NCBI RefSeq assembly: GCF_019649055.1
Contig: NW_026570272.1
Location: forward strand, 868,001 to 932,000
Direction: 5' to 3'
Origin: Paramacrobiotus metropolitanus
Taxonomy: Eukaryota; Tardigrada; Eutardigrada; Parachela; Macrobiotidae
DNA: 64,000 nucleotides
Shown: positions 1-64,000 of the stretch, piece after piece
Position numbering within the stretch: the stretch's first letter is position 1
How the letters are laid out: each line of letters starts with the position of its first letter
Program-made: the position numbers and the translations under genes
The notes under the pieces: generated by a model
Told to the model about the DNA's origin: nothing
The model's database searches: none
The model's input: the letters and a program-made list of their open reading frames with translations, nothing else

Positions 1-823
1 CGCTGGTGCAGATCGCCGATTCTTTGTTTGCGGCATTCCTTATAATTGAGATAACGTTAAGTGTGCTGCAAGTGCTGTTTGAGGTGTTCATGCTGCAGGC
101 GGAACTGGATAGTGGGACTTCGGTGAACACGGGGAATGCGTTGTCGTATGTGTTGTGGTGTGTGACCTATGTGTCGCAGGTAACAATTGTGCTGTCTATG
201 GGAGCATCAGTCAACGAAGCGGTAAGAGAATGTTCTTATATTGTTGGCGCTAATAAGAACTCATACAATACATAATATGTAAGTACATATGTATTGTACT
301 TACTCATTTACTTATTGTACTTATTCATGTACAAGTCATATTAATTAAACATAGATGAATTGAAATTTTAAAAAAAGTGAGAAATTGTGGGCAGCTCAAT
401 CGAAAGCGACATTCCTAATAAATAGTCCTGGTGGCAGTGATAATAGTTGTTGTGATTTCAAGGCACATTCGCCCGAACTGGATTTATTCAGCGTCGATCA
501 GAATACGCTAACGGTGGCACAGTGCCGGCAGTTACAGATATTCCTCACCAGGATCACCTGCAGTAAAATCGGATTCACTGCCGGTGGAGTGTTTGTCATT
601 GAACGCTCAGCAGTGGCCGAGGTCATTTATTAAAAAAAACGAGAAAATTTCGTGAAACATAGTTGAATTTATTAAATGAATAAATGAATGAATATTTTTA
701 CAGGTTTTTGGAACATACATCACATACCAGATCCTTATTTTCGAGCTGCGACTGGATTTGAAAATGGATAACATTGTGGAAAGTGTACGGGATTGCCAGT
801 GTTTAAAATCTTTAACGGCTTGA
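1..823 (+). CDS. Gustatory-receptor-like 7TM protein, 3' part (5' end outside window)
   Basis: C-terminal part of a seven-transmembrane chemoreceptor of the 7tm_7 (insect-Gr-like) type, presumably a plasma-membrane ligand-gated channel. The first exon (frame open from base 3) ends at 221 before GTAAGA and carries two hydrophobic helices ending in the motif GASVNEA. Exon 2 is 463-621 (after TTTCAAG) and holds AHSPELDLFSVDQ and KIGFTAGGVFVIER. Exon 3 is 704-823 (after TTTTTACAG) and holds the last helix with VFGTYITYQILIF, which matches the family's C-terminal TY signature. All joins are phase 0. The donor of the second intron (GTCATT) is weak. The exon pattern and spacing match the paralogue at 19406-20895 closely, so I infer a tandem family. 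The ligand is unknown. Confidence 0.7.
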
Positions 824-1554
824 GATAAGCCTAAAGTCTCGCTTGTCAAATATATTATCATCACGGTGGTATTAATATTCATCACGACGAAATGCATAAC
901 AATAGTTCTTGTTGGACAAAAGGACGCGGTGATGAATACTTCCATATATTTATTTGCAAACCATCCGCGTCGTTATTTTGCGCAACACTTCACCTGTTTG
1001 CTGTAACGCCTTCTCTTGACAGTGGGTATAATAAATAATTACACATAGATTTTATTAGTACTTCCACAGCCAAATGTGCACTGTATGCAATCAAGCACGC
1101 ATTCCCATACAGAAAAAGCGTGACACCAGCAGAAAATAAACACCCTGCGCCGATTGCCGCTCCTTTCACTTGCGCAACGGTTCTAGGTACTTTGCTTGAT
1201 TGATTTCCGGCCAGCATGCCCTAGAATCTTTAGTTATTTATTTGACAATCTAATTGAACAATAAGAGTACTTATTACTGTAGCTGTGTAGCACTGCCCTT
1301 GAAGTTTAACATCACTGTTAACAGTGTCAAGCGTCACATTTCTCGTAGGATAATCAGTTCACATTTCAGTTCACATTTCTCGTAAGATAATCAAATAGAG
1401 GAAATTGGGCTTAAAACCATTTCCATGTAAGCCAAAACATTCGTCAAGCTGGTCTATTCTTTTCACGATAATTGGTTGTATAATGTTCTCAGCCCATATA
1501 TTTATGGCTATTGTGCATGCCTTCCTTCGTCATTTTCTCAGAGCGCATGGGTCA
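824..1554. other. Intergenic, no gene recognised
   Basis: No convincing gene. A stretch near 905-970 resembles 19015-19065 (shared GGACAAAAGGA and a downstream match), which suggests that the Gr locus was duplicated together with its 3' flank. A short minus-strand frame (990-1217) encodes a hydrophobic stretch but has no supporting context. Confidence 0.5.
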
Positions 1555-2253
1555 TTAAGGGAAATGGCCCGGTACATGGTGTTAAAAATGGGATACGTAC
1601 ACTAAAACTTTTGCTTTCGCGCACTCTGATTCGCTTTTTTGTGATACTTTATGTCATTCCAAAGCTAAATGATTTGCATACATTGTTCTGAGAATCTTTT
1701 GCGCGCGCAACATCCGGTTGCCGAGATATGGCGTACTAAAATGAGCGAAAAGTTTAAATTCATTGTTGTGTATCAAAATTCAAAAGTCTGGTTACTGCCC
1801 GATCTTCTTGAAACTATGCTGCAAAAGACACATGGCCATAAAGTCGAAAGTGAACCAATTTCAGGTTCACAGCATTTTTTCCGATTTTAAAATGAATGTC
1901 AATGTCAAAAATTTTAAAATTTATTTTATAATTATGGAGTAGTGCTGTGAACCTGAATTGGTTCACTTTCGACTTTATGGCCATGTGTCTTTTGCAGCAA
2001 ATTCTCAAGAAGATTCTGCAATAACCAGACTTTTGGTACACAACAATGCATTTAAACTTTTCGTCCATTTTAGTACGCCATATCTCGGCAACCGAATGTT
2101 GCGCGCGCAAACAGTTTTCAGAACGATGTATGCAAATCGGTTCGCTTTAGAATGACATAAAGTAATACAAAAAAGTGTTTCGGAGTGCGCGAAAGCGAAG
2201 TTTTAGTGTATGTATCCCATTTTTGACGCTATGTACCAGGCCATTTTCCCTAA
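1555..2253. mobile_element. Foldback (inverted-repeat) DNA element, copy A
   Basis: The left half (TTAAGGGAAATGGCC, then CGGTACATGGTG) is repeated in inverse orientation on the right (GTACCAGGCCATTTTCCCTAA), with long arms of about 300 bp. These include GCGCGCGCAACATCCGGTTGCC against its near-complement around 2090-2110. The centre is AT-rich (about 1890-1930). It has no coding capacity. Related copies lie at 21425-22045 and 62292-62900, with a half copy at 51655-51845. This is a non-autonomous family mobilised in trans, superfamily not determined. Confidence 0.75.
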
Positions 2254-2604
2254 AAAGCCTGTAAAAGATGCTTTTGTTAAAATTTTTTCTTAGAACAAGA
2301 CCACAAGCGAAAACGCGATAAAATTGTTTTTAAAAACTTTTAAATACTTCCGTTAATATACCCGTGACTCGATGATACAGTTTTAGGTTTTATGATTTCT
2401 AAAGACATACAGCCAAATGCTAGTAATAATTTTAAAGAGAGGTCAAAATATTAGTTGTAAGTCAACAAAAATATGAACTGAATCTCTGAATCAACAAAGA
2501 AAAGTTGGAAAACACAAGTAGGTCCACAATAAGTTAAACATTTCGAAATGGGAGAACCACTGGACAATGGAGTTCGAATGGCTTAATTTCTTGCAAAGCC
2601 AAGA

Positions 2605-2715
2605 AAAGCCAGCATGTGAAATAATTAAGCGCAAGTATGTGAAATATGTGAAATAATAGAGCCGGTATGTGAAATAATTACGCGCAAAAAAATCCAGTAT
2701 GTGAAATAATTTATT
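2605..2715. repeat. Short interspersed tandem motif
   Basis: Four to five copies of a motif close to GTATGTGAAATAATT, some followed by ACGCGCAA or AAGCGCAA, in degenerate tandem order. No function is evident. Confidence 0.6.
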
Positions 2716-2753
2716 TTTCTGATTGTAAAGCAAACTGACGGGTTCAGCATTAT

Positions 2754-5192
2754 GGAACGCGCAATTACAAATAATACAAGTTAGTTTATTCCAGTGGATT
2801 CATGGCAGCTTCAGTAACACTGTACTGTATACAGAGTTTTTGTAAAGCGTACGTCTCACTACAGTGCTAGTTACTTATAGAGCGAAAGGGCCCAGGCATA
2901 ATTATTTAGTGCTTACAGGACGAACAAAATAATTATTACCGCGCCATACATGCAATGGTGACGTGATGATTGTTATTTGAACTGCAATTAATGGCTATAG
3001 ATTGTTTACTATTACAGTGCTACTGCTAGATTTTCTTTCAGTAATATGCACTTCCACCCACCGGTTATTAAAATGCCAATTAAATAGTGCTGATCGGTGA
3101 ATACTCCAAAATCTGCAGAACTACAGTATCTGATGACCGCTTTCGGCTATAACGGTCGATGCTTTTCCATAATTCTGCTTCCGCAAAATAGTGACTTATT
3201 GCGTAACCTGACAATGCGCTCAACCTTTGCCGGAACTGCAAAATAAATGTGCGATTCCAAAGTTTCAGTTCCAGGGAAGTCTTTTTCATCATAAAAGAAA
3301 CTCTGTCTGTCCAAAAGCGTTACACAGCAGAAGAAAGACAACTGAACAGATGTCCCTGGCTGCCACAGTAATTAAACATCAATTACCCAGCAAATTTTTC
3401 TTTTGTGGTACGTACAACAAAGTCATGATGTGTTAGTGAAAATCAGAAAACGCGAAATTATGTAATTGGCTAATAACGTACAATATCTAGTAAAAACACA
3501 CTGTTTGTTGTTCACTGTAAATGTAATGCTGCTCATCTTGCTGGAGCGACAACTTTTGATAGTGTCAGCGCTTCCTCATCACAGCTAAAGGCCTATTTAT
3601 ACTCGGCTTTAAGACCGTCATATCTCACGGAACTGATGAAATTTCGCAACTATAAACACTTTCCCATCTCCGTCACATTGCACGTGACTGACTTGTGGAG
3701 TATAACCACATACTCGGACATCGTCCGAAAGTTAGATCCGTCAAGTTCATGGCCGTCAAAATTTGGCTTCGTCCGTCAAAATTTTGAAATAGAACTGGTT
3801 CTATTTTTTCAAAGTTGACGGACATCAAGTTCTGTACTTTTCGCACAAGTCTGTCTATATTCAGTAGAGACCTTACCAAAAGAATTCTAATTTCACCGTT
3901 CTTTATTAACTTTTCCCAAACTTTTCATATTACTTTCTACTACGTTTTGTTCCCTTTAACCATTCATAATTAATTTTTTGCATTAGAAATTTATTAGCTT
4001 GCGTATGCCACGTGACATACGCGATATCAAATTTTCAGTCTTTAACCATCCGCGGGTTCACACGTGGTAAAAGAAGCGCAGTTTCTGTGTTCTCAAATCT
4101 AAATAAAAATAAAATTCAAAAAGAGCTAATAGGTAATTACTGGCACCAAATATATGTACTAGGTTCCACTTGGCATACATTCAGGACAGATTTCAAAACA
4201 ATTAATTCGGTTTGTTTTGGGCTCGAAATCTGGTTTTTAACGAACATGCTGTCCTAGTATAAATAGAAAGCAGCTTTGTACACAACCGTGCTCTAGATCC
4301 GCAGACTACCTATCTGTATTGGCCAATAAGGGGCATTTGTTATTGAGTCTGATCAGTAATCAATAATCTTTCGTGAAAGCAGTATCACCGGATCCGAATC
4401 GAATTAATTTGAAGCTTACCGTAGCCCATTTTTTGTTTGAGTTTTCTGGACGGTCTTGGAATTCGCAAAGTATTACTTTGTTACCAGTACAACACATGAG
4501 CTGTAATCATTAATTACTTTTTTCGTAGTTTGTATTTCCCTCGACCCTCAGCCATACGCAAATCAATCGACCATGAAATTGCCAATCACGAATGAGACAT
4601 CAAAGTGCTGATTGATTCATAATCAAAGCTTAGGAGCACTGCTGTATTTAGTGTACTGCAATAATTTTCATGATCGCTTGGGCTGCTGTCGCTGTTTTTC
4701 ATTATTCCGCTTCCGCTGAACAGTTATTCATTGGGTAAATTGGCATTATGCACTAGCGTTACCGCATCTGTGCAGCCTACCATTCCAAACTTCCGGGAAA
4801 TTCTTTTCTTGGTCTATGGTTGTCTTCGAAACCGTTACACAGCTCAAAGAAAGCCATCAGAACAGATATCCTCAAGCAAATATTACTAATATTAATATTA
4901 CTGTCAACAATCAATCCACTAATTATCCCTGTTCACTAGTTACACTGTAGTTCGTTAGTATCGGTGTAGTACGCTGTGCAGCTCATCAGTAATGCTCGTG
5001 ACTAAGAACCGGAGAAGGCGGAAGTACGTGAACTGTACATGTGTGCATTATAGTATCGGAGTGAAAATAAGTTGTCAGTTTTTCCTTATAAATGGGTTGG
5101 TGTTTTCTGTTGGAATTAAACACTCGTCAGTGCCTACATTGATTTTTATCTATTACGACAAGGACTTCTTTGTGTTGCACAATACCGCGATC
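2754..5192. other. Long intergenic stretch; one hairpin at 3772-3822
   Basis: I see no gene. An imperfect hairpin of about 51 bp lies at 3772-3822: left arm TCCGTCAAAATTTTGAAATA, right arm its near-complement ending TTGACGGA. The part just before 5193 may be promoter and 5' UTR of the small secreted-protein gene. Confidence 0.45.
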
Positions 5193-6218
5193 ATGAGCCG
5201 CATACGGTCGAATGTAATTATTGGCTGTGCAGTGCTCCTGTTACTCTGTGGGTCAATTCACTCGGGTAAGCCAGCCAAAACCAGCAACACAGGTGCAGCC
5301 GCCGTAATGCCACACGATAACGCCACCGACACCAACGCCGGCTCCGGGGAACTGAAAGCGAAACCGCAGCCACAATCAGGTACGGTTCGTTACTGACCGC
5401 ATTAGCACTTTTACATCGTTTATACCTTCAATAATCATTTACTCGTTATTGATAAGTTCTACTGTATATAGCGATTTCCGGCTTTCAACATGGCGGGTTC
5501 CATGATAAAGATTAAAGCTTATGAAAAATGGTTAAATAAGCTCTATTGGTTATCGAGCGAATGCAAACCACTCGTATTATTTATTATTTAATTGTCGTAA
5601 ATTTATCCATACTGCCTACAAAGTGCGTTATCAGCTGCGGCTGCGATAAGCAGAAACCCTAGGTTTTTTTACATAACCCTGCATAAACATATGCTTATCA
5701 GATCAAAAATTTTGCATAATGTACGACAGCCTGGAAAACAGACCCTTGGATGGTAACGCAAAATGGCCTCTGTTTCACGCATTTCTCTACGCACGCGGCA
5801 TTCGGGTTCTGATTCAGGTTCTTTACCAAAGTCTAAAGATGACTCGCCAAGGACCAAAAGCTTTTCTTTTCTATAAGAGGCTTTCAATAGGACACATATA
5901 AGACACCGAGTTTCCCGGAATATATGGCTACATTCTGGGCTGTTGCTGAACGCTTGTAAAAGGGTGTAAGGTGTCCTCAATACCGCGCTGTAACCAAGTT
6001 CAAAGTGAATTGCGGACGCTCTCGTACAACATACGCGTAGTTGCTGCCTGCACTGCTGAAAATTTCGGCACCAGCAGTACAGCGTACGTAGAAAGTATGT
6101 AGCACTAAATTTCATTAAATCAGCTAACTTACAGTTTCTGTCGGCAGGTAACGGCACATCCCACGGGAATCCCGCTTCAGCACGCTTCGGTCTGACACCC
6201 CCTGTACTGAAAGGTTGA
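5193..6218 (+). CDS. Small secreted protein, two exons, 85 aa
   Basis: Exon 1 (5193-5379) begins with ATG and encodes a clear signal peptide: MSRIR, then a hydrophobic core ending near CGSIHSG. A low-complexity polar stretch (rich in T, N, A, G and KP) follows. It ends phase 1 at TCAG|GTACGG. Exon 2 (6148-6218) starts after CTGTCGGCAG, restores the frame exactly and closes with TPPVLKG and a stop. The total is 258 nt including the stop. The 768-bp intron lies between them. An in-frame upstream ATG at 4992 would add about 67 residues and bury the signal peptide, so I prefer 5193. No family is recognised. A neuropeptide-like or secreted disordered protein is possible. Confidence 0.5.
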
Positions 6219-6766
6219 TAGAGAAGCTTATTGGCAGTGTGATTGAGTGACTAAGTCAACAGAGTGATTGTGGTAGATATTGATCATTGATTATTGCGTG
6301 GGTTTTTTCTTTGCACTATAGACTGTCTAAATTTTTATAGCAGTTGTTATTAGGGGCCAGCGCTAACCCAATTGGCTAAGGACCCCTAAAACTGTTTTTT
6401 GAGAAAAAAGCAAAAAACGAAAAGCAAACAAAAGCAACCCGCGTTACCAGAAATAAAAACAGCAAAAAATAAATAAAATAAAAATAAAAATAATAACTGA
6501 TTTACCCTATCTTTATTCACATCTTATGACTTTCGCATTTCGTCCGTGAACATATGGAAATGGAAATATTTTTAAAACAACCGAAAATTAGGTAACGGCC
6601 AGAAGCATTACGGGAGATTGTAAATTTTGTCAACATCATCATCGAGAACAATTGGCTGTTAGTTATGTATGTTCTGCGCAACGTGTTTTTTGTGCGGCTG
6701 GTTTTCTGTAAGCTGCTTGCATCTCTTTATTTCTTCTTAATTCGAGTATACAGTTCATAACAGACA

Positions 6767-7033
6767 TGGGCAGTTAATTTTAACTATTTAACTTAATGCG
6801 AGTTATTTTCGAGTTATTAAGTTATAACTTGACTCTTTAGCGCAACTTGCTAACCAGAAAACTTAACTCTTAGCTTAACTCTCCTTAAAATGCTATATAT
6901 TGTCTATGGTAGCGTAACTCGCGGTATAACTCGAAACTCGGTTTTTCTGCATAAATAACTTGATTTTTAGCATAATCGCACGCTTCCTGCAACTCTTAAC
7001 TCTAACCTTGGGTCGATTTTCTGTAACTGCCCA
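6767..7033. mobile_element. Possible MITE with short terminal inverted repeats
   Basis: The ends are TGGGCAGTTA and TAACTGCCCA. The interior is dense in TAACTC/GAGTTA words in both orientations, giving strong self-complementarity. No clear target duplication is visible, so the call is tentative. Confidence 0.4.
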
Positions 7034-7079
7034 GTTCTGCTTCATAACAGTGCTTTTACAAGGGTTTTGATTCAGTTTT

Positions 7080-7153
7080 GCGTTACTGTCTGTTTCCAGC
7101 TGGCTTTTGCTGCTTAGCGTTACTGTCTGTTTCCAGCTGGCTTTTGCTGCTTA
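7080..7153. repeat. Perfect 37-bp tandem duplication
   Basis: Two identical adjacent 37-bp units, 7080-7116 and 7117-7153, each starting GCGTTACTGTC and ending TGCTGCTTA. Confidence 0.9.
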
Positions 7154-7695
7154 CTGTACCACTCTTTTCTTTTACTTGACCTTTATTGTTTTTCTGCAGG
7201 GTTTACTGTTTTGTTTACTGTTTACTGATGATGAAAAAATTTGATTTACTCAGTAAACTGAGTACCTATATTACTTAGTAAACCATTTCGCCTTGAAATA
7301 TCCTTGGCATGAATTTTCCAGCTTACATTTTAATTTTTAATACGACAGATTGCCTACCAACAATTCCATTCATAAACCTAAATGAAAGAGGTTTCCTGAA
7401 TTTTCTCATATTGGTTTAAATTAAGTGCGTACTCGCATTGTTTCCTGTTACAACCTTTAGGTACGGTGTCATTTTTTTAATGGAAAGAAATAAATTAAAA
7501 ATCAGCGCTCACCATCTGTATGAAGCTTCCGTAACAAAATTGCTATTATGAAAGAATAAAAAGATTATTGCCGTCGGTCCGAGATAGCCCGTTTGATTTC
7601 TGCAGTGTGTGCGCAATGCCTTGCGTCTAGAAGTAAATGCTATACACTGGATAAAACACTGTATTTAGTGGCAAATAGTACAAGCAAACAAGTAA

Positions 7696-7959
7696 TACAA
7701 ATATCATAAAGTGCGTGCAAATAAGGATTTTGCTCGCGAAATTAAGAAAGACTGTTACTCTAACAATAAGAACAGTGAAACTGTGAAAGCAGTCATGCGG
7801 GATTTCTATAGGCTGGCTCCAGTTAAGGTAGTCTCCACTCTCTACCACAAGGAGGCTGTCGCTGACCGTTTGCTGGAATATGGTATTCAAGTTCGCATTA
7901 ATGCAGTCGATGTGTTTTTCCTTGCTAGCGAAATTATGCCATCACTTCAGAGCTCCTGA
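7696..7959 (+). CDS. Open frame of unknown nature, possible terminal exon
   Basis: The frame is open from 7696 to a stop at 7957-7959 (about 87 codons) and lacks an early ATG. The product is mixed-charge and soluble, with a stretch DFYRLAPVKVVSTLYHKEAV that looks protein-like. If it is real it would be a last exon whose upstream exons I cannot find. It could equally be chance. Confidence 0.22.
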   Translation, partial: YKYHKVRANKDFAREIKKDCYSNNKNSETVKAVMRDFYRLAPVKVVSTLYHKEAVADRLLEYGIQVRINAVDVFFLASEIMPSLQSS

Positions 7960-8231
7960 TGCTGCAATTAGCAAATACCTAACTCGTTTTCTGTATTATT
8001 GATGCAATAGCTTATTTTAATATTTTTGGCGATTAACAGAAGACTGGTTATGCTTTAATGGTATTTTAAACATGTTAGTCATGAATCATGATGATGCCAT
8101 AAGCTACTGTAATTTAAATACCGCTCTGCGCAAAATGCGGGAGACAACTAAAATTTAAAAGGGTTCGTTTTGTGCGGCGAAGTGAAATTTACCGTCTTAT
8201 ATTATGCAGTTTGCACGTTTAGCAAACATCA

Positions 8232-11200
8232 TCAGGGAGATGAACTCTGGTCTAATTTGTGAGAGTCGCTAAAGTATATCCAACAAATCATTATTATTAA
8301 ACGTACCTCTCGAAGCCTGACTTTAAGCAGTCTTGTTAGATTAGCCAAGTCGGACCGGACCAAAGCGATTCCCGTGTCGAAATCGATTGCAGGTAGAATT
8401 ACCCACAGGTACGTCAATGCCGCTCCAAATAGGGTCTGCAATAGGTCACCCGAACAATAATTCTTTGCAAAATTTGAAATGAGAGCTACGGGGTTCCTGT
8501 TCTTGTGCATACCAGCCGATGACGCAAAAACGTTTTGCGCTACTGCTGCTTCACAAACAGACTCTCATCTACTTGTACGAAAATATAGTACCATTCCGCT
8601 ACTGTAAAATGGATACCACTAAAGAAATAAAAAAAGGTAATAGTATTCGTACACCGCACTTTGAGAACTGCAACTAATTTTTCGTTTGACCAAACTGCTG
8701 TTCACTTTATGCTATGAGTTATGCGTATAAAGGCAAGCTTGTACGCATTATTTACCCCGAATAACGATTTCAGAGTCATTGGTAGTAGCGTCCCATAAAT
8801 AACTCCGTCACACGGATGCAAGAAACCGACAAATTCTTTTTGGAGATTTTCACAGGCATCTCGTAGTTCCTGGTGAGTCATATGGTCTTCGGACTGCAGC
8901 ACATTTTTCACCTGCTTTTTCAGGCTTTTAACCTACAAAATAACTGAGGATAAGAGAAGGTCGCCGCAGTATCGGATTTACTGTACAACAACGCTCCGCT
9001 CGAGCCATAACTGAACACAAAAAGGTTTTTTTTTATGTATGTCGTCGCTGGGGAAACTAATTACAAAACTCTATACCGAAAGATATCAGTTCAAAGAAGA
9101 TTCCATTATGGTGTGCCGCGCATTTCCTTAGAAGTAAAAGTATTGAAAGATAACAATAATCGAAATTTTTGTAGCATAATAGTAGCATTTCTGGAAATTT
9201 TCGGTATTTCTTGCTCTTGTAGCCGTACGTTAGAATTTGTGACTTCCATATAAAATACACTTGTGACCGGCAAAAATGTCCCCCCTGTCCCCCCGGACAT
9301 TTTTGCCGTGTCCCCCCTGCCACCATCTCCAAAGTGGTAACCCTTTGGCCAGAATGGTGACATGGGGGACCTATCACGAAAAGCTGATTTTAGGTCAATC
9401 GGTGACCTTTAAAAAACTGCGATCAGCGTTACCACAGCGTTACCAGTAAAAAGTAAATGAAAAAGTTGCTTACTGAAGGGACACCTTTGCGGTAATGAAA
9501 TTTATCGGGTCGGCATGGAGGACATTATTGCTGGAACGAAATTAATGGTGTCCGGCATGGACATGGGGGACATGGGCATGGGGCATGGGCATGGGGGACA
9601 TTAATGCCGAAACGAAATTATTGGTGTCCGGCATGGGGGCATTATTGCCTAGTATTTCACTCCGGCAATAATGTCCCCCATGCCGGGCACCATTAATTTC
9701 GTTCCGGCAAATATGTCCCCCATGCCGGACTCCACTAAATTCGTTCCGGCATTAATGTCCCCCGTGCAGGACACCAATAATTTCGTGCCGACAATAATGT
9801 CCCACATGCCGGACACCATTAATTTCGTGCCGGCAATAATGTCCACCATGCCGGACACCATTAATTTCGTTCCGGCAGTAATGTCCCCCATACCGGACAC
9901 CATTAATTTCGTGCCGGCAATAATGTCTCCCATCCCCCACACCATTAATTTCGTTCCGGCAATAATGTCCCCCATGCCGACACCATTAATTTCGTGCCGG
10001 CAATAATGTCCCCCATGCCGACCCGATAAATTTCATTACCGCAATGGTGTCCCTTCAGTAAGCAACTTTTTCATTTACTTTTTACTGGTAACGCTGTGGT
10101 AACGCTGGTCGCAGTATTTTAAAGGTCACCGATTGACCTAAAAATCCGCTTTTCGTGATGGGTCCCCCATGTCACCAGTCTGGCCAAAGGGTTACCATTT
10201 TGGAGATGGTGGCAGGGGGAACACGGCAAAAATGTCCGGGGGGACTGGGGGGACATTTTTGCCGGTCACATACGCTTAATGCAAACGAGTTTATTTTACT
10301 GAGTTACAGAACTACACAGTTGGCGGTTACCTTCGCCTTGCAGTTAAAGTAACCTTTACTGTGTCGTAGCACTATTTGTACGTTAGATGACCTGAAAGTA
10401 GCTTAAAATGTTCACATTTATAAGTTTGAGAGCTAGCAGTTGCACTGGGTGATTTAATGCGCAAGCAGATGGAGTCATGGAGATTCCCAAATACGTACAG
10501 TTACACCTAACATCATAAGCTACACTCGAAACACAAGGAAATTTTATTCAAACAATTTATCCTTACCTTCGATTCACAATAAATACAGACGATAAAGATG
10601 AACAGGATTCCGAAAACATTTGCTGCCGGCAAGACGAAGTCCGCGTTTGGTGTGCTTTCTTCCTGAAAAGCTCGTAACAAAATGCCGATCGCACTGCTGG
10701 TAGCGTACATAAAAAATAATAAAAGCTGCCACCCAATTAGGTCGTTATAATCCGCTACAAAATCCATTAGATTTCTGAACTGAGATGGCGGTAATAGCTG
10801 AGTGATCGGCGCCGGAAGGGGATTTAACTGCGGATTAGTGAATGTGGCTGCGATGTTTATAAGGGTCTGTTCGATTTTCCGAACTGATAGGGCAATCTGT
10901 AAAGTAGTTACCACGGTGCTTCCAACAAGAAAATAATTGATATAGTATTGTACCATGCTGAATACACTTTTTACGCCGTAAAACACATAATACGGGCAAC
11001 TTTCGGTTTTGTTTTCGAAAGGGAGCAGCGGACAAGTCACTGCCACAGACCAATCTGTCACATAAGGTGCAGTTAGGGAAATCTCCGTAGCCATATAAAT
11101 CAGCGGAAGCACCATACTGCAGACGATGCCCACGATTGTTATGCAATAATGTGCCTTATGAGATATGGTCAGGGCCGTGAGGAAATGTGTGACGGCATTT

Positions 11201-11472
11201 CCCATATGATAGATCGTGTAAAAATTAACAGACAGCAATATACTGGGCTGCATATACATAATGATTTGAAAACACAAGCCCATGAAAATAACCACGCTCT
11301 TTTTATCGATATTGCGACACTCGAAGTAGCTACCGGAGAAGCCAGTGATGCCCAGAAAGGAGAAAAATACAAAGGTATAGAATTTCCAGATGTGTGCTTT
11401 GGCAGCCACAGGCGGCAAGGCTGCCAGCAGCATCCAAATTGCCAACAATATCACTGTCCCTGTAACCATCAT
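8232..11472 (-). CDS. Gustatory-receptor-like 7TM protein, three exons
   Basis: Exon 1 runs 11472-10567. It starts at tandem ATGs and encodes six hydrophobic helices, ending CESK before AAG|GTAAGG. Exon 2 is 8932-8756 (after TTTTGTAG; contains QKEFVGFLHPCDGVIYGTLL). Exon 3 starts at 8435 (after CTATTGCAG) with TLFGAALTYLWVIL, the C-terminal TY-type last helix of Gr proteins, and reads to a stop at 8232. All joins are phase 0, with exon lengths of 906, 177 and 204 nt. A GTACGT at 8306-8301 could splice to a further short exon. A 5' coding exon upstream of 11472 cannot be excluded. It is less similar to the Gr copies at 1-823 and 19406-20895 than those are to each other. The first intron hosts the foldback at 9263-10269. 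Confidence 0.65.
9263..10269. mobile_element. Foldback transposon with 8-bp target duplication and internal minisatellite
   Basis: The termini GTGACCGGCAAAAATGTCC and its exact inverse begin arms of about 250 bp. These arms carry matched landmarks (AAGGGTTACCA, AAGCAACTTTTTCATTTACT) around a repeat-rich centre. The flanks ATACACTT (9255-9262) and ATACGCTT (10270-10277) are an 8-bp target duplication with one mismatch, the size expected for hAT- or P/Galileo-type transposases. There is no coding capacity. It lies inside intron 1 of the minus-strand Gr-like gene. Confidence 0.85.
9671..10010. repeat. 42-bp minisatellite inside the foldback
   Basis: About eight head-to-tail copies of a 42-bp unit, each containing ATTAATTTCGT and CCGGCAATAATGTCC. 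Inverted copies lie at 9513-9660, so the array is itself palindromic. Because 42 is a multiple of three, both strands stay open (111 and 108 codons). These frames are an artefact of repetition. Confidence 0.85.
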
Positions 11473-12440
11473 TGCTCTGTCTGATGTACTGATCAGACTT
11501 CTAATTTTAAGTTGTCCCGCCGCTTATTATATACGCAAACGGTGCCAGATTGCCAACACCCATCCCGACGCATCCGCTTCTTTGGTGGTTATGGCTATTA
11601 TGTTAAACATCCGATGGAAATGCGCTGCAACAATAGCTTAATAGTCTACGGCTGTAATCCAATGGACTGTTGTGCACGAACTTCTGAAAGAAAAAACCGC
11701 CATGTTTGCCCTTGACTATCGATCTGTGACTATGGTTGCTTCATGACCAGTTTTTCTTCCGGTAAACTTGTGACGCTCGTTATGCATTGTTATGTGCTAT
11801 CGCGGGAAAAGTCTCCCGCATAGTTTATCTCTCGGTTCCATTTTCGCCATTATGCTGGATCGATCGTGCATACATTGTGCGTTCATTCGGTATAACTTGT
11901 GTACTTTTAAATGTTATGTGTTTTTTTACAAACCGTGATTTAAATCTGAGACGACTACGAAGCACTTCAGGCATTTGATTAAGAAAATTACTAAAATCTC
12001 AGATTCCGCTGGGCTGAATATCTGTTTACTCAAAGTACTTGTAGCGTAGTGCAGTGGCACTGAGGTCACAGCGAACACAACATTCTCGTGACGTCAGTGC
12101 CACTGCACTACGCCACATCGCCACCTTCAAGTCGTGACAGTACTGTAGTTCACCGGTGAATAGTACATAATTTCGATACCGTGTGTCGCACCATATTCTT
12201 TACTCCAATACCGTTAATAAAATTACCGGTAACTGTAATGTGACAATGTGGGGGAATAATCACCAGCAGACCGCAACGCAGTTCCACATGTTCAGTGCAG
12301 AATTTGCATTCGCAGGCTCTGCATTGTATTACAGAATATGCATTGCATGCAGTTGACATAATACGTATGAACTGTGATATTCGTTGCAGTTCAATATACT
12401 TACCAGGGCACGCTAAAAGGTTCGCCTCTCCGAAAAAATT
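11473..12440. other. Intergenic; one strong hairpin
   Basis: No gene recognised, apart from possible 5' sequence of the minus-strand Gr-like gene. The hairpin at 12041-12116 is listed separately. Confidence 0.45.
12041..12116. repeat. 76-bp hairpin with 29-bp arms
   Basis: The arms 12041-12069 and 12088-12116 are complementary at 27 of 29 positions around an 18-bp loop. The arm word GTGGCGTAGTGCA (read on the minus strand of the right arm) also occurs near the A-box region of the tRNA-like units at 41481 and 41690. I infer a tRNA-derived repeat that folded back on itself, or a MITE made from one. Confidence 0.75.
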
Positions 12441-12446
12441 ATGGGT

Positions 12447-13790
12447 ATCTGCACGGGCGTTGGCTGCGTGCACGGATAATTTATTTAATTTTAAATTTAT
12501 TTAATTTAAATTTATTTATTAAAAAGGTAACGTTTATACATCCATTTATTTCGGTTTTTTGGCATAAATACTTTAGAAATCTGTCACAAAATCTATAATT
12601 TTCTAACAAAAATACAGGTAAGTAGTACCCGGTTCCATTCGAGAAAAAAAAAGCTCAGGTTTTCTCCATCCAAAATGGGTGGAGATGGGTGTCACCAAGA
12701 TGGGGTTTTTTTCAAATTCCAAAAAGCCATTATACGTATACGTAACTACAGTAATTTCGTAGACCATGCATGTGATAAGCAAAAAAGTACATTAAAACGG
12801 CTTCCGAACATGCCGTTTTAAAGGCGCCGTGTTGTAAGTACTCCGACGATGTCTATCTGCACAGGTGCTGGCTGCGGTATTTTAAATTTCGTTTCTTTTA
12901 CGTCTTGTTGGGAGGTTTGAATTTTTTCTTACGTTTTTTGAATTTTGATTGTAGTTATTATAGGATTTTATACGTAGTTTCTCCCGTTTTATCCAATCAC
13001 AACAGGGTTTTCTACCGATTTTCTGACATAATTTTTTCACGTGCCGCAATCTGGGGATAGTTAATGACATTTTTGTCTCTGTAAATAGCTCATATTCGTC
13101 TTTAAATATGTAGCATACGAGTATTTTCCTTCAAAGAACTGAACTGTTTCCAATATTACAGAAACATATTACAGAAATTCCCTTCTTCGATTCTTCTAGT
13201 GTGACTTTCAAGTATTACATAGTACTGCACTGGCAAGCATTAACAATTAACATGTACTAATAGTACTATTAACATGTACAGCTTAGGACAAAAAAGACGC
13301 ATAGTCCCACCCACAGCATTCCGAACGCATGCGGCGCAGTGCGCTGTACGACTCAGCTAAAATATCCGTTGTCGTACAAGTGCACTTGACACATGCGTAC
13401 GGATATCTGGGTATGGGGTAATGCGTCTTTTTAGTCCTAAGCTGTAATAGTTACTATAATTACATGTAATATTATATACTTCGTACAACAAAATTCGTGG
13501 TATTGCTCAACCGTATTTTTTTGAAAAATTATGGTTCAAGTGAGTAAAGTTCCACAGTAATTATGTAAAATAGCGAAATAAAAGAATATAAAAAAGTTAA
13601 ATCAATAAAAAAAAGTTAAATTAATAATATAAAAGTTTTAAATATATATATTTAAAATTAAGTAAATGACCCGTTCATGCAGCCAACGCCTGTGCAGGGA
13701 TCCCGTGCCCTCAGCCAACAGCCGTTCCCAAAGTCCATGCACGCAGCCAACACCCGTGTTTACCCGTGCACGCAGCCATAATGAGAAATT
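12447..13790. repeat. Region with inverted copies of a GTTGGCTGC-type motif
   Basis: A motif near CTGCACGGGCGTTGGCTGC lies at 12448 and 12858 on the plus strand, and in inverse form near 13674, 13735 and 13768. The first and third copies are each followed or preceded by the same TTTAATTTTAAA tract, which gives an inverted pair of about 50 bp (12447-12497 and 13650-13700). It may be a decayed DNA transposon of about 1.3 kb. No transposase is readable. Confidence 0.45.
13279..13444. mobile_element. 166-bp MITE with TA target duplication
   Basis: The termini CAGCTTAGGACAAAAAAGAC and its near-exact inverse (with one T/A difference) face inward and are flanked on both sides by TA. The interior has no coding capacity. 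A TA duplication with CAG-like ends fits a Tc1/mariner-mobilised MITE. Confidence 0.8.
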
Positions 13791-16597
13791 AATTTTTACG
13801 CTAAGACATTGCTCGCCCATGGCATACATACTTAAAAGAATAATTTTCTCGGCAATGATCCAGCGGGCGTGGCCAGACACGAATTTAATGGTAAAAGTAC
13901 TGTATCTATTGTATTTGTGAAGTACTCCCATACTACTGTACTCGTATTACTGTTAGCACTGGCAAACTTGATTTTAAGCGCATTATTTTACCCGTTATCG
14001 CTGTCGTCTCGCTCCTTCATATTTTAATTTAATTTTCTGAATCACTGCCTTGAAAATTTCGAATTTTCAGTGAATTTCGTCACTTCTAGCAAAATATTTG
14101 CAGCTCTCACGCGGCTCAGCCCGCTCGATAAGTGACAAAATTGCATTATTTCAGAAAACGTATTTTAGAAAAACAGTGTTCAAAGCAGTGTTTCAGAAAA
14201 TAAAATTAAATGAAGGAGCAAGACCACGGTGATTGAGGGTAACTCAATGTCCGTTATCAAGGAAGAGTAGAACACGCATCAGTTTCCGGCTGCCGGCGGA
14301 AAGATGACTGGTTCTATTACGGGGTAACGTGCACGGCACATGTAAAATGATTTGCATTGCTGCGACCCATTAGCCAAAGTAAGGAGACAATAGTTTGTGA
14401 ATTTCCAGCAGCGGCTGGGCTAAAAGCGCATTGTTGACTCAGATTGCCTTTTAGAGCACTCAACAACAAAGTGAATAATCAATCGTTTAACTTGCGTCAT
14501 CTGTTTTGTTCGCTATGCACACCGTATGTCAGCAATTAAAAGAAGCGCAAGAATGCAAACGATAAAGTACAAAGGAACACTAATTTCCAGATTTTGGTAA
14601 ACATATAAAATAGTTAAAGAAATGGTAAACCGCTTGAAAAGCACTGTGTAAGTAAACGATACAAAAAAGAGTCCACCGCATGCACCATTACATTGAACTT
14701 TATCGTTGCTACGGTACATACACAATGATCCACACACTATTTACTAGTAACATAATCCATCCATTAACATTTTAAAATCGGCAAGCTCTATCAGATTTAG
14801 CTTTGTGGCAGCAGATCGTTCGACTGTTAGGTCATCGGGGTGATATACCTCCATATTTTTATCTTTTATATGCAGATTGATTAAGACCGGAAGCAGAATG
14901 ATCGGCAATATGGAGACTTAATTATGCGGATAAGAGGAAGGCGACTTTCATGAATATTTTATCGAAGAACACAAACAGCGATACCGAAAAGAGAGGCGGC
15001 GATCAATCGGAAAGATCTTCTTCCTTCCGGGTTGCTCCCGCTCTCGGTTGGCAGTTAAGCGCCAGGCGCCTAACGTCCTTGAACTGCAGCCCCGTCACGA
15101 CGCTGCCGGTCCGAACACTGCGTCCAAAGTTCCAACTTAACGTTCATTATAAAGGCGCCAGTGGCATGGAGAGGAATTTCACCAGTTCCCACGCGTTGGG
15201 GTAACGGACTTGCATCCTAGAATTAGTTTTTAGTTTACAGGGTTACGAGCAAAAAATTAACAGGATAGCGAAAGTTCTCAAGGCCAACGACTCTTCAGCA
15301 GCGTAGAATTGAGCCTGCATTTTGCATGATGTCGATTACCTCGGCTCCTACAGGGCTATCTGCTTGAATCCTATATTCACACTGCGAATTCTAATTTATT
15401 ATTATATCTGGATTATTATTATACCTTTTCTGGAATATTGCATTTTATTTTATTATTTATATACTCAGTTATTTGCAGCAATTTGCTGACTTACCGCTAA
15501 TTTTCCCCGCTCTTGGTTTCGGTTTCTTTGTCTTGCTTAATTTAAGCCCATTCTTTTTTGTTTTTATATCTTTCGTTGGCGATGCCGACGCTCCAGGTTC
15601 TTGCTGGTATCCGCGGGCCGTGGTGTGCTACGGTGGCGCGAGGAAGCTCCGAATACAGTCCACCACGGCCATGGTGGCACATTGTGGATGCTGGCGCAGC
15701 CAACGCTTCACTGCGACTGTACTCAGCGTAAGCTTCCTGAAAATGGCGTCCTTCGCAAGGCTTTCTTACACGCTGCCTGTAATTATATTCCCTAGTGAAA
15801 CTTTATTTTATAATTTATCATGCCTGCAACAGTGTTTATAAAGAAGTCAATCAGCTTCATAGCATTGGCCACGCCCTCGAGCGGCGGTATCGGCGAGTGA
15901 TTGCTGGGAAGGAATTGGTCAACACCGACATAATACGAACAAGACCGCTAGGGCACCTTTCGTTTTCTTTGCTTGGCGCTGTGAATACGCGAAAACGCCA
16001 AGTTGGCTGGAGGCATATATGGAAAAGATCAACAGGGTATTCGATATTCTCTTGATGGAGCGTTCGAGGATAAATTTCTTGGCTCTCTGCTGGTACCGGT
16101 GCAATGGCAGGTCACATCAGCGCTAAGAAGCATAACGAAGAAGATTAACACCTCCGTAATTTGCGATTTTCAGAAACGAAATATCGTTTGTGTGCACACA
16201 GAGAGTTAAATGAATCCTGCGATATAAGAGCGACTCCGTGGCGCGAAAAAGATTAACCGCAAATGTTGTTGCGGAAGGAATCCCGGGACAACGAAAGACA
16301 TACCTTTATGAAGCCGCTTTGTTGCTCAGTGTAGCCGCATAACTTCTACAACATAGACCATTAGAAGAATGTACTCGTACATATTAAAAAGGTACACATT
16401 AATGAATTCTTCTGCGCACGGCGAAACAGTGTACAATAAATGCGCATTTCCGGTTATTGTATTACAAAACAAATATATTATGATTGCTATTTGGAAAGCG
16501 CACGTTGAGAAGGAACTTGGGAAGTGCAAGTGCTGCGCCAAGCGGAACGGCGGCGTAAGGTCATTTGGAGCCCGCTAAGCAGTGAACGACGCCAATG

Positions 16598-16845
16598 GAA
16601 ATATTATTACGATAACAAAGACGCTAGGTTTTGCAACAGAAAATGCTACGCTTGGAATAAAGACTTTCTACGCTTAGAATAAATGCTACGCTGCTAATAT
16701 TATTACGATAACAAAGACGCTAGGTTTTGCAGCAGAAAATGCTACGCTTAGAATAAAGACTTTCTTCGCTTAGAATAAATGCTACGCTTAGATTTTAGAA
16801 TGAATGCTACGCTTAGAATAAAGACGCTTAGAATAAAGGCTTTCC
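16598..16845. repeat. Nested tandem repeat
   Basis: Copies of TGCTACGCTTAGAATAAA (18 bp, variable) are interleaved with AAAGACTTTC words. A larger block beginning ATATTATTACGATAACAAAG occurs twice (about 16600 and 16698). Confidence 0.8.
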
Positions 16846-17740
16846 CCCTTAGCTTAGGAAGAAAGTTGTCAGCCAACAAAATGATATACTTTATGGTTTG
16901 ATATCCAGATGAACACGCAACTACTTACAGATATGGCTGGTGTGGTGTTGGAATGGATGCAAATATGCGCGCGCAGGTTAATGACCTTTTGGCACGGCCA
17001 CAAAAACACAATTGCCGAAAAGCGTTAGGCCGATCAGTAATATTAGCGGAATGCCCGAACGGATGGGGGTGAGTGGGTAACAAAAGGAATGCAGAAAATG
17101 GCAACTGCGCCCATTAACCGCTTCCACGTGTACGTGCACAAACCTTACTGTGTTTTCGGCTTGCACAATGTGAAGGATAAGGAGTGCTTCTCCACGCGGC
17201 ATTATGTGTTATCTCATGAAAACAGTGAAACGCGATATCCTTGCCGAGCGGATGCAGCATCAACTTCCGGTCGTTGCATTGTCCCGGGTTACAGCAACAG
17301 AACTGACGAGCATGTGCCGCCGCTTAAAATCCTATCAGGTCGCATGTATCAGCGGTAGCCATACATTTCAAAACACTACGCTGTTCTGCCACAGAAACTG
17401 CAGGTATAATTATTTCAAATGCGTTCAGCGTTCATTCCATCATGTTGACATTTTTCGCTGCATAAGAACACCTGCTGAGATATGTAATGTGCGTATTTGT
17501 TGGAATTGAACTGTACTGATTGCGGATGTATCTGTACAGTTGCAATTAAAGCATAATTTATTTTACAATAAATGATTTACTTCGAGCATTCTGTGCACAT
17601 CCATTTTTTTTGTAAAAGTCTGCACATCTTGGCTATGCATTTTACACGTAATCCACTTGCCTATTTACCTACACTGCGTTGGCGGGTATCCCAAGAACTG
17701 CGGGATATTGATTAAAGACGGATTGATTGATTTTTGATTA

Positions 17741-17762
17741 TACGTATGTGATCACATACGTA
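17741..17762. repeat. Perfect 22-bp palindrome
   Basis: Eleven bases, TACGTATGTGA, are followed immediately by their exact reverse complement, with no loop. It sits among GATTGATT-type words. It may be a protein-binding site or chance. Confidence 0.8.
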
Positions 17763-18452
17763 CTAAAGGATTGATTTTTGTTTGTCTTGATTGATCTACA
17801 TCAGGATTGCTATATATGAGGTCGTCAGCGTCGGCGGTTGTTTCCGTATGTAAAAAAAGTGATGAAAACAGGTAAAGTGACCTTACCCAGCCGATTGCGA
17901 GAGCGGCCAGGTGAAAAGTGATTTGATTGCCAAATGCCGGCGCTGATGCTCCATTAATTGATCACACCGATCTGCAAAGTCAAAGTCGGCAAGCGGAAAC
18001 GGGGAGATCGATTCGGTGAACAGTGGAAATTTGATGAGTGTTGTATAGGAACATTGTTTGCCCGTTATTGCAGCGTCGTGTATTCATACCATAAAGATTA
18101 AGTAATTAAAGCATAATTAATTGTTTGTTTTCATTATGTTGCCCTGCCGGTAGTAAACACAGACTCTTGTAATAATGTGCACTGGGCCATGGAAGCCGCA
18201 CAGATTACCCATCGTGCGGTTGCCGTTGGTAATTGGTAGTAAATATAACAAGCAGCTACAGGAAAGTTAATTGACACAGCCTCAGGATAACTAATTTTTG
18301 TGTTCGTAAGCGTATGTTATTGAGCAAAACAATGATGTTTGCAAGCATCAACATGTTTGCAAGATTTAACACGTTTTAATTGTCACCAACGTTTTAAAAA
18401 TCCTCTTGAGGGATCGATATTGTTTTATCTTCGGGGATCGACAGTTTTCAAT

Positions 18453-18935
18453 ATGGGAAGCATTTCTCACTCTCCCAAAAAGTTTCCCGGAAATCGCAAA
18501 TTCCCCATCCGCGACAACAAAGCCACATGCATTGTCGAAGCGCTCATCTGTCTCCACAGCGCCATCACATTAGTCCTTTTTTGGTTTGAGGCGGCAATTT
18601 TCGTGTATACTTGTTATTATGGCATGCATATGCTGCGCCTTATAGCATTGATAAATATATGCCAATATGCATCATCGGATGTACAGGCGGCATTCTTAAT
18701 CCGTACAGTAACTACAGTTCTACAGTTCTACAGTAAATTTTTCAAAAAGTGAACACACTTGGCTGAATAACCCTCTGTATATCAAGAATTGTAGCAAGCG
18801 ACAACAGGGACTGTGTTCGTTGCTGCAGATTGCCGATTTCTTGTTCCCTTCGCTCCTTATACGTGAGATTGCGGTGAGTGTGCTGCAAATGCCTTTTTGA
18901 GTGTTCATGGCAGCCATAAGGGCTCCCTTGTAGTT
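18453..18935 (+). pseudogene. Gustatory-receptor-like relic
   Basis: An ATG frame at 18453-18752 encodes two hydrophobic helices resembling a Gr N-terminal half. About 70 bp later, 18810-18898 encodes LLQIADFLFPSLLIREIAVS, which closely matches the partial Gr gene at the window's left edge (VQIADSLFAAFLIIEITLS), and then hits a stop. The middle of the receptor is missing, and the 3' flank (about 19015-19065) resembles the flank of the first Gr. This is a truncated tandem duplicate. Confidence 0.5.
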
Positions 18936-19405
18936 CAGTGAGTTAAATTAGTCCGTGGTGCTGTGTAGACAAAATTTTCTGTGCATAATAGATCGGTTAC
19001 ACAACCGAGTGCTTCCTGGACAAAAGGATGTGATGCGAAATGGAAGTATTTGCGGACCATGCGCATTGTCATACTTTGTCTATCTGGATTACCGGGAAAG
19101 CGCTTCACCCTGTGTATAACTGCTTCACGATAAATCGATTTTTTTACAATAAAAATTTTCCCCGTCTGGAGGACAAATTTATAAGCCGGAATGTAACACC
19201 CGGAATATAACAAAGAAGGCCACGTTAGCAGAAAACCGGCACCGCTCTTCACTCCGCACGCATCCGCGACAGCTTGCAGCCAAAGCTGTCTGGGATTGCA
19301 TTTATTTCTGTCAATGAAATCATTCCATGATCCTGTTTTAATTATTGCATACGTGTGGTTGCGGAATTTCTTGTGGAATTTCTCGAAGATAGCACAGGAT
19401 TCCAC

Positions 19406-20895
19406 ATGGACGAAATTGAGTTGAAGACCGTATGCCCAAAGCGCAAAACATCCAGCACGCACAACAACTGCATTCACGACAATGTCCTGTATAATCTTCT
19501 CAAGCCCTATTTATGGCTGTTACGTATTGGCGGACTATTCTTCATCCACGTTCGCAGTGCCGCTGGAAACGATACCCGGCCGCCGCTGCGCTGCCGCATA
19601 TTCGAAAAGATCTCCTTATGCCACTGTACTGTGGTGATGGTGCTGAATTTCTGCTCGTTAGCGTACCATATTACCGGCATGATTGGGAAATACCTGGCAA
19701 TGAGCATTAATTTTGGCACCATGATCGAGCTGGTCCGGGATATCATGGCATTACTGTGGGTCACCCAGTTGACCTGCATCCATCTCTCCTTTTACGTTGG
19801 CTGCTGGAAATATTCCGGTGTTGGAGAATTATTATATAAATTCGACACGGCGCACTATACGTGTACGATTGACGGTTGTTTACTGGACGCGAAATACCGC
19901 AAAGAATTCCGCCGGCATCGCAATGTCTTGCTCGCCGTGGCCATTACACATCTAGCCATATTTATGGGTCTGACGTTGCGAGTGAAGGACTCAACACCGG
20001 CCAATCCCACTTTGGCGTTACTGGATAATATCGCGTTTGAATTTATGTCCTTCGTGTACATTGCACCGATGTACTTTTTCGCCATAGTGGCGTCTATTTT
20101 GATCTATGATTTTCGTCATTTACACGGTGACCTCGCGTGGCAGCTGCGGAAGGGTGAAGGACTGGATCAGTTGGATGAATATCGGCGAAAACATAATAAT
20201 TTATGCCAGTTGCTGCAGTTGGCGGATCGGCTGTTGTGTCCGTTCATATTGTTGGGAATATTGGGGAGCGTCGTCATCATCTTGTTGCAGATCTTCATCA
20301 TTCAGTCGATGTTGGATTCCGGGGATAAAGTCGATGTATTCTACTTGGTTAATGTGTTTCTGTGGTGCATCACGTATCTGATACAAGTGGTGACAATCTT
20401 ACGGATGGGTTCTTTCGTTAACGAATCGGTAAAAATTTTTCACCATTTGAACACTTTTGCTGTGTAAATTTTACGCGGAATGGTTTTGCGACTTTCCGTC
20501 TAGGCGCATTTACCGGTTGCGGACCTGTACCACATCGACCAACACCTTTGACAAAACCACAGATCAGCGCGTTGCACACCTTCTTGAATAAGATCACCTG
20601 CAACAAAATTGGCTTCACTGCCTGGAATACGGTCGTCATCGAACGGCCTGCGGTAGTTGAAGTACGTACCTACGTAAACTGCTGCTTTACTTTACACGGT
20701 AACCATCGATCATACGTGTAATTACCACGCGAGTTAGCATTAGTGTGCATTTTTGACGGTTTGCGCTTCATCGACGCTTTGCAGGTATTTGGGGCTTATG
20801 TGACGTATCAAATCTTGATATTCGTTCTGCGAATGGACCTGAAAATGGATCACGATGTGGAGCATCATTCGGAATTTTGCGAATGTGGGAGATGA
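19406..20895 (+). CDS. Gustatory-receptor-like 7TM protein; exon 2 frame disturbed
   Basis: The long first exon (19406-20428) starts at ATG (MDEIELK) and encodes about six membrane helices, ending RMGSFVNES before TCG|GTAAAA. The second exon is 20504-20661 (after CCGTCTAG). It begins AHLPVADLYHIDQ and must change frame near 20540-20552 to reach KITCNKIGFTAWNTVVIER, so it contains an apparent one-base indel. The last exon is 20785-20895 (after CTTTGCAG), with VFGAYVTYQILIFVL and a stop after 36 codons. The architecture matches the gene at 1-823. The frameshift makes this a likely recent pseudogene or an allele-specific lesion. A sequencing slip near CACCTTTGACAAAACC is the alternative. Confidence 0.6.
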
Positions 20896-21420
20896 GAAAT
20901 CTGCGTTATATTGTGCGAATCCACTGCACATGATCACCCGATATTCATTGCTATATTTTATTTTTCATTTTGACCACCAAGTATCGCATGTAAATGTGGC
21001 TGCTTGAAGTAACTAACCATGCATGTACCCACAATCAATCCAACAGCACAGAGCAGCGAACAAGTACAATCTTTACAAATGATGTCTATCATCGCAACCT
21101 TTGCAGGTATTTGGGGCTTATGTGACGTATCAAATCTTGATATTCGCTGCGAATGGACCTGAAAATGGATCACGATGTGGAGCATCATTCGGAATTTTGC
21201 GAATGTGGGAGATGAGAAATCTGCGTTATATTGTGCGAATCCACTGCACATGATCACCCGATATTCATTGCTATATTTTATTTTTCATTTTGACCACCAA
21301 GTATCGCATGTAAATGTGGCTGCTTGAAGTAACTAACCATGCATGTACCCACAATCAATCCAACAGCACAGAGCAGCGAACAAGTACAATCTTTACAAAT
21401 GATGTCTATCATGGCGCAAC
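20777..21420. repeat. Tandem duplication of about 321 bp covering the Gr last exon
   Basis: The units 20777-21098 and 21099-21420 are nearly identical over their length. The second copy of the exon lacks two bases (GATATTCGCTGCG against GATATTCGTTCTGCG), so it loses the reading frame right after the TYQILIF signature. It can serve only as a dead exon or alternative tail. The high identity shows that the duplication is recent. Confidence 0.9.
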
Positions 21421-21424
21421 CACA

Positions 21425-22045
21425 TTTAAGGAAAGGGGGTTGTAAATTCGTGTACCTGCACGAAAACTCGCGCACTCCCAAACACATTTGTTCGGTTTGA
21501 CATTCTACAGAAGATATTATACACAGTGAAAACCGTTTGTGCGCAACATCCCGTCTGTTGTGTAAAAGTTTACCGTGTAAAAGTCTCATTATGGACCGAT
21601 CTCCTCAAATTTTGCACGTAAATGAACATAACAATGAAGATCGTTTTTACACCGATCCAGACTTCCATGATTTTTTTCAAACTTTAAAATGAATTTTAAA
21701 ATTTTTGAAATTCATTTTAAAATTTGAAAAACACGCTAGAACAGTGGTCGGGTGTAAAAACGTTCTTCGTGGTCATGTGCATTTACGTGCAAAATTTAAG
21801 GAAGATCGGTCCATAATGAGACTTTTGGTACACCCGAACGCATTCAAACTTTTTGGAATTTTCTAACAGCCGTAACTCCCGAACCGGATGTTGCGCGCAC
21901 AAACGGTTTTCACGCTAGTGTATACTAATCTTCTGGCTACAGAATGTCATAAACCGAAACAAAATAGTGTTTGGGAGTGCGCGAAAGTAAAAGTTTTCGT
22001 GCATGTACACGAATTTGATACCATGTACCGGGCCACTTCCCTTAA
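21425..22045. mobile_element. Foldback DNA element, copy B
   Basis: The right end, read inversely, starts TTAAGGGAAGTGGCCCGGTA. The left end starts TTAAGGAAAGG with a roughly 10-bp internal deletion. The arms share CGAAAACT, GCGCACTCCCAAACAC and CGGTTTTCAC landmarks. The centre around 21690-21720 is a perfect A/T-rich palindrome built on TTTTAAAATT. It begins about 5 bp after the duplicated Gr exon unit. Confidence 0.8.
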
Positions 22046-22232
22046 ACTTACTGAATTTAAAAAAAAACGTAAACAGTGCAACTGCGCTCAGTACTTCTGC
22101 GCTCAATAATGCGTTCGGCGCGCATATCGCTTTATGTTCCTCGTTACGAGTCCTCAAATGTCTATTACAGCACGGTTTACGGCATAAACTTGTCTCGGTT
22201 CCATATAAACCCGTTTTCCAGTGTTTATCCTA

Positions 22233-22287
22233 TAATTAGCAATTATGTTCAAATTAGCAATTATGTTCAAAATTAGCAATTATGTTC
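22233..22287. repeat. Three tandem copies of an 18-19-bp unit
   Basis: The unit is ATTAGCAATTATGTTCAA, repeated three times with one-base length variation. Confidence 0.85.
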
Positions 22288-22517
22288 GAATGAAGAATGA
22301 ACAGGTAGCACAGTGCAATGTGCGACTGGAGCACAACGTCCAAAAAGTGCTCTTCCTCGTTTACTTAATACAACTTAGCATTAACGGTCAACCATTATCT
22401 AAAGACCTTCTTTTAGTGCAGTAATCTGTTAAATCCGTGATAAACGCGATTCAGTGAAACAGTCAACGGTCCCAGTCCAAGATGGCACAAAGAGTGACTG
22501 GTGTCGAAGTAACTCCG

Positions 22518-24677
22518 TCAAGCACCCTTGTAACGGGCCGCCCAATATCCAAACACTGTATTAAATGGAAAATATTCCCACATCTGTTTCTCGCTGTCAT
22601 AGACCTCCATGGTATCAATTCGGCGGCGGTTGATCCGACTGTGTACCCCACCGAAAACATGAATTTGGTTCTCCATCACAAAGGCACAATGATTACATCG
22701 CGGTTTCAAAAGCGGAGGAATAGTCTTCCATTTTTTAGACCTCAGATTGAGGCGGATGCAAGAACTCAACACCGTCAAGCGACTGCGTACTGGTACACCG
22801 CCCAACAGATAAACATTCCCGTTCAGTTCCACTACCGCAAAATTCTTGCGTGGTCCACATGAAGCCGGTAGTGGCTCCCAGTTCTTCATCACCGTGTCGA
22901 AAGACCAAGGATACAGCAAGTTCTTTTTCTGATCGAATCCGAAGTAGTTTATACGTTGATTGCTAAGCCGCACTGCACCAGCTACCGATCGAATCCTGCA
23001 AAATGCACGAAACCGGACTTGAGGCTAGTCATTACAATTTGCAAACGACCCAGAGAATACTGTTTAAGCGACATATGCCGTACTGGTTTCACATGTCTCG
23101 GGAATTTGCTGTCAAAAACAGAAACTAGTCAAAAACTGCAACCTACTTTGCCACGCCATGACATCTTTCTATCGGGACATCCACCGCACCTAACCACTAA
23201 TCGAAGCTGCGTGCATAAAACGACGGAGATCCTTTATTGTTACTCCAGAAGTAAATCTTCTCCACAATGGCTATGGGATGCTGTAAAGCCACTGATGGAT
23301 CCAAAACGGGAAAGCGATGCCAAACATCCCATCTTGGATTCCACGCCACCATTGTGAAATGTGCAGTGGAATCCGGTGGAGTTTGGCGGTTTGGCGGTTT
23401 TAGACAAATATGAGAACGCGCATCTGCCAGCTGCCACGATCGTTCGTACAACTGAAAGTATACCTCGCTGCCCCTTACAGAGACGTACGGGGAAAATAGC
23501 CGGCCACGAAGATCTGTTGGCAAAGGAAACTCGCGTAAAGTCTTTGTTAGAGGGTCGAATAACTGAAGCATCGCTTTTCGGAGGGAGTGAGAACGTGATA
23601 CCGATACTTCACGGTGCAGCTGCACTATAAGCACGCCTTTGGGCACATTATGTTTCCCGTTCAGTAGTGCGCTCAGTACATCCGCGGCGCTTGGCCTTTC
23701 GTCACCGCTGGCGTGCAAGCAGGGCTGAATGCAGGCTGACGGGAATGGCTGCGTCCACGTACGGGACGCAACCGCCCATGATCAAATTTATAAACCGCTC
23801 GTTCGTCACTGCAGCCTGGACTTCCACTACTGTCCCCGTTGGCTGCTGTAATTTACTCGGTAGTTGCTGCTGCCATGTTAGCCATTTCCAGTATAATACA
23901 ACCCAAACTCCAAATATCGGTTTTACGTCCGACATTGGTTGGTTGGATATCACCGAACGTTCTCATCATTTCGGGTGACAGGTATCGCGTAGTGCCGCGT
24001 AGATGTGTGATGTCCAGGGAGCACGTGGCATTCTGTTGCATTACCACGATGTCATCTGAATCCGCGATTAATAATCGCTCCCGGCCTTCAGCTACCTTCT
24101 TTATCAATATATTCCCTGGTTTAAGATCGCCATGAATGATGGTCTTGCGATGCAGGTAGCATAAACCGTTCGTAATTTCCATGGCGAACCGGAAAGTTTT
24201 ATGCACAGGAAAGAAGCCCATGTCTTCTTTTAATTTTATCAAATATGAAGACATCAAGACAAGTCTCCATCTACAGAAAACCAAATCAACTCTGTCAGCA
24301 AACCTTTATCAGAATAATATAATGTTTTTTTTCAACTCACAAGGAACATACTCCATCATCAGTTCGAAAAATTTACCCCCGGATGCGCTGAGGATGGACA
24401 CTTTGTAATAGTTAATCAGGTTATCATGGCGCAGAAGCAATAAGCTTCGTATTCTATCACGCCAGGCTGCCCAGGTTTCGTTACTTAATGCAGTTGATGG
24501 TGATTGTGGGTTTTTGAAGAGATGAACAACTTTGACAGCCACAATGGCATCTCCCGAATAGTCACCGGGCTGCGTGATCACTGCTTTGTAAACTGTCCCG
24601 AAAGCTCCTCGTCCGATACAGTCGCTGCTTTGGTATTGGTATGTGCAACTGTTACCAAATATCTCGCCACTATCCAT
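22518..24677 (-). pseudogene. Protein kinase-Kelch fusion gene, frame-broken
   Basis: Read on the minus strand from ATG at 24677: glycine loop GRGAFGTVY, VAVKVV lysine, MEYVP hinge, donor at CCTT|GTGAGT (24340), then a second exon with catalytic loop HGDLKPGN (HRD changed to HGD), IADSDD in place of DFG, SPEMM for APE and DIWSLGCIILEMA. Next come VTNERFINLIMGG, SGDERPSAADVLSALL (kinase subdomain XI) and two Kelch-like repeats (around 23197-23620 and 22518-22970, with GNVYLLGG and QIHVFGG). At least four frame changes are needed: an 8-bp imperfect duplication at 24245-24260, then near 23860, near 23740 and near 22985. I call it a pseudogene of a kinase-Kelch family. Unusually small introns are the alternative. 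The retrotransposon lies 70 bp upstream of the ATG. Confidence 0.65.
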
Positions 24678-24743
24678 TGTAAATAATAAAATAGCAACTG
24701 TAAATGGTACTGTGATGGGGGTCAGTAAAATTAATGGAAGACC

Positions 24744-24747
24744 ATAG
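24744..24747. repeat. Target-site duplication, left copy (ATAG)
   Basis: ATAG directly precedes the 5' LTR and recurs at 48570-48573 directly after the 3' LTR. A 4-bp duplication is typical of Ty3/gypsy-class integrases. Confidence 0.9.
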
Positions 24748-24898
24748 TGACGTATGGGAGTAGGATCATACGCCGGAGTACGTACGGATGCTGACTGTCC
24801 GCCTTCCACCTGCAACATAACGGATAATCTAGTCAATCAATGCTGTGATTTGCTGTTCTCTTTTACTAGCGATGTATATGATGTCATAACGCAAAGTC

Positions 24899-24906
24899 TA
24901 TATAAG
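24899..24906 (+). promoter_or_regulatory. LTR TATA box
   Basis: TATATAAG lies in the first third of the LTR (copy at 48147-48154 in the 3' LTR). An initiator-like TCAGTAG follows about 30 bp downstream, so the R region probably begins near 24931. The assignment is inference from spacing. Confidence 0.6.
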
Positions 24907-24912
24907 TTCTTG

Positions 24913-24933
24913 TGATGCCTAATATCGGCATCA
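24913..24933 (+). promoter_or_regulatory. Perfect hairpin near the predicted RNA start
   Basis: A seven-base stem TGATGCC / GGCATCA flanks the loop TAATATC, repeated in the 3' LTR at 48161-48181. Lying just upstream of or at the predicted cap site, it could act in DNA (binding site) or at the 5' end of the RNA. Confidence 0.5.
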
Positions 24934-25321
24934 GTAGTCTGAGATTTACTTCTGAGACTGCTTTCTAATTACGATTTCCTAGCGTTGTGAACTGTGATGA
25001 GAATTGGATAAAGAGACAGCAATACTTGTTCCTTCTGATGTACATGATCGCTCCCGGATTATTGCATAGAATACAGGTTTGCTCGTGACACAATCGTCCT
25101 AGCTCTTGCCGATCCTCACAGGACTCGCGACCGGAAGTTGTGGTTAGCTCGTTCCTGAGGGATTCCTGATCTTCTGTGTTCCTGATTCGTTCGTCTGATT
25201 TCCACCTTAGTTCTTCTGTTACAGTTTGAGAGTACGAGTGCCTACCGATTGAGCATTACAGGCGTGGAAGAGTAAAGATTGTTCATGGAGCCTTAAACGG
25301 CGTGAACGCTTATACACGACA

Positions 25322-25339
25322 TGGCGCCCACCGGTGTCT
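25322..25339 (+). promoter_or_regulatory. Primer-binding site, Lys-tRNA-like
   Basis: TGGCGCCCACCGGTGT begins immediately after the LTR's terminal CA. The first nine bases match the CCA-end complement of animal tRNA-Lys (CTT), whose PBS is typically TGGCGCCCAACGTGGG. The remainder diverges, so the primer may be a variant lysine tRNA of this host. Confidence 0.7.
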
Positions 25340-26055
25340 TTTAATTTTCCCGATGTAACAGAAAATTATTGGTGGAAAGTTTGATAGTAATTTTCGGTAA
25401 TAAATGGTCCGTTTTTGAAAGGCGTCGAACCGCAAAGGTACGCCGAAGGAGGTCAGCGTTCCCGATCTGGCCTAGTTAAATTATTTTCAGCGAGCTTCCT
25501 CGCAGTTGTGAGCTTCCTCACTGGTGAGCTTCCTCGCCAATTAAATTAAATTTAATTAAATTGGACCGTAGGAATAAATAGTCGAAACCTCAAAGGTCGG
25601 CTGTGTAATTTATTGGTGTCTGTGTGGGTAATTTCCGGGTTGTCTGCGCAAAGCAGTAACCGCGGCGAGTAAAGTGTAATCTGCAGTGTCAGTGCACCTG
25701 GCCTGCAGATAGAGCAGACAGTAAGCACCGAGCCATTGTCAGTGGCCAGGTGAGATAACGATCTCCAACAGGCCGCAAGCGGTAGCCAAAATCAGCAGCT
25801 AGAGAGAGTTGACCGTGAAAAGGTAAACACCGGCAAACGGTGATTGACCAAAAGCGCGCAAAGTGCAGCAGTGTGAATTTTTACGTCGAAACCGCAAAGG
25901 TCGGCTGTTATTTAATTATCACGGAACAATTCAAACCTTAAAGGAGGATTGGGAAGTGATTGATTATTGTAATAGCAAAGGTATTTGTCGGAATCAGTAG
26001 CACAATCGTTAAGTATTATTTTAAATAGCCGCAAAGGTTATTTAAAATAAAAGAA
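25340..26055 (+). other. Retroelement leader with internal repeats
   Basis: Untranslated leader. The word GTCGAAACC(G/T)CAAAGGTCGG recurs at about 25581 and 25885, with a shorter form at 25424 and a relic at 26027. GAGCTTCCTC occurs three times in 25492-25537. Such repeats in a leader are candidates for packaging or dimerisation signals, which is inference. Confidence 0.6.
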
Positions 26056-26274
26056 ATGTCGGGCGGTTCGATTCCTAGAAATCGCCCACCACCGCGTAAG
26101 ATCCCAGATAACAAAGTGATTATTGGGGCGTACGATGGATCGAGAGCTCAGACAAGGTTCAAATTCAATGCAAAGGAAATCCGTACATCGCTCTTAATGT
26201 CGAACCACCAGAAGCACAAGATGCATTCTGTGGGAAGTCATGGATTGATTACCAGGAAATCAGGCGGTACTTAA
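26056..26274 (+). CDS. Probable Gag start in a different frame (72 aa)
   Basis: This is the first ATG of the element, opening a basic, proline-rich stretch (MSGGSIPRNRPPPRKIPDNK) and ending at a TAA at 26272. The big Gag-Pol frame is open from 26112 in the -1 frame but has no ATG until about 26724, although its first 200 codons look coding. Either ribosomes shift -1 between 26112 and 26271, or an intron joins the frames (GTAAGA at 26095 is a possible donor), or this copy carries a one-base lesion. I saw no canonical slippery heptamer in the overlap. Confidence 0.5.
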   Translation: MSGGSIPRNRPPPRKIPDNKVIIGAYDGSRAQTRFKFNAKEIRTSLLMSNHQKHKMHSVGSHGLITRKSGGT

Positions 26275-29200
26275 ATTCTAAAACGAGATTACCAGCACAT
26301 TTTAAACCTTGGATTGAGTACGAGGGATGTATCCCTGAAGCTTACCTGGACATTACTGATGAGCAGTTTAAAGCTGCCTTGCAGGATGCAAACAGGTGGC
26401 TGCCAGAATATACGGAAGATTTGAATAGACGCAGAGAGGCGGCTCAAGCTGCACTCACAGCGTCAAAAGCAACTGGAAAAACTCCCAAAAAACAGGCAGC
26501 AAATGAGCGCGTCACGCGCGGCGCCAAGGAGAGAGTTCCAGCTCAGGCATCCGGTGCGATACTGGATGAGCCCATATCGGAAACCCCAAGCGTGGCCGAG
26601 AGTCAGACAGAACCCCAGTCGTCCCAGTCGGACAATAATTTAACAGCGTTGGCGGCTGCGGACAAAGCGGATATCTCCGAAGGATCTGAAACAAGAGCAA
26701 GTAAAAGTATTCGCGGTGGAACGATGACATTCCACCCGGCACAGCTAAAATTACATAGTTTTGTGTCAGAAAAAGATTTTGAGCAACCAGATGAGGACTT
26801 CCTTACCCAAGCTAGGGAAGTTGATGAGCAGTTAGCTGCGGCAGAAACTGACCAGGACGTGGGCTTGATAGTTCGGCAAACTATGCCCGTATTGATCCAA
26901 AGTCTCCGCACGCTCATTGCATCTACAAAAACAAAAGTAGATGAAATGGGTAATACTATGTCTTTAGACGCTCGTGTAGATGCGGAACGAAACGAAAAAT
27001 TGAAATTTCAAAAAGATTTCAATGAAATGCGCATTAAATTTGAAAACGAACAAATAGAAAATGACAGATTGGCCAACGAAATACGCATTGCGAATGATAA
27101 TTTGCACACCTTAAGACAAGCCAACAGAAATGCGGAGGCCGCATTTAACGCAATGCAAGATGAGCGCGATACTTTAAAAGACACGAATCGTAATCTTGAA
27201 AAACAGTTGGAAGATGCCCAGAGAGATCTTTCAAACGCGAAAGCTACGATTGATGGCCTCAGTGCGCAACCGGCACCGGAATTAACGAAACAAATAACTG
27301 ATTTGAACCAAAAGCTCTCGAAAGCTCAGAAAGATTGTAATTCTGAGAAAGATGCGCATAAATTAACTAATAAAAATTTGACGGATGCGCAGAACCTGGT
27401 CACAAAACTTACCAAAGATTTGGAAGATGAAAAGAAACGGGCTAAAGATGCGGAAGACTCTCTACAGCGTGAACTCACACAAGCGAGAGTGCAGCTGAAC
27501 AATAAGTCTTCAGTCGGCCCGATGCATATTCCTAAGGAAAAGGACGATGCGTCCCAAAAGGAAATTGAGAGACTGCAGGGTCTGTTGACTACAGAGCGAG
27601 AGAATGTTCAAAAGGCCCAAAAGGAATTAAAAGATTCGAAAAAGGATAAACGATGCGATAATTGTGAGAACGCGATTCAAGCGAAAAATACAGCACAGGC
27701 CGACGCATATGAAAAGTCTGAAAGGTGTAATCGACTGTATGAAGAAAATGCGCAATGCCGAAAGGAATGGCATGAAAAACAAGATCAACTTACCAAGATG
27801 GAAGTGGATCTAAAGCAGGCATATGACGAACTTCGTCGGCTTCGAAATACAGATGCTGCTCTTGGCGGTGGTGAAGGATACTTTCAAAGGGAAGCGCCGG
27901 TAGCAACAGGAGACGTATTACGTCCTCCCGCTTTTACACCATTTAATCCCCAAAATTTCTCGTCATACGTGGATCAGCCCTTAGCTACTGGTAGTAATCC
28001 AGCTGGCATCTTACGCAGGCCTAGGCAGGAATCACGAGTCGAATTCTCGGAGGGTCAGACCATGCCGCGTTCATCGTCAGAAAGTCAAATTCCAAGGGAA
28101 ACGGCACCTGCCAAACAGAGGAAAAATGGCTCAACAGACTTACGCCAGCAAATTCTGAAAAGAACAGCTGACGAATCTAGTCGCCAGATGCGAGGAACAG
28201 AAAATAGAGACAGTTCTGATACAGAAAATGAACTGATGGACGATGCCCTAATGGATGATGAACACCGTCGCCCCAGTAGCACGACCAGTAATGAGTCCAT
28301 GTCTAGAAATCCTCAGCTGGAGGAATGGCTAAATAAACAGACCCAAATTTCGGATAGAACGACGCTTACACAAGAAAGCGTTGTTGAGCTTTTAGCAAAA
28401 ATTGTGGAAAAAGACAGTGATAAAACAGTAGGAGGCATGAAGCTACTTGCCTTTGATGATGCTCACCCGGAAAAAATTCAAAGGTGGCTCATGAATGTTG
28501 AACAATGTAGAGCCACGAATAACTGGAATGATGAGACAACGTGTCGCAGAGTAATCGGTGCATTCACCGGTCCGTCCTTTCAATGGTTTGAAAAATTCTG
28601 GAAGGACAACAAAGGCAAATCGTGGTCAGATTTCTTTAAGCCGGCGATTGTAGAGCACTTTAACGGCTCTCTTTCCAAAGCCGATATTCGCCGAAAAATG
28701 AATAACCGCAAATTGGAATTTTATGAACCAGTTCGCGCTTACCTGGATAGTTTCCTCCCATGGTTTGAGGAACTAAAAACATCGGATGAAGAGCAGGTGG
28801 AAGCACTCCTTGATGGCGTACAGGAGCATCGACCGGCATGGTTCCGTGAAATTTATAATGCGGCACCTAAAAATTATGCGGAATTTGAGAAGAAGTTACA
28901 GGAATGCGAAAAGTTATGGAAGCGCATGAATAAAGATAAGAAGACACCTGAATCAACTCAGAAAAATGCCCCTTCAGAACCGAGAAGTGCCGGCAATAAT
29001 AATAATAATAATTCGAATTATGAAAATCGAGGCGGCCGTGGCGGTCCGTCTCAGAGAGGAAATTATTATTCGAACCGGGGAGGCCGTGGAAATTACGGCA
29101 ATAATCGAGGTGGATACTCCCGCTCGTACACGGAAACGGTGATTCCGCAGCCGCAGAATACGGTGGCTCCAATCCAACCCGTCCTGAATGTTCCCCAGCC

Positions 29201-32200
29201 GCAATTTGTTCCAGTTCCGGTGTATTCACAGCCACCATTTGCTGAACAGCACCCGGTACAATTTGCGCAGACCTTCCCTCAACCAATTCCTATGCAGGCT
29301 CCTATGCCTGTCCCAGTTCAAATGATGAATCCAATGATGCCGGTTATGCAGCCTCAATTCCAACAACCGGTGCAGAATTTCGATCAGCAGTACCAACAGA
29401 ATGGCCCTGCGAATAATAACAATAATTACGATGGCGGTAATAATCGTGGAAATTACCGAAATAATAATAATAATTACCGCGGACGAGGTGGTTACAACAA
29501 CAATAATAATCGACAGCAAAATAACCAGAATTACCGGCAAAATCAGCAGGCTGGTAGTCAACCTCCCTTTGATGAACGAAATATCCTAAAGGATAAATGG
29601 CGAACAAATCGCGGAGTCGAGATTTGTTTCCGCTGTCATGGTCTTCATCCCGCTGCAGGTTGTACGAATCAGTTTGTACTTCCCCGACAGTATGAACCGT
29701 CTGCAGAATTGTTGGCACGCTACAATAACCCGCAGCAGCAAATTAATATGATGGAGTTGGACTTACCGGCCGGTTTGTCCACATCGCCGCCACAGTGCAA
29801 TAAAATGGAAGTACAGGATTTTTCGCAATATCCGTTGGCGGATCATGTGTGTTTATTACCGACGCTTGATGCTCAGGCTTGGTACTCTGTAATTGATATA
29901 AATTATCAGAAAGTGAAGACCATGCTGGATACGGGCTCTAGTATTTCAGTTATGTCATTAAAAATGGCGAAAGATTTGAAATTAAATATTCATCGTTGCC
30001 CGGATCACATTAAAGGCAGGGTTGTACATACAGCTTACCAAGGGAGACAGCTGATTGAGCCGTTGTCGGTAGTGGTCACCATCCACGAATTTGGGATGGC
30101 TTTCGAGCACGCAGTGCTTGTGAGTTCCACTTTTGATAGGGACCACGTGGTTTTAGGTTTAGACTTTTTAGCTACAAAGCCTTTTATTCTGGATATGAAC
30201 ACTATGACGTGGCGTCTCTCGCGTAGACAGCCTAATGCACCGGCATTCTTCCGTCGTGAAACTCACCTGATGTCGGACGTCATTAGGTCACACGATTTTG
30301 ATTCGTTAATTCCTGTGGGAGTTAAGCCGTCTCCCGCGATTCCTGCATTGATGTTAACTGAGCGCATTGGTGTCGCTAAGGAAGCAAAATTCGTACCGTA
30401 TGAGTCAGCCCATTTAATTCTGGCAAAAGCTGACCCAGAAATTTGTATCTTGCACCTACAAAAAGCGAAGCAGGAGTGGCCGCGTCCAGTCGCAACGCCA
30501 CCAGTGACAAAAGCGGTTGATGTCCCGGTGAAAACGGAAATTAAAGAAACTACACCAGTTCACGTAGCTCCGATTAAAAAGGGATCTGATCAGCGTGATG
30601 AGGAGTTTGTGCGTAGTGTAGTACAGGAGATGATTCGCCAATATCTCCCTAGAGCAGCTTCCGTCGCGGATGAACCTGTTCGTCCTGCAATTAAACAAGA
30701 GATTAAGGTAGAGAAAAACCCAGAACCAAGTCAAGTTCGTGGGGGAGGCGGTGAAACAATTGTAAATAGTATGCAGTCTAGTTCGCGGGGGAGAGAACAG
30801 GCGTCTTCCCAGCCGCCAATTAAAAAGGAAAAAATTGTTCAGCCATCTCCGGCAAGCAGCTCAAGTACCCCGTCTTCGGCATCGGTCAGTCCTGTGCCTA
30901 ATTCTGGCTCCAGTCAAGTTCGTGGGGGTGTCGATCCCTTGCAACTGCCGATTCAGATCTCGTCGGTGGACGCAGTATTAAAGCAGCATCCTGCAGCAAA
31001 ATATCTCTACATGGGTGTCATGGAAAAGTCCGCAAAGGTGGTCGAATGTCTTAGTATGGATAACAAATTGCTTAATGTTATACCTGTTGAGCGCGATCGC
31101 AGAGATGTTGATGAAGTTCATGACTATCCGTCGTATATGGCACGGAATCCAGAGCTTAAAAAATGGATGACGCCGATGGATAGGCCGCAGGATAAGGGCT
31201 TATTCCCTTCAGAGAAAAGATTCCGTGATCCGCAGTTCTGGCGCGAAACTCAACAGCAATGTGTTGATAGCCGGATGTGGTACAAAATGTACAAGAAACC
31301 GTCGCACGCTAATACGAATTTTACCAAATACGAAATCAACAGGTTTGTGATTTGTGAGGGGATATTGTGCAGGGTACCTGATCATTCTGGTGCATGTCCG
31401 AGAATTTACGTGCCGTATCAATGGCGACAGAAATTAATTGCCTGCTTCCACGAAATTTTAATTCATAAGCAAGCGTATGGCCGGCATGAAAAGCTATATC
31501 CGTACTTGGTGAAATTATTTTACTGGCCGGACTGTATAATAGAAATTGAACGGTACGAGAAGAACTGCGACGTGTGTCGAAACTCGATTAATGATCGCCG
31601 GCATTTTGAAACCCTGAAACGTACTGAACAGTTGGCTGCACAGAAAGCCACAGGAAAACGTAAGGTTACCTTTTCCGTGGACAACCCGGCACCAGCAGGT
31701 GAATTTGTAGATGGTAACTTTGTCCCTGCAGATGGTATGAAACCCATTAACATCGGCCCGTGTCCAGTCTCCTACGAAGATAAACAGGCGGAGAAGCAAA
31801 GAGAAATAAACTCTCAAATCGTGTCTAACTCACCGCAAAACCATAAGTTGATTAGTGAGCAAGTTTCGGAGTTTCTTCCTTCGGCAGTCAGGGCCTCTTA
31901 CGACTCCCCAATAGATGTTGATATCAATGAACAGTGGAGGATTTGGAACGAAATTCATGAGCAAAAAGTATTGAGGGAGACTGTGGCGACTAGTGCAGTA
32001 CAACCTACCGTGGGAAATTACGAACTGCCAACGGAAGGTCCAAGGAATTCTCCTAGGCGTAAAAAGTCCAGTTACAGCCGCAGAATTAGGCGGGAATATG
32101 CAGAAAGAGAGGCGGCAAGCCAAATGTCAGCTGAGACGGTGCAGCCAGCACCGGTACCACAACAACCGGCGGCTAAAAATTTGCCCAAACGATCTCAGGA

Positions 32201-35200
32201 CGTTCGTGAGTCCACTGATATCCCGGCATGCGTGTATTCGAAGGATGTCATCGAGCTGGCGTACAGGGACGCCCATCTGAAACAGGCACAAGCACAGGTT
32301 GAGCTTAATTCGGTAGAACATGATATTTACCGCTTTGAGCCAGAACCCGGTCCAATTGACTGTTTCAAAATGGAGCTGTTTCCAGCTTCGCCGGTTATAA
32401 TTCAGCCCCATTCCCAGGGAATTATTCGCGCAACGACGTTGATGTCTGACGAACAGTTCATGGAATTTCAAGACGAATACCTGTACACCCAGCCATTTCT
32501 CTACGAAGGAAAAATACCAGAGTCAAATAAAAACGCCGTATTACTCGATGGCGTCTTAACGCTAAATGAGTATGGTAATTGCCGAGTCTGCGTTGTTAAC
32601 GTGTCTGACAAACCGCTCGTTTTGAATGAAGAAACCAACCTTGGCGAAGTCGCGCTTGTGGACGCAGTGTACCAAATGGACTCTCCGGAGTTCCAGGAGA
32701 ATTGTCAAGAGGCAATTGGTGGCATTCCCAGTGTGGAAGAAGGTGTCTTGACACCGGAGAAAATAAATGAATGCGTGGCTATGCAGTTGCCGCCGCCCGC
32801 CGTTAGTGTCGTTGATCCTGAAACCGAAGAAACGTTCGCTAAAATCAAAGTTGGTGATATCTGTCCCAGCAAGGATGAATTAAAAGCAATCTTTTATCAA
32901 GCGAAATCAGTTTTACCGACTAAGGCGCGTCCTGTGGGTTGTTGTACCATATATGAGCACTCTGTGGATACAGGCACGAGTTTGCCGGTCAGAACTCCTC
33001 CGTATCGCACATCGTTTGAAGACCGCAAATGGCTCCAGGCTAAAACACAGGAAATGATTAAAGACGGTATAATTGAGCCAACAAATTCGGCATGGGGCAG
33101 TCCCATCTGCATAGTGAAGAAGAAGGATAAATCCCGGCGTTTAACCGTGGATTTCCGTAAGCTTAACGAAAGATTAATGGGCAGCAGTTACCCGCTTCCC
33201 AGAGTTGACGATATATTAAATGCCCTCGATAAAGCTACGGTTTTTAGCAAAATTGATTTAAAGAGTGGCTTTTGGCAAATAAAAATAAAACCGGAAGACC
33301 GGTGTAAAACAACAATGGTTGGCGAAGAGTTCACGTTTCAATACAAAGTCTTACCTTTTGGAATGAAGGACGCGCCTTCGGCTTTCCAGCGCGCCATGGA
33401 TTTGACGCTTGCGAACATGAAGTGGAGGAACGTGTTGGTTTTTATTGATGACATTATTGTCTTCAGTAAAAACCTGGCTGATCATATGCGAGACTTACAG
33501 GAGCTCTTTTTGCGGCTCCAGGAATGCGGCTGGACCATTAATCCTGAAAAGACAGAATTATTTGTAAATTCAATAACGTTCCTGGGTCACACGGTTGACC
33601 AGTTCGGTATCAGTACTGATCCAGAGAAGATCCAGGCGGTTAAGGAATTCGGTCCTATTAAAGACAAAAAAGATATACTGCGTTTCCTAGGTATGGTAGG
33701 ATATTATCGTCAATTTATTAAGAATTTTCAAGAGATCGCTGAGCCGCTTCAAAAGTTGATTCCTAAAAAAGTTACCTTTGAATGGGGAACAGATCAGTGT
33801 AGGTCTGTGGAACAATTGAAGGAGGCCTTGGTGACGGCGCCGGTCTTGGCCCGCTATGACCCGGAGGCTTTGTCGCGAGTTATCGTTGATGCCAGTACTA
33901 TTGCTGTGGGTGCAGTTCTTATGCAATGTCCCAAGGATAAACCGACGGATGTGCCAACAAACTGGCGTCCTATTGCGTATCTAAGCCGCAAGTTGACTGA
34001 AACACAGAAAAGACTGTATTTCCCTACTGAGCTTGAAGCTTACGCGGTTATCTGCGCTTTAAAGAAGTGGAAGCATTATTTGTCTGACTATCAGTTCGAA
34101 GTACAAACGGATCATCAAGCATTAGTGTTTTTAAATAATATGCGCGATGCCGCTGGCCGCCTCGGGCGCTGGGCCTTATATATCCAGCAATTCAATACTA
34201 AACCAGTTCACATACCTGGCAAAGAGAACGTAATTGCTGACGCGTTGAGCAGAAATCCAGGAGAGCAACCGGAACCCAATTCTGATGACTCGGATATTGA
34301 GTTCGATTATCGGCAAACTTACCCTTTCGCTGGCGATGCCGCGATGATCGAGTGTTGTTTCGCGATCCTGGAAAGAGATTATGTGGATATCCGCTTTGAG
34401 ATGATGTCGGCCGAAGTTAAAGCCATTCCAGAGGAAGACATGAAAGCCTTTGATGAGGATAAGGTGCAGAAGTTAATTACTGACGATAAGGCTTCATATT
34501 GGGCTGAAGAGCAGTCTCGCGATGCGCGAATTGTCCGATGGCGGTTGCTCCTAGAAAATAAAAAGGAAAAGATGTCAGACCACGAGAAATTACATTTAAA
34601 CAAATTTGTTGTGAAACAGGGCGTTGTTTATTATAAGTTTGAATTAAACCGGAAGATCTATTACTGTATGTATGTACCTGTTCACTGGCGGCTTCAGTTC
34701 CTTCAGGATAACCATGATTCCCCGTTAGCAGCACACTTGGGCGTTCTGGCCACCTATAAAAGGATGTACAAGTATTTTTATTGGCCCCGTATGTTCGATT
34801 CTGTTAAAAGCTACTGTGCCTCTTGCCCGGCGTGCCTTGCACAAAATCCTCTTGCTACGGCACCGGCCGGTGCTCTCCAGTCCAATCCCACCGTTCCTCC
34901 TCGGTTAGTTTGGGCAATCGACGTTGCTCCGGCTCTTCCAACGACGGAATCTGGAAACAAAAACATAATTATTGCAGTAGATTACGGGAGCAAATATATA
35001 GTCGCGGAGGCAGTTGAGAGAAATGATGCTGCCACATCGGCGTTGTTCTTTTATCGCCGCATACTGACAGTCTTTGGCATGCCTGTACACATCACCTCTG
35101 ACCGCGGCAGTAATTTCATGTCTGAGATGTTTCGGGAGCTTCTCGCTCTCGCGGGTGTTGCTCACGCACCGACGGCGTCAGGCCACCAGCAGGGTAATGG

Positions 35201-36665
35201 ACTCGTCGAAAAACGCGTAGGGGAAATCAAAAAGGCGCTAGCCAAGTATGTGAACGAGCAGCAAAGTGATTGGGATATATTTCTCCCAGCACTTTGTGCT
35301 GCCTTTAACAGTAAGGTTGTGGAGCGAACGGGCCGCTCACCATTCTTCATGATGCACGGCACCGAGATGCGCTTACCAATAAATAACTTCCTGCCGTTTG
35401 AAGAGGATTTTGTGATTCCCGCCCATGTATATGTACAGCAGATGCAGCGTGGCCTTGGCGAGGCCTTGGACTTGGTGAATGCAGAAGAGTTTCGCCATAA
35501 ACTTAAGGACAAAATTCGTTACGATGCAAATATTTCACATGTATCGTATAAACCGGGAGATCAAGTTTTGGTATACGTACTTCATCGGAAAGTGGGGAAG
35601 AATCCATCCCTTATGCCCCGTTGGACTGCTGGATGGGAAATTGTGCGTCAGTCAGGACCAGTGCATTACGTAGTTAAGAGTAATAGGCGTGGGAATGTCA
35701 AAACTGACACGGTACATGTCAGCCGTTTAAAGCCGTATAATTTCCGCGACGTTGATACTATACTACAAGACGAGCACTTACCGAAGTTGCTCGATTGTGT
35801 GGAAAAGGAATGCCCCGATGAATTAGTTGAGGCGCCCGCGCCGCCGCCGGTGATTCCATCTGCTGACTCAGCATCGTCACGCCTTGATGCTGAGTACGCT
35901 GAATATCTGGATAACCAGATGGAAGCGGTTCCATTGCTTAAAACCCGCTCCGGGCGTGTGGTGAAACCTGTGGAGAGATTTATTAATCAGAACAACGACA
36001 AAAAGCGTAAAAGAGACCCGTCGGCTGATGCTAAAAAGCGTATGGTCACAAATAATAGAGAACCGGCTATTCTGAATGTATCCCAGCCGGGAGAGAGATT
36101 ATCTGAACCAGTTGCGCCGGTGGCCAGTGATACTCTATCAATTACCTGTAACGCAATGGAGATTGGACCGTCACAGCCAGCAAAAACGGCCTTGCCCATT
36201 GTAGAAGACAGAACTCTCCCAGTCCCCGCTTGGGCACGTCCAATTGAGCAGTTCTGGCCACAAGGCGTAATATCCGATGACGCCCTTGATAAACAGGAAT
36301 TCTGGAAGTATCGACAAATGGAGTGTAGTGACATGATGTTGTGGGACGCCGTTGTCGATGGAGACTGCACTCTGGAAGAATCTGCATACGCGGCCTGGCA
36401 TCTTCCTTTAGTGCTGAAAATTAAAGGCATTATTTGCCATTATGGTGAGAAGGAAGACATCGCCAAAAGAATTCCTAAAATTCTAATTCCCTATCAGTGG
36501 CGTAAACTCTTAACGGAATCGGTACATCGTCGTCTAGTACATAAATATAATAGCGCCATTTCACCGTATGAATATTTGTACAAGAATCTGCGATTTTATT
36601 GGCCGGAAATGAAGCGGGATTTACAAAAATTTAACAGCGTGTGTACACTATGCAGTAATGATTAA
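26112..36665 (+). CDS. Gag-Pol polyprotein of giant Ty3/gypsy-like element
   Basis: One uninterrupted frame of about 3,517 codons. In order: charged Gag N-terminus; long coiled coil (26950-27860); capsid-like retrotransposon Gag domain (28430-28935); RGG/Asn-rich and Pro/Gln-rich disordered stretch (28990-29570); zinc knuckle-like CFRCHGLHPAAGC (29625-29663, C-X2-C-X3-H-X4-C); aspartic protease with DTGSS (29928-29942) and VVLGLDFL; linker; an H2C2 zinc module (31227-31589); a beta-rich linker (about 32325-32690); reverse transcriptase with FIDD (33441-33452); RNase H; integrase with its own H2C2 module (34491-34850) and catalytic D (34920), D (35100), E (35208), a perfect D-X59-D-X35-E; a chromatin-binding-like tail; and a third H2C2 module at the C-terminus (36291-36662). 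All catalytic residues are present, so it is probably active. The size is two to three times that of usual Ty3/gypsy polyproteins. Confidence 0.95.
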   Translation, partial: QSDYWGVRWIESSDKVQIQCKGNPYIALNVEPPEAQDAFCGKSWIDYQEIRRYLNSKTRLPAHFKPWIEYEGCIPEAYLDITDEQFKAALQDANRWLPEYTEDLNRRREAAQAALTASKATGKTPKKQAANERVTRGAKERVPAQASGAILDEPISETPSVAESQTEPQSSQSDNNLTALAAADKADISEGSETRASKSIRGGTMTFHPAQLKLHSFVSEKDFEQPDEDFLTQAREVDEQLAAAETDQDVGLIVRQTMPVLIQSLRTLIASTKTKVDEMGNTMSLDARVDAERNEKLKFQKDFNEMRIKFENEQIENDRLANEIRIANDNLHTLRQANRNAEAAFNAMQDERDTLKDTNRNLEKQLEDAQRDLSNAKATIDGLSAQPAPELTKQITDLNQKLSKAQKDCNSEKDAHKLTNKNLTDAQNLVTKLTKDLEDEKKRAKDAEDSLQRELTQARVQLNNKSSVGPMHIPKEKDDASQKEIERLQGLLTTERENVQKAQKELKDSKKDKRCDNCENAIQAKNTAQADAYEKSERCNRLYEENAQCRKEWHEKQDQLTKMEVDLKQAYDELRRLRNTDAALGGGEGYFQREAPVATGDVLRPPAFTPFNPQNFSSYVDQPLATGSNPAGILRRPRQESRVEFSEGQTMPRSSSESQIPRETAPAKQRKNGSTDLRQQILKRTADESSRQMRGTENRDSSDTENELMDDALMDDEHRRPSSTTSNESMSRNPQLEEWLNKQTQISDRTTLTQESVVELLAKIVEKDSDKTVGGMKLLAFDDAHPEKIQRWLMNVEQCRATNNWNDETTCRRVIGAFTGPSFQWFEKFWKDNKGKSWSDFFKPAIVEHFNGSLSKADIRRKMNNRKLEFYEPVRAYLDSFLPWFEELKTSDEEQVEALLDGVQEHRPAWFREIYNAAPKNYAEFEKKLQECEKLWKRMNKDKKTPESTQKNAPSEPRSAGNNNNNNSNYENRGGRGGPSQRGNYYSNRGGRGNYGNNRGGYSRSYTETVIPQPQNTVAPIQPVLNVPQPQFVPVPVYSQPPFAEQHPVQFAQTFPQPIPMQAPMPVPVQMMNPMMPVMQPQFQQPVQNFDQQYQQNGPANNNNNYDGGNNRGNYRNNNNNYRGRGGYNNNNNRQQNNQNYRQNQQAGSQPPFDERNILKDKWRTNRGVEICFRCHGLHPAAGCTNQFVLPRQYEPSAELLARYNNPQQQINMMELDLPAGLSTSPPQCNKMEVQDFSQYPLADHVCLLPTLDAQAWYSVIDINYQKVKTMLDTGSSISVMSLKMAKDLKLNIHRCPDHIKGRVVHTAYQGRQLIEPLSVVVTIHEFGMAFEHAVLVSSTFDRDHVVLGLDFLATKPFILDMNTMTWRLSRRQPNAPAFFRRETHLMSDVIRSHDFDSLIPVGVKPSPAIPALMLTERIGVAKEAKFVPYESAHLILAKADPEICILHLQKAKQEWPRPVATPPVTKAVDVPVKTEIKETTPVHVAPIKKGSDQRDEEFVRSVVQEMIRQYLPRAASVADEPVRPAIKQEIKVEKNPEPSQVRGGGGETIVNSMQSSSRGREQASSQPPIKKEKIVQPSPASSSSTPSSASVSPVPNSGSSQVRGGVDPLQLPIQISSVDAVLKQHPAAKYLYMGVMEKSAKVVECLSMDNKLLNVIPVERDRRDVDEVHDYPSYMARNPELKKWMTPMDRPQDKGLFPSEKRFRDPQFWRETQQQCVDSRMWYKMYKKPSHANTNFTKYEINRFVICEGILCRVPDHSGACPRIYVPYQWRQKLIACFHEILIHKQAYGRHEKLYPYLVKLFYWPDCIIEIERYEKNCDVCRNSINDRRHFETLKRTEQLAAQKATGKRKVTFSVDNPAPAGEFVDGNFVPADGMKPINIGPCPVSYEDKQAEKQREINSQIVSNSPQNHKLISEQVSEFLPSAVRASYDSPIDVDINEQWRIWNEIHEQKVLRETVATSAVQPTVGNYELPTEGPRNSPRRKKSSYSRRIRREYAEREAASQMSAETVQPAPVPQQPAAKNLPKRSQDVRESTDIPACVYSKDVIELAYRDAHLKQAQAQVELNSVEHDIYRFEPEPGPIDCFKMELFPASPVIIQPHSQGIIRATTLMSDEQFMEFQDEYLYTQPFLYEGKIPESNKNAVLLDGVLTLNEYGNCRVCVVNVSDKPLVLNEETNLGEVALVDAVYQMDSPEFQENCQEAIGGIPSVEEGVLTPEKINECVAMQLPPPAVSVVDPETEETFAKIKVGDICPSKDELKAIFYQAKSVLPTKARPVGCCTIYEHSVDTGTSLPVRTPPYRTSFEDRKWLQAKTQEMIKDGIIEPTNSAWGSPICIVKKKDKSRRLTVDFRKLNERLMGSSYPLPRVDDILNALDKATVFSKIDLKSGFWQIKIKPEDRCKTTMVGEEFTFQYKVLPFGMKDAPSAFQRAMDLTLANMKWRNVLVFIDDIIVFSKNLADHMRDLQELFLRLQECGWTINPEKTELFVNSITFLGHTVDQFGISTDPEKIQAVKEFGPIKDKKDILRFLGMVGYYRQFIKNFQEIAEPLQKLIPKKVTFEWGTDQCRSVEQLKEALVTAPVLARYDPEALSRVIVDASTIAVGAVLMQCPKDKPTDVPTNWRPIAYLSRKLTETQKRLYFPTELEAYAVICALKKWKHYLSDYQFEVQTDHQALVFLNNMRDAAGRLGRWALYIQQFNTKPVHIPGKENVIADALSRNPGEQPEPNSDDSDIEFDYRQTYPFAGDAAMIECCFAILERDYVDIRFEMMSAEVKAIPEEDMKAFDEDKVQKLITDDKASYWAEEQSRDARIVRWRLLLENKKEKMSDHEKLHLNKFVVKQGVVYYKFELNRKIYYCMYVPVHWRLQFLQDNHDSPLAAHLGVLATYKRMYKYFYWPRMFDSVKSYCASCPACLAQNPLATAPAGALQSNPTVPPRLVWAIDVAPALPTTESGNKNIIIAVDYGSKYIVAEAVERNDAATSALFFYRRILTVFGMPVHITSDRGSNFMSEMFRELLALAGVAHAPTASGHQQGNGLVEKRVGEIKKALAKYVNEQQSDWDIFLPALCAAFNSKVVERTGRSPFFMMHGTEMRLPINNFLPFEEDFVIPAHVYVQQMQRGLGEALDLVNAEEFRHKLKDKIRYDANISHVSYKPGDQVLVYVLHRKVGKNPSLMPRWTAGWEIVRQSGPVHYVVKSNRRGNVKTDTVHVSRLKPYNFRDVDTILQDEHLPKLLDCVEKECPDELVEAPAPPPVIPSADSASSRLDAEYAEYLDNQMEAVPLLKTRSGRVVKPVERFINQNNDKKRKRDPSADAKKRMVTNNREPAILNVSQPGERLSEPVAPVASDTLSITCNAMEIGPSQPAKTALPIVEDRTLPVPAWARPIEQFWPQGVISDDALDKQEFWKYRQMECSDMMLWDAVVDGDCTLEESAYAAWHLPLVLKIKGIICHYGEKEDIAKRIPKILIPYQWRKLLTESVHRRLVHKYNSAISPYEYLYKNLRFYWPEMKRDLQKFNSVCTLCSND
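30735..30745 (+). promoter_or_regulatory. Internal copy of the polypurine-site word
   Basis: GTTCGTGGGGG matches the 11 bases immediately before the 3' LTR. A longer match lies at 30918-30930. It falls in a coding repeat SQVRGG. A role as a central priming site is speculative. Confidence 0.3.
30918..30930 (+). promoter_or_regulatory. Internal 13-base match to the 3' polypurine/LTR junction
   Basis: GTTCGTGGGGGTG is identical to 47985-47997, which spans the polypurine run and the LTR's first two bases. It encodes the second SQVRGG repeat of the protease-RT linker. It may be coding coincidence or a second plus-strand priming site. Confidence 0.35.
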
Positions 36666-37006
36666 AAAGCTGATCGGCCGTGTAAATATGTATATTTCTT
36701 TTATTTTTAAATTCTAAAGAGTTGAAATTTTATTCCTTAACGCATTAAAATTGTCTGGAAAATGCCCATTAAATCTGTATGTACGTACGGATTGAGTAGC
36801 CGCATTCGCCATTGGACAGTCCGCGATGACGTAGTAGCGTTCGTTGCTCTTTCGGCATATCGACAGCGGAAAGCCGCTGATAGCTGGCCACAAATGATAT
36901 TCCTACCTGCAAGATTAATATTGGTTGTCACTTCGCGTTCAGCATCGTCCGAATTTCCTCCTTTTATACGCCCAAGTTGTAACTGAAATCACTGTACGTT
37001 GTTGCA
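36666..37006 (+). other. Spacer between pol and first cargo ORF
   Basis: No gene. It holds the pol 3' end and the leader of the 282-aa ORF. Confidence 0.5.
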
Positions 37007-37855
37007 ATGCATCGCCCCAAAGTACCGTCGCATCATTCCTTTCAGCATGAGGATACTACGAGTTCCTCGGAAGATTCGGTGCAGGTTTTGGCAGATGTCT
37101 TGGCCGATGTTCAGCCGCCAATGTATCCCGATCCTCATGTTGGATGGCCTGAACCAACGTTTGAATGGTCCCATCTCATGGTGGATTGTGGCCTTCGTCC
37201 GTCTCCGTATGACTATGCTCGTGGAGGAAAGAGTTATATTCCCCCGTCTGGTTTGATCATCAATCGTCCCTACAATCCGGACAGAGATTATGTGGAGTTG
37301 CATCCAGAGACTCGGTTGCGCTTCCGCGGCAAGATCTTTCATAATGGTTCGCAGATGACGGTGGACAAATATAACCGTTTTGTCCACACTCTGGATCTGT
37401 CAAAGGACGCACACTATGCATTGTTACGTTACCTGCGAGTGGACTTCCGCCAAGGATGGCTCATTGGGCAAATCGTCTGCGAACTCCGTCGGAACTACGG
37501 CATCAATGTGGTGCGTAACCCCATTGAGTTCCTTACTGCATTGGATTATGTTCCAGGAGAAACGGGAGACCATGGTGCCGTTGTCACGCTCGTGGACGCG
37601 TATAATCAGCATATCGAGGAATTGGTTTCCAATATTGATGAGGATCACCGTTTGGAAGCGGAGCAGCGCTATTTCGAGCGTTTGAATGCAGCGGATCCGC
37701 GGTCGGCAGCTCAACATCAGCAGCAATTGCTACAGACTCGTTGGCTGTTGCATGAAGGACAGGAGAAGCGCGGTCCTGGTAAACTGGATGCTTCGATTGC
37801 CAAGCGCCATCGTCCACGCCGCGATGATGACGATGATATGGGCGCTGCGGTGTAA
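37007..37855 (+). CDS. Cargo ORF 1 of the retroelement, 282 aa, unknown
   Basis: ATG to stop, intronless, same strand as pol. The N-terminus is Ser/Glu/Asp-rich. The middle is globular-looking (FEWSHLMVDCGLRPSPYDYA, LIGQIVCELRRNYGINVV), and the C-terminus combines a basic cluster KRHRPRR with DDDDD, suggesting nuclear targeting. The segment around CELRRNYGINVVRNPIEFL is faintly like ALELRRQYLYLHPVFVGLF in the 509-aa cargo protein, so the two may be distant relatives. I recognise no family. It shows no signal peptide or membrane helix and is not envelope-like. Confidence 0.75.
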   Translation: MHRPKVPSHHSFQHEDTTSSSEDSVQVLADVLADVQPPMYPDPHVGWPEPTFEWSHLMVDCGLRPSPYDYARGGKSYIPPSGLIINRPYNPDRDYVELHPETRLRFRGKIFHNGSQMTVDKYNRFVHTLDLSKDAHYALLRYLRVDFRQGWLIGQIVCELRRNYGINVVRNPIEFLTALDYVPGETGDHGAVVTLVDAYNQHIEELVSNIDEDHRLEAEQRYFERLNAADPRSAAQHQQQLLQTRWLLHEGQEKRGPGKLDASIAKRHRPRRDDDDDMGAAV

Positions 37856-38441
37856 TGAGGATTTCCCCTGCAATCACAGCCCTGTTGTAGTGCTCTCTTA
37901 CTTAGCCTCTGTATTTTTCGTTTTACGGAAGAACATTACCTTCAGTGTTGGGCATGTTATTCTAAGTTTATTGAATTCTGTACAGAACCTGTTTTCCGTT
38001 TACAATTAGATCTTTAACGTTATTTTTACAGCCTGTGCAAGGTGCAGCTATTCTACGAAATGGCTTACCATTCGTTCTCTGGAACGTAGATTTGGCTGTT
38101 CAGCAATAAATCGGTTCAAATCGGACTTCTCCGGTTGTTTAAAATCAGAATGTGGCAGATAATCTGACGGAAAACGATTTAACATACAAAATGACAGTTT
38201 AAAATGCAAGTCTTCACGTTTGAACATGTAAACAATTTTGTCACTGTAGCAACCGCCCGTGTGTCGTTAAATGTTAGGGCAGTGGCAGTCACATAGTCCG
38301 CAGCTGCTTCCGGTCTGCACAGCTGCGGTGTGTCAGCGGTTTTCCTGTTCACTCTTGCCTTTTACATTTTTAGCTGCAGCTTTTAAATTTTACAGACTTT
38401 GTCGTCATTTCTTCTGGTTTAAATCTCTGCTCTTTCATACT
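37856..38441 (+). other. Spacer between cargo ORFs 1 and 2
   Basis: AT-rich, no gene. It ends with GGTTTAAATCTCTGCTCTTT (38416-38435) just before the ORF 2 ATG. Similar words occur at 39303 and 44105, so this may be a shared internal regulatory or UTR motif. Confidence 0.4.
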
Positions 38442-39233
38442 ATGGAGATGGAATTTTATAAATCAGAGCGCGGGCGTATGATTTGTGCCGAGCAAGATGA
38501 GCAAAAGCGCCGTAAGTTTGTGAAATTTTCTGACTCTGTTGCTTATGTTCTGGCGAACCAGGAACACATTTTTGAGTTTGTGCACTTGTGGCGTTCGCTT
38601 GATGCTCCGTACATTCCTATCAGAGAACTGTGCAGACTCTCTAACTCGGAAATCATGGCTTTGAATTTTGTAGAACCCGAGCCACTGGATTTCGAGGCTC
38701 AGGTGGCTCTGGAGATTGAGAACATCCGCAAGTCGGAGTCACAGATGTATTACTTAACGATCGGGTTTATTCTGTATCCCGACACTCCAGTCCGACGTGA
38801 AGCATCTGAACGCCTGCGGAAGGAATTTGGCTTGCCATCCCTATTTAACCCGCCGGAAACTTTGCGTGAGCGTCATCAGCGCATGCTAGAACACAACAAG
38901 CGAGTGATAGAAGAAGAGCTTTGTTGTGTCGACTGCGAGAATAATGGCCCAGGCTCATGTGGTCGTATTCTGTACACCTTGGATGATGATGAGCCTGTTC
39001 CAAATATCTGGGGATCTGGCAATCTCGAGGACTGGAAGGAGCCAGACTTAGACGTGGATGACTGGTGGGCGGAGAACAAGCTGGATTTTAAGGATCCGAC
39101 GGAATTCTTGCCTGCGGATATGCTGTGGGTGGATGAAGATTTCGGCCCTGACCCTACGCCCAAGAAGAAGCGCAAGCACGTCGTAGTGCAGCGCCATGTT
39201 CTCCGTGGCATTCCCCACACCTACTGGAAGTGA
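38442..39233 (+). CDS. Cargo ORF 2 of the retroelement, 263 aa, nuclear-targeted unknown
   Basis: I chose the ATG at 38442 (MEMEFYKSERGR). An in-frame ATG at 38271 would add 57 hydrophobic, Cys-rich residues that look like untranslated sequence. The protein is acidic, with many Trp/Asp pairs near the C-terminus (DWKEPDLDVDDWW), a Cys cluster CCVDCENNGPGSC that could bind metal, and a textbook monopartite nuclear signal PKKKRKH near the end. Intronless and complete. No family is recognised. Nuclear import or tethering of the pre-integration complex is a possible role, by inference only. Confidence 0.75.
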   Translation: MEMEFYKSERGRMICAEQDEQKRRKFVKFSDSVAYVLANQEHIFEFVHLWRSLDAPYIPIRELCRLSNSEIMALNFVEPEPLDFEAQVALEIENIRKSESQMYYLTIGFILYPDTPVRREASERLRKEFGLPSLFNPPETLRERHQRMLEHNKRVIEEELCCVDCENNGPGSCGRILYTLDDDEPVPNIWGSGNLEDWKEPDLDVDDWWAENKLDFKDPTEFLPADMLWVDEDFGPDPTPKKKRKHVVVQRHVLRGIPHTYWK

Positions 39234-39879
39234 GGACTTTGGTTGATCCGCCGTTGTGTGTTTAAAATTACAGCTCGATGATTTGAACCATATGGGCCTT
39301 TCTGTTTAAATCTCTTGCTGTTTTCTGCTCTTTTTTGTGCATTTTCAATGATGTCTCAGCGTGGCGCGGTTGATTGCGTATAATTTTCTAGCTGCCGCAT
39401 TTTGAGTGTTTAAATGAGTGTTGTTTGCTCTCCTTCCAGTTGTGATCGAGCCACCAGTCATGGCCCTATTTTTCATGAATTTTGTACTGATGGAATGATC
39501 CGTAATTTTATAGGCTTTAAGTATTTTGTAAAAAGGAATTAAAAACCTGTGGAAGTTACGATTTGGCGTGTTGAAAGCGGTAAATTGTCGAGCGTATATT
39601 CGTTTAATATACACACTCTAGTGAAGTGGCTGATAACGTTTAAAAGTGTTGCTGCAATACACACGCTCTGCCGTAGGCCGTGTGTTAATGGACTTCGCTG
39701 GTTACGAAGTATGCGGTCGCCAGCGGGGGCGGCTGTCAAACTCCTATCCTGAATGTATCCCATTATGAATTTTTATTTTAATTCAATTATTTACAATTAC
39801 TGTGATATTATTCTGCTGATTCCGCTGCCTTAAGTTTATTTGTGCAATCTGTGATACTGTGGTTATTCGTCAAATCACG
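39234..39879 (+). other. Spacer between cargo ORFs 2 and 3
   Basis: No gene seen. It contains TGTTTAAATCTCTTGCTG (39303 onward), matching the motif upstream of ORF 2. Confidence 0.4.
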
Positions 39880-40062
39880 ATGACTCCTCCGGCTTCGGAG
39901 AAGAAGAAAGCGGCCAAGCAGGCGCTGGAGAATCGTGTTACGGCATGGACGGAGATAGTCGCTCAGAAGATGGCTGAACGCACGGAAGCCCAGCAACGTT
40001 TTGAGCGTAGCAGAATTGCCGTCAAGGAGGCTGTATCCAAGCTCCCCCCTAAGATTTCTTGA
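39880..40062 (+). CDS. Cargo ORF 3 of the retroelement, 60 aa, short basic coiled coil
   Basis: The small frame starts MTPPASEKKKAAKQALE, continues as an uninterrupted amphipathic helix rich in Ala, Glu, Gln and Arg, and ends KLPPKIS. The start (M-S/T-P-P-A then lysines) echoes that of the 509-aa cargo protein (MSPPAKKPT). A possible polyadenylation signal AATAAA follows at 40400-40405. The short length keeps confidence moderate. Confidence 0.5.
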   Translation: MTPPASEKKKAAKQALENRVTAWTEIVAQKMAERTEAQQRFERSRIAVKEAVSKLPPKIS

Positions 40063-40399
40063 TGTGGCATTGTCCGGCGGACTTTTCGATGTGGATTTCG
40101 CCACTATTGTTAGAATGTTTGGTATTTTGTACGGAATGCCTGAAACATCGCTTCACGTCTATGATCTCCTTGCCTTCATTCTTTCATGTGCACGCTCATG
40201 CGTTTTATGAGATCTCATAATGCAGATTTGGCGCAGCGTTTTATCTTGTATTTTTATTGTTTTGCGGTTAGTTTACTTCGTTATTCAAGGTTGCGTTTCG
40301 CCATATGAGTTGTACACTGTTTAGCTGGTACATTATGGTTTTTGCGCTTCGTTCCGCAAGGCACTTTTGTTGTTTAGTTACTATGCGAGTTGCGAGTTT

Positions 40400-40405
40400 A
40401 ATAAA
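40400..40405 (+). terminator. Possible polyadenylation signal
   Basis: AATAAA lies about 340 bp downstream of cargo ORF 3 and just before the tRNA-like array. Confidence 0.35.
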
Positions 40406-40515
40406 GCAAGAGTAGTTACCGTCCCTGCTGTCTGTTGGTAACTTTTGGACAATGTAATGCATAACCGCACGAGGATACACTTTCGTTAGGATGCTGCTCC
40501 TGGTCTAAATAGGAT

Positions 40516-42110
40516 CTTGTGTAGAGCGACCCCGCTAGTATAGTAGAGGCTTCCGTTGCTTCGTCATTGGAGGTCGGAGGTTCCAGTCTACATAAAAACC
40601 CGATTTTGTAAATATCTTCATTTTTGGTTTTTATTTTATGAATCGTTATATTTTTATTCATGGGACTTAATATGCGAAATATTGGGTGAATCACCGTTGA
40701 GAGGCGTCGATACGAGTATTAACACCGTAAGCAGTGTTTTTAGTGCTATTTTTGCCGATGACTCTTGTAGTCGACCGGTTAAGCTGTGAGGACAATACCA
40801 GGCGAATCCGTTTTCCTACTGCTGGCCCTGGGTTCAAATCCATTAAAAATTAAAAAGCATTTTCATAAACCTTCTTTTTTGCGTTTTATATTGTTAAAAT
40901 AGCATCAAATGTGCATTGCCGTTGACCGCTGTAATTTTACAATCATTTCCGATGAGCGAATTCAAAAATAACTGTCGTAGAACAGCGTAGTATAGTGCTT
41001 TGCACCGTTGAACTGCAGCAAGGGGGAAATGAAACGGTTGCGGGTTCAAGTCCCTTACAGCTAATTTGCAATTTTCATAAACTTACTTTTTTCGTTTTAT
41101 ATTTCTGTTTTCGTCTTGGGAAAAGTGCTGTCAATGGTCCTCAGAATGTCAGAATTAAACTCAGAGAGCTGGGCGTAAAATTGTATACACACTCAATGGT
41201 TAACAGTGCACTTGGCCGTATGTTTGTTTGTATTCGAATGACTTTGTAGTTCAGTGGCTATGAATGATGGCCATTCGCCTCATGTTTTACCTCCTAAACG
41301 GCTAGTCTTAATCTCAGGGTTGCATGCTGCATGTTGAAAACTACATTTTTCCAGCCCTATATTTTTGTACCATCGTGGGATGAAGAGTTAATCGTTTGGT
41401 GCCTTATTGCAGTAGGGTTAAATATACACGACATGGCGCTTCCGGTGTTAATTCTAATTCGGCTTTAGCGTAGAGCACCTTGTGGCGTAGTGGCTTGACT
41501 GAGAATCCATACCGACCCGCTTCTTGCAAGTCTAGAGTTCCAATCCCTAAAAGTTAATCCCTTTAATTTAAAACCTTCTTTTTCGGTTTTATATTTTTAA
41601 ATTTATATGCAGTATTATGTTGGCTTTGAGGTGGGTAATTTTATGATCTTTTCCGAGGAGCGAAGTTGAAGTTTAACTCCGCAGACTGTAGTGGCGTAGT
41701 GCACTGAACTGTTGAACCACAACAACAGGTGCAATGAAGGTTGCGGGTTCGAAACCCCTTGAAATTAAAATTGCATTTTCTAACATCCTACTTTTTTTTT
41801 GTTTTTATATCTTTGTTGGCACTCTCGTGGAAATATTCCCGCAGCCGGCACGAATTTTGCGCTCATTATGATGGTGAAATCTTAAATTTATCAGCTAGTA
41901 CGGTGGTGAATCCTCCTTCTATTGTGAATTTTCGTAGTACAGCGCCTTTGGTGATTGCCAAAATAAAAGTAAAATGTGGTATAGCCATGCTAGCGTATGG
42001 GCAAGAGCAGGATATGGTTGTCCACCTAGATGCAAGGTTCAATCCTGCGTGAATACAAATTTTGCAAGTGTTAACAGTTTCTCACCATCCTTTTTACCTT
42101 TTCTTGATGA
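40516..42110 (+). repeat. Tandem array of about seven tRNA-like (A-box/B-box) units
   Basis: B-box-like words recur at 40579 (GGTTCCAGTC), 40831 (GGTTCAAATCC), 41043 (GGTTCAAGTCC), about 41315 (GGGTTGCATGC, weak), 41536 (AGTTCCAATCC), 41746 (GGTTCGAAACC) and 42036 (GGTTCAATCC), spaced 210-290 bp. Upstream of most lies an A-box-like word of TRGCNNAGTGG type at 35-60 bp (TGGCGTAGTGG at 41482, TGGCGTAGTGC at 41692, TAGTTCAGTGG at about 41246, TAGTATAGTGC at about 40988). Most units end in a T-rich tail like CATAAACCTTCTTTTT then CGTTTTATATT, containing runs of T suited to Pol III termination. The units are divergent, so duplication was not recent. None folds cleanly into a cloverleaf by eye. They are best described as tRNA-derived, SINE-like units in sense orientation. 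Confidence 0.6.
41375..41460 (+). repeat. Decayed LTR end plus primer-binding site inside the array
   Basis: TATACACGACATGGCGC (41423-41439) is a 17-base exact match to the 5' LTR/PBS junction (25311-25327). The preceding 50 bp align with the LTR tail (CGTGG..AAGAG..GCCTTA) and the following bases with the leader (CCGGTGT). This is a remnant of a related, older element trapped between tRNA-like units 4 and 5. Confidence 0.75.
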
Positions 42111-42483
42111 TTTCTATAACTTTATTCCCAGGATGGAATATTAAAACTGTTTTTACTGTTTGATTCATGCTTACGGGTGCGATATTTGGTTTTACCTTGT
42201 ATTTGGCCGTTCTATATCGAAATTGACTGCAGCCGCGACGGCGTATTCTCTTACACTGACTTTATTCCGATTATTAAAAGCCTTGCATAAATCTAAATTA
42301 AAACTCGAATTAAGATCTGTCCGACCAGCAAAATTAATGACTCTATGAGAATCTATACGGAATTATGAGAATTGCCGGTTAAAACATTGATGAGATTAAT
42401 TCAACGAGATCAAAACGTTAAACGGAAGAAACAAAATCGGCCGAATTTCAGAACAAAATTATCAGATATCCTTAAACTGCTGT
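42111..42483. other. Spacer 3' of the antisense cargo gene
   Basis: No gene. TTTATT near 42259 and 42121 gives AATAAA on the minus strand, which could be the antisense gene's polyadenylation signal. Confidence 0.4.
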
Positions 42484-43854
42484 TTAATCCAGATCCAAAT
42501 TCTCCTTTGCAGTTTTCAAGTTTGCGAGGCGCTGTTCCAAAGCCTCACGGATATACGTGATATGTTTAGCATCCACAGTTGCTCGAGCCTTCAGCGTGTT
42601 TACCAGCGCCTTGCAGTTATCCATAATATCCTTCTCTCGTTCAACTTGTTCTAGTAATTTGTCGATTGCGTCGGGCTTTTTAATAGCATCCGGTTTTGCA
42701 GTGCTCGCTTCATTGTCAGGCTTTTCGGCCTTCTCCTTGGTCTTCTGGCCTTTCTTTTCGGTATCCGTACTTTTCGACCGGGGAACATATTTAGGACGGC
42801 CGCCCATAGCTTTCAGCTGTGTGAGCGTGATAATTGGTTCTCGCTCAATGCGTCCGTCTTTGCTAGCCCGGATTACCAGATTTACGTTGGTGGTGTTGTT
42901 CTTCTCGGGCTCGATTGCGTCCAGCCGCTCCATGATGCCATCGACAACCAGATTCCCGTCTTGTCCCACGTAACCGAAGCTACAATCGGCGAAGTGTTGT
43001 GCTGTGTCTTTTCCGTTGACTGTCACCTTCATAGTGCCCATTTTGATATCTGCACAATAAATCATTCTATTAAATTACGCAACGCAAATGATTTGCAGTA
43101 TATAGCGCTGTTATGCTCTTTTAAAATGTAAACATTGAGAATGCCGTTTTGAAAAACACAAACACTTACTGATGGTCTGGGCCAGAGTGGTGCAGAGACA
43201 GCAGCCGCGAATGCTTCGTAGCCACAGGTCGATGCAACTGTCCACGAAAAGATTCCCGTAGACGACGACGACATGTTTTTGGTTGACCAGCTGGCGCAGC
43301 CCGCGCTCCAGCCAGTAGTCCACGTCCTGTAGTTGCACGTCGAATGTACAGATCCAGTGTTGGATTTCGGTGCGTGACATGGCATATCGGCCGTGGTAGA
43401 GGATTACGCGAATCATCCGACGAAACTTGCTAGTTGTGTCGATTACCTTCGTCTCTTGATCGCGGTTATTTTTCACCTCCTCGGCCACCTCGAGCACGAA
43501 ACGTCCATCGCGGCTCATCTTCTTGAGCAAGATACCAGCATTAATAGCGTCGCCAAGGAAGAAATCCACTCGTTCTTCCGTGAAGTCGTCATGCATTTCT
43601 ACAACGAATTTCTTGATAGATGACATGTCCACGTAATATCCCGTAATGTCAGCTTCAAGAATGCACGCGTGGGCTGCCGTATGCATCGCCAATTGTCGAC
43701 GGTCTCGGATGGTTTCGTTTGGCTGTAGAGGCTCCGCCATGGCAAACTGAACTGATTCGCGAGTTCGTCCCTTCCAGTACTCATAGTGGGCAATCGCATC
43801 CGTTTCAGCCGAAGGTAACGGCTCTCCAGCTGGTCCTACAGGCTCTCCCGACAT
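42484..43854 (-). CDS. Antisense cargo gene of the retroelement, two exons, 416 aa
   Basis: On the strand opposite to pol. Exon 1 (43854-43170) starts at MSGEPVGPAGE. It contains a helix-rich region (FRRMIRVILYHGRYAMSRTE, then DVDYWLERGLRQLVNQKHVVV) that could be a winged-helix fold, and ends phase 1 at ATCA|GTAAGTG. The intron (43169-43050, 120 bp) has consensus GTAAGTG and TTGTGCAG. Exon 2 (43049-42484) restores the frame, encodes a beta-like segment (KVTVNGKDTAQHF, NLVVDGIMERLDAIEPE), a Lys/Glu-rich linker and a C-terminal coiled coil. The spliced length, 1,251 nt, is exactly 417 codons. No family is recognised. The intron survives because the sense genomic RNA cannot splice it. An upstream ATG (43887) would add 11 hydrophobic residues. 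Confidence 0.75.
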
Positions 43855-44461
43855 GATGATTAGCAAAAAATTATAAATTAAACCCAATAAAAGAAGTGCA
43901 AGTTCTAGTAAAGAAACAAAACACCGTCACCGAAAAGAATAAATGTTTTGGGTTCTTCGTTGTTATACTGTCGGAACAGCTGATATCTCTGTGCTAGTGA
44001 AGCCGGCATTCTGCCGCGTGTCAGCCGCCCTGATATGGCAATATTACCGGAAACTGCGCACTTCTGGCCCTGTGTCTTGAATGTTTCCCAGCCGCGCGTT
44101 TCCTGTTTAAGTTTCTCTTTCTTGATGTTATCCTATTATCGGTCGTTATAATCGTTAAAAAACGGTCGGAACTGTATGAAAATTATAAATTTCCTGGAGA
44201 GGGATTTGCTGTGTTGTTGTGTCGGGCAAGGTACTTCAAATTTTGGAAATCGTTGAAATTTAGTCTGTCGCCTGTCAACCGCTTCGGGGGCAGTGTGCGG
44301 TATGTGAGTACTTCCGGTGTCGGTGCCAGTACAGATTGTCTGTTGTGCTTTTCTCTGCACTGCACTCCAGTTCTTCAATTCTCTGAATTTTTTTTTTTTT
44401 GGCATTGAGGGTATCCTGTTCTCCCCGTCGTGTTTTAATTTGTCACTTTTATGTTTTGAAA
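43855..44461. promoter_or_regulatory. Divergent intergenic region between antisense gene and ORF 5
   Basis: A 607-bp gap between two head-to-head start codons, the only divergent pair in the element. The antisense gene cannot be transcribed from the 5' LTR, so a promoter must lie here (or in antisense 3' LTR activity). A 13-T run at 44388-44400 precedes ORF 5. I see no clear TATA box. Confidence 0.45.
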
Positions 44462-45991
44462 ATGTCGCCTCCTGCTAAGAAGCCAACCGCGCGAAAGACT
44501 GCGTCACGTACACCGCGCCAGAGTCGTGCAACTGCGGGACTGAGTTTTGGTTATTCTCCGGACAGCGATGAAGCCCGTTCTTCATCGCGTGTCACTCGAT
44601 CTCGAGTCTCTCGCCGTACCGCCGCCCAACCAGTGTTTTCTGCGCAATCTTCTGGGTCATCGGGATCGGTGAGTGCAGCAGAGGCTCAGCAACCTCCAAC
44701 GAGTTGGGCAGACGCGATAGTTCATGCTTTGCAGCGCCGATATGATGCTCAGCGGCGACGAACAATTTTGCGACGCAATGCTGCTGTGGTTCGCCGCCAG
44801 GCTCGAAGAGGATTATTCCCTGCTAGCCCTGACGTTGAGATCCGTCAGCCATCACCGAAGAAACCGCAGACGCAGGCGGAGAGACAGCTGGGAACTCCAG
44901 ACTTGACAGAAGAAGAGCCATCGTCTTTCGAGACTCCGTCTGTAAAAGCAAAGCGAGGTATTGTGCCGTGTTTGCCGTTGTTGTGGTTGTTATGGAGTCG
45001 CTCGTTGTTCACCTGGTTGCCTTACGCACACGTTGCTTCTGGGAAAGCCCTGGTATTCAATTGCTTGATATTCGCTTTCTGTGTTGTTGCTTTCAGCTTT
45101 CTCGCGACTGGTGTTGCAGCTGTTACGATCAATTTAAGCCTAGGCTTATGGCTATTTTTGCTGTATTTAGATGAGGATCATTTGCGTAAAGGTGGCATCC
45201 TCTATGTACCGTATAACCCGGATGCCCCGCGGCCGGTCTTCAAGACCAAGCAGACGGCTCGCAAACGAGCACATTCCGGAGTGTTTCCAAGAATGGCTAT
45301 TGCGGACAAGCAGGGTGAGATGGCAATTACAAAAGCCTATTTCTCCGGTTTAAATCGCTTTCATCCTCGCTTCCCGGAATTGTATTTGTCTCACTTTTTA
45401 TACCAAAACGGAGTATTAATCAATCGTTACGATTTGTGTGTGGCTACTCGGAAATTACCTTCGTTAATTGCGTTAGAGCTGCGTCGTCAATATCTCTATT
45501 TACATCCTGTTTTTGTTGGATTGTTTAAAGAAATCGCCAATCGTCAGCAGCGTGATGCTGTGGCTCGCCAAGTGATTGTTGACGCTGCTGCTGTGGATAA
45601 TGCTGAACCGCAGGCTGCAACTTCTGCTGGACCATATAATTTTCGCAATCGTGGGCAAAAGCGCAAGTACAAGGAGGTTTCACCGTCCTCGTCTTCGGCG
45701 CCAAGCGAGGTATCTGTCTCGGATGATGGGGAAGATCGTGAGGATCCTTCGGCCGTGTTATCCCCTGAGCAGAATGCTAATGTCGAAGCTGACGAGAATG
45801 TTGATATGGAAGTTGATTGTCAGAACGACGATGGATCCGATCTGGACAAAATGGATGTTGATCCGCTGCCTTTTATGCAGCCGGTTGTTCCAGCTGTGCC
45901 ACCTGTTGCTGCAGTCGCTCGCGAGGATTCACCTGAAATTGCGGAACCGACGGTTTATGCTCAGCAGCAGCCGCATTCTGATGAATTGTGA
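44462..45991 (+). CDS. Cargo ORF 5 of the retroelement, 509 aa, basic N-terminus and two membrane helices
   Basis: It starts at MSPPAKKPTARKTASRTPRQ. The first 170 residues are basic, Ser/Arg-rich and disordered. Two hydrophobic stretches follow (about residues 168-190 and 198-236, including LIFAFCVVAFSFLATGVAAV). Next is a globular region (ITKAYFSGLNRFHPRFPELY, LIALELRRQYLYLHPVF), then a nuclear-signal-like GQKRKYKE and a very acidic tail ending SDEL. The frame is continuous. A GT..AG pair (about 44958 to 45119) would delete the first hydrophobic block in frame, so splicing cannot be excluded. It has no signal peptide and no envelope-like features that I recognise. A nuclear-membrane protein is one possibility. 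Confidence 0.7.
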   Translation: MSPPAKKPTARKTASRTPRQSRATAGLSFGYSPDSDEARSSSRVTRSRVSRRTAAQPVFSAQSSGSSGSVSAAEAQQPPTSWADAIVHALQRRYDAQRRRTILRRNAAVVRRQARRGLFPASPDVEIRQPSPKKPQTQAERQLGTPDLTEEEPSSFETPSVKAKRGIVPCLPLLWLLWSRSLFTWLPYAHVASGKALVFNCLIFAFCVVAFSFLATGVAAVTINLSLGLWLFLLYLDEDHLRKGGILYVPYNPDAPRPVFKTKQTARKRAHSGVFPRMAIADKQGEMAITKAYFSGLNRFHPRFPELYLSHFLYQNGVLINRYDLCVATRKLPSLIALELRRQYLYLHPVFVGLFKEIANRQQRDAVARQVIVDAAAVDNAEPQAATSAGPYNFRNRGQKRKYKEVSPSSSSAPSEVSVSDDGEDREDPSAVLSPEQNANVEADENVDMEVDCQNDDGSDLDKMDVDPLPFMQPVVPAVPPVAAVAREDSPEIAEPTVYAQQQPHSDEL

Positions 45992-46544
45992 GTTTTCCAT
46001 TACTGATTTGTTATCCTTCATGCTGTACATTTTTGCCAGAATTTGATGATCTGTCATTTCGTTTTTGATCTTAATTTGCGTATTAGCTGGCCAAACTTTG
46101 TGATTTGTTTTTGATCGGTAGCCTTCATTGTACAATTTAAAGCATTTTGCGTTTATTTTCATCCAATTTTTATTTTTCAATTTTACGCGCTCTGAGTCAT
46201 TGAACTGGTCGTTTAATATTTTTTCCGCTGTGCCGTGGCTATCAGTGTTAAATCTCTCATTGTACCTGGATAGATCTGATCTTTGATTACGTTGCATTAA
46301 AAGGATATAGCGCGAAGCGCTGATTGGCTGTTTTTCTACCTGTATGGAATCTTCCGCACTTTAAAAATTCGCTCCAGCAGACGGGTATAAAATCACTTGC
46401 GCGTAGTGTGCAGAAATCGGCATTGTGGATTTTTCGTTTCGGCACCAGTGGTGTATTAGATTCCTTGCTTTTCTGAATGTGATTTTGACGCTTTTCTCTC
46501 TTTACTTTTAGCGTTAAAAGGTCACTAGTTTTCATTAGTTGGGC
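45992..46544 (+). other. Spacer between cargo ORFs 5 and 6
   Basis: No gene. GGGTATAAAATCAC at about 46383-46396 is a good TATA-like element about 150 bp before the next ATG and could be an internal promoter. Confidence 0.45.
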
Positions 46545-47339
46545 ATGCCGCCTATTGATCCTAACCGAGCTTTTGATAAGCTGGTTGACGCTATTTTTCA
46601 TTCATCCTCCAACCAGCAACAACAGTATAATGCCGGTTATAATCACCGAGGAAGGGGTGGAGCCCGTGGTGCTTACCGTGGCAACTTTCGTCCGTACGGC
46701 CGAGGAAATCATAGGAATTTTGGAGACAATAACTTGCGTCGTGGAAACGATCATTGGCGTCGTAATGGCCGACCTCTGGGCGCACCGGAAGTTATTGAAG
46801 TACTTGATGGAGACGCTCACCCAGTTGCTCCAGTGGAAGCTGCCGCCGCAAACATGGAGGTTGACGACCCGGGCAACCAAGCAGCGAATGCACCGAATCC
46901 GGTCCAAGGCAACGGAAATGTGGCTGCAGGTGAGCCCAATGGTGTCAACCCTGCTGTCAATCTACATGGCCCACCAGCCTTGAATGCCGTTGTCGTTCCT
47001 CCGGCTGTCATTCCACCTGTGCAGCAGCAAGCCCCGCAGAACGCTGAATTTCCCGGTTTGCCACCAAACGTGTTGCCACTTCCTGAAGTGCCGATTGTCC
47101 GCGATGCCCGCGACCGTTCTCCAGCTGATCGCCCACGTGCGCCGTCTGCACCTTCCGGTCCTGTTGGTTCTGCTGAGCATAATTTTGTGCCTGGCTATTT
47201 GGCTCAACAGCAGCAGCGGGAATTGGATGCCGATCGCCGACGACAGATGGCTGCTGACGTTTCTCGCCGTTTGGATGCTGCTGCGTCTGGCTCTGGTATC
47301 ACCGGTTTGTTTTCATTGGCTCCCAGTGCTGGCAAGTAA
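46545..47339 (+). CDS. Cargo ORF 6 of the retroelement, 264 aa, RG-rich probable RNA-binding protein
   Basis: It starts at MPPIDPNRAFDKLVDAIF, a short helical head, followed by an Arg/Gly/Asn-rich region (HRGRGGARGAYRGNFRPYGR) typical of RGG-box RNA binding. A long Pro/Ala/Val-rich disordered linker and a short C-terminal helix (ELDADRRRQMAADVSRRL) come next. The RG/N composition resembles the disordered part of this element's Gag (28990-29120), so it may have arisen from a gag fragment. Intronless. AATAAA follows at 47685-47690. Confidence 0.7.
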   Translation: MPPIDPNRAFDKLVDAIFHSSSNQQQQYNAGYNHRGRGGARGAYRGNFRPYGRGNHRNFGDNNLRRGNDHWRRNGRPLGAPEVIEVLDGDAHPVAPVEAAAANMEVDDPGNQAANAPNPVQGNGNVAAGEPNGVNPAVNLHGPPALNAVVVPPAVIPPVQQQAPQNAEFPGLPPNVLPLPEVPIVRDARDRSPADRPRAPSAPSGPVGSAEHNFVPGYLAQQQQRELDADRRRQMAADVSRRLDAAASGSGITGLFSLAPSAGK

Positions 47340-47995
47340 CCTTGACTCACCTTTGTCCTTGATCTTTTGCTTTCTTTGATCTCGCCTTTTTACTGGCCTG
47401 GTGTTGTCTAATGATTTTGCTTTACCAAAGCCGTGTTGATCTTATTGCTACTGATATTCTTTTGCTGGTTTAAAATTTGCTCTCATCTACCAGTAATTTG
47501 TGCTCATGATTTTTATGCGGATATTTTTGCTTGTTTGTTGTTGTTGACCGTTGTTACTGGATGATGTAGTACTCGAGAATTCGTAAGAATACTACTGGTT
47601 GTTGGTTATCGCGGTCCCGTTCGTTTAATGCATAGTTCTACAGAATTCCACATAATCACATTTTAAGATTTTAGTTTCACAATTAATAAAGCTTTATGCC
47701 GTATACTGTACATAAACACCATCTAAACTCAAGCGGCACCATGTCAGTAATTCATAGTTCACCTTCCTGGATCCTTGGACCTCCGCCCTGCCAAACCCGT
47801 GGACTTCCGGATGCCTCTTCGCCAAGGATTCCACACTAACTCTCTGGAATCGCGGCGTACAGTCACATTGGGCATCGGATGGACGCGTGGATTGTGCGGT
47901 GGATCGGGATCAGGATGGATAGAGGTGCACAATCGCACTGGGATGTTGCGGGATGGATTGTTTACTTTGGCGCGGCCAAGCATCGTTCGTGGGGG
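47340..47995 (+). other. 3' untranslated region of the retroelement
   Basis: No gene. It contains AATAAA (47685-47690) and a stretch dense in GGAT words (47870-47960) before the polypurine site. Confidence 0.5.
47985..47995 (+). promoter_or_regulatory. Polypurine tract (plus-strand primer)
   Basis: GTTCGTGGGGG lies directly before the 3' LTR's TG. The purine run is unusually short (five G), and the upstream bases recur twice inside pol. Confidence 0.6.
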
Positions 47996-48569
47996 TGACG
48001 TATGGGAGTAGGATCATACGCCGGAGTACGTACGGATGCTGACTGTCCGCCTTCCACCTGCAACATAACGGATAATCTAGTCAATCAATGCTGTGATTTG
48101 CTGTTCTCTTTTACTAGCGATGTATATGATGTCATAACGCAAAGTCTATATAAGTTCTTGTGATGCCTAATATCGGCATCAGTAGTCTGAGATTTACTTC
48201 TGAGACTGCTTTCTAATTACGATTTCCTAGCGTTGTGAACTGTGATGAGAATTGGATAAAGAGACAGCAATACTTGTTCCTTCTGATGTACATGATCGCT
48301 CCCGGATTATTGCATAGAATACAGGTTTGCTCGTGACACAATCGTCCTAGCTCTTGCCGATCCTCACAGGACTCGCGACCGGAAGTTGTGGTTAGCTCGT
48401 TCCTGAGGGATTCCTGATCTTCTGTGTTCCTGATTCGTTCGTCTGATTTCCACCTTAGTTCTTCTGTTACAGTTTGAGAGTACGAGTGCCTACCGATTGA
48501 GCATTACAGGCGTGGAAGAGTAAAGATTGTTCATGGAGCCTTAAACGGCGTGAACGCTTATACACGACA
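47996..48569 (+). repeat. 3' LTR
   Basis: 574 bp, TG..CA, identical by eye to the 5' LTR, followed by the ATAG duplication. Confidence 0.97.
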
Positions 48570-48573
48570 ATAG
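48570..48573. repeat. Target-site duplication, right copy (ATAG)
   Basis: It matches 24744-24747. Confidence 0.9.
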
Positions 48574-49330
48574 TTATTCGTGGGCCACTTACAATTGTTA
48601 GGTACGAGGTGCTGGTACTCTGGTAGCAGTGACACCGATAAGGAAATGCTTCAAAGAAAGTTGTTAATTGCATGCAGACTGGCGGTTTACAGTTTGTTTA
48701 CTTTTAATCGTGATTCAGCGCCTGAGTACGTAAATTTTACGATCGTGATCAACACCAGCATCTTATTTGCACAGTTATCATACTGTATTGTAGGCTAGCT
48801 GCTTATTTTAATAGTAGAACTAATAAGAACTAACTAATTTTAATAGTAGAACTAGTAGATGTAACTTGACTAATGGTGATAACAACGGTGTAAGATAGCG
48901 ACGAGATGTTCTTTATATAATTTTAATATATATTTTTAACTTAAATACTTTATTCGCAAGGTGTGAATATGTGACTGTATATATGAGTTTCACTCAGTGA
49001 ATGCAATCAAATAAGACATCAATTTATTCACATTAAGTTTGGAATACGAATTTCCAAGAGGTAGTTTTTTACTGATAAACCCGTGGCTTCGAAAACCTCT
49101 ATTCAAACAGGGAATTAGGAGATACAACAGTGCGTAACGGGTTTATATGGCATGTACTTATAGATACAATAAGGCGACTCAAATACAGAGTATACGTATA
49201 AGGACAAATTGAACATTTACAGAAAAGGCGTTAGACCATATCAGCTTGTATTAAATGCTAGATAAAAAATCCTCATGTGTCCATGTATACAATAAGTTTG
49301 GATGGCACTCATCATAGCAGTATCAGCCTT
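48574..49330. other. Former upstream sequence of the kinase-Kelch locus; intergenic
   Basis: Before insertion this joined directly to 24747, so it would have been the promoter side of the minus-strand kinase-Kelch gene. No gene is visible here now. Confidence 0.5.
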
Positions 49331-49907
49331 TCACGGCTTTATTGTTGCGAATACAGCTTTCATGCATAGCTTGAAAAATTTCAGATATGTTAAGAATAAA
49401 TGGAAAATATTCAGCAAAACCACACCAGAGAGGATCGCAAATTTACGCTCCGTGTTGAAATAAACAAGTTCTTGGCTTTCCCCAGCAAAACCGGCTGCAA
49501 AAACTGTCACTAATGTAAAGGAAAAAATTAAGCCAAACGTTATTACAAGGCAAAACATGCAGCAACCAAGCGCCGTTATAATATGAAGTCCGGCAAGTTT
49601 CCTGTGGGTTTGTGAGATTTTTAAAGCGAACAGTCCGAAAGCGGTGGGACAATCAAACAGCAACACGATCCAACAGGAATCCGCAAATCTTTGCTCGTAC
49701 AGATATGCAGCTACAAAATTAACAAATACATGTAGTCAAGCATAGAAAGCCCATGAGCCGAGAAATTACGGCTTCCTTACCGACGATAATTAAGCAAAAC
49801 AAGATCGTCGTGGAGATGTACAAGCTAACGGAACGGACAAAAATCTTTTTCTGTAGCTGCTGCCGTGGATTTTGTTTACTCCATATCGCCGAATCCTTAA
49901 CAGACAT
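49331..49907 (-). CDS. Small four-helix membrane protein, two exons, 168 aa
   Basis: Exon 1 (49907-49781) starts MSVKDSAIWSKQNPRQQLQK, a basic cytosolic head, and enters the first helix. It ends phase 1 at GTCG|GTAAGG. Exon 2 (49710-49331, after AATTTTGTAG) restores the frame and encodes three more helices (for example LGCCMFCLVITFGLIFSFT and FAILSGVVLLNIFHLFLTYL) and a short basic tail. The total is 507 nt including the stop. The size and four-helix plan resemble MARVEL- or DUF-type tetraspan proteins, but I recognise no signature, so the function is open. The intron is 70 bp. Confidence 0.6.
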
Positions 49908-51016
49908 GATGGTCGATCATTATTACTGAAAGCTGCGGTCATAAATTTACTGACTCTGGTTCAAAATTTAATCATAGTACAATAGATTAGTGGATTTCCC
50001 CGAACTTTTGTACGCATACCGTAACATCTACTATCAGTCTAGTATCTACTGCACTTGCCTGAGTATCGATTATCGACCGGTCTATTTCAAGTTGGAACAG
50101 CCACGCTGGAAAGTGCCACGTCACATCATCGACAGACACCGGCTGTCATCAAACCCGGCACACGTTCAATGGATTTAATGCAACATGCTATATTAAACCA
50201 GCTGAGAATATTGCGTTCATTTATCAACAATACAATTAACGATGCCGGTTATCGCAGCTGTGGAACGACAGTTTAAATAAAACACCGTTAAGCGTAACTT
50301 ACAAAAACTAATAAAGAAAATCTAGGGCTTTTGAGTAACACGTTACAGTCTCCGGGGTATCGAAAATTTCCGATTAAACTGCAGGCAAAGTAAAATTTTA
50401 AACTCCTTATTAATATCTAATTAGCTAGGGTGACGGTATACCGAGAAATATTTGCGGATTACGTGAATCTTTAATGTCCCAGCTCATTCCACGCCGTGAC
50501 GCAATCCTCTGCGAACGCGCTCGCCGTGTGAAAGCCGCTTTTGCTCCCGGTGAGCTCCTCCCTGATTTGTTAAGCCGCTGATACGTCGCAATTAGCTATT
50601 CATGAGTGGAATGTGTTACTGCCCGGTTCCGCTTTGCAATTCCCGCTCTTCCCGGCAATTAAGACGTGGCAGTCTCTCTTCCTGTCGTAACCCGCAGGAG
50701 GAGGCGGAGCGGCGGCGTTGTGATTCCCGTATTACCGGCTCTCAAGCGGCTAATCATAGATCACCGCTCCCGTACGCTCGGATTCAGTTAGTCGCATCTT
50801 CCTGTTAGACTTCGCGTAGAATCCGGCTGGGTGTTTTAGTTTGATAATTAGCCACACGATTGCCGGGTTCGGCGCGTTGGGATCTTTTAAAATAGCCGCA
50901 CTTTTCCCGACAGTAATCATTCAGTTTACGACGGCCAAGTTGTAGCTCATGCCGGTATTGTGCGGTTTCGTTCACAACTAGAGTGAACTGTGAGGTTTCA
51001 CTACGGCGTTGTCAAC
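49908..51016. other. Intergenic; probable promoter region of GPCR isoform 1
   Basis: No gene supported. The last part (about 50450-51016) is less AT-rich than its surroundings and lies just upstream of the first alternative GPCR exon. Confidence 0.4.
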
Positions 51017-51235
51017 ATGTGCAATCAGACGGCGATGAGCCCGGAATGTAACGGGAGTTTCTATGAATTCCCGGATTATATTGTTATCGAGGATGCACCG
51101 CTGCCGTTGTCCTTCCGTATCAGCGCGACGGTGTTGCATGCTTTGATTTTCTGTGTGGGCTCCGTGGGGAATGTACTGCTGATCTATGTCGCCCAACGGG
51201 CCATTGCTCTGCGGACACCGACCTACATTTATCTG
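51017..51235 (+). CDS. Alternative first coding exon of the TRHR-like GPCR
   Basis: ATG frame of 73 codons ending at TATCTG|GTACGT, phase 0. It encodes an N-glycosylatable head (NQT, NGS) and helix 1 with GNVLLIYVAQR and RTPTYIYL. The exon at 53559-53780 is a paralogous copy with the same boundary (SLKTPTYIYL before GTAAAT). No other GPCR exons lie between them, so both most likely splice to the common exon at 54818, giving receptors with different N-termini and first helices. A dead duplicate exon is the alternative, but its frame is intact. Confidence 0.6.
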
Positions 51236-51654
51236 GTACGTCGCATACTGGGTGGCGTACGCCGTATTGGTAAATTTGACCAATGGTAGTCGTTCGGGAT
51301 AAATAAAGTAACAAATCCCGAAAAAAAACGAAATAAAGTACCATAGAAAAGTAACATATTCCGAAAAAAAAATCTTTTTATTCAGTCTGTTATGGTAAGA
51401 AAAGAGGCCCAATGAATCATGATAATTAAATTCTTTTTCATTCCTCACAATTTTCATTTTTTAAACGAAAAAGGCATTGGGTATTTCAACTTCGCATAAA
51501 TTTTTTTGGCTTGCCATCAATTTTGAAAGTTTTAAGAATTTATTCGAAAATAAGGAAAATTGACAGCAATCGTAATTCTTGTTCAGATTGAGTTGCCTTT
51601 GTTCAAGTAATTATGCGCCGCAAAGTATCAAGAAGGTGGGATAATCAATCACAT

Positions 51655-51845
51655 GGCGTTCATTTTAATATGACATCTTGCAGCAACCGGATGTCGCGTG
51701 CACAAGCGATTTTCAATTTTCAAATATAGCTGTACAAAATCTTTTGGCATAAGCCGCATGACAAAGTATACAGAAACGTTTTAACTTACGCATACGCAAA
51801 ACGCTCACTGATGGATATGGATTTGGTACCATGTATACCTGGTTC
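51655..51845. mobile_element. Half copy of the foldback element family
   Basis: It matches the right half of the foldback family (CAACCGGATGTCGCG, CGCAAAACGCTCACTG, GGTACCATGTA). The left half is missing. It lies in the intron between the two GPCR first exons. Confidence 0.55.
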
Positions 51846-52650
51846 TTTTTTTTGGAGAAATCAGCAGCCTGGTTCAGATATCTCCGCTAATTAAATTAAG
51901 TACCGTCGACACAGACTTGGTTGCTTCAAAGTACCAAAATAATATGAAACAACATAACTTGCGATCGATTTATTGAAGCAGGCCGTTCTGGGTGGTACTA
52001 TAGTCGGTAATACGGTTACCGATAATGCGATTGATTTTTGTAAACAGAAAAACAGGTTGGAGAAATAGCGAAAGCTTAATAAAAGAGCTTCGAAGAAAAA
52101 CTGAAATAATCGCGGAAGAATGAATTTAAAGATCTTTAAATTATTGACGGTCTGTTGAGCCCAGCAGAATTAATAAATTTGTATTTTAATTGGTATTGGC
52201 CACTGATGCGTTCAGTGTGCGTGCATTATCTTCTTCTGCGGTTACCGCTGCCGCTTGTACGGTCCAATGAGTTTCTATAACAATTTCGCGTTAATCACTC
52301 CCAAAGTGATTATGATGGGTGAAAATTAAATAAATTTTTTCTGGTAGCCGAGATATTGTGTGCATGTCGGCAATGCCCGCGGAAATAAATTGTGGGTGCG
52401 CGGCAAGCACGAACTAAACAGTCTTTAATGTGTACATTTACCGTCCTCGAATGACTGCGTCAGTTGACTTGCCTATACAAAACGTCTCCACCGTTGTAAT
52501 CGATTTTGCAAAATTCGTTTAGAAGTTTAGATTGGCGAGAATTTCGAAAGGTTAATCGAAAAATTATTGGAAGATTTATTTTTATTTTTCAGGCAATTAT
52601 TACTTGTTTTTCCGAATACTATGAATATTTTAACTAATAAATTTAACTTG

Positions 52651-52710
52651 CTTATTTTCATTTCCAACTGCTGCTTTATTTTTATTTTCATTTCCAACTG
52701 CTGCTTTATT
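52651..52710. repeat. Tandem pair of 30-bp units
   Basis: Two adjacent 30-bp units, TTATTTTCATTTCCAACTGC then TGCTTTATT, differing by one base. Confidence 0.85.
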
Positions 52711-53558
52711 TTTAACTGATAATAAACTGTGAATAAAGCATGGAAGAAGACGTGATGAAAACTAATTAGAGAAATGTGTTGACATAATTTTAAACCAGCT
52801 TCTGCTCCCACGGGTGGGCGCAGACAGTGCTTAATGCGAAAAGTACACGTTCCAAAAGCGCAGCCCGGCGCGTTTCGCCAGGGAATTGTCTGTTGTCCGC
52901 GCTGGCCATTGCGCTAACTCTGTGTAATACTGTGCCTTAAGTTAGCGTGAGGTAACGGCCAACTCTCGTATGACGTACGTTCCTTTCTCTTCGCCATTTC
53001 CTACATTAACCGCTCTCAATAATTAATGGGTTTTCGCAGGAATTCTCGCCAAATATTTGACCGCGATCAACACTGCATTTGAGCGTGTTTCCTGTATCTT
53101 TTCTTCGCTGGAGGAAAATCCCGCAGTAAAGCTTGTCAAAAATATTTACCAAAATTTGTTGAAAGTAGCGATGACGCGACATTAGCTGCATATGCGTCGT
53201 TCCGTGCACGTGCGTATGCATATTTTATTTACCCTTTTTAACGGCAGCGCAAAGGTCTTTTTGAACCCGGCAGCGCAAGGGTAATTAATTCGGCAGAAAG
53301 CGCAATTACGGGATGCAATTTCACATCCTCCGCGATACATTTCCGGTGCATAGTTAATCGACGCTGCGTGTGTCTGTGTGCGGGGATCCCATGACAAATT
53401 GCATTCTCCTGAGAAACCTTGCAAGAAAATCTCAGGCAGAGTGATTAGGCCCGTCCTGGTGTACCGTTTATCCCGATGGTAGAACATTAGTTTCCCGTGC
53501 ATCTGGCTGCCGGCATTCTGTCAGTGAACAATGTGCCGTTAATGTTGCGGCGTGCAAG

Positions 53559-56355
53559 ATGAATGTGTCGTATAATCAGGGTATTAGTGGTGATTATGAT
53601 GCCGATGGGCTGTATGATCTTGGTCTGGTGGACAATGAGACCCTGTTGCCGTTGGCGTTCCGTGTGGTGGCCACGTTCCTGCATGCGGTGGTCTTCTGTC
53701 TGGGATTTGGCGGGAATATGGTGTTGATTTATGTTGCACACCGGTCGGCGTCACTGAAAACGCCCACTTACATTTATTTGGTAAATATACTACGAGCGCA
53801 GTATTACTGCGGGAACATGCGAGATCCATATGGTACCGGGTTCCGCTCGAATTCTTTAAATGCTTCGGATAAGATACACATTTACTTCACAAATGGATGG
53901 TTTTCATTTTTTACTTTCCCAATAAATTAAAAATTTGTTAGCTGTTAGTAAAAATTATTTTGTTGTCGAGTCTTAATTTAATATCTTTCAGAACACCGAA
54001 TGCCGAGTCAAGAGTTTTACGGATGTTAATTACATGGCAACGCTAAACAGTAATTAGGCTAACCGACTTTATCCCGATGTAAAATATGAATTTTTTCTAC
54101 ACATTTTACCCATAATAAGTAATAACAGATTATGAGATTTTATTAATTGGTCCTTATAATTATCCCGATCCGGAATGCGAAATTCTTTAATATATTTTTT
54201 AAACGTTTTCGGTTTTCATTTATTGTGATCTGCAGTATAACTTGCAGAGTCACACGGTCTGTCTATATTTAATTATTTGACTACGTCATAGCTGAATGTC
54301 AGGTGGAGATGCTAAATCTGCTACCCATCACGCAGCGCTCCAGTCCACGTGATGCTGTAATATCAAAACAAAATCCGTAATTCAATTAAGGATATTGCGG
54401 GATGGGTCGCTGTATTAATACCGTGATAATCCTAATCGGCAAAGTCGTTTTTAAAGCAGAGACAGTCGGCTTGTAATCTGTTTACCGTTAATTCCAATTC
54501 TGCATCCATAATGGAGCAGATACTGAGTATGTGGTGTTATCCATGAAAAGATCCATTGCATTGCAAAAGGTCAATTTGCAATGATTCCCAGAAATGGTTG
54601 GACGGTGTCTTGCTTAAGTAACAGTGCTTCAGTTGCGATTTGTGCTAAGCTAAGTTCACGGCTTGACATCTGTTTCAATGAAACCTATCATAGTACGTTA
54701 TAATTTACTGTACAACCTTGAACGCGACCTAACAGTAACAGGATTCAGCCAACAATTACGCCGGTAACTTCTCTATAAAAAGAATCAGCTTAATTACTTG
54801 GTTGTTTTTGCTTGCAGCTGTCGTTGGCCTACGCTGACCTTCTGGTGATTTGCTGTGCCATTCCGGAAGCCATACTGTCATATCACGTGGGGAACCGGTG
54901 GGTCCTCGGCCAGCCAGCGTGTGCCATATTTATCTTTCTCAACTTTCTTGGCATCAACGCCGGCAGCTTAAGGTAAGCGTACAACCACCCAGTTTTCTTG
55001 GGTGTCCGGAATACCTGCAAAGCAGATATAATTAGCCAGTTTGCAATTATCACCAGCGCTTCAAGCCTATTGTCCTAACCTGCTCGCTGTTGACTCATGG
55101 CACTGTAACGGAAATAATTCGATGTGATTTCTTTGGTCACAGCATCCTGGCCTTCACGATTGAACGCTTCATTGCGATCTGCCGACCGCTCCTAGCCCGC
55201 AAACTGTGCACAGTGAAGCGGACTAAGCGCATCGTTCTTTTATCATGGCTGGGCACCACCCTGTACTGCTGTCCGTGGCTGGGCTTAACCGAGCTGAAAC
55301 CCGACGAAGGCAACCCGGCGTATTCGCAGTGTCGCTTCCGGTTGTCAGTCAGTGTGTACTTGATCTTCTTCCTGGCGGATCTCGTGCTGTTCTACATTGT
55401 CCCGTTGGCGGTGGCTGTGGTGCTGTATACGCGGATTAGCCGTATTGTCAAACGCCGGGGTTACTTTTTTCGTCGGGAGGATTCGGGGAAATGGCTGTCG
55501 GTGGTGCAGCTCAACCAGATGAACGGCTATGATAGTCCCATGGTGGATCTGCATCAACCGTTTGCCGCACTGGAGCATCCGGAGATGTCGGTAAATCAAT
55601 CTGGAAAAGCGGTATGTTATGTATGCGGTATACAGCACGTTTATTTTATCCAAATGTTTGTTTTTCAAATACTTTGTAATAATTATACAGTTATCTTTGA
55701 ATCCGTACAATTAAAATGGCTCGATTATGCTATTCTATTAGTTTTTTACTTATGAAAACCAATCGGGCACAAAACATAAAAAAATTATTTAAAAATGTTT
55801 GTGTTATGCTTTTGATTTCACAATTATCATAATTATTTGAGTTCATTTTATCGGCTTATTCTATCTCACAATCACCAAAAAGGTTCATCAGCGAAATGCG
55901 GCGCATTAATTATTTTATTGCTATCAAATGTGCAAAACATATTTTTAGAGTTCACGTTTTGAATGAACTTCGTGGACGGTTATATGGTTTTTTAAATAGC
56001 GCATGTAGAATCAGGGGAAAACTGTTTGCGCGTATGCTGACATTATTTTTGTCTTTAGGTGCAGCAGATGTTGATCGTGGTTGTGGTGTTGTTCGCGGTA
56101 TCGTGGCTGCCTTTCCGCGGTATGCTAGTGTACAACAGTTTTGCCGATGAGCCATGGCTGGATATATGGTACATGCTCTTCGCCAAAACACTCATCTATC
56201 TGAATTCTGCCATCAATCCGTTCCTCTACAATTTCATGAGCCACCGCTTCAAAGCCGCCGTCCGTCAGTGTCTGTTTCCGGACAATAAGAAAGCCAAGGT
56301 CTTGGCCACGGTCTACAGAAATCCGTTAGGAAGTACTGCCAGCAACACACGCTGA
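53559..56355 (+). CDS. Class A GPCR, thyrotropin-releasing-hormone-receptor-like, four exons, 380 aa
   Basis: Exons are 53559-53780, 54818-54972, 55143-55611 and 56059-56355. The phases agree (0, 2, 0) and the total is 1,143 nt. The order shows a helix-1 GN motif (GGNMVLIYVAHR), helix 2 LAYADLLVICC, CAIFIFLNFLGINAGSLS, then ILAFTIERFIAICRP (a DRY-box variant typical of TRH receptors), CPWLGLTEL, helix 5 with FFLADLVLFYIVP, VSWLPFRGM (helix 6 CWxP position), and LIYLNSAINPFLYNFMSHRF (NPxxY variant), which is very close to vertebrate TRHR. It is therefore a peptide-hormone receptor of the plasma membrane. An alternative first exon lies at 51017-51235. The first intron holds no further coding sequence. 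Confidence 0.85.
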
Positions 56356-57000
56356 TCTTTTTTTTGTCCCGAGCTGTGGTCAGACGATGCTTCTATTGCA
56401 TTTGTTGACAGCGGTGCTAATAAGCCGAACTATGTGGGGAAATTCTCTCGAAGAATGAGCTTTCTGTTTAAAAATAATTTATTTGATTTTTGTTGTGTAG
56501 AAGCAAAAGACCTTTGCAGATATGTGTTTATCAGCATGCTGCCGTTACGTCGGTGTCGGTCGTAGCTTTTTGCTTTTTTTATTTCATTTTTAATTGTATG
56601 TCGTTAAGCCAATGTACAGATATTGCATACGTCAATATTCTTCTGGCTTTCACTAATGATTGATTTTGTGCATACAGCTGGATGCCCGGAAAACGCCACA
56701 AAATGTTACGGAACTAAGGAACTATGCACTTTATTACAAAAGTATCAACCACAACAGCAGAAACCGGCGAAAACTTTTCGTTTTGCTTTTCAGCGGGTCA
56801 AAACACCAAGTTTTTCCCTTTTTCCCGTCACACCAGCAGCAGAAAATCCTAACATCATTTTAGAAAAACTAAGGAAGTGACGGTCATTGAAGTCGCAGAA
56901 TTACATGACAGGCAGTCATCGCCCAACCCAGAGCTGGGAAAACCGATTTCTCTCCGATGTACATTTCTCATTTAGCTAGGAACAAATAGAAAACATAAGT
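56356..57000. other. GPCR 3' region, no separate gene supported
   Basis: An 85-codon frame (56623-56880) has no supporting context. This is probably 3' UTR or intergenic sequence. Confidence 0.4.
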
Positions 57001-58146
57001 TTAATGAATAAAACTGTCAGACATGCACATGACCGAACTTTCCGCAGAGGCACACGAATTTGGTACAGCGGAAACTAGCCAAAGCGCGAAAAAGCCCCTC
57101 TCGTTCATCGAAACTCGAACATCTATACCCCATTTTTCGAGCATTGGAAGTGTGCTAAACAGCGCACAGACGCGCCGACAACGCTGCCGTCCGATGGTGT
57201 CCAGACACCCAAAGATCTCGAGCAGCATCTAAACTGGCAAGTGCAGTGCGTCCCCGTCTTCAAGTGGCAGCTTTTGTCGAATCGGTGTCCGAGGATTATA
57301 GCGGGTGTTCAGCCGTTCTCTAAAACTGCCATCCGGAAAGTCTGATGGGCAAAACACACTCTTTTTCCTCTCAAATACGGGGTCCTAAAATAAGATAAAT
57401 AGTAATGACGGTGTTACCATTACACAAACTCGACACTTCTGCACTTGCAATGCAGTGTTTTTTGTTCTTCTGTACGCAACGTACTACATCGTATTTACGA
57501 CGGTAACTACGAGGGTATTTTACGAGGGTGGGATTAGAAACTATGGTAACTAACGAAATTCCAAGCATGTAGACTGATTCGTAATATCAAACTTCTTCTA
57601 GAACGTACAAGTCTACGTAGAGTGAGCTTCCTGTCTCGTCGATAAACGTAAAACAGAGAATCCTTCGTAACAGCTAACGGGTAAATGTGATAACTCCGAT
57701 CAAGTTTATAGATGATGTCAGAAGATAAAACAGGAAGTGGCTCGACGCCGGCGCGGCATTTTGCCGGCAGAGCACAATCCGATAAGAAATTCGCTAGGTT
57801 TAATGAGTCGCCTGTCCAAGTCGACATCCGATAGCGAGCGGCGGATTTGTATAAAGGGCAACAGCTCACAACTACTGCTGCCATCCAGGTACACCTTTAC
57901 GGCTGCATGATCCCGCAGGGGGTCGTGGAAATCAGTGTGTAAAACACGCCCAAGACACCAAATCCAGGCGCCATGAGAATGGCTTCGAATCAGCGCCTGT
58001 ACATCGCCTACACCGCCTTCAACTGTCCACGGTTCGTTGGAGCACCGGAATAGCTTTCCATATTCAACCAAAACCGAACGTCGTAAAGGATATAGAAGGT
58101 CCACAATTAGCGCAACACGTGCTACACCCGCGTCGGAGTTGGCCAT
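57001..58146 (-). pseudogene. F-box-like family relic 1
   Basis: The N-terminal segment (58146-57800) starts MANSDAGVARVALIVDLLYP, with HGAWIWCLGRVL and KVYLDGSSSCELLPF. Then the frame must shift near 57780-57800 to reach FLSDCALPAKCRAGVEPLPV and LAVTKDSLFYVYRRDRKL. Further on, an F-box-like helix MLLEIFGCLDTIGRQRCRRV (57228 downward) is preceded by an in-frame TAG where coding would be expected. It shares its plan with the gene at 61709-63935 and the relic at 59079-61191, so I infer a local family with two decayed members. Confidence 0.5.
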
Positions 58147-58273
58147 TGACCAGCGCATTCACACTGTACCAAGCGCTGAAAGAATATTCGCATTCACCGT
58201 ATAAATGCATAGTAAATGTTTAGGAACGACAGATTAACAGTAGAAGAGTTAATATAATGTCAACGTCAGCAGG

Positions 58274-58749
58274 ATGGTTACTATTAGCACAACATTGCAG
58301 CTCTTTTTATTTTCTTCTGCAGCAGTAGTAATGCAGATAACGGAAAATGTGGCATACGTAAATAAGACAGTTGCCACACAGTTGGAAGTTGACAACGCAA
58401 TACAAATTTGTAATTATGATATGCGCGCGCCGATAACTGCTATCACTTGGCAATTGGCATTACCATATGACGAGCATGCGATAATTTGTGGGTAAGGCAA
58501 TCGTCGCTGAAAGTGGAAACTTTTGGCATACCCTACAGGAGTTTTCGGAAGGCAGTTGATTGCGTCTTTACACCGCAACAAGCGGCAGACATGCTGCTTA
58601 GTCGCTGTACTTGTTGTGGCTCCTGTTCTGACACAGCTGCCGTGAGTTATGACAAAAGTTCGTCACAAACTATACAGATTTCTTGCACCGCACATCATGA
58701 AACAGGGAACGTTGTTGAATACGTTGTCATGACTAAAAACGAACATTAG
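58274..58749 (+). CDS. Small secreted cysteine-containing protein, two exons, 142 aa
   Basis: Exon 1 (58274-58491) starts MVTISTTLQLFLFSSAAVVM, a signal peptide, and ends phase 2 at TGTGG|GTAAGG. Exon 2 (58539-58749) starts after CCCTACAG, keeps the frame and encodes VDCVFTPQQAADMLLSRC followed by CTCCGSC. The intron would be only 47 bp. The spliced length, 429 nt, is an exact 143 codons. Mature chain cysteines suggest disulfides. No family is recognised. It lies between two F-box-like relics. Confidence 0.45.
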
Positions 58750-58887
58750 CGATAGGAAGCCCTAGACTATCGACAACAATTGCTTTTGGCATACTACGTA
58801 TAAACGATATCGAGCATAATCTGCCTAAAGCTAATTAGTCCCAAACGCAATATCTGCATGAGCAAGTACAGTACATCCTGGAAATTT

Positions 58888-58941
58888 GCATCTACTGCAA
58901 GCATTCTACTGCATTTTGCTTGCATCTACTGCAAGCATTCT
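58888..58941. repeat. Repeated 20-mer
   Basis: GCATCTACTGCAAGCATTCT occurs at 58888-58907 and 58922-58941, separated by 14 bp. Confidence 0.8.
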
Positions 58942-59078
58942 TTACGTTGAAATTTTCTACCTCGTAGACTCAGAGTCGGGATGGAAAATTTAACAAAGAT
59001 TCCCTTCTGAGTCAAAGTGAATGCATCTGACTGCACAAAAGCTGTAAATTCACTTATTATCCTGTCTCCATTTTAGCG

Positions 59079-61191
59079 CTACTTTCGGACCGTTTTGTTT
59101 TGCTGAAGGAATAAGATGTTAACTACACAGCTGGTCAAAATCATTTGAAATAAACCGGCCGCAGACTGGGGACCACAAGAAACGCGGAGGCGAAGCCGAG
59201 GCTGTTTCTTGTATAGAATAACGTGCCGAAGAACAGCACTGGAATAACATAATAAAACAAAAGACAAGCGTAGCCATCCACTGGTGCCGATCAAGCTGCC
59301 CAATAGACAAGCGTTGACGGCCGGCTGCGACGCATTGTGGTTAACCAGCAAAAATTCGTCGCAGACTGTCCACAAATTGCACAGCATGTTGCACTGACAG
59401 CTGTTATCCTGATTACCCCGTCGCAAACCAAGAAATGCAAAGCGCATCGCACAATACGCATCTCAGCCGTCTTTGATGATGTTTCGCTGTAGATGAATAC
59501 CCTTAAGTTCCAGTATTCTCTTCATGAGCTGAAGCTTGTACGATAAATAGCGTGCCAGTTGATCACAGATTTCTTCCGTCTCAATTAACGCCACGTCTGC
59601 GTCTTCTGACCAATTGCTCGGTCCAGCAACGTAACAAATGCGTGTTGGCATTTTCTGTGCTCCAAGGGAAATTCGCTGTTCCATGACTCCCGGGGGCGGA
59701 TCGGGCGCAGATCGAGGACGACGTGATGATTACTATGTTTCTACCCAGAAGAAGCGTCCACAACATGCACACCCTGATTAAAAGCAAAACAGCTCACACT
59801 AGTAATCAGCAGATAGTGAGAATCCAAACAGCTGGAAGGAATTCGGAAAAGTTCGTGTTTCCGTGATCATTCGAAAAAATTTTAATTTTTAAGTTACGTA
59901 GGTAATCGCTTATTGGGAAGCAAGCCCGTAATAATCCTTGAAGTTGTTCTGAGAATTGTATTGCAAGAACCGCTGCGACAACAAAACTGCTTGCTCGTTC
60001 CATCCTACATAGATCAGATAAATGCAAGTTAGCATTACCGGCTTGCTCGTAACTGAGTGATGATATCCAGGCTAAGCAGTATACACGCAGTGATTGGATG
60101 TGGAAGGTCACTGATGCCAATTTCCCCGTCGTCTGCAAATTAGGCAATCAGCCAGGATTAATATGACCGTTGACTACTGGCCCATTGCAATAAGCGAAAT
60201 TTAGCGAGCATTAAACAACCATTGCAAAGTGACCTTGCTTGTTAATGCTCTGAATTCCTAACTTTTTGTTCGTATTGTTGGATTATTATTTTCCTGATAT
60301 TAATTTTCTCACCTTGCTGAAACGATGCACTGCCGCATTCGTCCACGATCAGTTTAGAAATTTCTCTCAATTGTTGGTCGTTCAGGTAATTTGGCAAGCC
60401 TCTTTCAAAGCTTCTTCATTCCAGAACATGCTGCGCTTGTCAGCCTTGCCATGCCATTCGGCGCAAACGAAGGTGACCGTGTCGATATCCGCTCGCACAA
60501 ATACTCGACAGCCGGACTTCGAAATGATAGCGCACATTTCGATTGCGATGTCTCGCGGCGCACCGGAACTTAATTGTGTCAAAATGCGGAGACCTGTCGA
60601 AACGACAGCTGGCATCACATGAGTCCCTACTGCCCAATGTTATACGGCATGAACGGCCCAGAAACTTCGGCATGAAATGCACCCCGCGTAGCTGGTGCGC
60701 CTCTTCGAACCGAATAACATGTTTCCGGAAAATCACTCCGCTTCGTGAGAATAAACTCGGGTCTTCGTTCGCTAGCGGCAGCTTAGCAACAAACTGTGAC
60801 GCGTGCACGACACAACCGCGAGTCGCACTCGTTGGATCCGGGTTATGTGGACTGACATAGTGGAGTATGCCCCACAAGCGCTCGAAATTTCGGGCCGGTC
60901 GGAAAACCAACGGCCAACCATCTCCGTCGCGCAGAGCAACGTGGTACGAAGGGCCGTGTCCATAAATAACATTGTATAAGCGATGGTGCCACAGAAGTTT
61001 GGAATGAATCCATTGCGCACTGACTGTGGTAGCATCAAAGTCCACAAAGAAGAGGTCGCCATCAATATCTTGAACGTATCCCAGCCCCCATTGCCCGCTG
61101 TCGCGCTGTACCAGAACTGTATTCCCAAAATTTATCTGTCGCGCATCAGGTGATTGCAGTTCTCTGAAGTATTACGTGGATTCGCATCCAT
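59079..61191 (-). pseudogene. F-box-like family relic 2
   Basis: From ATG at 61191 (MDANPRNTSENCNHL), a frame change near 61140 leads to GNTVLVQRDSGQWGLGYVQD, VDFDATTVSAQWIHSKLLWH and FMPKFLGRSCRITLG. A further shift near 60620 leads to LSSGAPRDIAIEMCA and SGCRVFVRADIDTVTFVC. A single missing base near 60388 breaks EALKEACQ from the NYL that follows in its relative. Downstream pieces match the relative's C-terminal domain: IRVCMLWTLLL at about 59780 and LWTVCDEFLLVNHNA at about 59370. Several independent frame lesions indicate a decayed gene. The family pattern is inferred from comparison with 61709-63935. Confidence 0.55.
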
Positions 61192-61708
61192 GCTGATCAG
61201 AGAACGAAAGGTCAACTCTAGTTGCAATTAATCGTTCCAGCCTGCATAAATTATTGATGATGGCCCATGTGAGCTAAGATTGAACACTATCGTGTGCAAA
61301 CACAGAAGCGCTGTGACATCTAGTGAATGTAGTTTCATCGCGGATCTCATAACGGATTTCGTGTGACATAAATATGGGGGGGGGTGTGCTGGTCGAGCAA
61401 ACAACAAGGACGTATCTGTTGCCCTGCCTCTCTGACCTAGCAAACGTTTCTGTCGGCCACAATAATTTTGTACGCTGCTAAGCAAAATTTACCATTAGTA
61501 TTCTGGTATTCCTGCAAAACGGTTTTGTCAAGATTGCTTAGACACGGCACATAGTGTTGTAGGCGGCATTCTCTGCCTACTGATTATCAAGCCAGCAAGC
61601 CAATCAGTAGCAGCCTGCGTGCGCAAGCTTTCGGTGTACGCGAGAGAGACACGAAAGTAGGAGTTGGGCCCAGGTCAATCGTGTACTTCCGGTTGTCACA
61701 ACTGCCAG
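61192..61708. other. Intergenic between relic 2 and the F-box-like gene
   Basis: No gene seen. A G-run (61376-61384) is present. Missing 5' exons of the F-box-like gene, if any, would be expected here, but I do not see them. Confidence 0.4.
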
Positions 61709-63935
61709 TATGACCGAGAGGAGTCCACCGACACCCTTATTTTTAATTGTAAAACATTGCCCTCGCCATCGAACCAGGAGTATGACATGTTCGATGTTGG
61801 CTGTCGGGTGTTTGTGCGGGCGAATGTCGATGCGATCACTTTGATTTGCGCCGAAGTGCACGAAGACGCAACGCGACACACTGCGGAAGGCCAAATAACC
61901 ACCAAGAGCAGTATGTTCTGGAACGACGAATCCTTAAGGGAAGCGTGTGAAAACTATCTCCATGAGCAGCTAGCGGAACAACCTCGTACCGTAGAGATTC
62001 CGTCTGAGATCTTTCTTCAACAGAGTGAGTGTCCGATCGTTGACACAGCAACAGTGCAGTACATGTACTCTTCTAGTCGTTTGTTGTACTGTCCTAATGT
62101 ATTTCTGTACAGTATTCCCGCGTTTCCCATAACCGTGTTAAATAATTATCTGTCAAACAGATGTGCCTGAGCCGTCTATCAGCGTTCTCGTACACCCGAT
62201 CGTGGCTTCTATTCTGCTTCATCTAGATATCGAGACCCAACTACGGACATACCGGTACGTCTGCTATAAGAACTTTCGGATTAAGGGCAGCTAACCGGTA
62301 AATGGCCCCCCGGTGATCATGATCATGTTCATCATGAATGCACGAAAACGTTCGCTTTCGCGCAATTGTTTCGTTGTCATTGTTTTATGAGATCATATAT
62401 GGAAAATGGACTGTATACATTGGCGCGAAAACGGTTTGTCCGCGCGAAACTATGGGTAAAATAAAATTCCACACGTTTTGCCTAAAATCGCTCATTAGCA
62501 TGAAGACCGGAGCCAGGTTTCTATCATTTTTTTAAATTTTAAAATAGTTCTTTTTAATTTTTATAATTTATTTTAACACTTTGAAACCATCTTGGAAACT
62601 TATTTCCCTGTGAAATCGGTCTTCATGCCAAATTTCCATTTTGAGCAAAAATTGAGATGACCGGTCTATAATAAGACCTTTGGTGAACCTGAATACAGTT
62701 AAAGCGTTTTGTAATTCTCAGCCATAATTCGTCAAACAGACGCTGCACGGAAAAACATTTTTCACGCCTATGTATACAAATCATTCAGCTTCACACTGCC
62801 TAAATCGATGCAAAAAAGTGTCTCGATGCTTGAAAGCAAACGCTTTTGTGCATGCACACAAATTGGGTGCCATGTACCGGGTCGCGTTGCGTTAGTGTAC
62901 TATTTTCTTGTTAATGACTCTGTACCTAATCTTGCACTCCCAGCAACGGGTTTTTCATGGTTGTTTATCAGGGTATGCGCGCTATGGAGGCTTCTTCTGT
63001 TTGAACCTGGAAACAATCGGCACATCATTTTTGACAAACGTCGAACACACCAAACGAAGCACTATGATCAAAATTCCAATGTGGAAAAGCAGTTCCGCAT
63101 CTTTAAATTCATGACCATTCTCAACCGCACATTGACGCAGCAGACTCAAACGCTAGCCCTAATTGAAGACCAACAGGCCGATACTCGATTGAACGGCCGG
63201 TATGGTGTCAAGGATACGCTGTCGGGTATCGGGATGTTGCTAGACGCCAAAAGCATTCGACTGCCCTTGATCATCGTGACGAATGGAAGTGATAACCTAT
63301 CATCTGGTTTTTTCTTGCCCAGTAGAAGCAATATTATGTACGGGGAAGACTATGGACGTTGGACGCTGACAGAGTTAATGTCGGTGTGTGAGGAACTGGT
63401 AATATTGAATTATAACGCGACAGCAACTATCGCTGGGCCCGCTCGGAGCATATGGTGCCAGTGTCCATTCAGGATGGACCAGCAAGAACGTAATACCGAA
63501 TCTCAGTCGGATGTTATCATTCCATTCCTGCGCTTCCGTTCTGGGGAAACAGCTGCTGAACACAATCGACGCTTTCTAGCCGCCGCGAACGACAACTGTC
63601 CAGCTGTAGCTCAGCGTATGCGAGACAATGTCACAGCGATACATGCGCGCTGGCTCCAGACGTTTCCCTATTCCGAGGAATGGTTACCATATCCCGACGA
63701 ATGGTTGCGCATTCGCATATTTCTGACAAAGTGAGGACAAACCACACAATTGCCGACACCCTGTATACCTGATTACACGTTTACATGAAAGAATCGCTTG
63801 CTATTAAACAGGTACAACACTTTGGGTTCCAATGACGATTCACTGCGATGGAACAGCATGGATCTGCGCCAACTCGACGTGTCCGCTCTTAGCAAAGTTA
63901 CTTTCGCAGCATTGATTAAATGCTTGGAAGGCTAA
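61709..63935 (+). CDS. F-box-like protein with lineage-specific C-terminal domain, four exons
   Basis: Exon 1 (to 62024) reads YDREES.. with CRVFVRANVDAITLICAEVH and ends phase 1 at CAGA|GTGAGTG. Exon 2 (62161-62254) gives VPEPSISVLVHPIVASILLH and LDIETQLRTY, ending phase 2 at CCG|GTACGT. Exon 3 (62972-63730, after TTTATCAG) gives RVCALWRLLLF and the long C-terminal domain (WTLTELMSVCEELVILNYNA, IHARWLQTFPYSEEWLPYPD). Exon 4 is 63812-63935. Phases agree throughout. The helical segment across exons 2-3 looks like an F-box, suggesting an SCF ubiquitin-ligase adaptor. The start is uncertain: first in-frame ATG is 61787, or an upstream exon joins at the AG before 61709. The N-terminal domain of relic 2 is absent. 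Confidence 0.55.
62292..62900. mobile_element. Decayed foldback element, copy C, within an intron
   Basis: The left end resembles AAATGGCCCCCCGGT followed by GCACGAAAACGTTCGCTTTC. The right side carries the inverse landmarks (GCAAACGCTTTTGTGCATGC, GCCATGTACCGGG). It occupies most of the 62255-62971 intron of the F-box-like gene. Its exact borders are uncertain. Confidence 0.6.
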
Positions 63936-64000
63936 ACCATGCTACGGGTTGTATTCATATTCCACATCGTCTGTTTCTTCCACTACGTAGTTCATACAAC

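What the first reader, a model, noticed from the sequence alone, without database searches (positions are those of the whole stretch)
24748..48569. A complete, very young giant retrotransposon carrying a set of unknown cargo genes
Seen: identical-looking 574-bp LTRs, TG..CA ends, ATAG duplication, PBS, an intact ~10.5-kb Gag-Pol frame, and about 11 kb of extra sequence with five sense ORFs, one antisense spliced gene and a repeat array. Known: Ty3/gypsy elements are usually 5-8 kb; giant plant Ogre/Tat elements have extra ORFs, but I know of no described animal element with this cargo set. Inferred: an active element maintaining several accessory proteins, most with nuclear-targeting or nucleic-acid-binding features.
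Basis: partly seen in the sequence, partly recalled or inferred. Interest (0 to 1): 0.95.

Follow-up and report, generated by a model that had tools for sequence, protein, structure and literature searches.

The report
Giant tardigrade retrotransposon with accessory genes
A recently inserted 23.8-kb virus-like jumping element in a tardigrade carries, besides the usual replication genes, six further genes that show signs of being kept by natural selection and a row of small units that look like RNA polymerase III genes, an unusually gene-rich layout for such an element.

Summary
Window 24748-48569 is a complete Ty3/gypsy LTR retrotransposon with 574/574 identical LTRs, an ATAG duplication and an open 3313-codon Gag-Pol, in the tardigrade Paramacrobiotus metropolitanus. 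The extra ~11 kb is not passenger DNA: all 12 LTR pairs found 22-25 kb apart hold matches to the five large accessory genes, which are under purifying selection (dN/dS mostly 0.02-0.3). Parts of the module recur in families with RT 86-94% and ~70% identical, where the proteins fall to 29-49%.

Corrections: (1) gene D's membrane-like middle is an intron; (2) gene B starts at 38442; (3) the 'repeat array' is a row of tRNA-like units with A box, B box and T-run, i.e. candidate Pol III genes, with a similar row in family 2; (4) the spliced antisense gene encodes a predicted winged-helix protein; (5) gene E has a conserved TATA box.

Giant animal Ty3 elements (planarian Burro) and plant elements with antisense DNA-binding ORFs (Retand) are known; this gene set with a Pol III-type array inside an LTR element I did not find in the papers searched. 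New variant of a known kind; functions are inferred.

The parts
24748..25321 (+). 5' LTR, 574 bp, TG..CA; ATAG target-site duplication at 24744-24747 and 48570-48573
   Evidence: 574/574 identical to the 3' LTR; flanks; 41 LTR matches in the own genome, a lower bound
25322..25334 (+). Primer binding site, 13 bases complementary to the 3' end (with CCA) of tRNA-like places ending GGTTCGAGCCCCCCGGTGGGCG
   Evidence: those places could not be cut out and were not checked as tRNA genes; that it is a lysine-type tRNA end is recalled
26724..36665 (+). Gag-Pol, single open frame, 3313 aa from ATG (frame open further upstream to a TTG at 26379). Coiled-coil N-terminus, Retrotrans_gag below cut-off, CCHC-like knuckle seen by eye
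29895..30173 (+). Aspartyl protease domain
   Evidence: Pfam gag-asp_proteas E 4.1e-7
31413..31583 (+). Extra H2C2 zinc-binding-like module between protease and RT
   Evidence: Pfam Integrase_H2C2 E 0.0031 and 0.0017, below the curated cut-off
33114..34193 (+). Reverse transcriptase and RNase H
   Evidence: RVT_1 E 3.8e-34, RT_RNaseH E 2.8e-31
34674..35183 (+). Integrase H2C2 zinc domain and catalytic core
   Evidence: Integrase_H2C2 E 7.3e-22, rve E 1.5e-10
36591..36656 (+). Partial H2C2-like match at the C-terminus of Pol
   Evidence: 22 of 59 profile positions, E 0.0012, below cut-off; not found in the Pol tail of family 2 (L053)
37007..37855 (+). Accessory gene A, 282 aa, basic C-terminal tail KRHRPRR (15 of 18 distinct rows)
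   Evidence: dN/dS 0.03-0.14 against 20 family-1 loci; 29-37% homologues in family 2
38442..39233 (+). Accessory gene B, 263 aa, SV40-like basic motif PKKKRK near the C-terminus (10 of 17 distinct rows, some of them truncated); 38271-38441 is conserved upstream DNA, not coding
   Evidence: dN/dS 0.08-0.29 for 17 of 19 loci; the upstream stretch is conserved as DNA but lies in another frame in many copies; motif count
39880..40062 (+). Small ORF, 60 aa, basic
   Evidence: dN/dS 0.02-0.15 in 9 of 11 other loci; L012 0.30 on one synonymous change, L013 none
40520..42100 (+). Array of seven tRNA-like candidate Pol III units; B boxes start at 40579, 40831, 41043, 41318 (degenerate), 41536, 41746, 42036, each followed by a T>=5 run
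   Evidence: a similar row at the same place in family 2 (L053, read by eye; two passed the scan)
42484..43854 (-). Antisense gene AS: exon 1 43854-43170, intron 43169-43050 (GT..AG), exon 2 43049-42484; 416 codons if spliced; predicted winged-helix protein
   Evidence: dN/dS exon 1 0.02-0.13, exon 2 0.06-0.14; GT..AG intron in 12 of 12 loci, one of them the window copy; model
44462..45991 (+). Accessory gene D: exon 1 44462-44957, sense intron 44958-45170, exon 2 45171-45991; 438 codons if spliced. A relation of exon 2 to A is possible but only indirect and weak
   Evidence: intron boundaries kept in nine other copies while the middle diverged; dN/dS exon 1 0.07-0.30, exon 2 0.02-0.22
46386..46391 (+). 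TATA box 159 bp upstream of gene E
   Evidence: TATAAA at -158 to -160 in 11 of 11 rows, two of which are the window copy
46545..47339 (+). Accessory gene E, 264 aa, RGG-rich, nucleocapsid-like composition
   Evidence: dN/dS 0.04-0.14; 47-49% homologues at nine family-2 loci
47996..48569 (+). 3' LTR, preceded by GTGGGGG (short polypurine-like tract)

Best explanation
This is a recently inserted, apparently intact copy of a large family of giant Ty3/gypsy LTR retrotransposons in the tardigrade Paramacrobiotus metropolitanus. It replicates by the ordinary tRNA-primed LTR route with one Gag-Pol polyprotein (supported by anatomy). Between pol and the 3' LTR it carries an accessory module kept by selection (shown): A, B, a 60-aa ORF, D (spliced), E, an antisense spliced winged-helix gene AS, and an array of tRNA-like Pol III-type units. 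Most likely these work like the regulatory and accessory genes of complex retroviruses (inferred). AS binds DNA and tunes the element's own transcription or chromatin. E, an RGG protein made from its own promoter, helps to coat and package a 24-kb RNA. A, B and D act in the nucleus, where the intron in D requires that unspliced genomic RNA escape splicing and be exported, unless D has its own transcript. The array makes short Pol III RNAs and/or recruits TFIIIC as a boundary between the antisense AS unit and the sense genes.
Confidence: 0.62

Rival explanations
1. The extra region is captured host DNA: genes trapped between LTRs and carried as passengers, decaying with age.
For: Extra ORFs downstream of pol can be captured (PMC6431247, passages). 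No homologue of AS was found in 5.8 billion proteins, so an origin elsewhere cannot be excluded. Many copies are individually broken (stops).
Against: All 12 LTR pairs hold the genes, with dN/dS well below 1. Parts of the module recur in families whose RT differs by about 6-14 and 30%. I did not identify a single-copy host parent among the own-genome matches, but I did not examine the surroundings of every weak hit.
Confidence: 0.06
2. The array is not a set of transcribed genes but a TFIIIC-binding boundary that keeps the leftward AS transcription unit apart from the rightward sense genes.
For: A and B boxes lie in conserved blocks; units do not fold better than shuffles; the array lies between the 60-aa ORF and the 3' end of AS in family 1, and beside the same end in family 2. 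That clustered B boxes and tRNA genes can act as boundaries is recalled.
Against: A T-run follows 67 of 67 units, in 48 of them 42-46 nt after the start of the B box, which transcription termination needs and a pure boundary would not. About 41% of random positions in these arrays also have such a run, and units are related to one another, so this is suggestive only.
Confidence: 0.3
3. It is an infectious retrovirus-like provirus (errantivirus type) whose envelope gene is among the accessory ORFs.
For: Complex gene content, very young insertion, own promoter for E.
Against: The membrane-like stretch noticed in D is an intron; Pfam finds no envelope or fusion protein among the seven accessory frames. 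No dedicated membrane predictor was run.
Confidence: 0.06
4. The array derives from SINEs or tRNA genes that inserted into the element and spread with it, without function.
For: Units look tRNA-derived and vary in number between copies; the unit searched is absent from one of the 12 LTR-paired copies, C37.
Against: For the one unit searched, all 40 scored matches (of 56 candidates) lie within element copies. Read off 20-column windows over nine copies, cores are mostly 92-100% and spacers mostly 74-92% identical (no formal test, and one core falls to 79% in its A-box part). Family 2 has a similar row in the same place with diverged sequence.
Confidence: 0.12

Closest known systems
Burro giant Ty3/gypsy elements of planarians (PMC6431247, section 7 read)
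   Same: Giant animal Ty3/gypsy element (over 30 kb), long internal region, huge polyprotein, accessory ORFs, many copies.
   Different: Burro's accessory domains sit mostly inside a 4873-aa polyprotein (BIR, ankyrin, MATH, BCL2, dUTPase, env-like). Here accessory genes are separate, on both strands, two with introns, and none of those Pfam domains was matched. The section read mentions no Pol III units.
Retand lineage of plant Ty3/gypsy elements (PMC11963269, abstract)
   Same: Long pol-to-3'LTR region with an antisense ORF thought to bind DNA (TRP28) and, in about half, tandem repeats. Strikingly parallel.
   Different: Plants; region 2.9-6.6 kb; the protein domain is TRP28. Here the region is ~11 kb, AS is a predicted winged-helix protein with an intron, and several sense genes are added. 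Homology to TRP28 was not tested.
Ogre/Tat giant elements of plants (PMC6431247, passages and section 7)
   Same: Giant size, extra ORFs of unknown function.
   Different: Ogre's size comes largely from 1.9-6.5 kb LTRs and 1-2 extra ORFs; here LTRs are 574 bp.
Cer1 of C. elegans with the spliced CERV gene (PMC10309623, abstract and section 15)
   Same: Invertebrate LTR element with an accessory nuclear protein from a spliced mRNA, needed to export unspliced genomic RNA: a model for what A, B or D may do.
   Different: One such accessory gene in the parts read, no antisense gene or array mentioned there; no sequence comparison was made.
Bdelloid rotifer LTR elements with ORF3 types (PMC5408684, abstract)
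   Same: Animal LTR elements with extra ORFs shared between unrelated retroelements.
   Different: Those ORFs are env, GDSL esterase or DEDDy exonuclease; none matches here by Pfam.
Gammaherpesvirus tRNA-like RNAs of MHV68 (PMC6315926, PMC7773990, search listing only)
   Same: A selfish genome carrying a cluster of tRNA-like Pol III units.
   Different: DNA virus; resemblance in layout only, recalled.

Membership tests
Ty3/gypsy LTR retrotransposon | Paired LTRs with TG..CA ends and 4-6 bp target duplication | tested here: met
   574/574 identity, ATAG duplication; second copy C123: 573 of 575 alignment columns, CTTG
Ty3/gypsy LTR retrotransposon | Pol order protease - RT - RNase H - integrase | tested here: met
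   Pfam positions
Ty3/gypsy LTR retrotransposon | Primer binding site for a host tRNA | tested here: met
   13 bases complementary to tRNA-like 3' ends at C2:2944834 and C6:939726, 2 of the 8 places found by the pattern; the genes themselves were not read
Ty3/gypsy LTR retrotransposon | Pol closest to Ty3/gypsy elements | tested here: met
   Among the 120 listed best hits, named ones include K02A2.6-like and Gag3-Pol3 proteins; identities 28-42%; no RT tree was built
Retrovirus / errantivirus | Envelope gene | tested here: inconclusive
   No Pfam envelope or fusion match in the accessory frames and the membrane-like stretch of D is an intron; divergent envelopes could be missed
Tat/Ogre | Second (archaeal-type) RNase H in Pol (recalled) | tested here: inconclusive
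   Pfam reports only the RT-linked RNase H
Burro | Polyprotein with BIR, MATH, BCL2-like or ankyrin domains | tested here: not met
   None among Pfam matches of Gag-Pol, given as three consecutive stretches, or of the accessory frames
Retand-like antisense DNA-binding gene | Antisense ORF between pol and 3' LTR with predicted DNA-binding fold | tested here: met
   AS position, selection, winged-helix model
Retand-like antisense DNA-binding gene | TRP28 domain | not tested
   No comparison with TRP28 was made
Winged-helix DNA-binding protein (AS) | Helix-helix-helix-wing fold | tested here: met
Winged-helix DNA-binding protein (AS) | Binds DNA | not testable with these tools
   needs an assay
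Pol III type-2 gene | A box, B box and T-run terminator in order | tested here: met
   B box by the search pattern itself; A-box-like word in 61 of 67 and T-run in 67 of 67 units
Pol III type-2 gene | Transcription by Pol III | not testable with these tools
   no RNA data
tRNA gene | Cloverleaf structure | tested here: not met
   ARAGORN none; 12 units fold like shuffles

The most novel reading that the evidence does not exclude
An LTR retrotransposon with the gene-expression layout of a DNA virus: genomic RNA from the LTR, subgenomic Pol II units on both strands with own promoters and introns, a self-encoded DNA-binding regulator, and a self-encoded cluster of Pol III RNAs, all held together by selection across families that split long ago.
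Probability: 0.35. Interest if true: 0.88.

Novelty: new variant of a known kind. Interest (0 to 1): 0.74.

Why it matters
It shows that an animal LTR element can evolve and keep a multi-gene accessory program, parallel to complex retroviruses and to plant Retand elements, and suggests that a Pol III-type array can be a lasting part of an LTR retrotransposon. With many copies in three or more families of one tardigrade, the roles of accessory proteins, unspliced RNA export and element-encoded small RNAs become testable outside vertebrate retroviruses.

Tried and rejected
Transmembrane or envelope-like domain in D: rejected, it is an intron. Gene B start at 38271: rejected; a first dN/dS run for B used the wrong frame (38443) and was redone from 38442. 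Self-encoded primer for the PBS: the complement of the bases after the 5' LTR matched elsewhere only in short A/T-rich words, among the matches that were printed (lists were cut at 30), none of them in the array; a host tRNA end fits. tRNA genes or known RNA families in the array: none. Shared motif CTGTCAACCGCC upstream of several genes, first seen by eye: 7 matches in the window against 3.1 expected, 3 of 100 shuffles as high, 4 of the 7 in the element; a k-mer scan of intergenic parts found more shared words than shuffles of single letters, but the top ones are mostly A/T-rich: lead only. Homologues of AS in 5.8 billion proteins: none of 2406 candidates. The same collection holds a P. metropolitanus protein from this very contig but no near relative of its Pol among the hits listed, so mobile-element proteins may be missing and the absence is weak evidence. 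Solved-structure sequence search with AS and A alignments: none. Foldseek: no match at E <= 0.001 in the PDB or viral library. Structure of A: poor. Homology of B to the ORF in the same place in family 2: not detected. A and D exon 2 as paralogues: no direct match; both touch family 3's D-like protein (92 and 44% probability). Papers: no match to this element; many subscription journals are not held.
Full report
What is there. The two LTRs, 24748-25321 and 47996-48569, agree in 574 of 574 bases and are flanked by ATAG. After the 5' LTR comes TGGCGCCCACCGG, complementary over 13 bases to the 3' end of two tRNA-like places of the host once CCA is added. One frame runs from ATG 26724 to 36665 (3313 aa) and holds protease, RT, RNase H and integrase in the Ty3/gypsy order, with a further H2C2-like match before RT and a partial one at the C-terminus, both below Pfam's cut-off. 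A neighbouring receptor ORF (55090-55752) matches a Paramacrobiotus metropolitanus protein at 100% over 71% of its length; that protein's contig has 1,018,086 bases, the length of the contig in which the window lies. The host is therefore this tardigrade.

Copies. Of 187 candidates for the LTR, 40 were scored and gave 41 matches, so counts are lower bounds. Twelve same-strand pairs lie 22.7-23.7 kb apart, start to start (contigs C52, C37, C123, C54, C14, C122, C38, C16, C78, C128, C156, C67). All 12 contain matches to A, B, AS, D, E and RT. In several, genes are split, carry stops (RT of C37, five) or are diverged (B in C122 and C54, 53-55%). The small ORF was not tallied genome-wide; the array unit searched is in 11 of the 12, not in C37. 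The C123 copy has LTRs alike in 573 of 575 alignment columns and a CTTG duplication.

Selection. Window copy against other copies (Nei-Gojobori): A 0.03-0.14; B 0.08-0.29 in 17 of 19 loci, with L036 at 0.55 and L040 at 0.25 over partial alignments; the 60-aa ORF 0.02-0.15 in 9 of 11 other loci (L012 0.30 on one synonymous change, L013 no synonymous change); AS exon 1 0.02-0.13 and exon 2 0.06-0.14; D exon 1 0.07-0.30, exon 2 0.02-0.22; E 0.04-0.14. Some loci overlap, as several searches fetched the same copies, and copies share ancestry, so these are not independent tests; no likelihood test was run. Synonymous distances are mostly 0.1-0.7, so the lineages are far older than this insertion. 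Three RT pieces gave dN at or near 0 and dS 0.10, 0.49 and 0.12 (C23, C171, C337), while gene A of the same copies gave dS 0.53, 0.37 and 0.39. In C23 and C337 the two parts appear to have different histories, as template switching would produce. Accessory proteins change faster than RT but under constraint.

Deeper families. RT matches fall into steps of about 96-100, 86-94, 70 and 58-61% (106 of 1591 candidates scored). In family 2, nine loci (C13, C72, C94, C80, C9, C11, C248, C38, C57) hold A, AS and E in the same order, at 35-37 (C57 29), 31-35 and 47-49% identity; RT matches of 86-94% lie beside eight of them, not C57. Family 3 (RT ~70%) has AS at 29-34% and a weak A-like match (E 2e-4 to 9e-4) ~1.5 kb away in nine places; the distance from RT to AS, about 10 kb as in the window, was checked for C80, C347 and C292, of which only C80 is among the nine. 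One family-3 stretch (L054) shows AS, an A/D-like gene and an RGG-rich gene in that order; the RGG gene was assigned by place and composition, not by a significant match. One stretch downstream of an RT of 58% (L075) has an RGG gene with a CCHC knuckle, a hint that E is nucleocapsid-like. B gave no family-2 match.

Anatomy corrected. In D, nine other copies (ten loci, one being the window copy itself) share the exon edges AAAGCGAG|GTA and AG|AYGA, while the middle differs by substitutions and indels; one of the nine, C37, is nearly identical to the window here. In many copies matches to D break off between residues ~170 and ~230. It is an intron, 44958-45170, which happens to be open in the window. 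The AS gene has a GT..AG intron in 12 of 12 loci, one of them the window copy: ten by pattern, two read directly. The first 57 codons of the longer B frame are conserved as DNA but lie in another frame in many copies. E has TATAAA 158-160 bp before its ATG in 11 of 11 rows, two of them the window copy; no such box was found upstream of A, B, D or the small ORF, and before AS only a TTATAA at -22 in two of 12 rows. Retention of the sense intron of D means that genomic RNA escapes splicing there, or that D has its own transcript; this is inference.

The array. Between the 60-aa ORF and AS lie seven units about 210-290 bp apart. Among nine close copies, read off 20-column windows, cores are mostly 92-100% identical (one falls to 79% in its A-box part), spacers mostly 74-92%; no formal test was made. 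Over 11 copies, 67 of 67 units have T>=5 within 90 nt of the B box (48 of them 42-46 nt from its start) against 41% of random positions; 61 of 67 have an A-box-like word 25-75 nt upstream against 18%. The B-box pattern was drawn up from these units and includes degenerate ones, and copies are related, so the figures describe and do not give a probability. In family 2 about five such units lie just beyond the 3' end of AS, identified by eye in L053; a relaxed automatic scan passed two of them, but also four places in L054, where I claim none, and the strict pattern found one in L053 and none in L054 or L075. So the family-2 array is likely, not proven. One unit's 40 scored matches (of 56 candidates) all lie within about 2.3 kb of an AS match, i.e. 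in element copies. Twelve units do not fold better than shuffles.

How it most likely works. Shown: LTR structure, open Gag-Pol, purifying selection on the accessory genes, intron structure by comparison, TATA box of E, box-and-terminator layout of the array. Inferred: Gag-Pol from LTR-driven genomic RNA; D by splicing; E from its own promoter; AS from an antisense promoter, acting on the element's DNA; E coating RNA; array transcribed by Pol III or acting as a TFIIIC boundary. Cer1 shows that an invertebrate LTR element can need its own nuclear protein to export unspliced RNA (PMC10309623, section 15), and Retand that antisense ORFs with probable DNA binding recur in Ty3 elements (PMC11963269, abstract).

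Novelty. Giant animal Ty3 elements with accessory ORFs are known (Burro; PMC6431247, section 7), as are sense and antisense extra ORFs in plants (PMC7264820, passages). The tardigrade curation paper mentions Gypsy elements, but 'giant' and 'Paramacrobiotus' do not occur in its main text (PMC11071193, passages). I found no account of this gene set or of a Pol III-type array inside an LTR element in searches, of which I saw listings. I rate it a new variant of a known kind.

Noticed in passing
window 24309-24818 (-): A kinase-like host ORF begins inside the 5' LTR on the minus strand; with the element taken out, the insertion lies in or just before the first exon, ~30 codons upstream of a possible start. 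An LTR-derived start for a host gene is possible.
   Followed up: partly
window 9262-10270: Inverted repeat (arms 165 and 130 nt, 95-96% complementary) enclosing a 42-bp minisatellite of ~10 copies: a foldback-like element.
   Followed up: no
window 1605-2204: Pair of inverted repeats, 177 and 80 nt arms, 86-91% complementary.
   Followed up: no
window 20777-21421: Two tandem copies of a 320-bp unit, 98% alike.
   Followed up: no
window 19358-20464 (+): ORF with a Trehalose_recp match, E 1.4e-5, above the curated cut-off.
   Followed up: no
L075 (C39:641300-650300): Downstream of a more distant RT (58%) lies an RGG ORF with a CCHC knuckle and a 419-aa ORF without Pfam match: possibly a fourth giant family with another gene order.
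   Followed up: partly
own genome, copies on C23 and C337: RT and gene A of the same copy give different synonymous distances to the window copy, suggesting recombination between subfamilies.
   Followed up: partly
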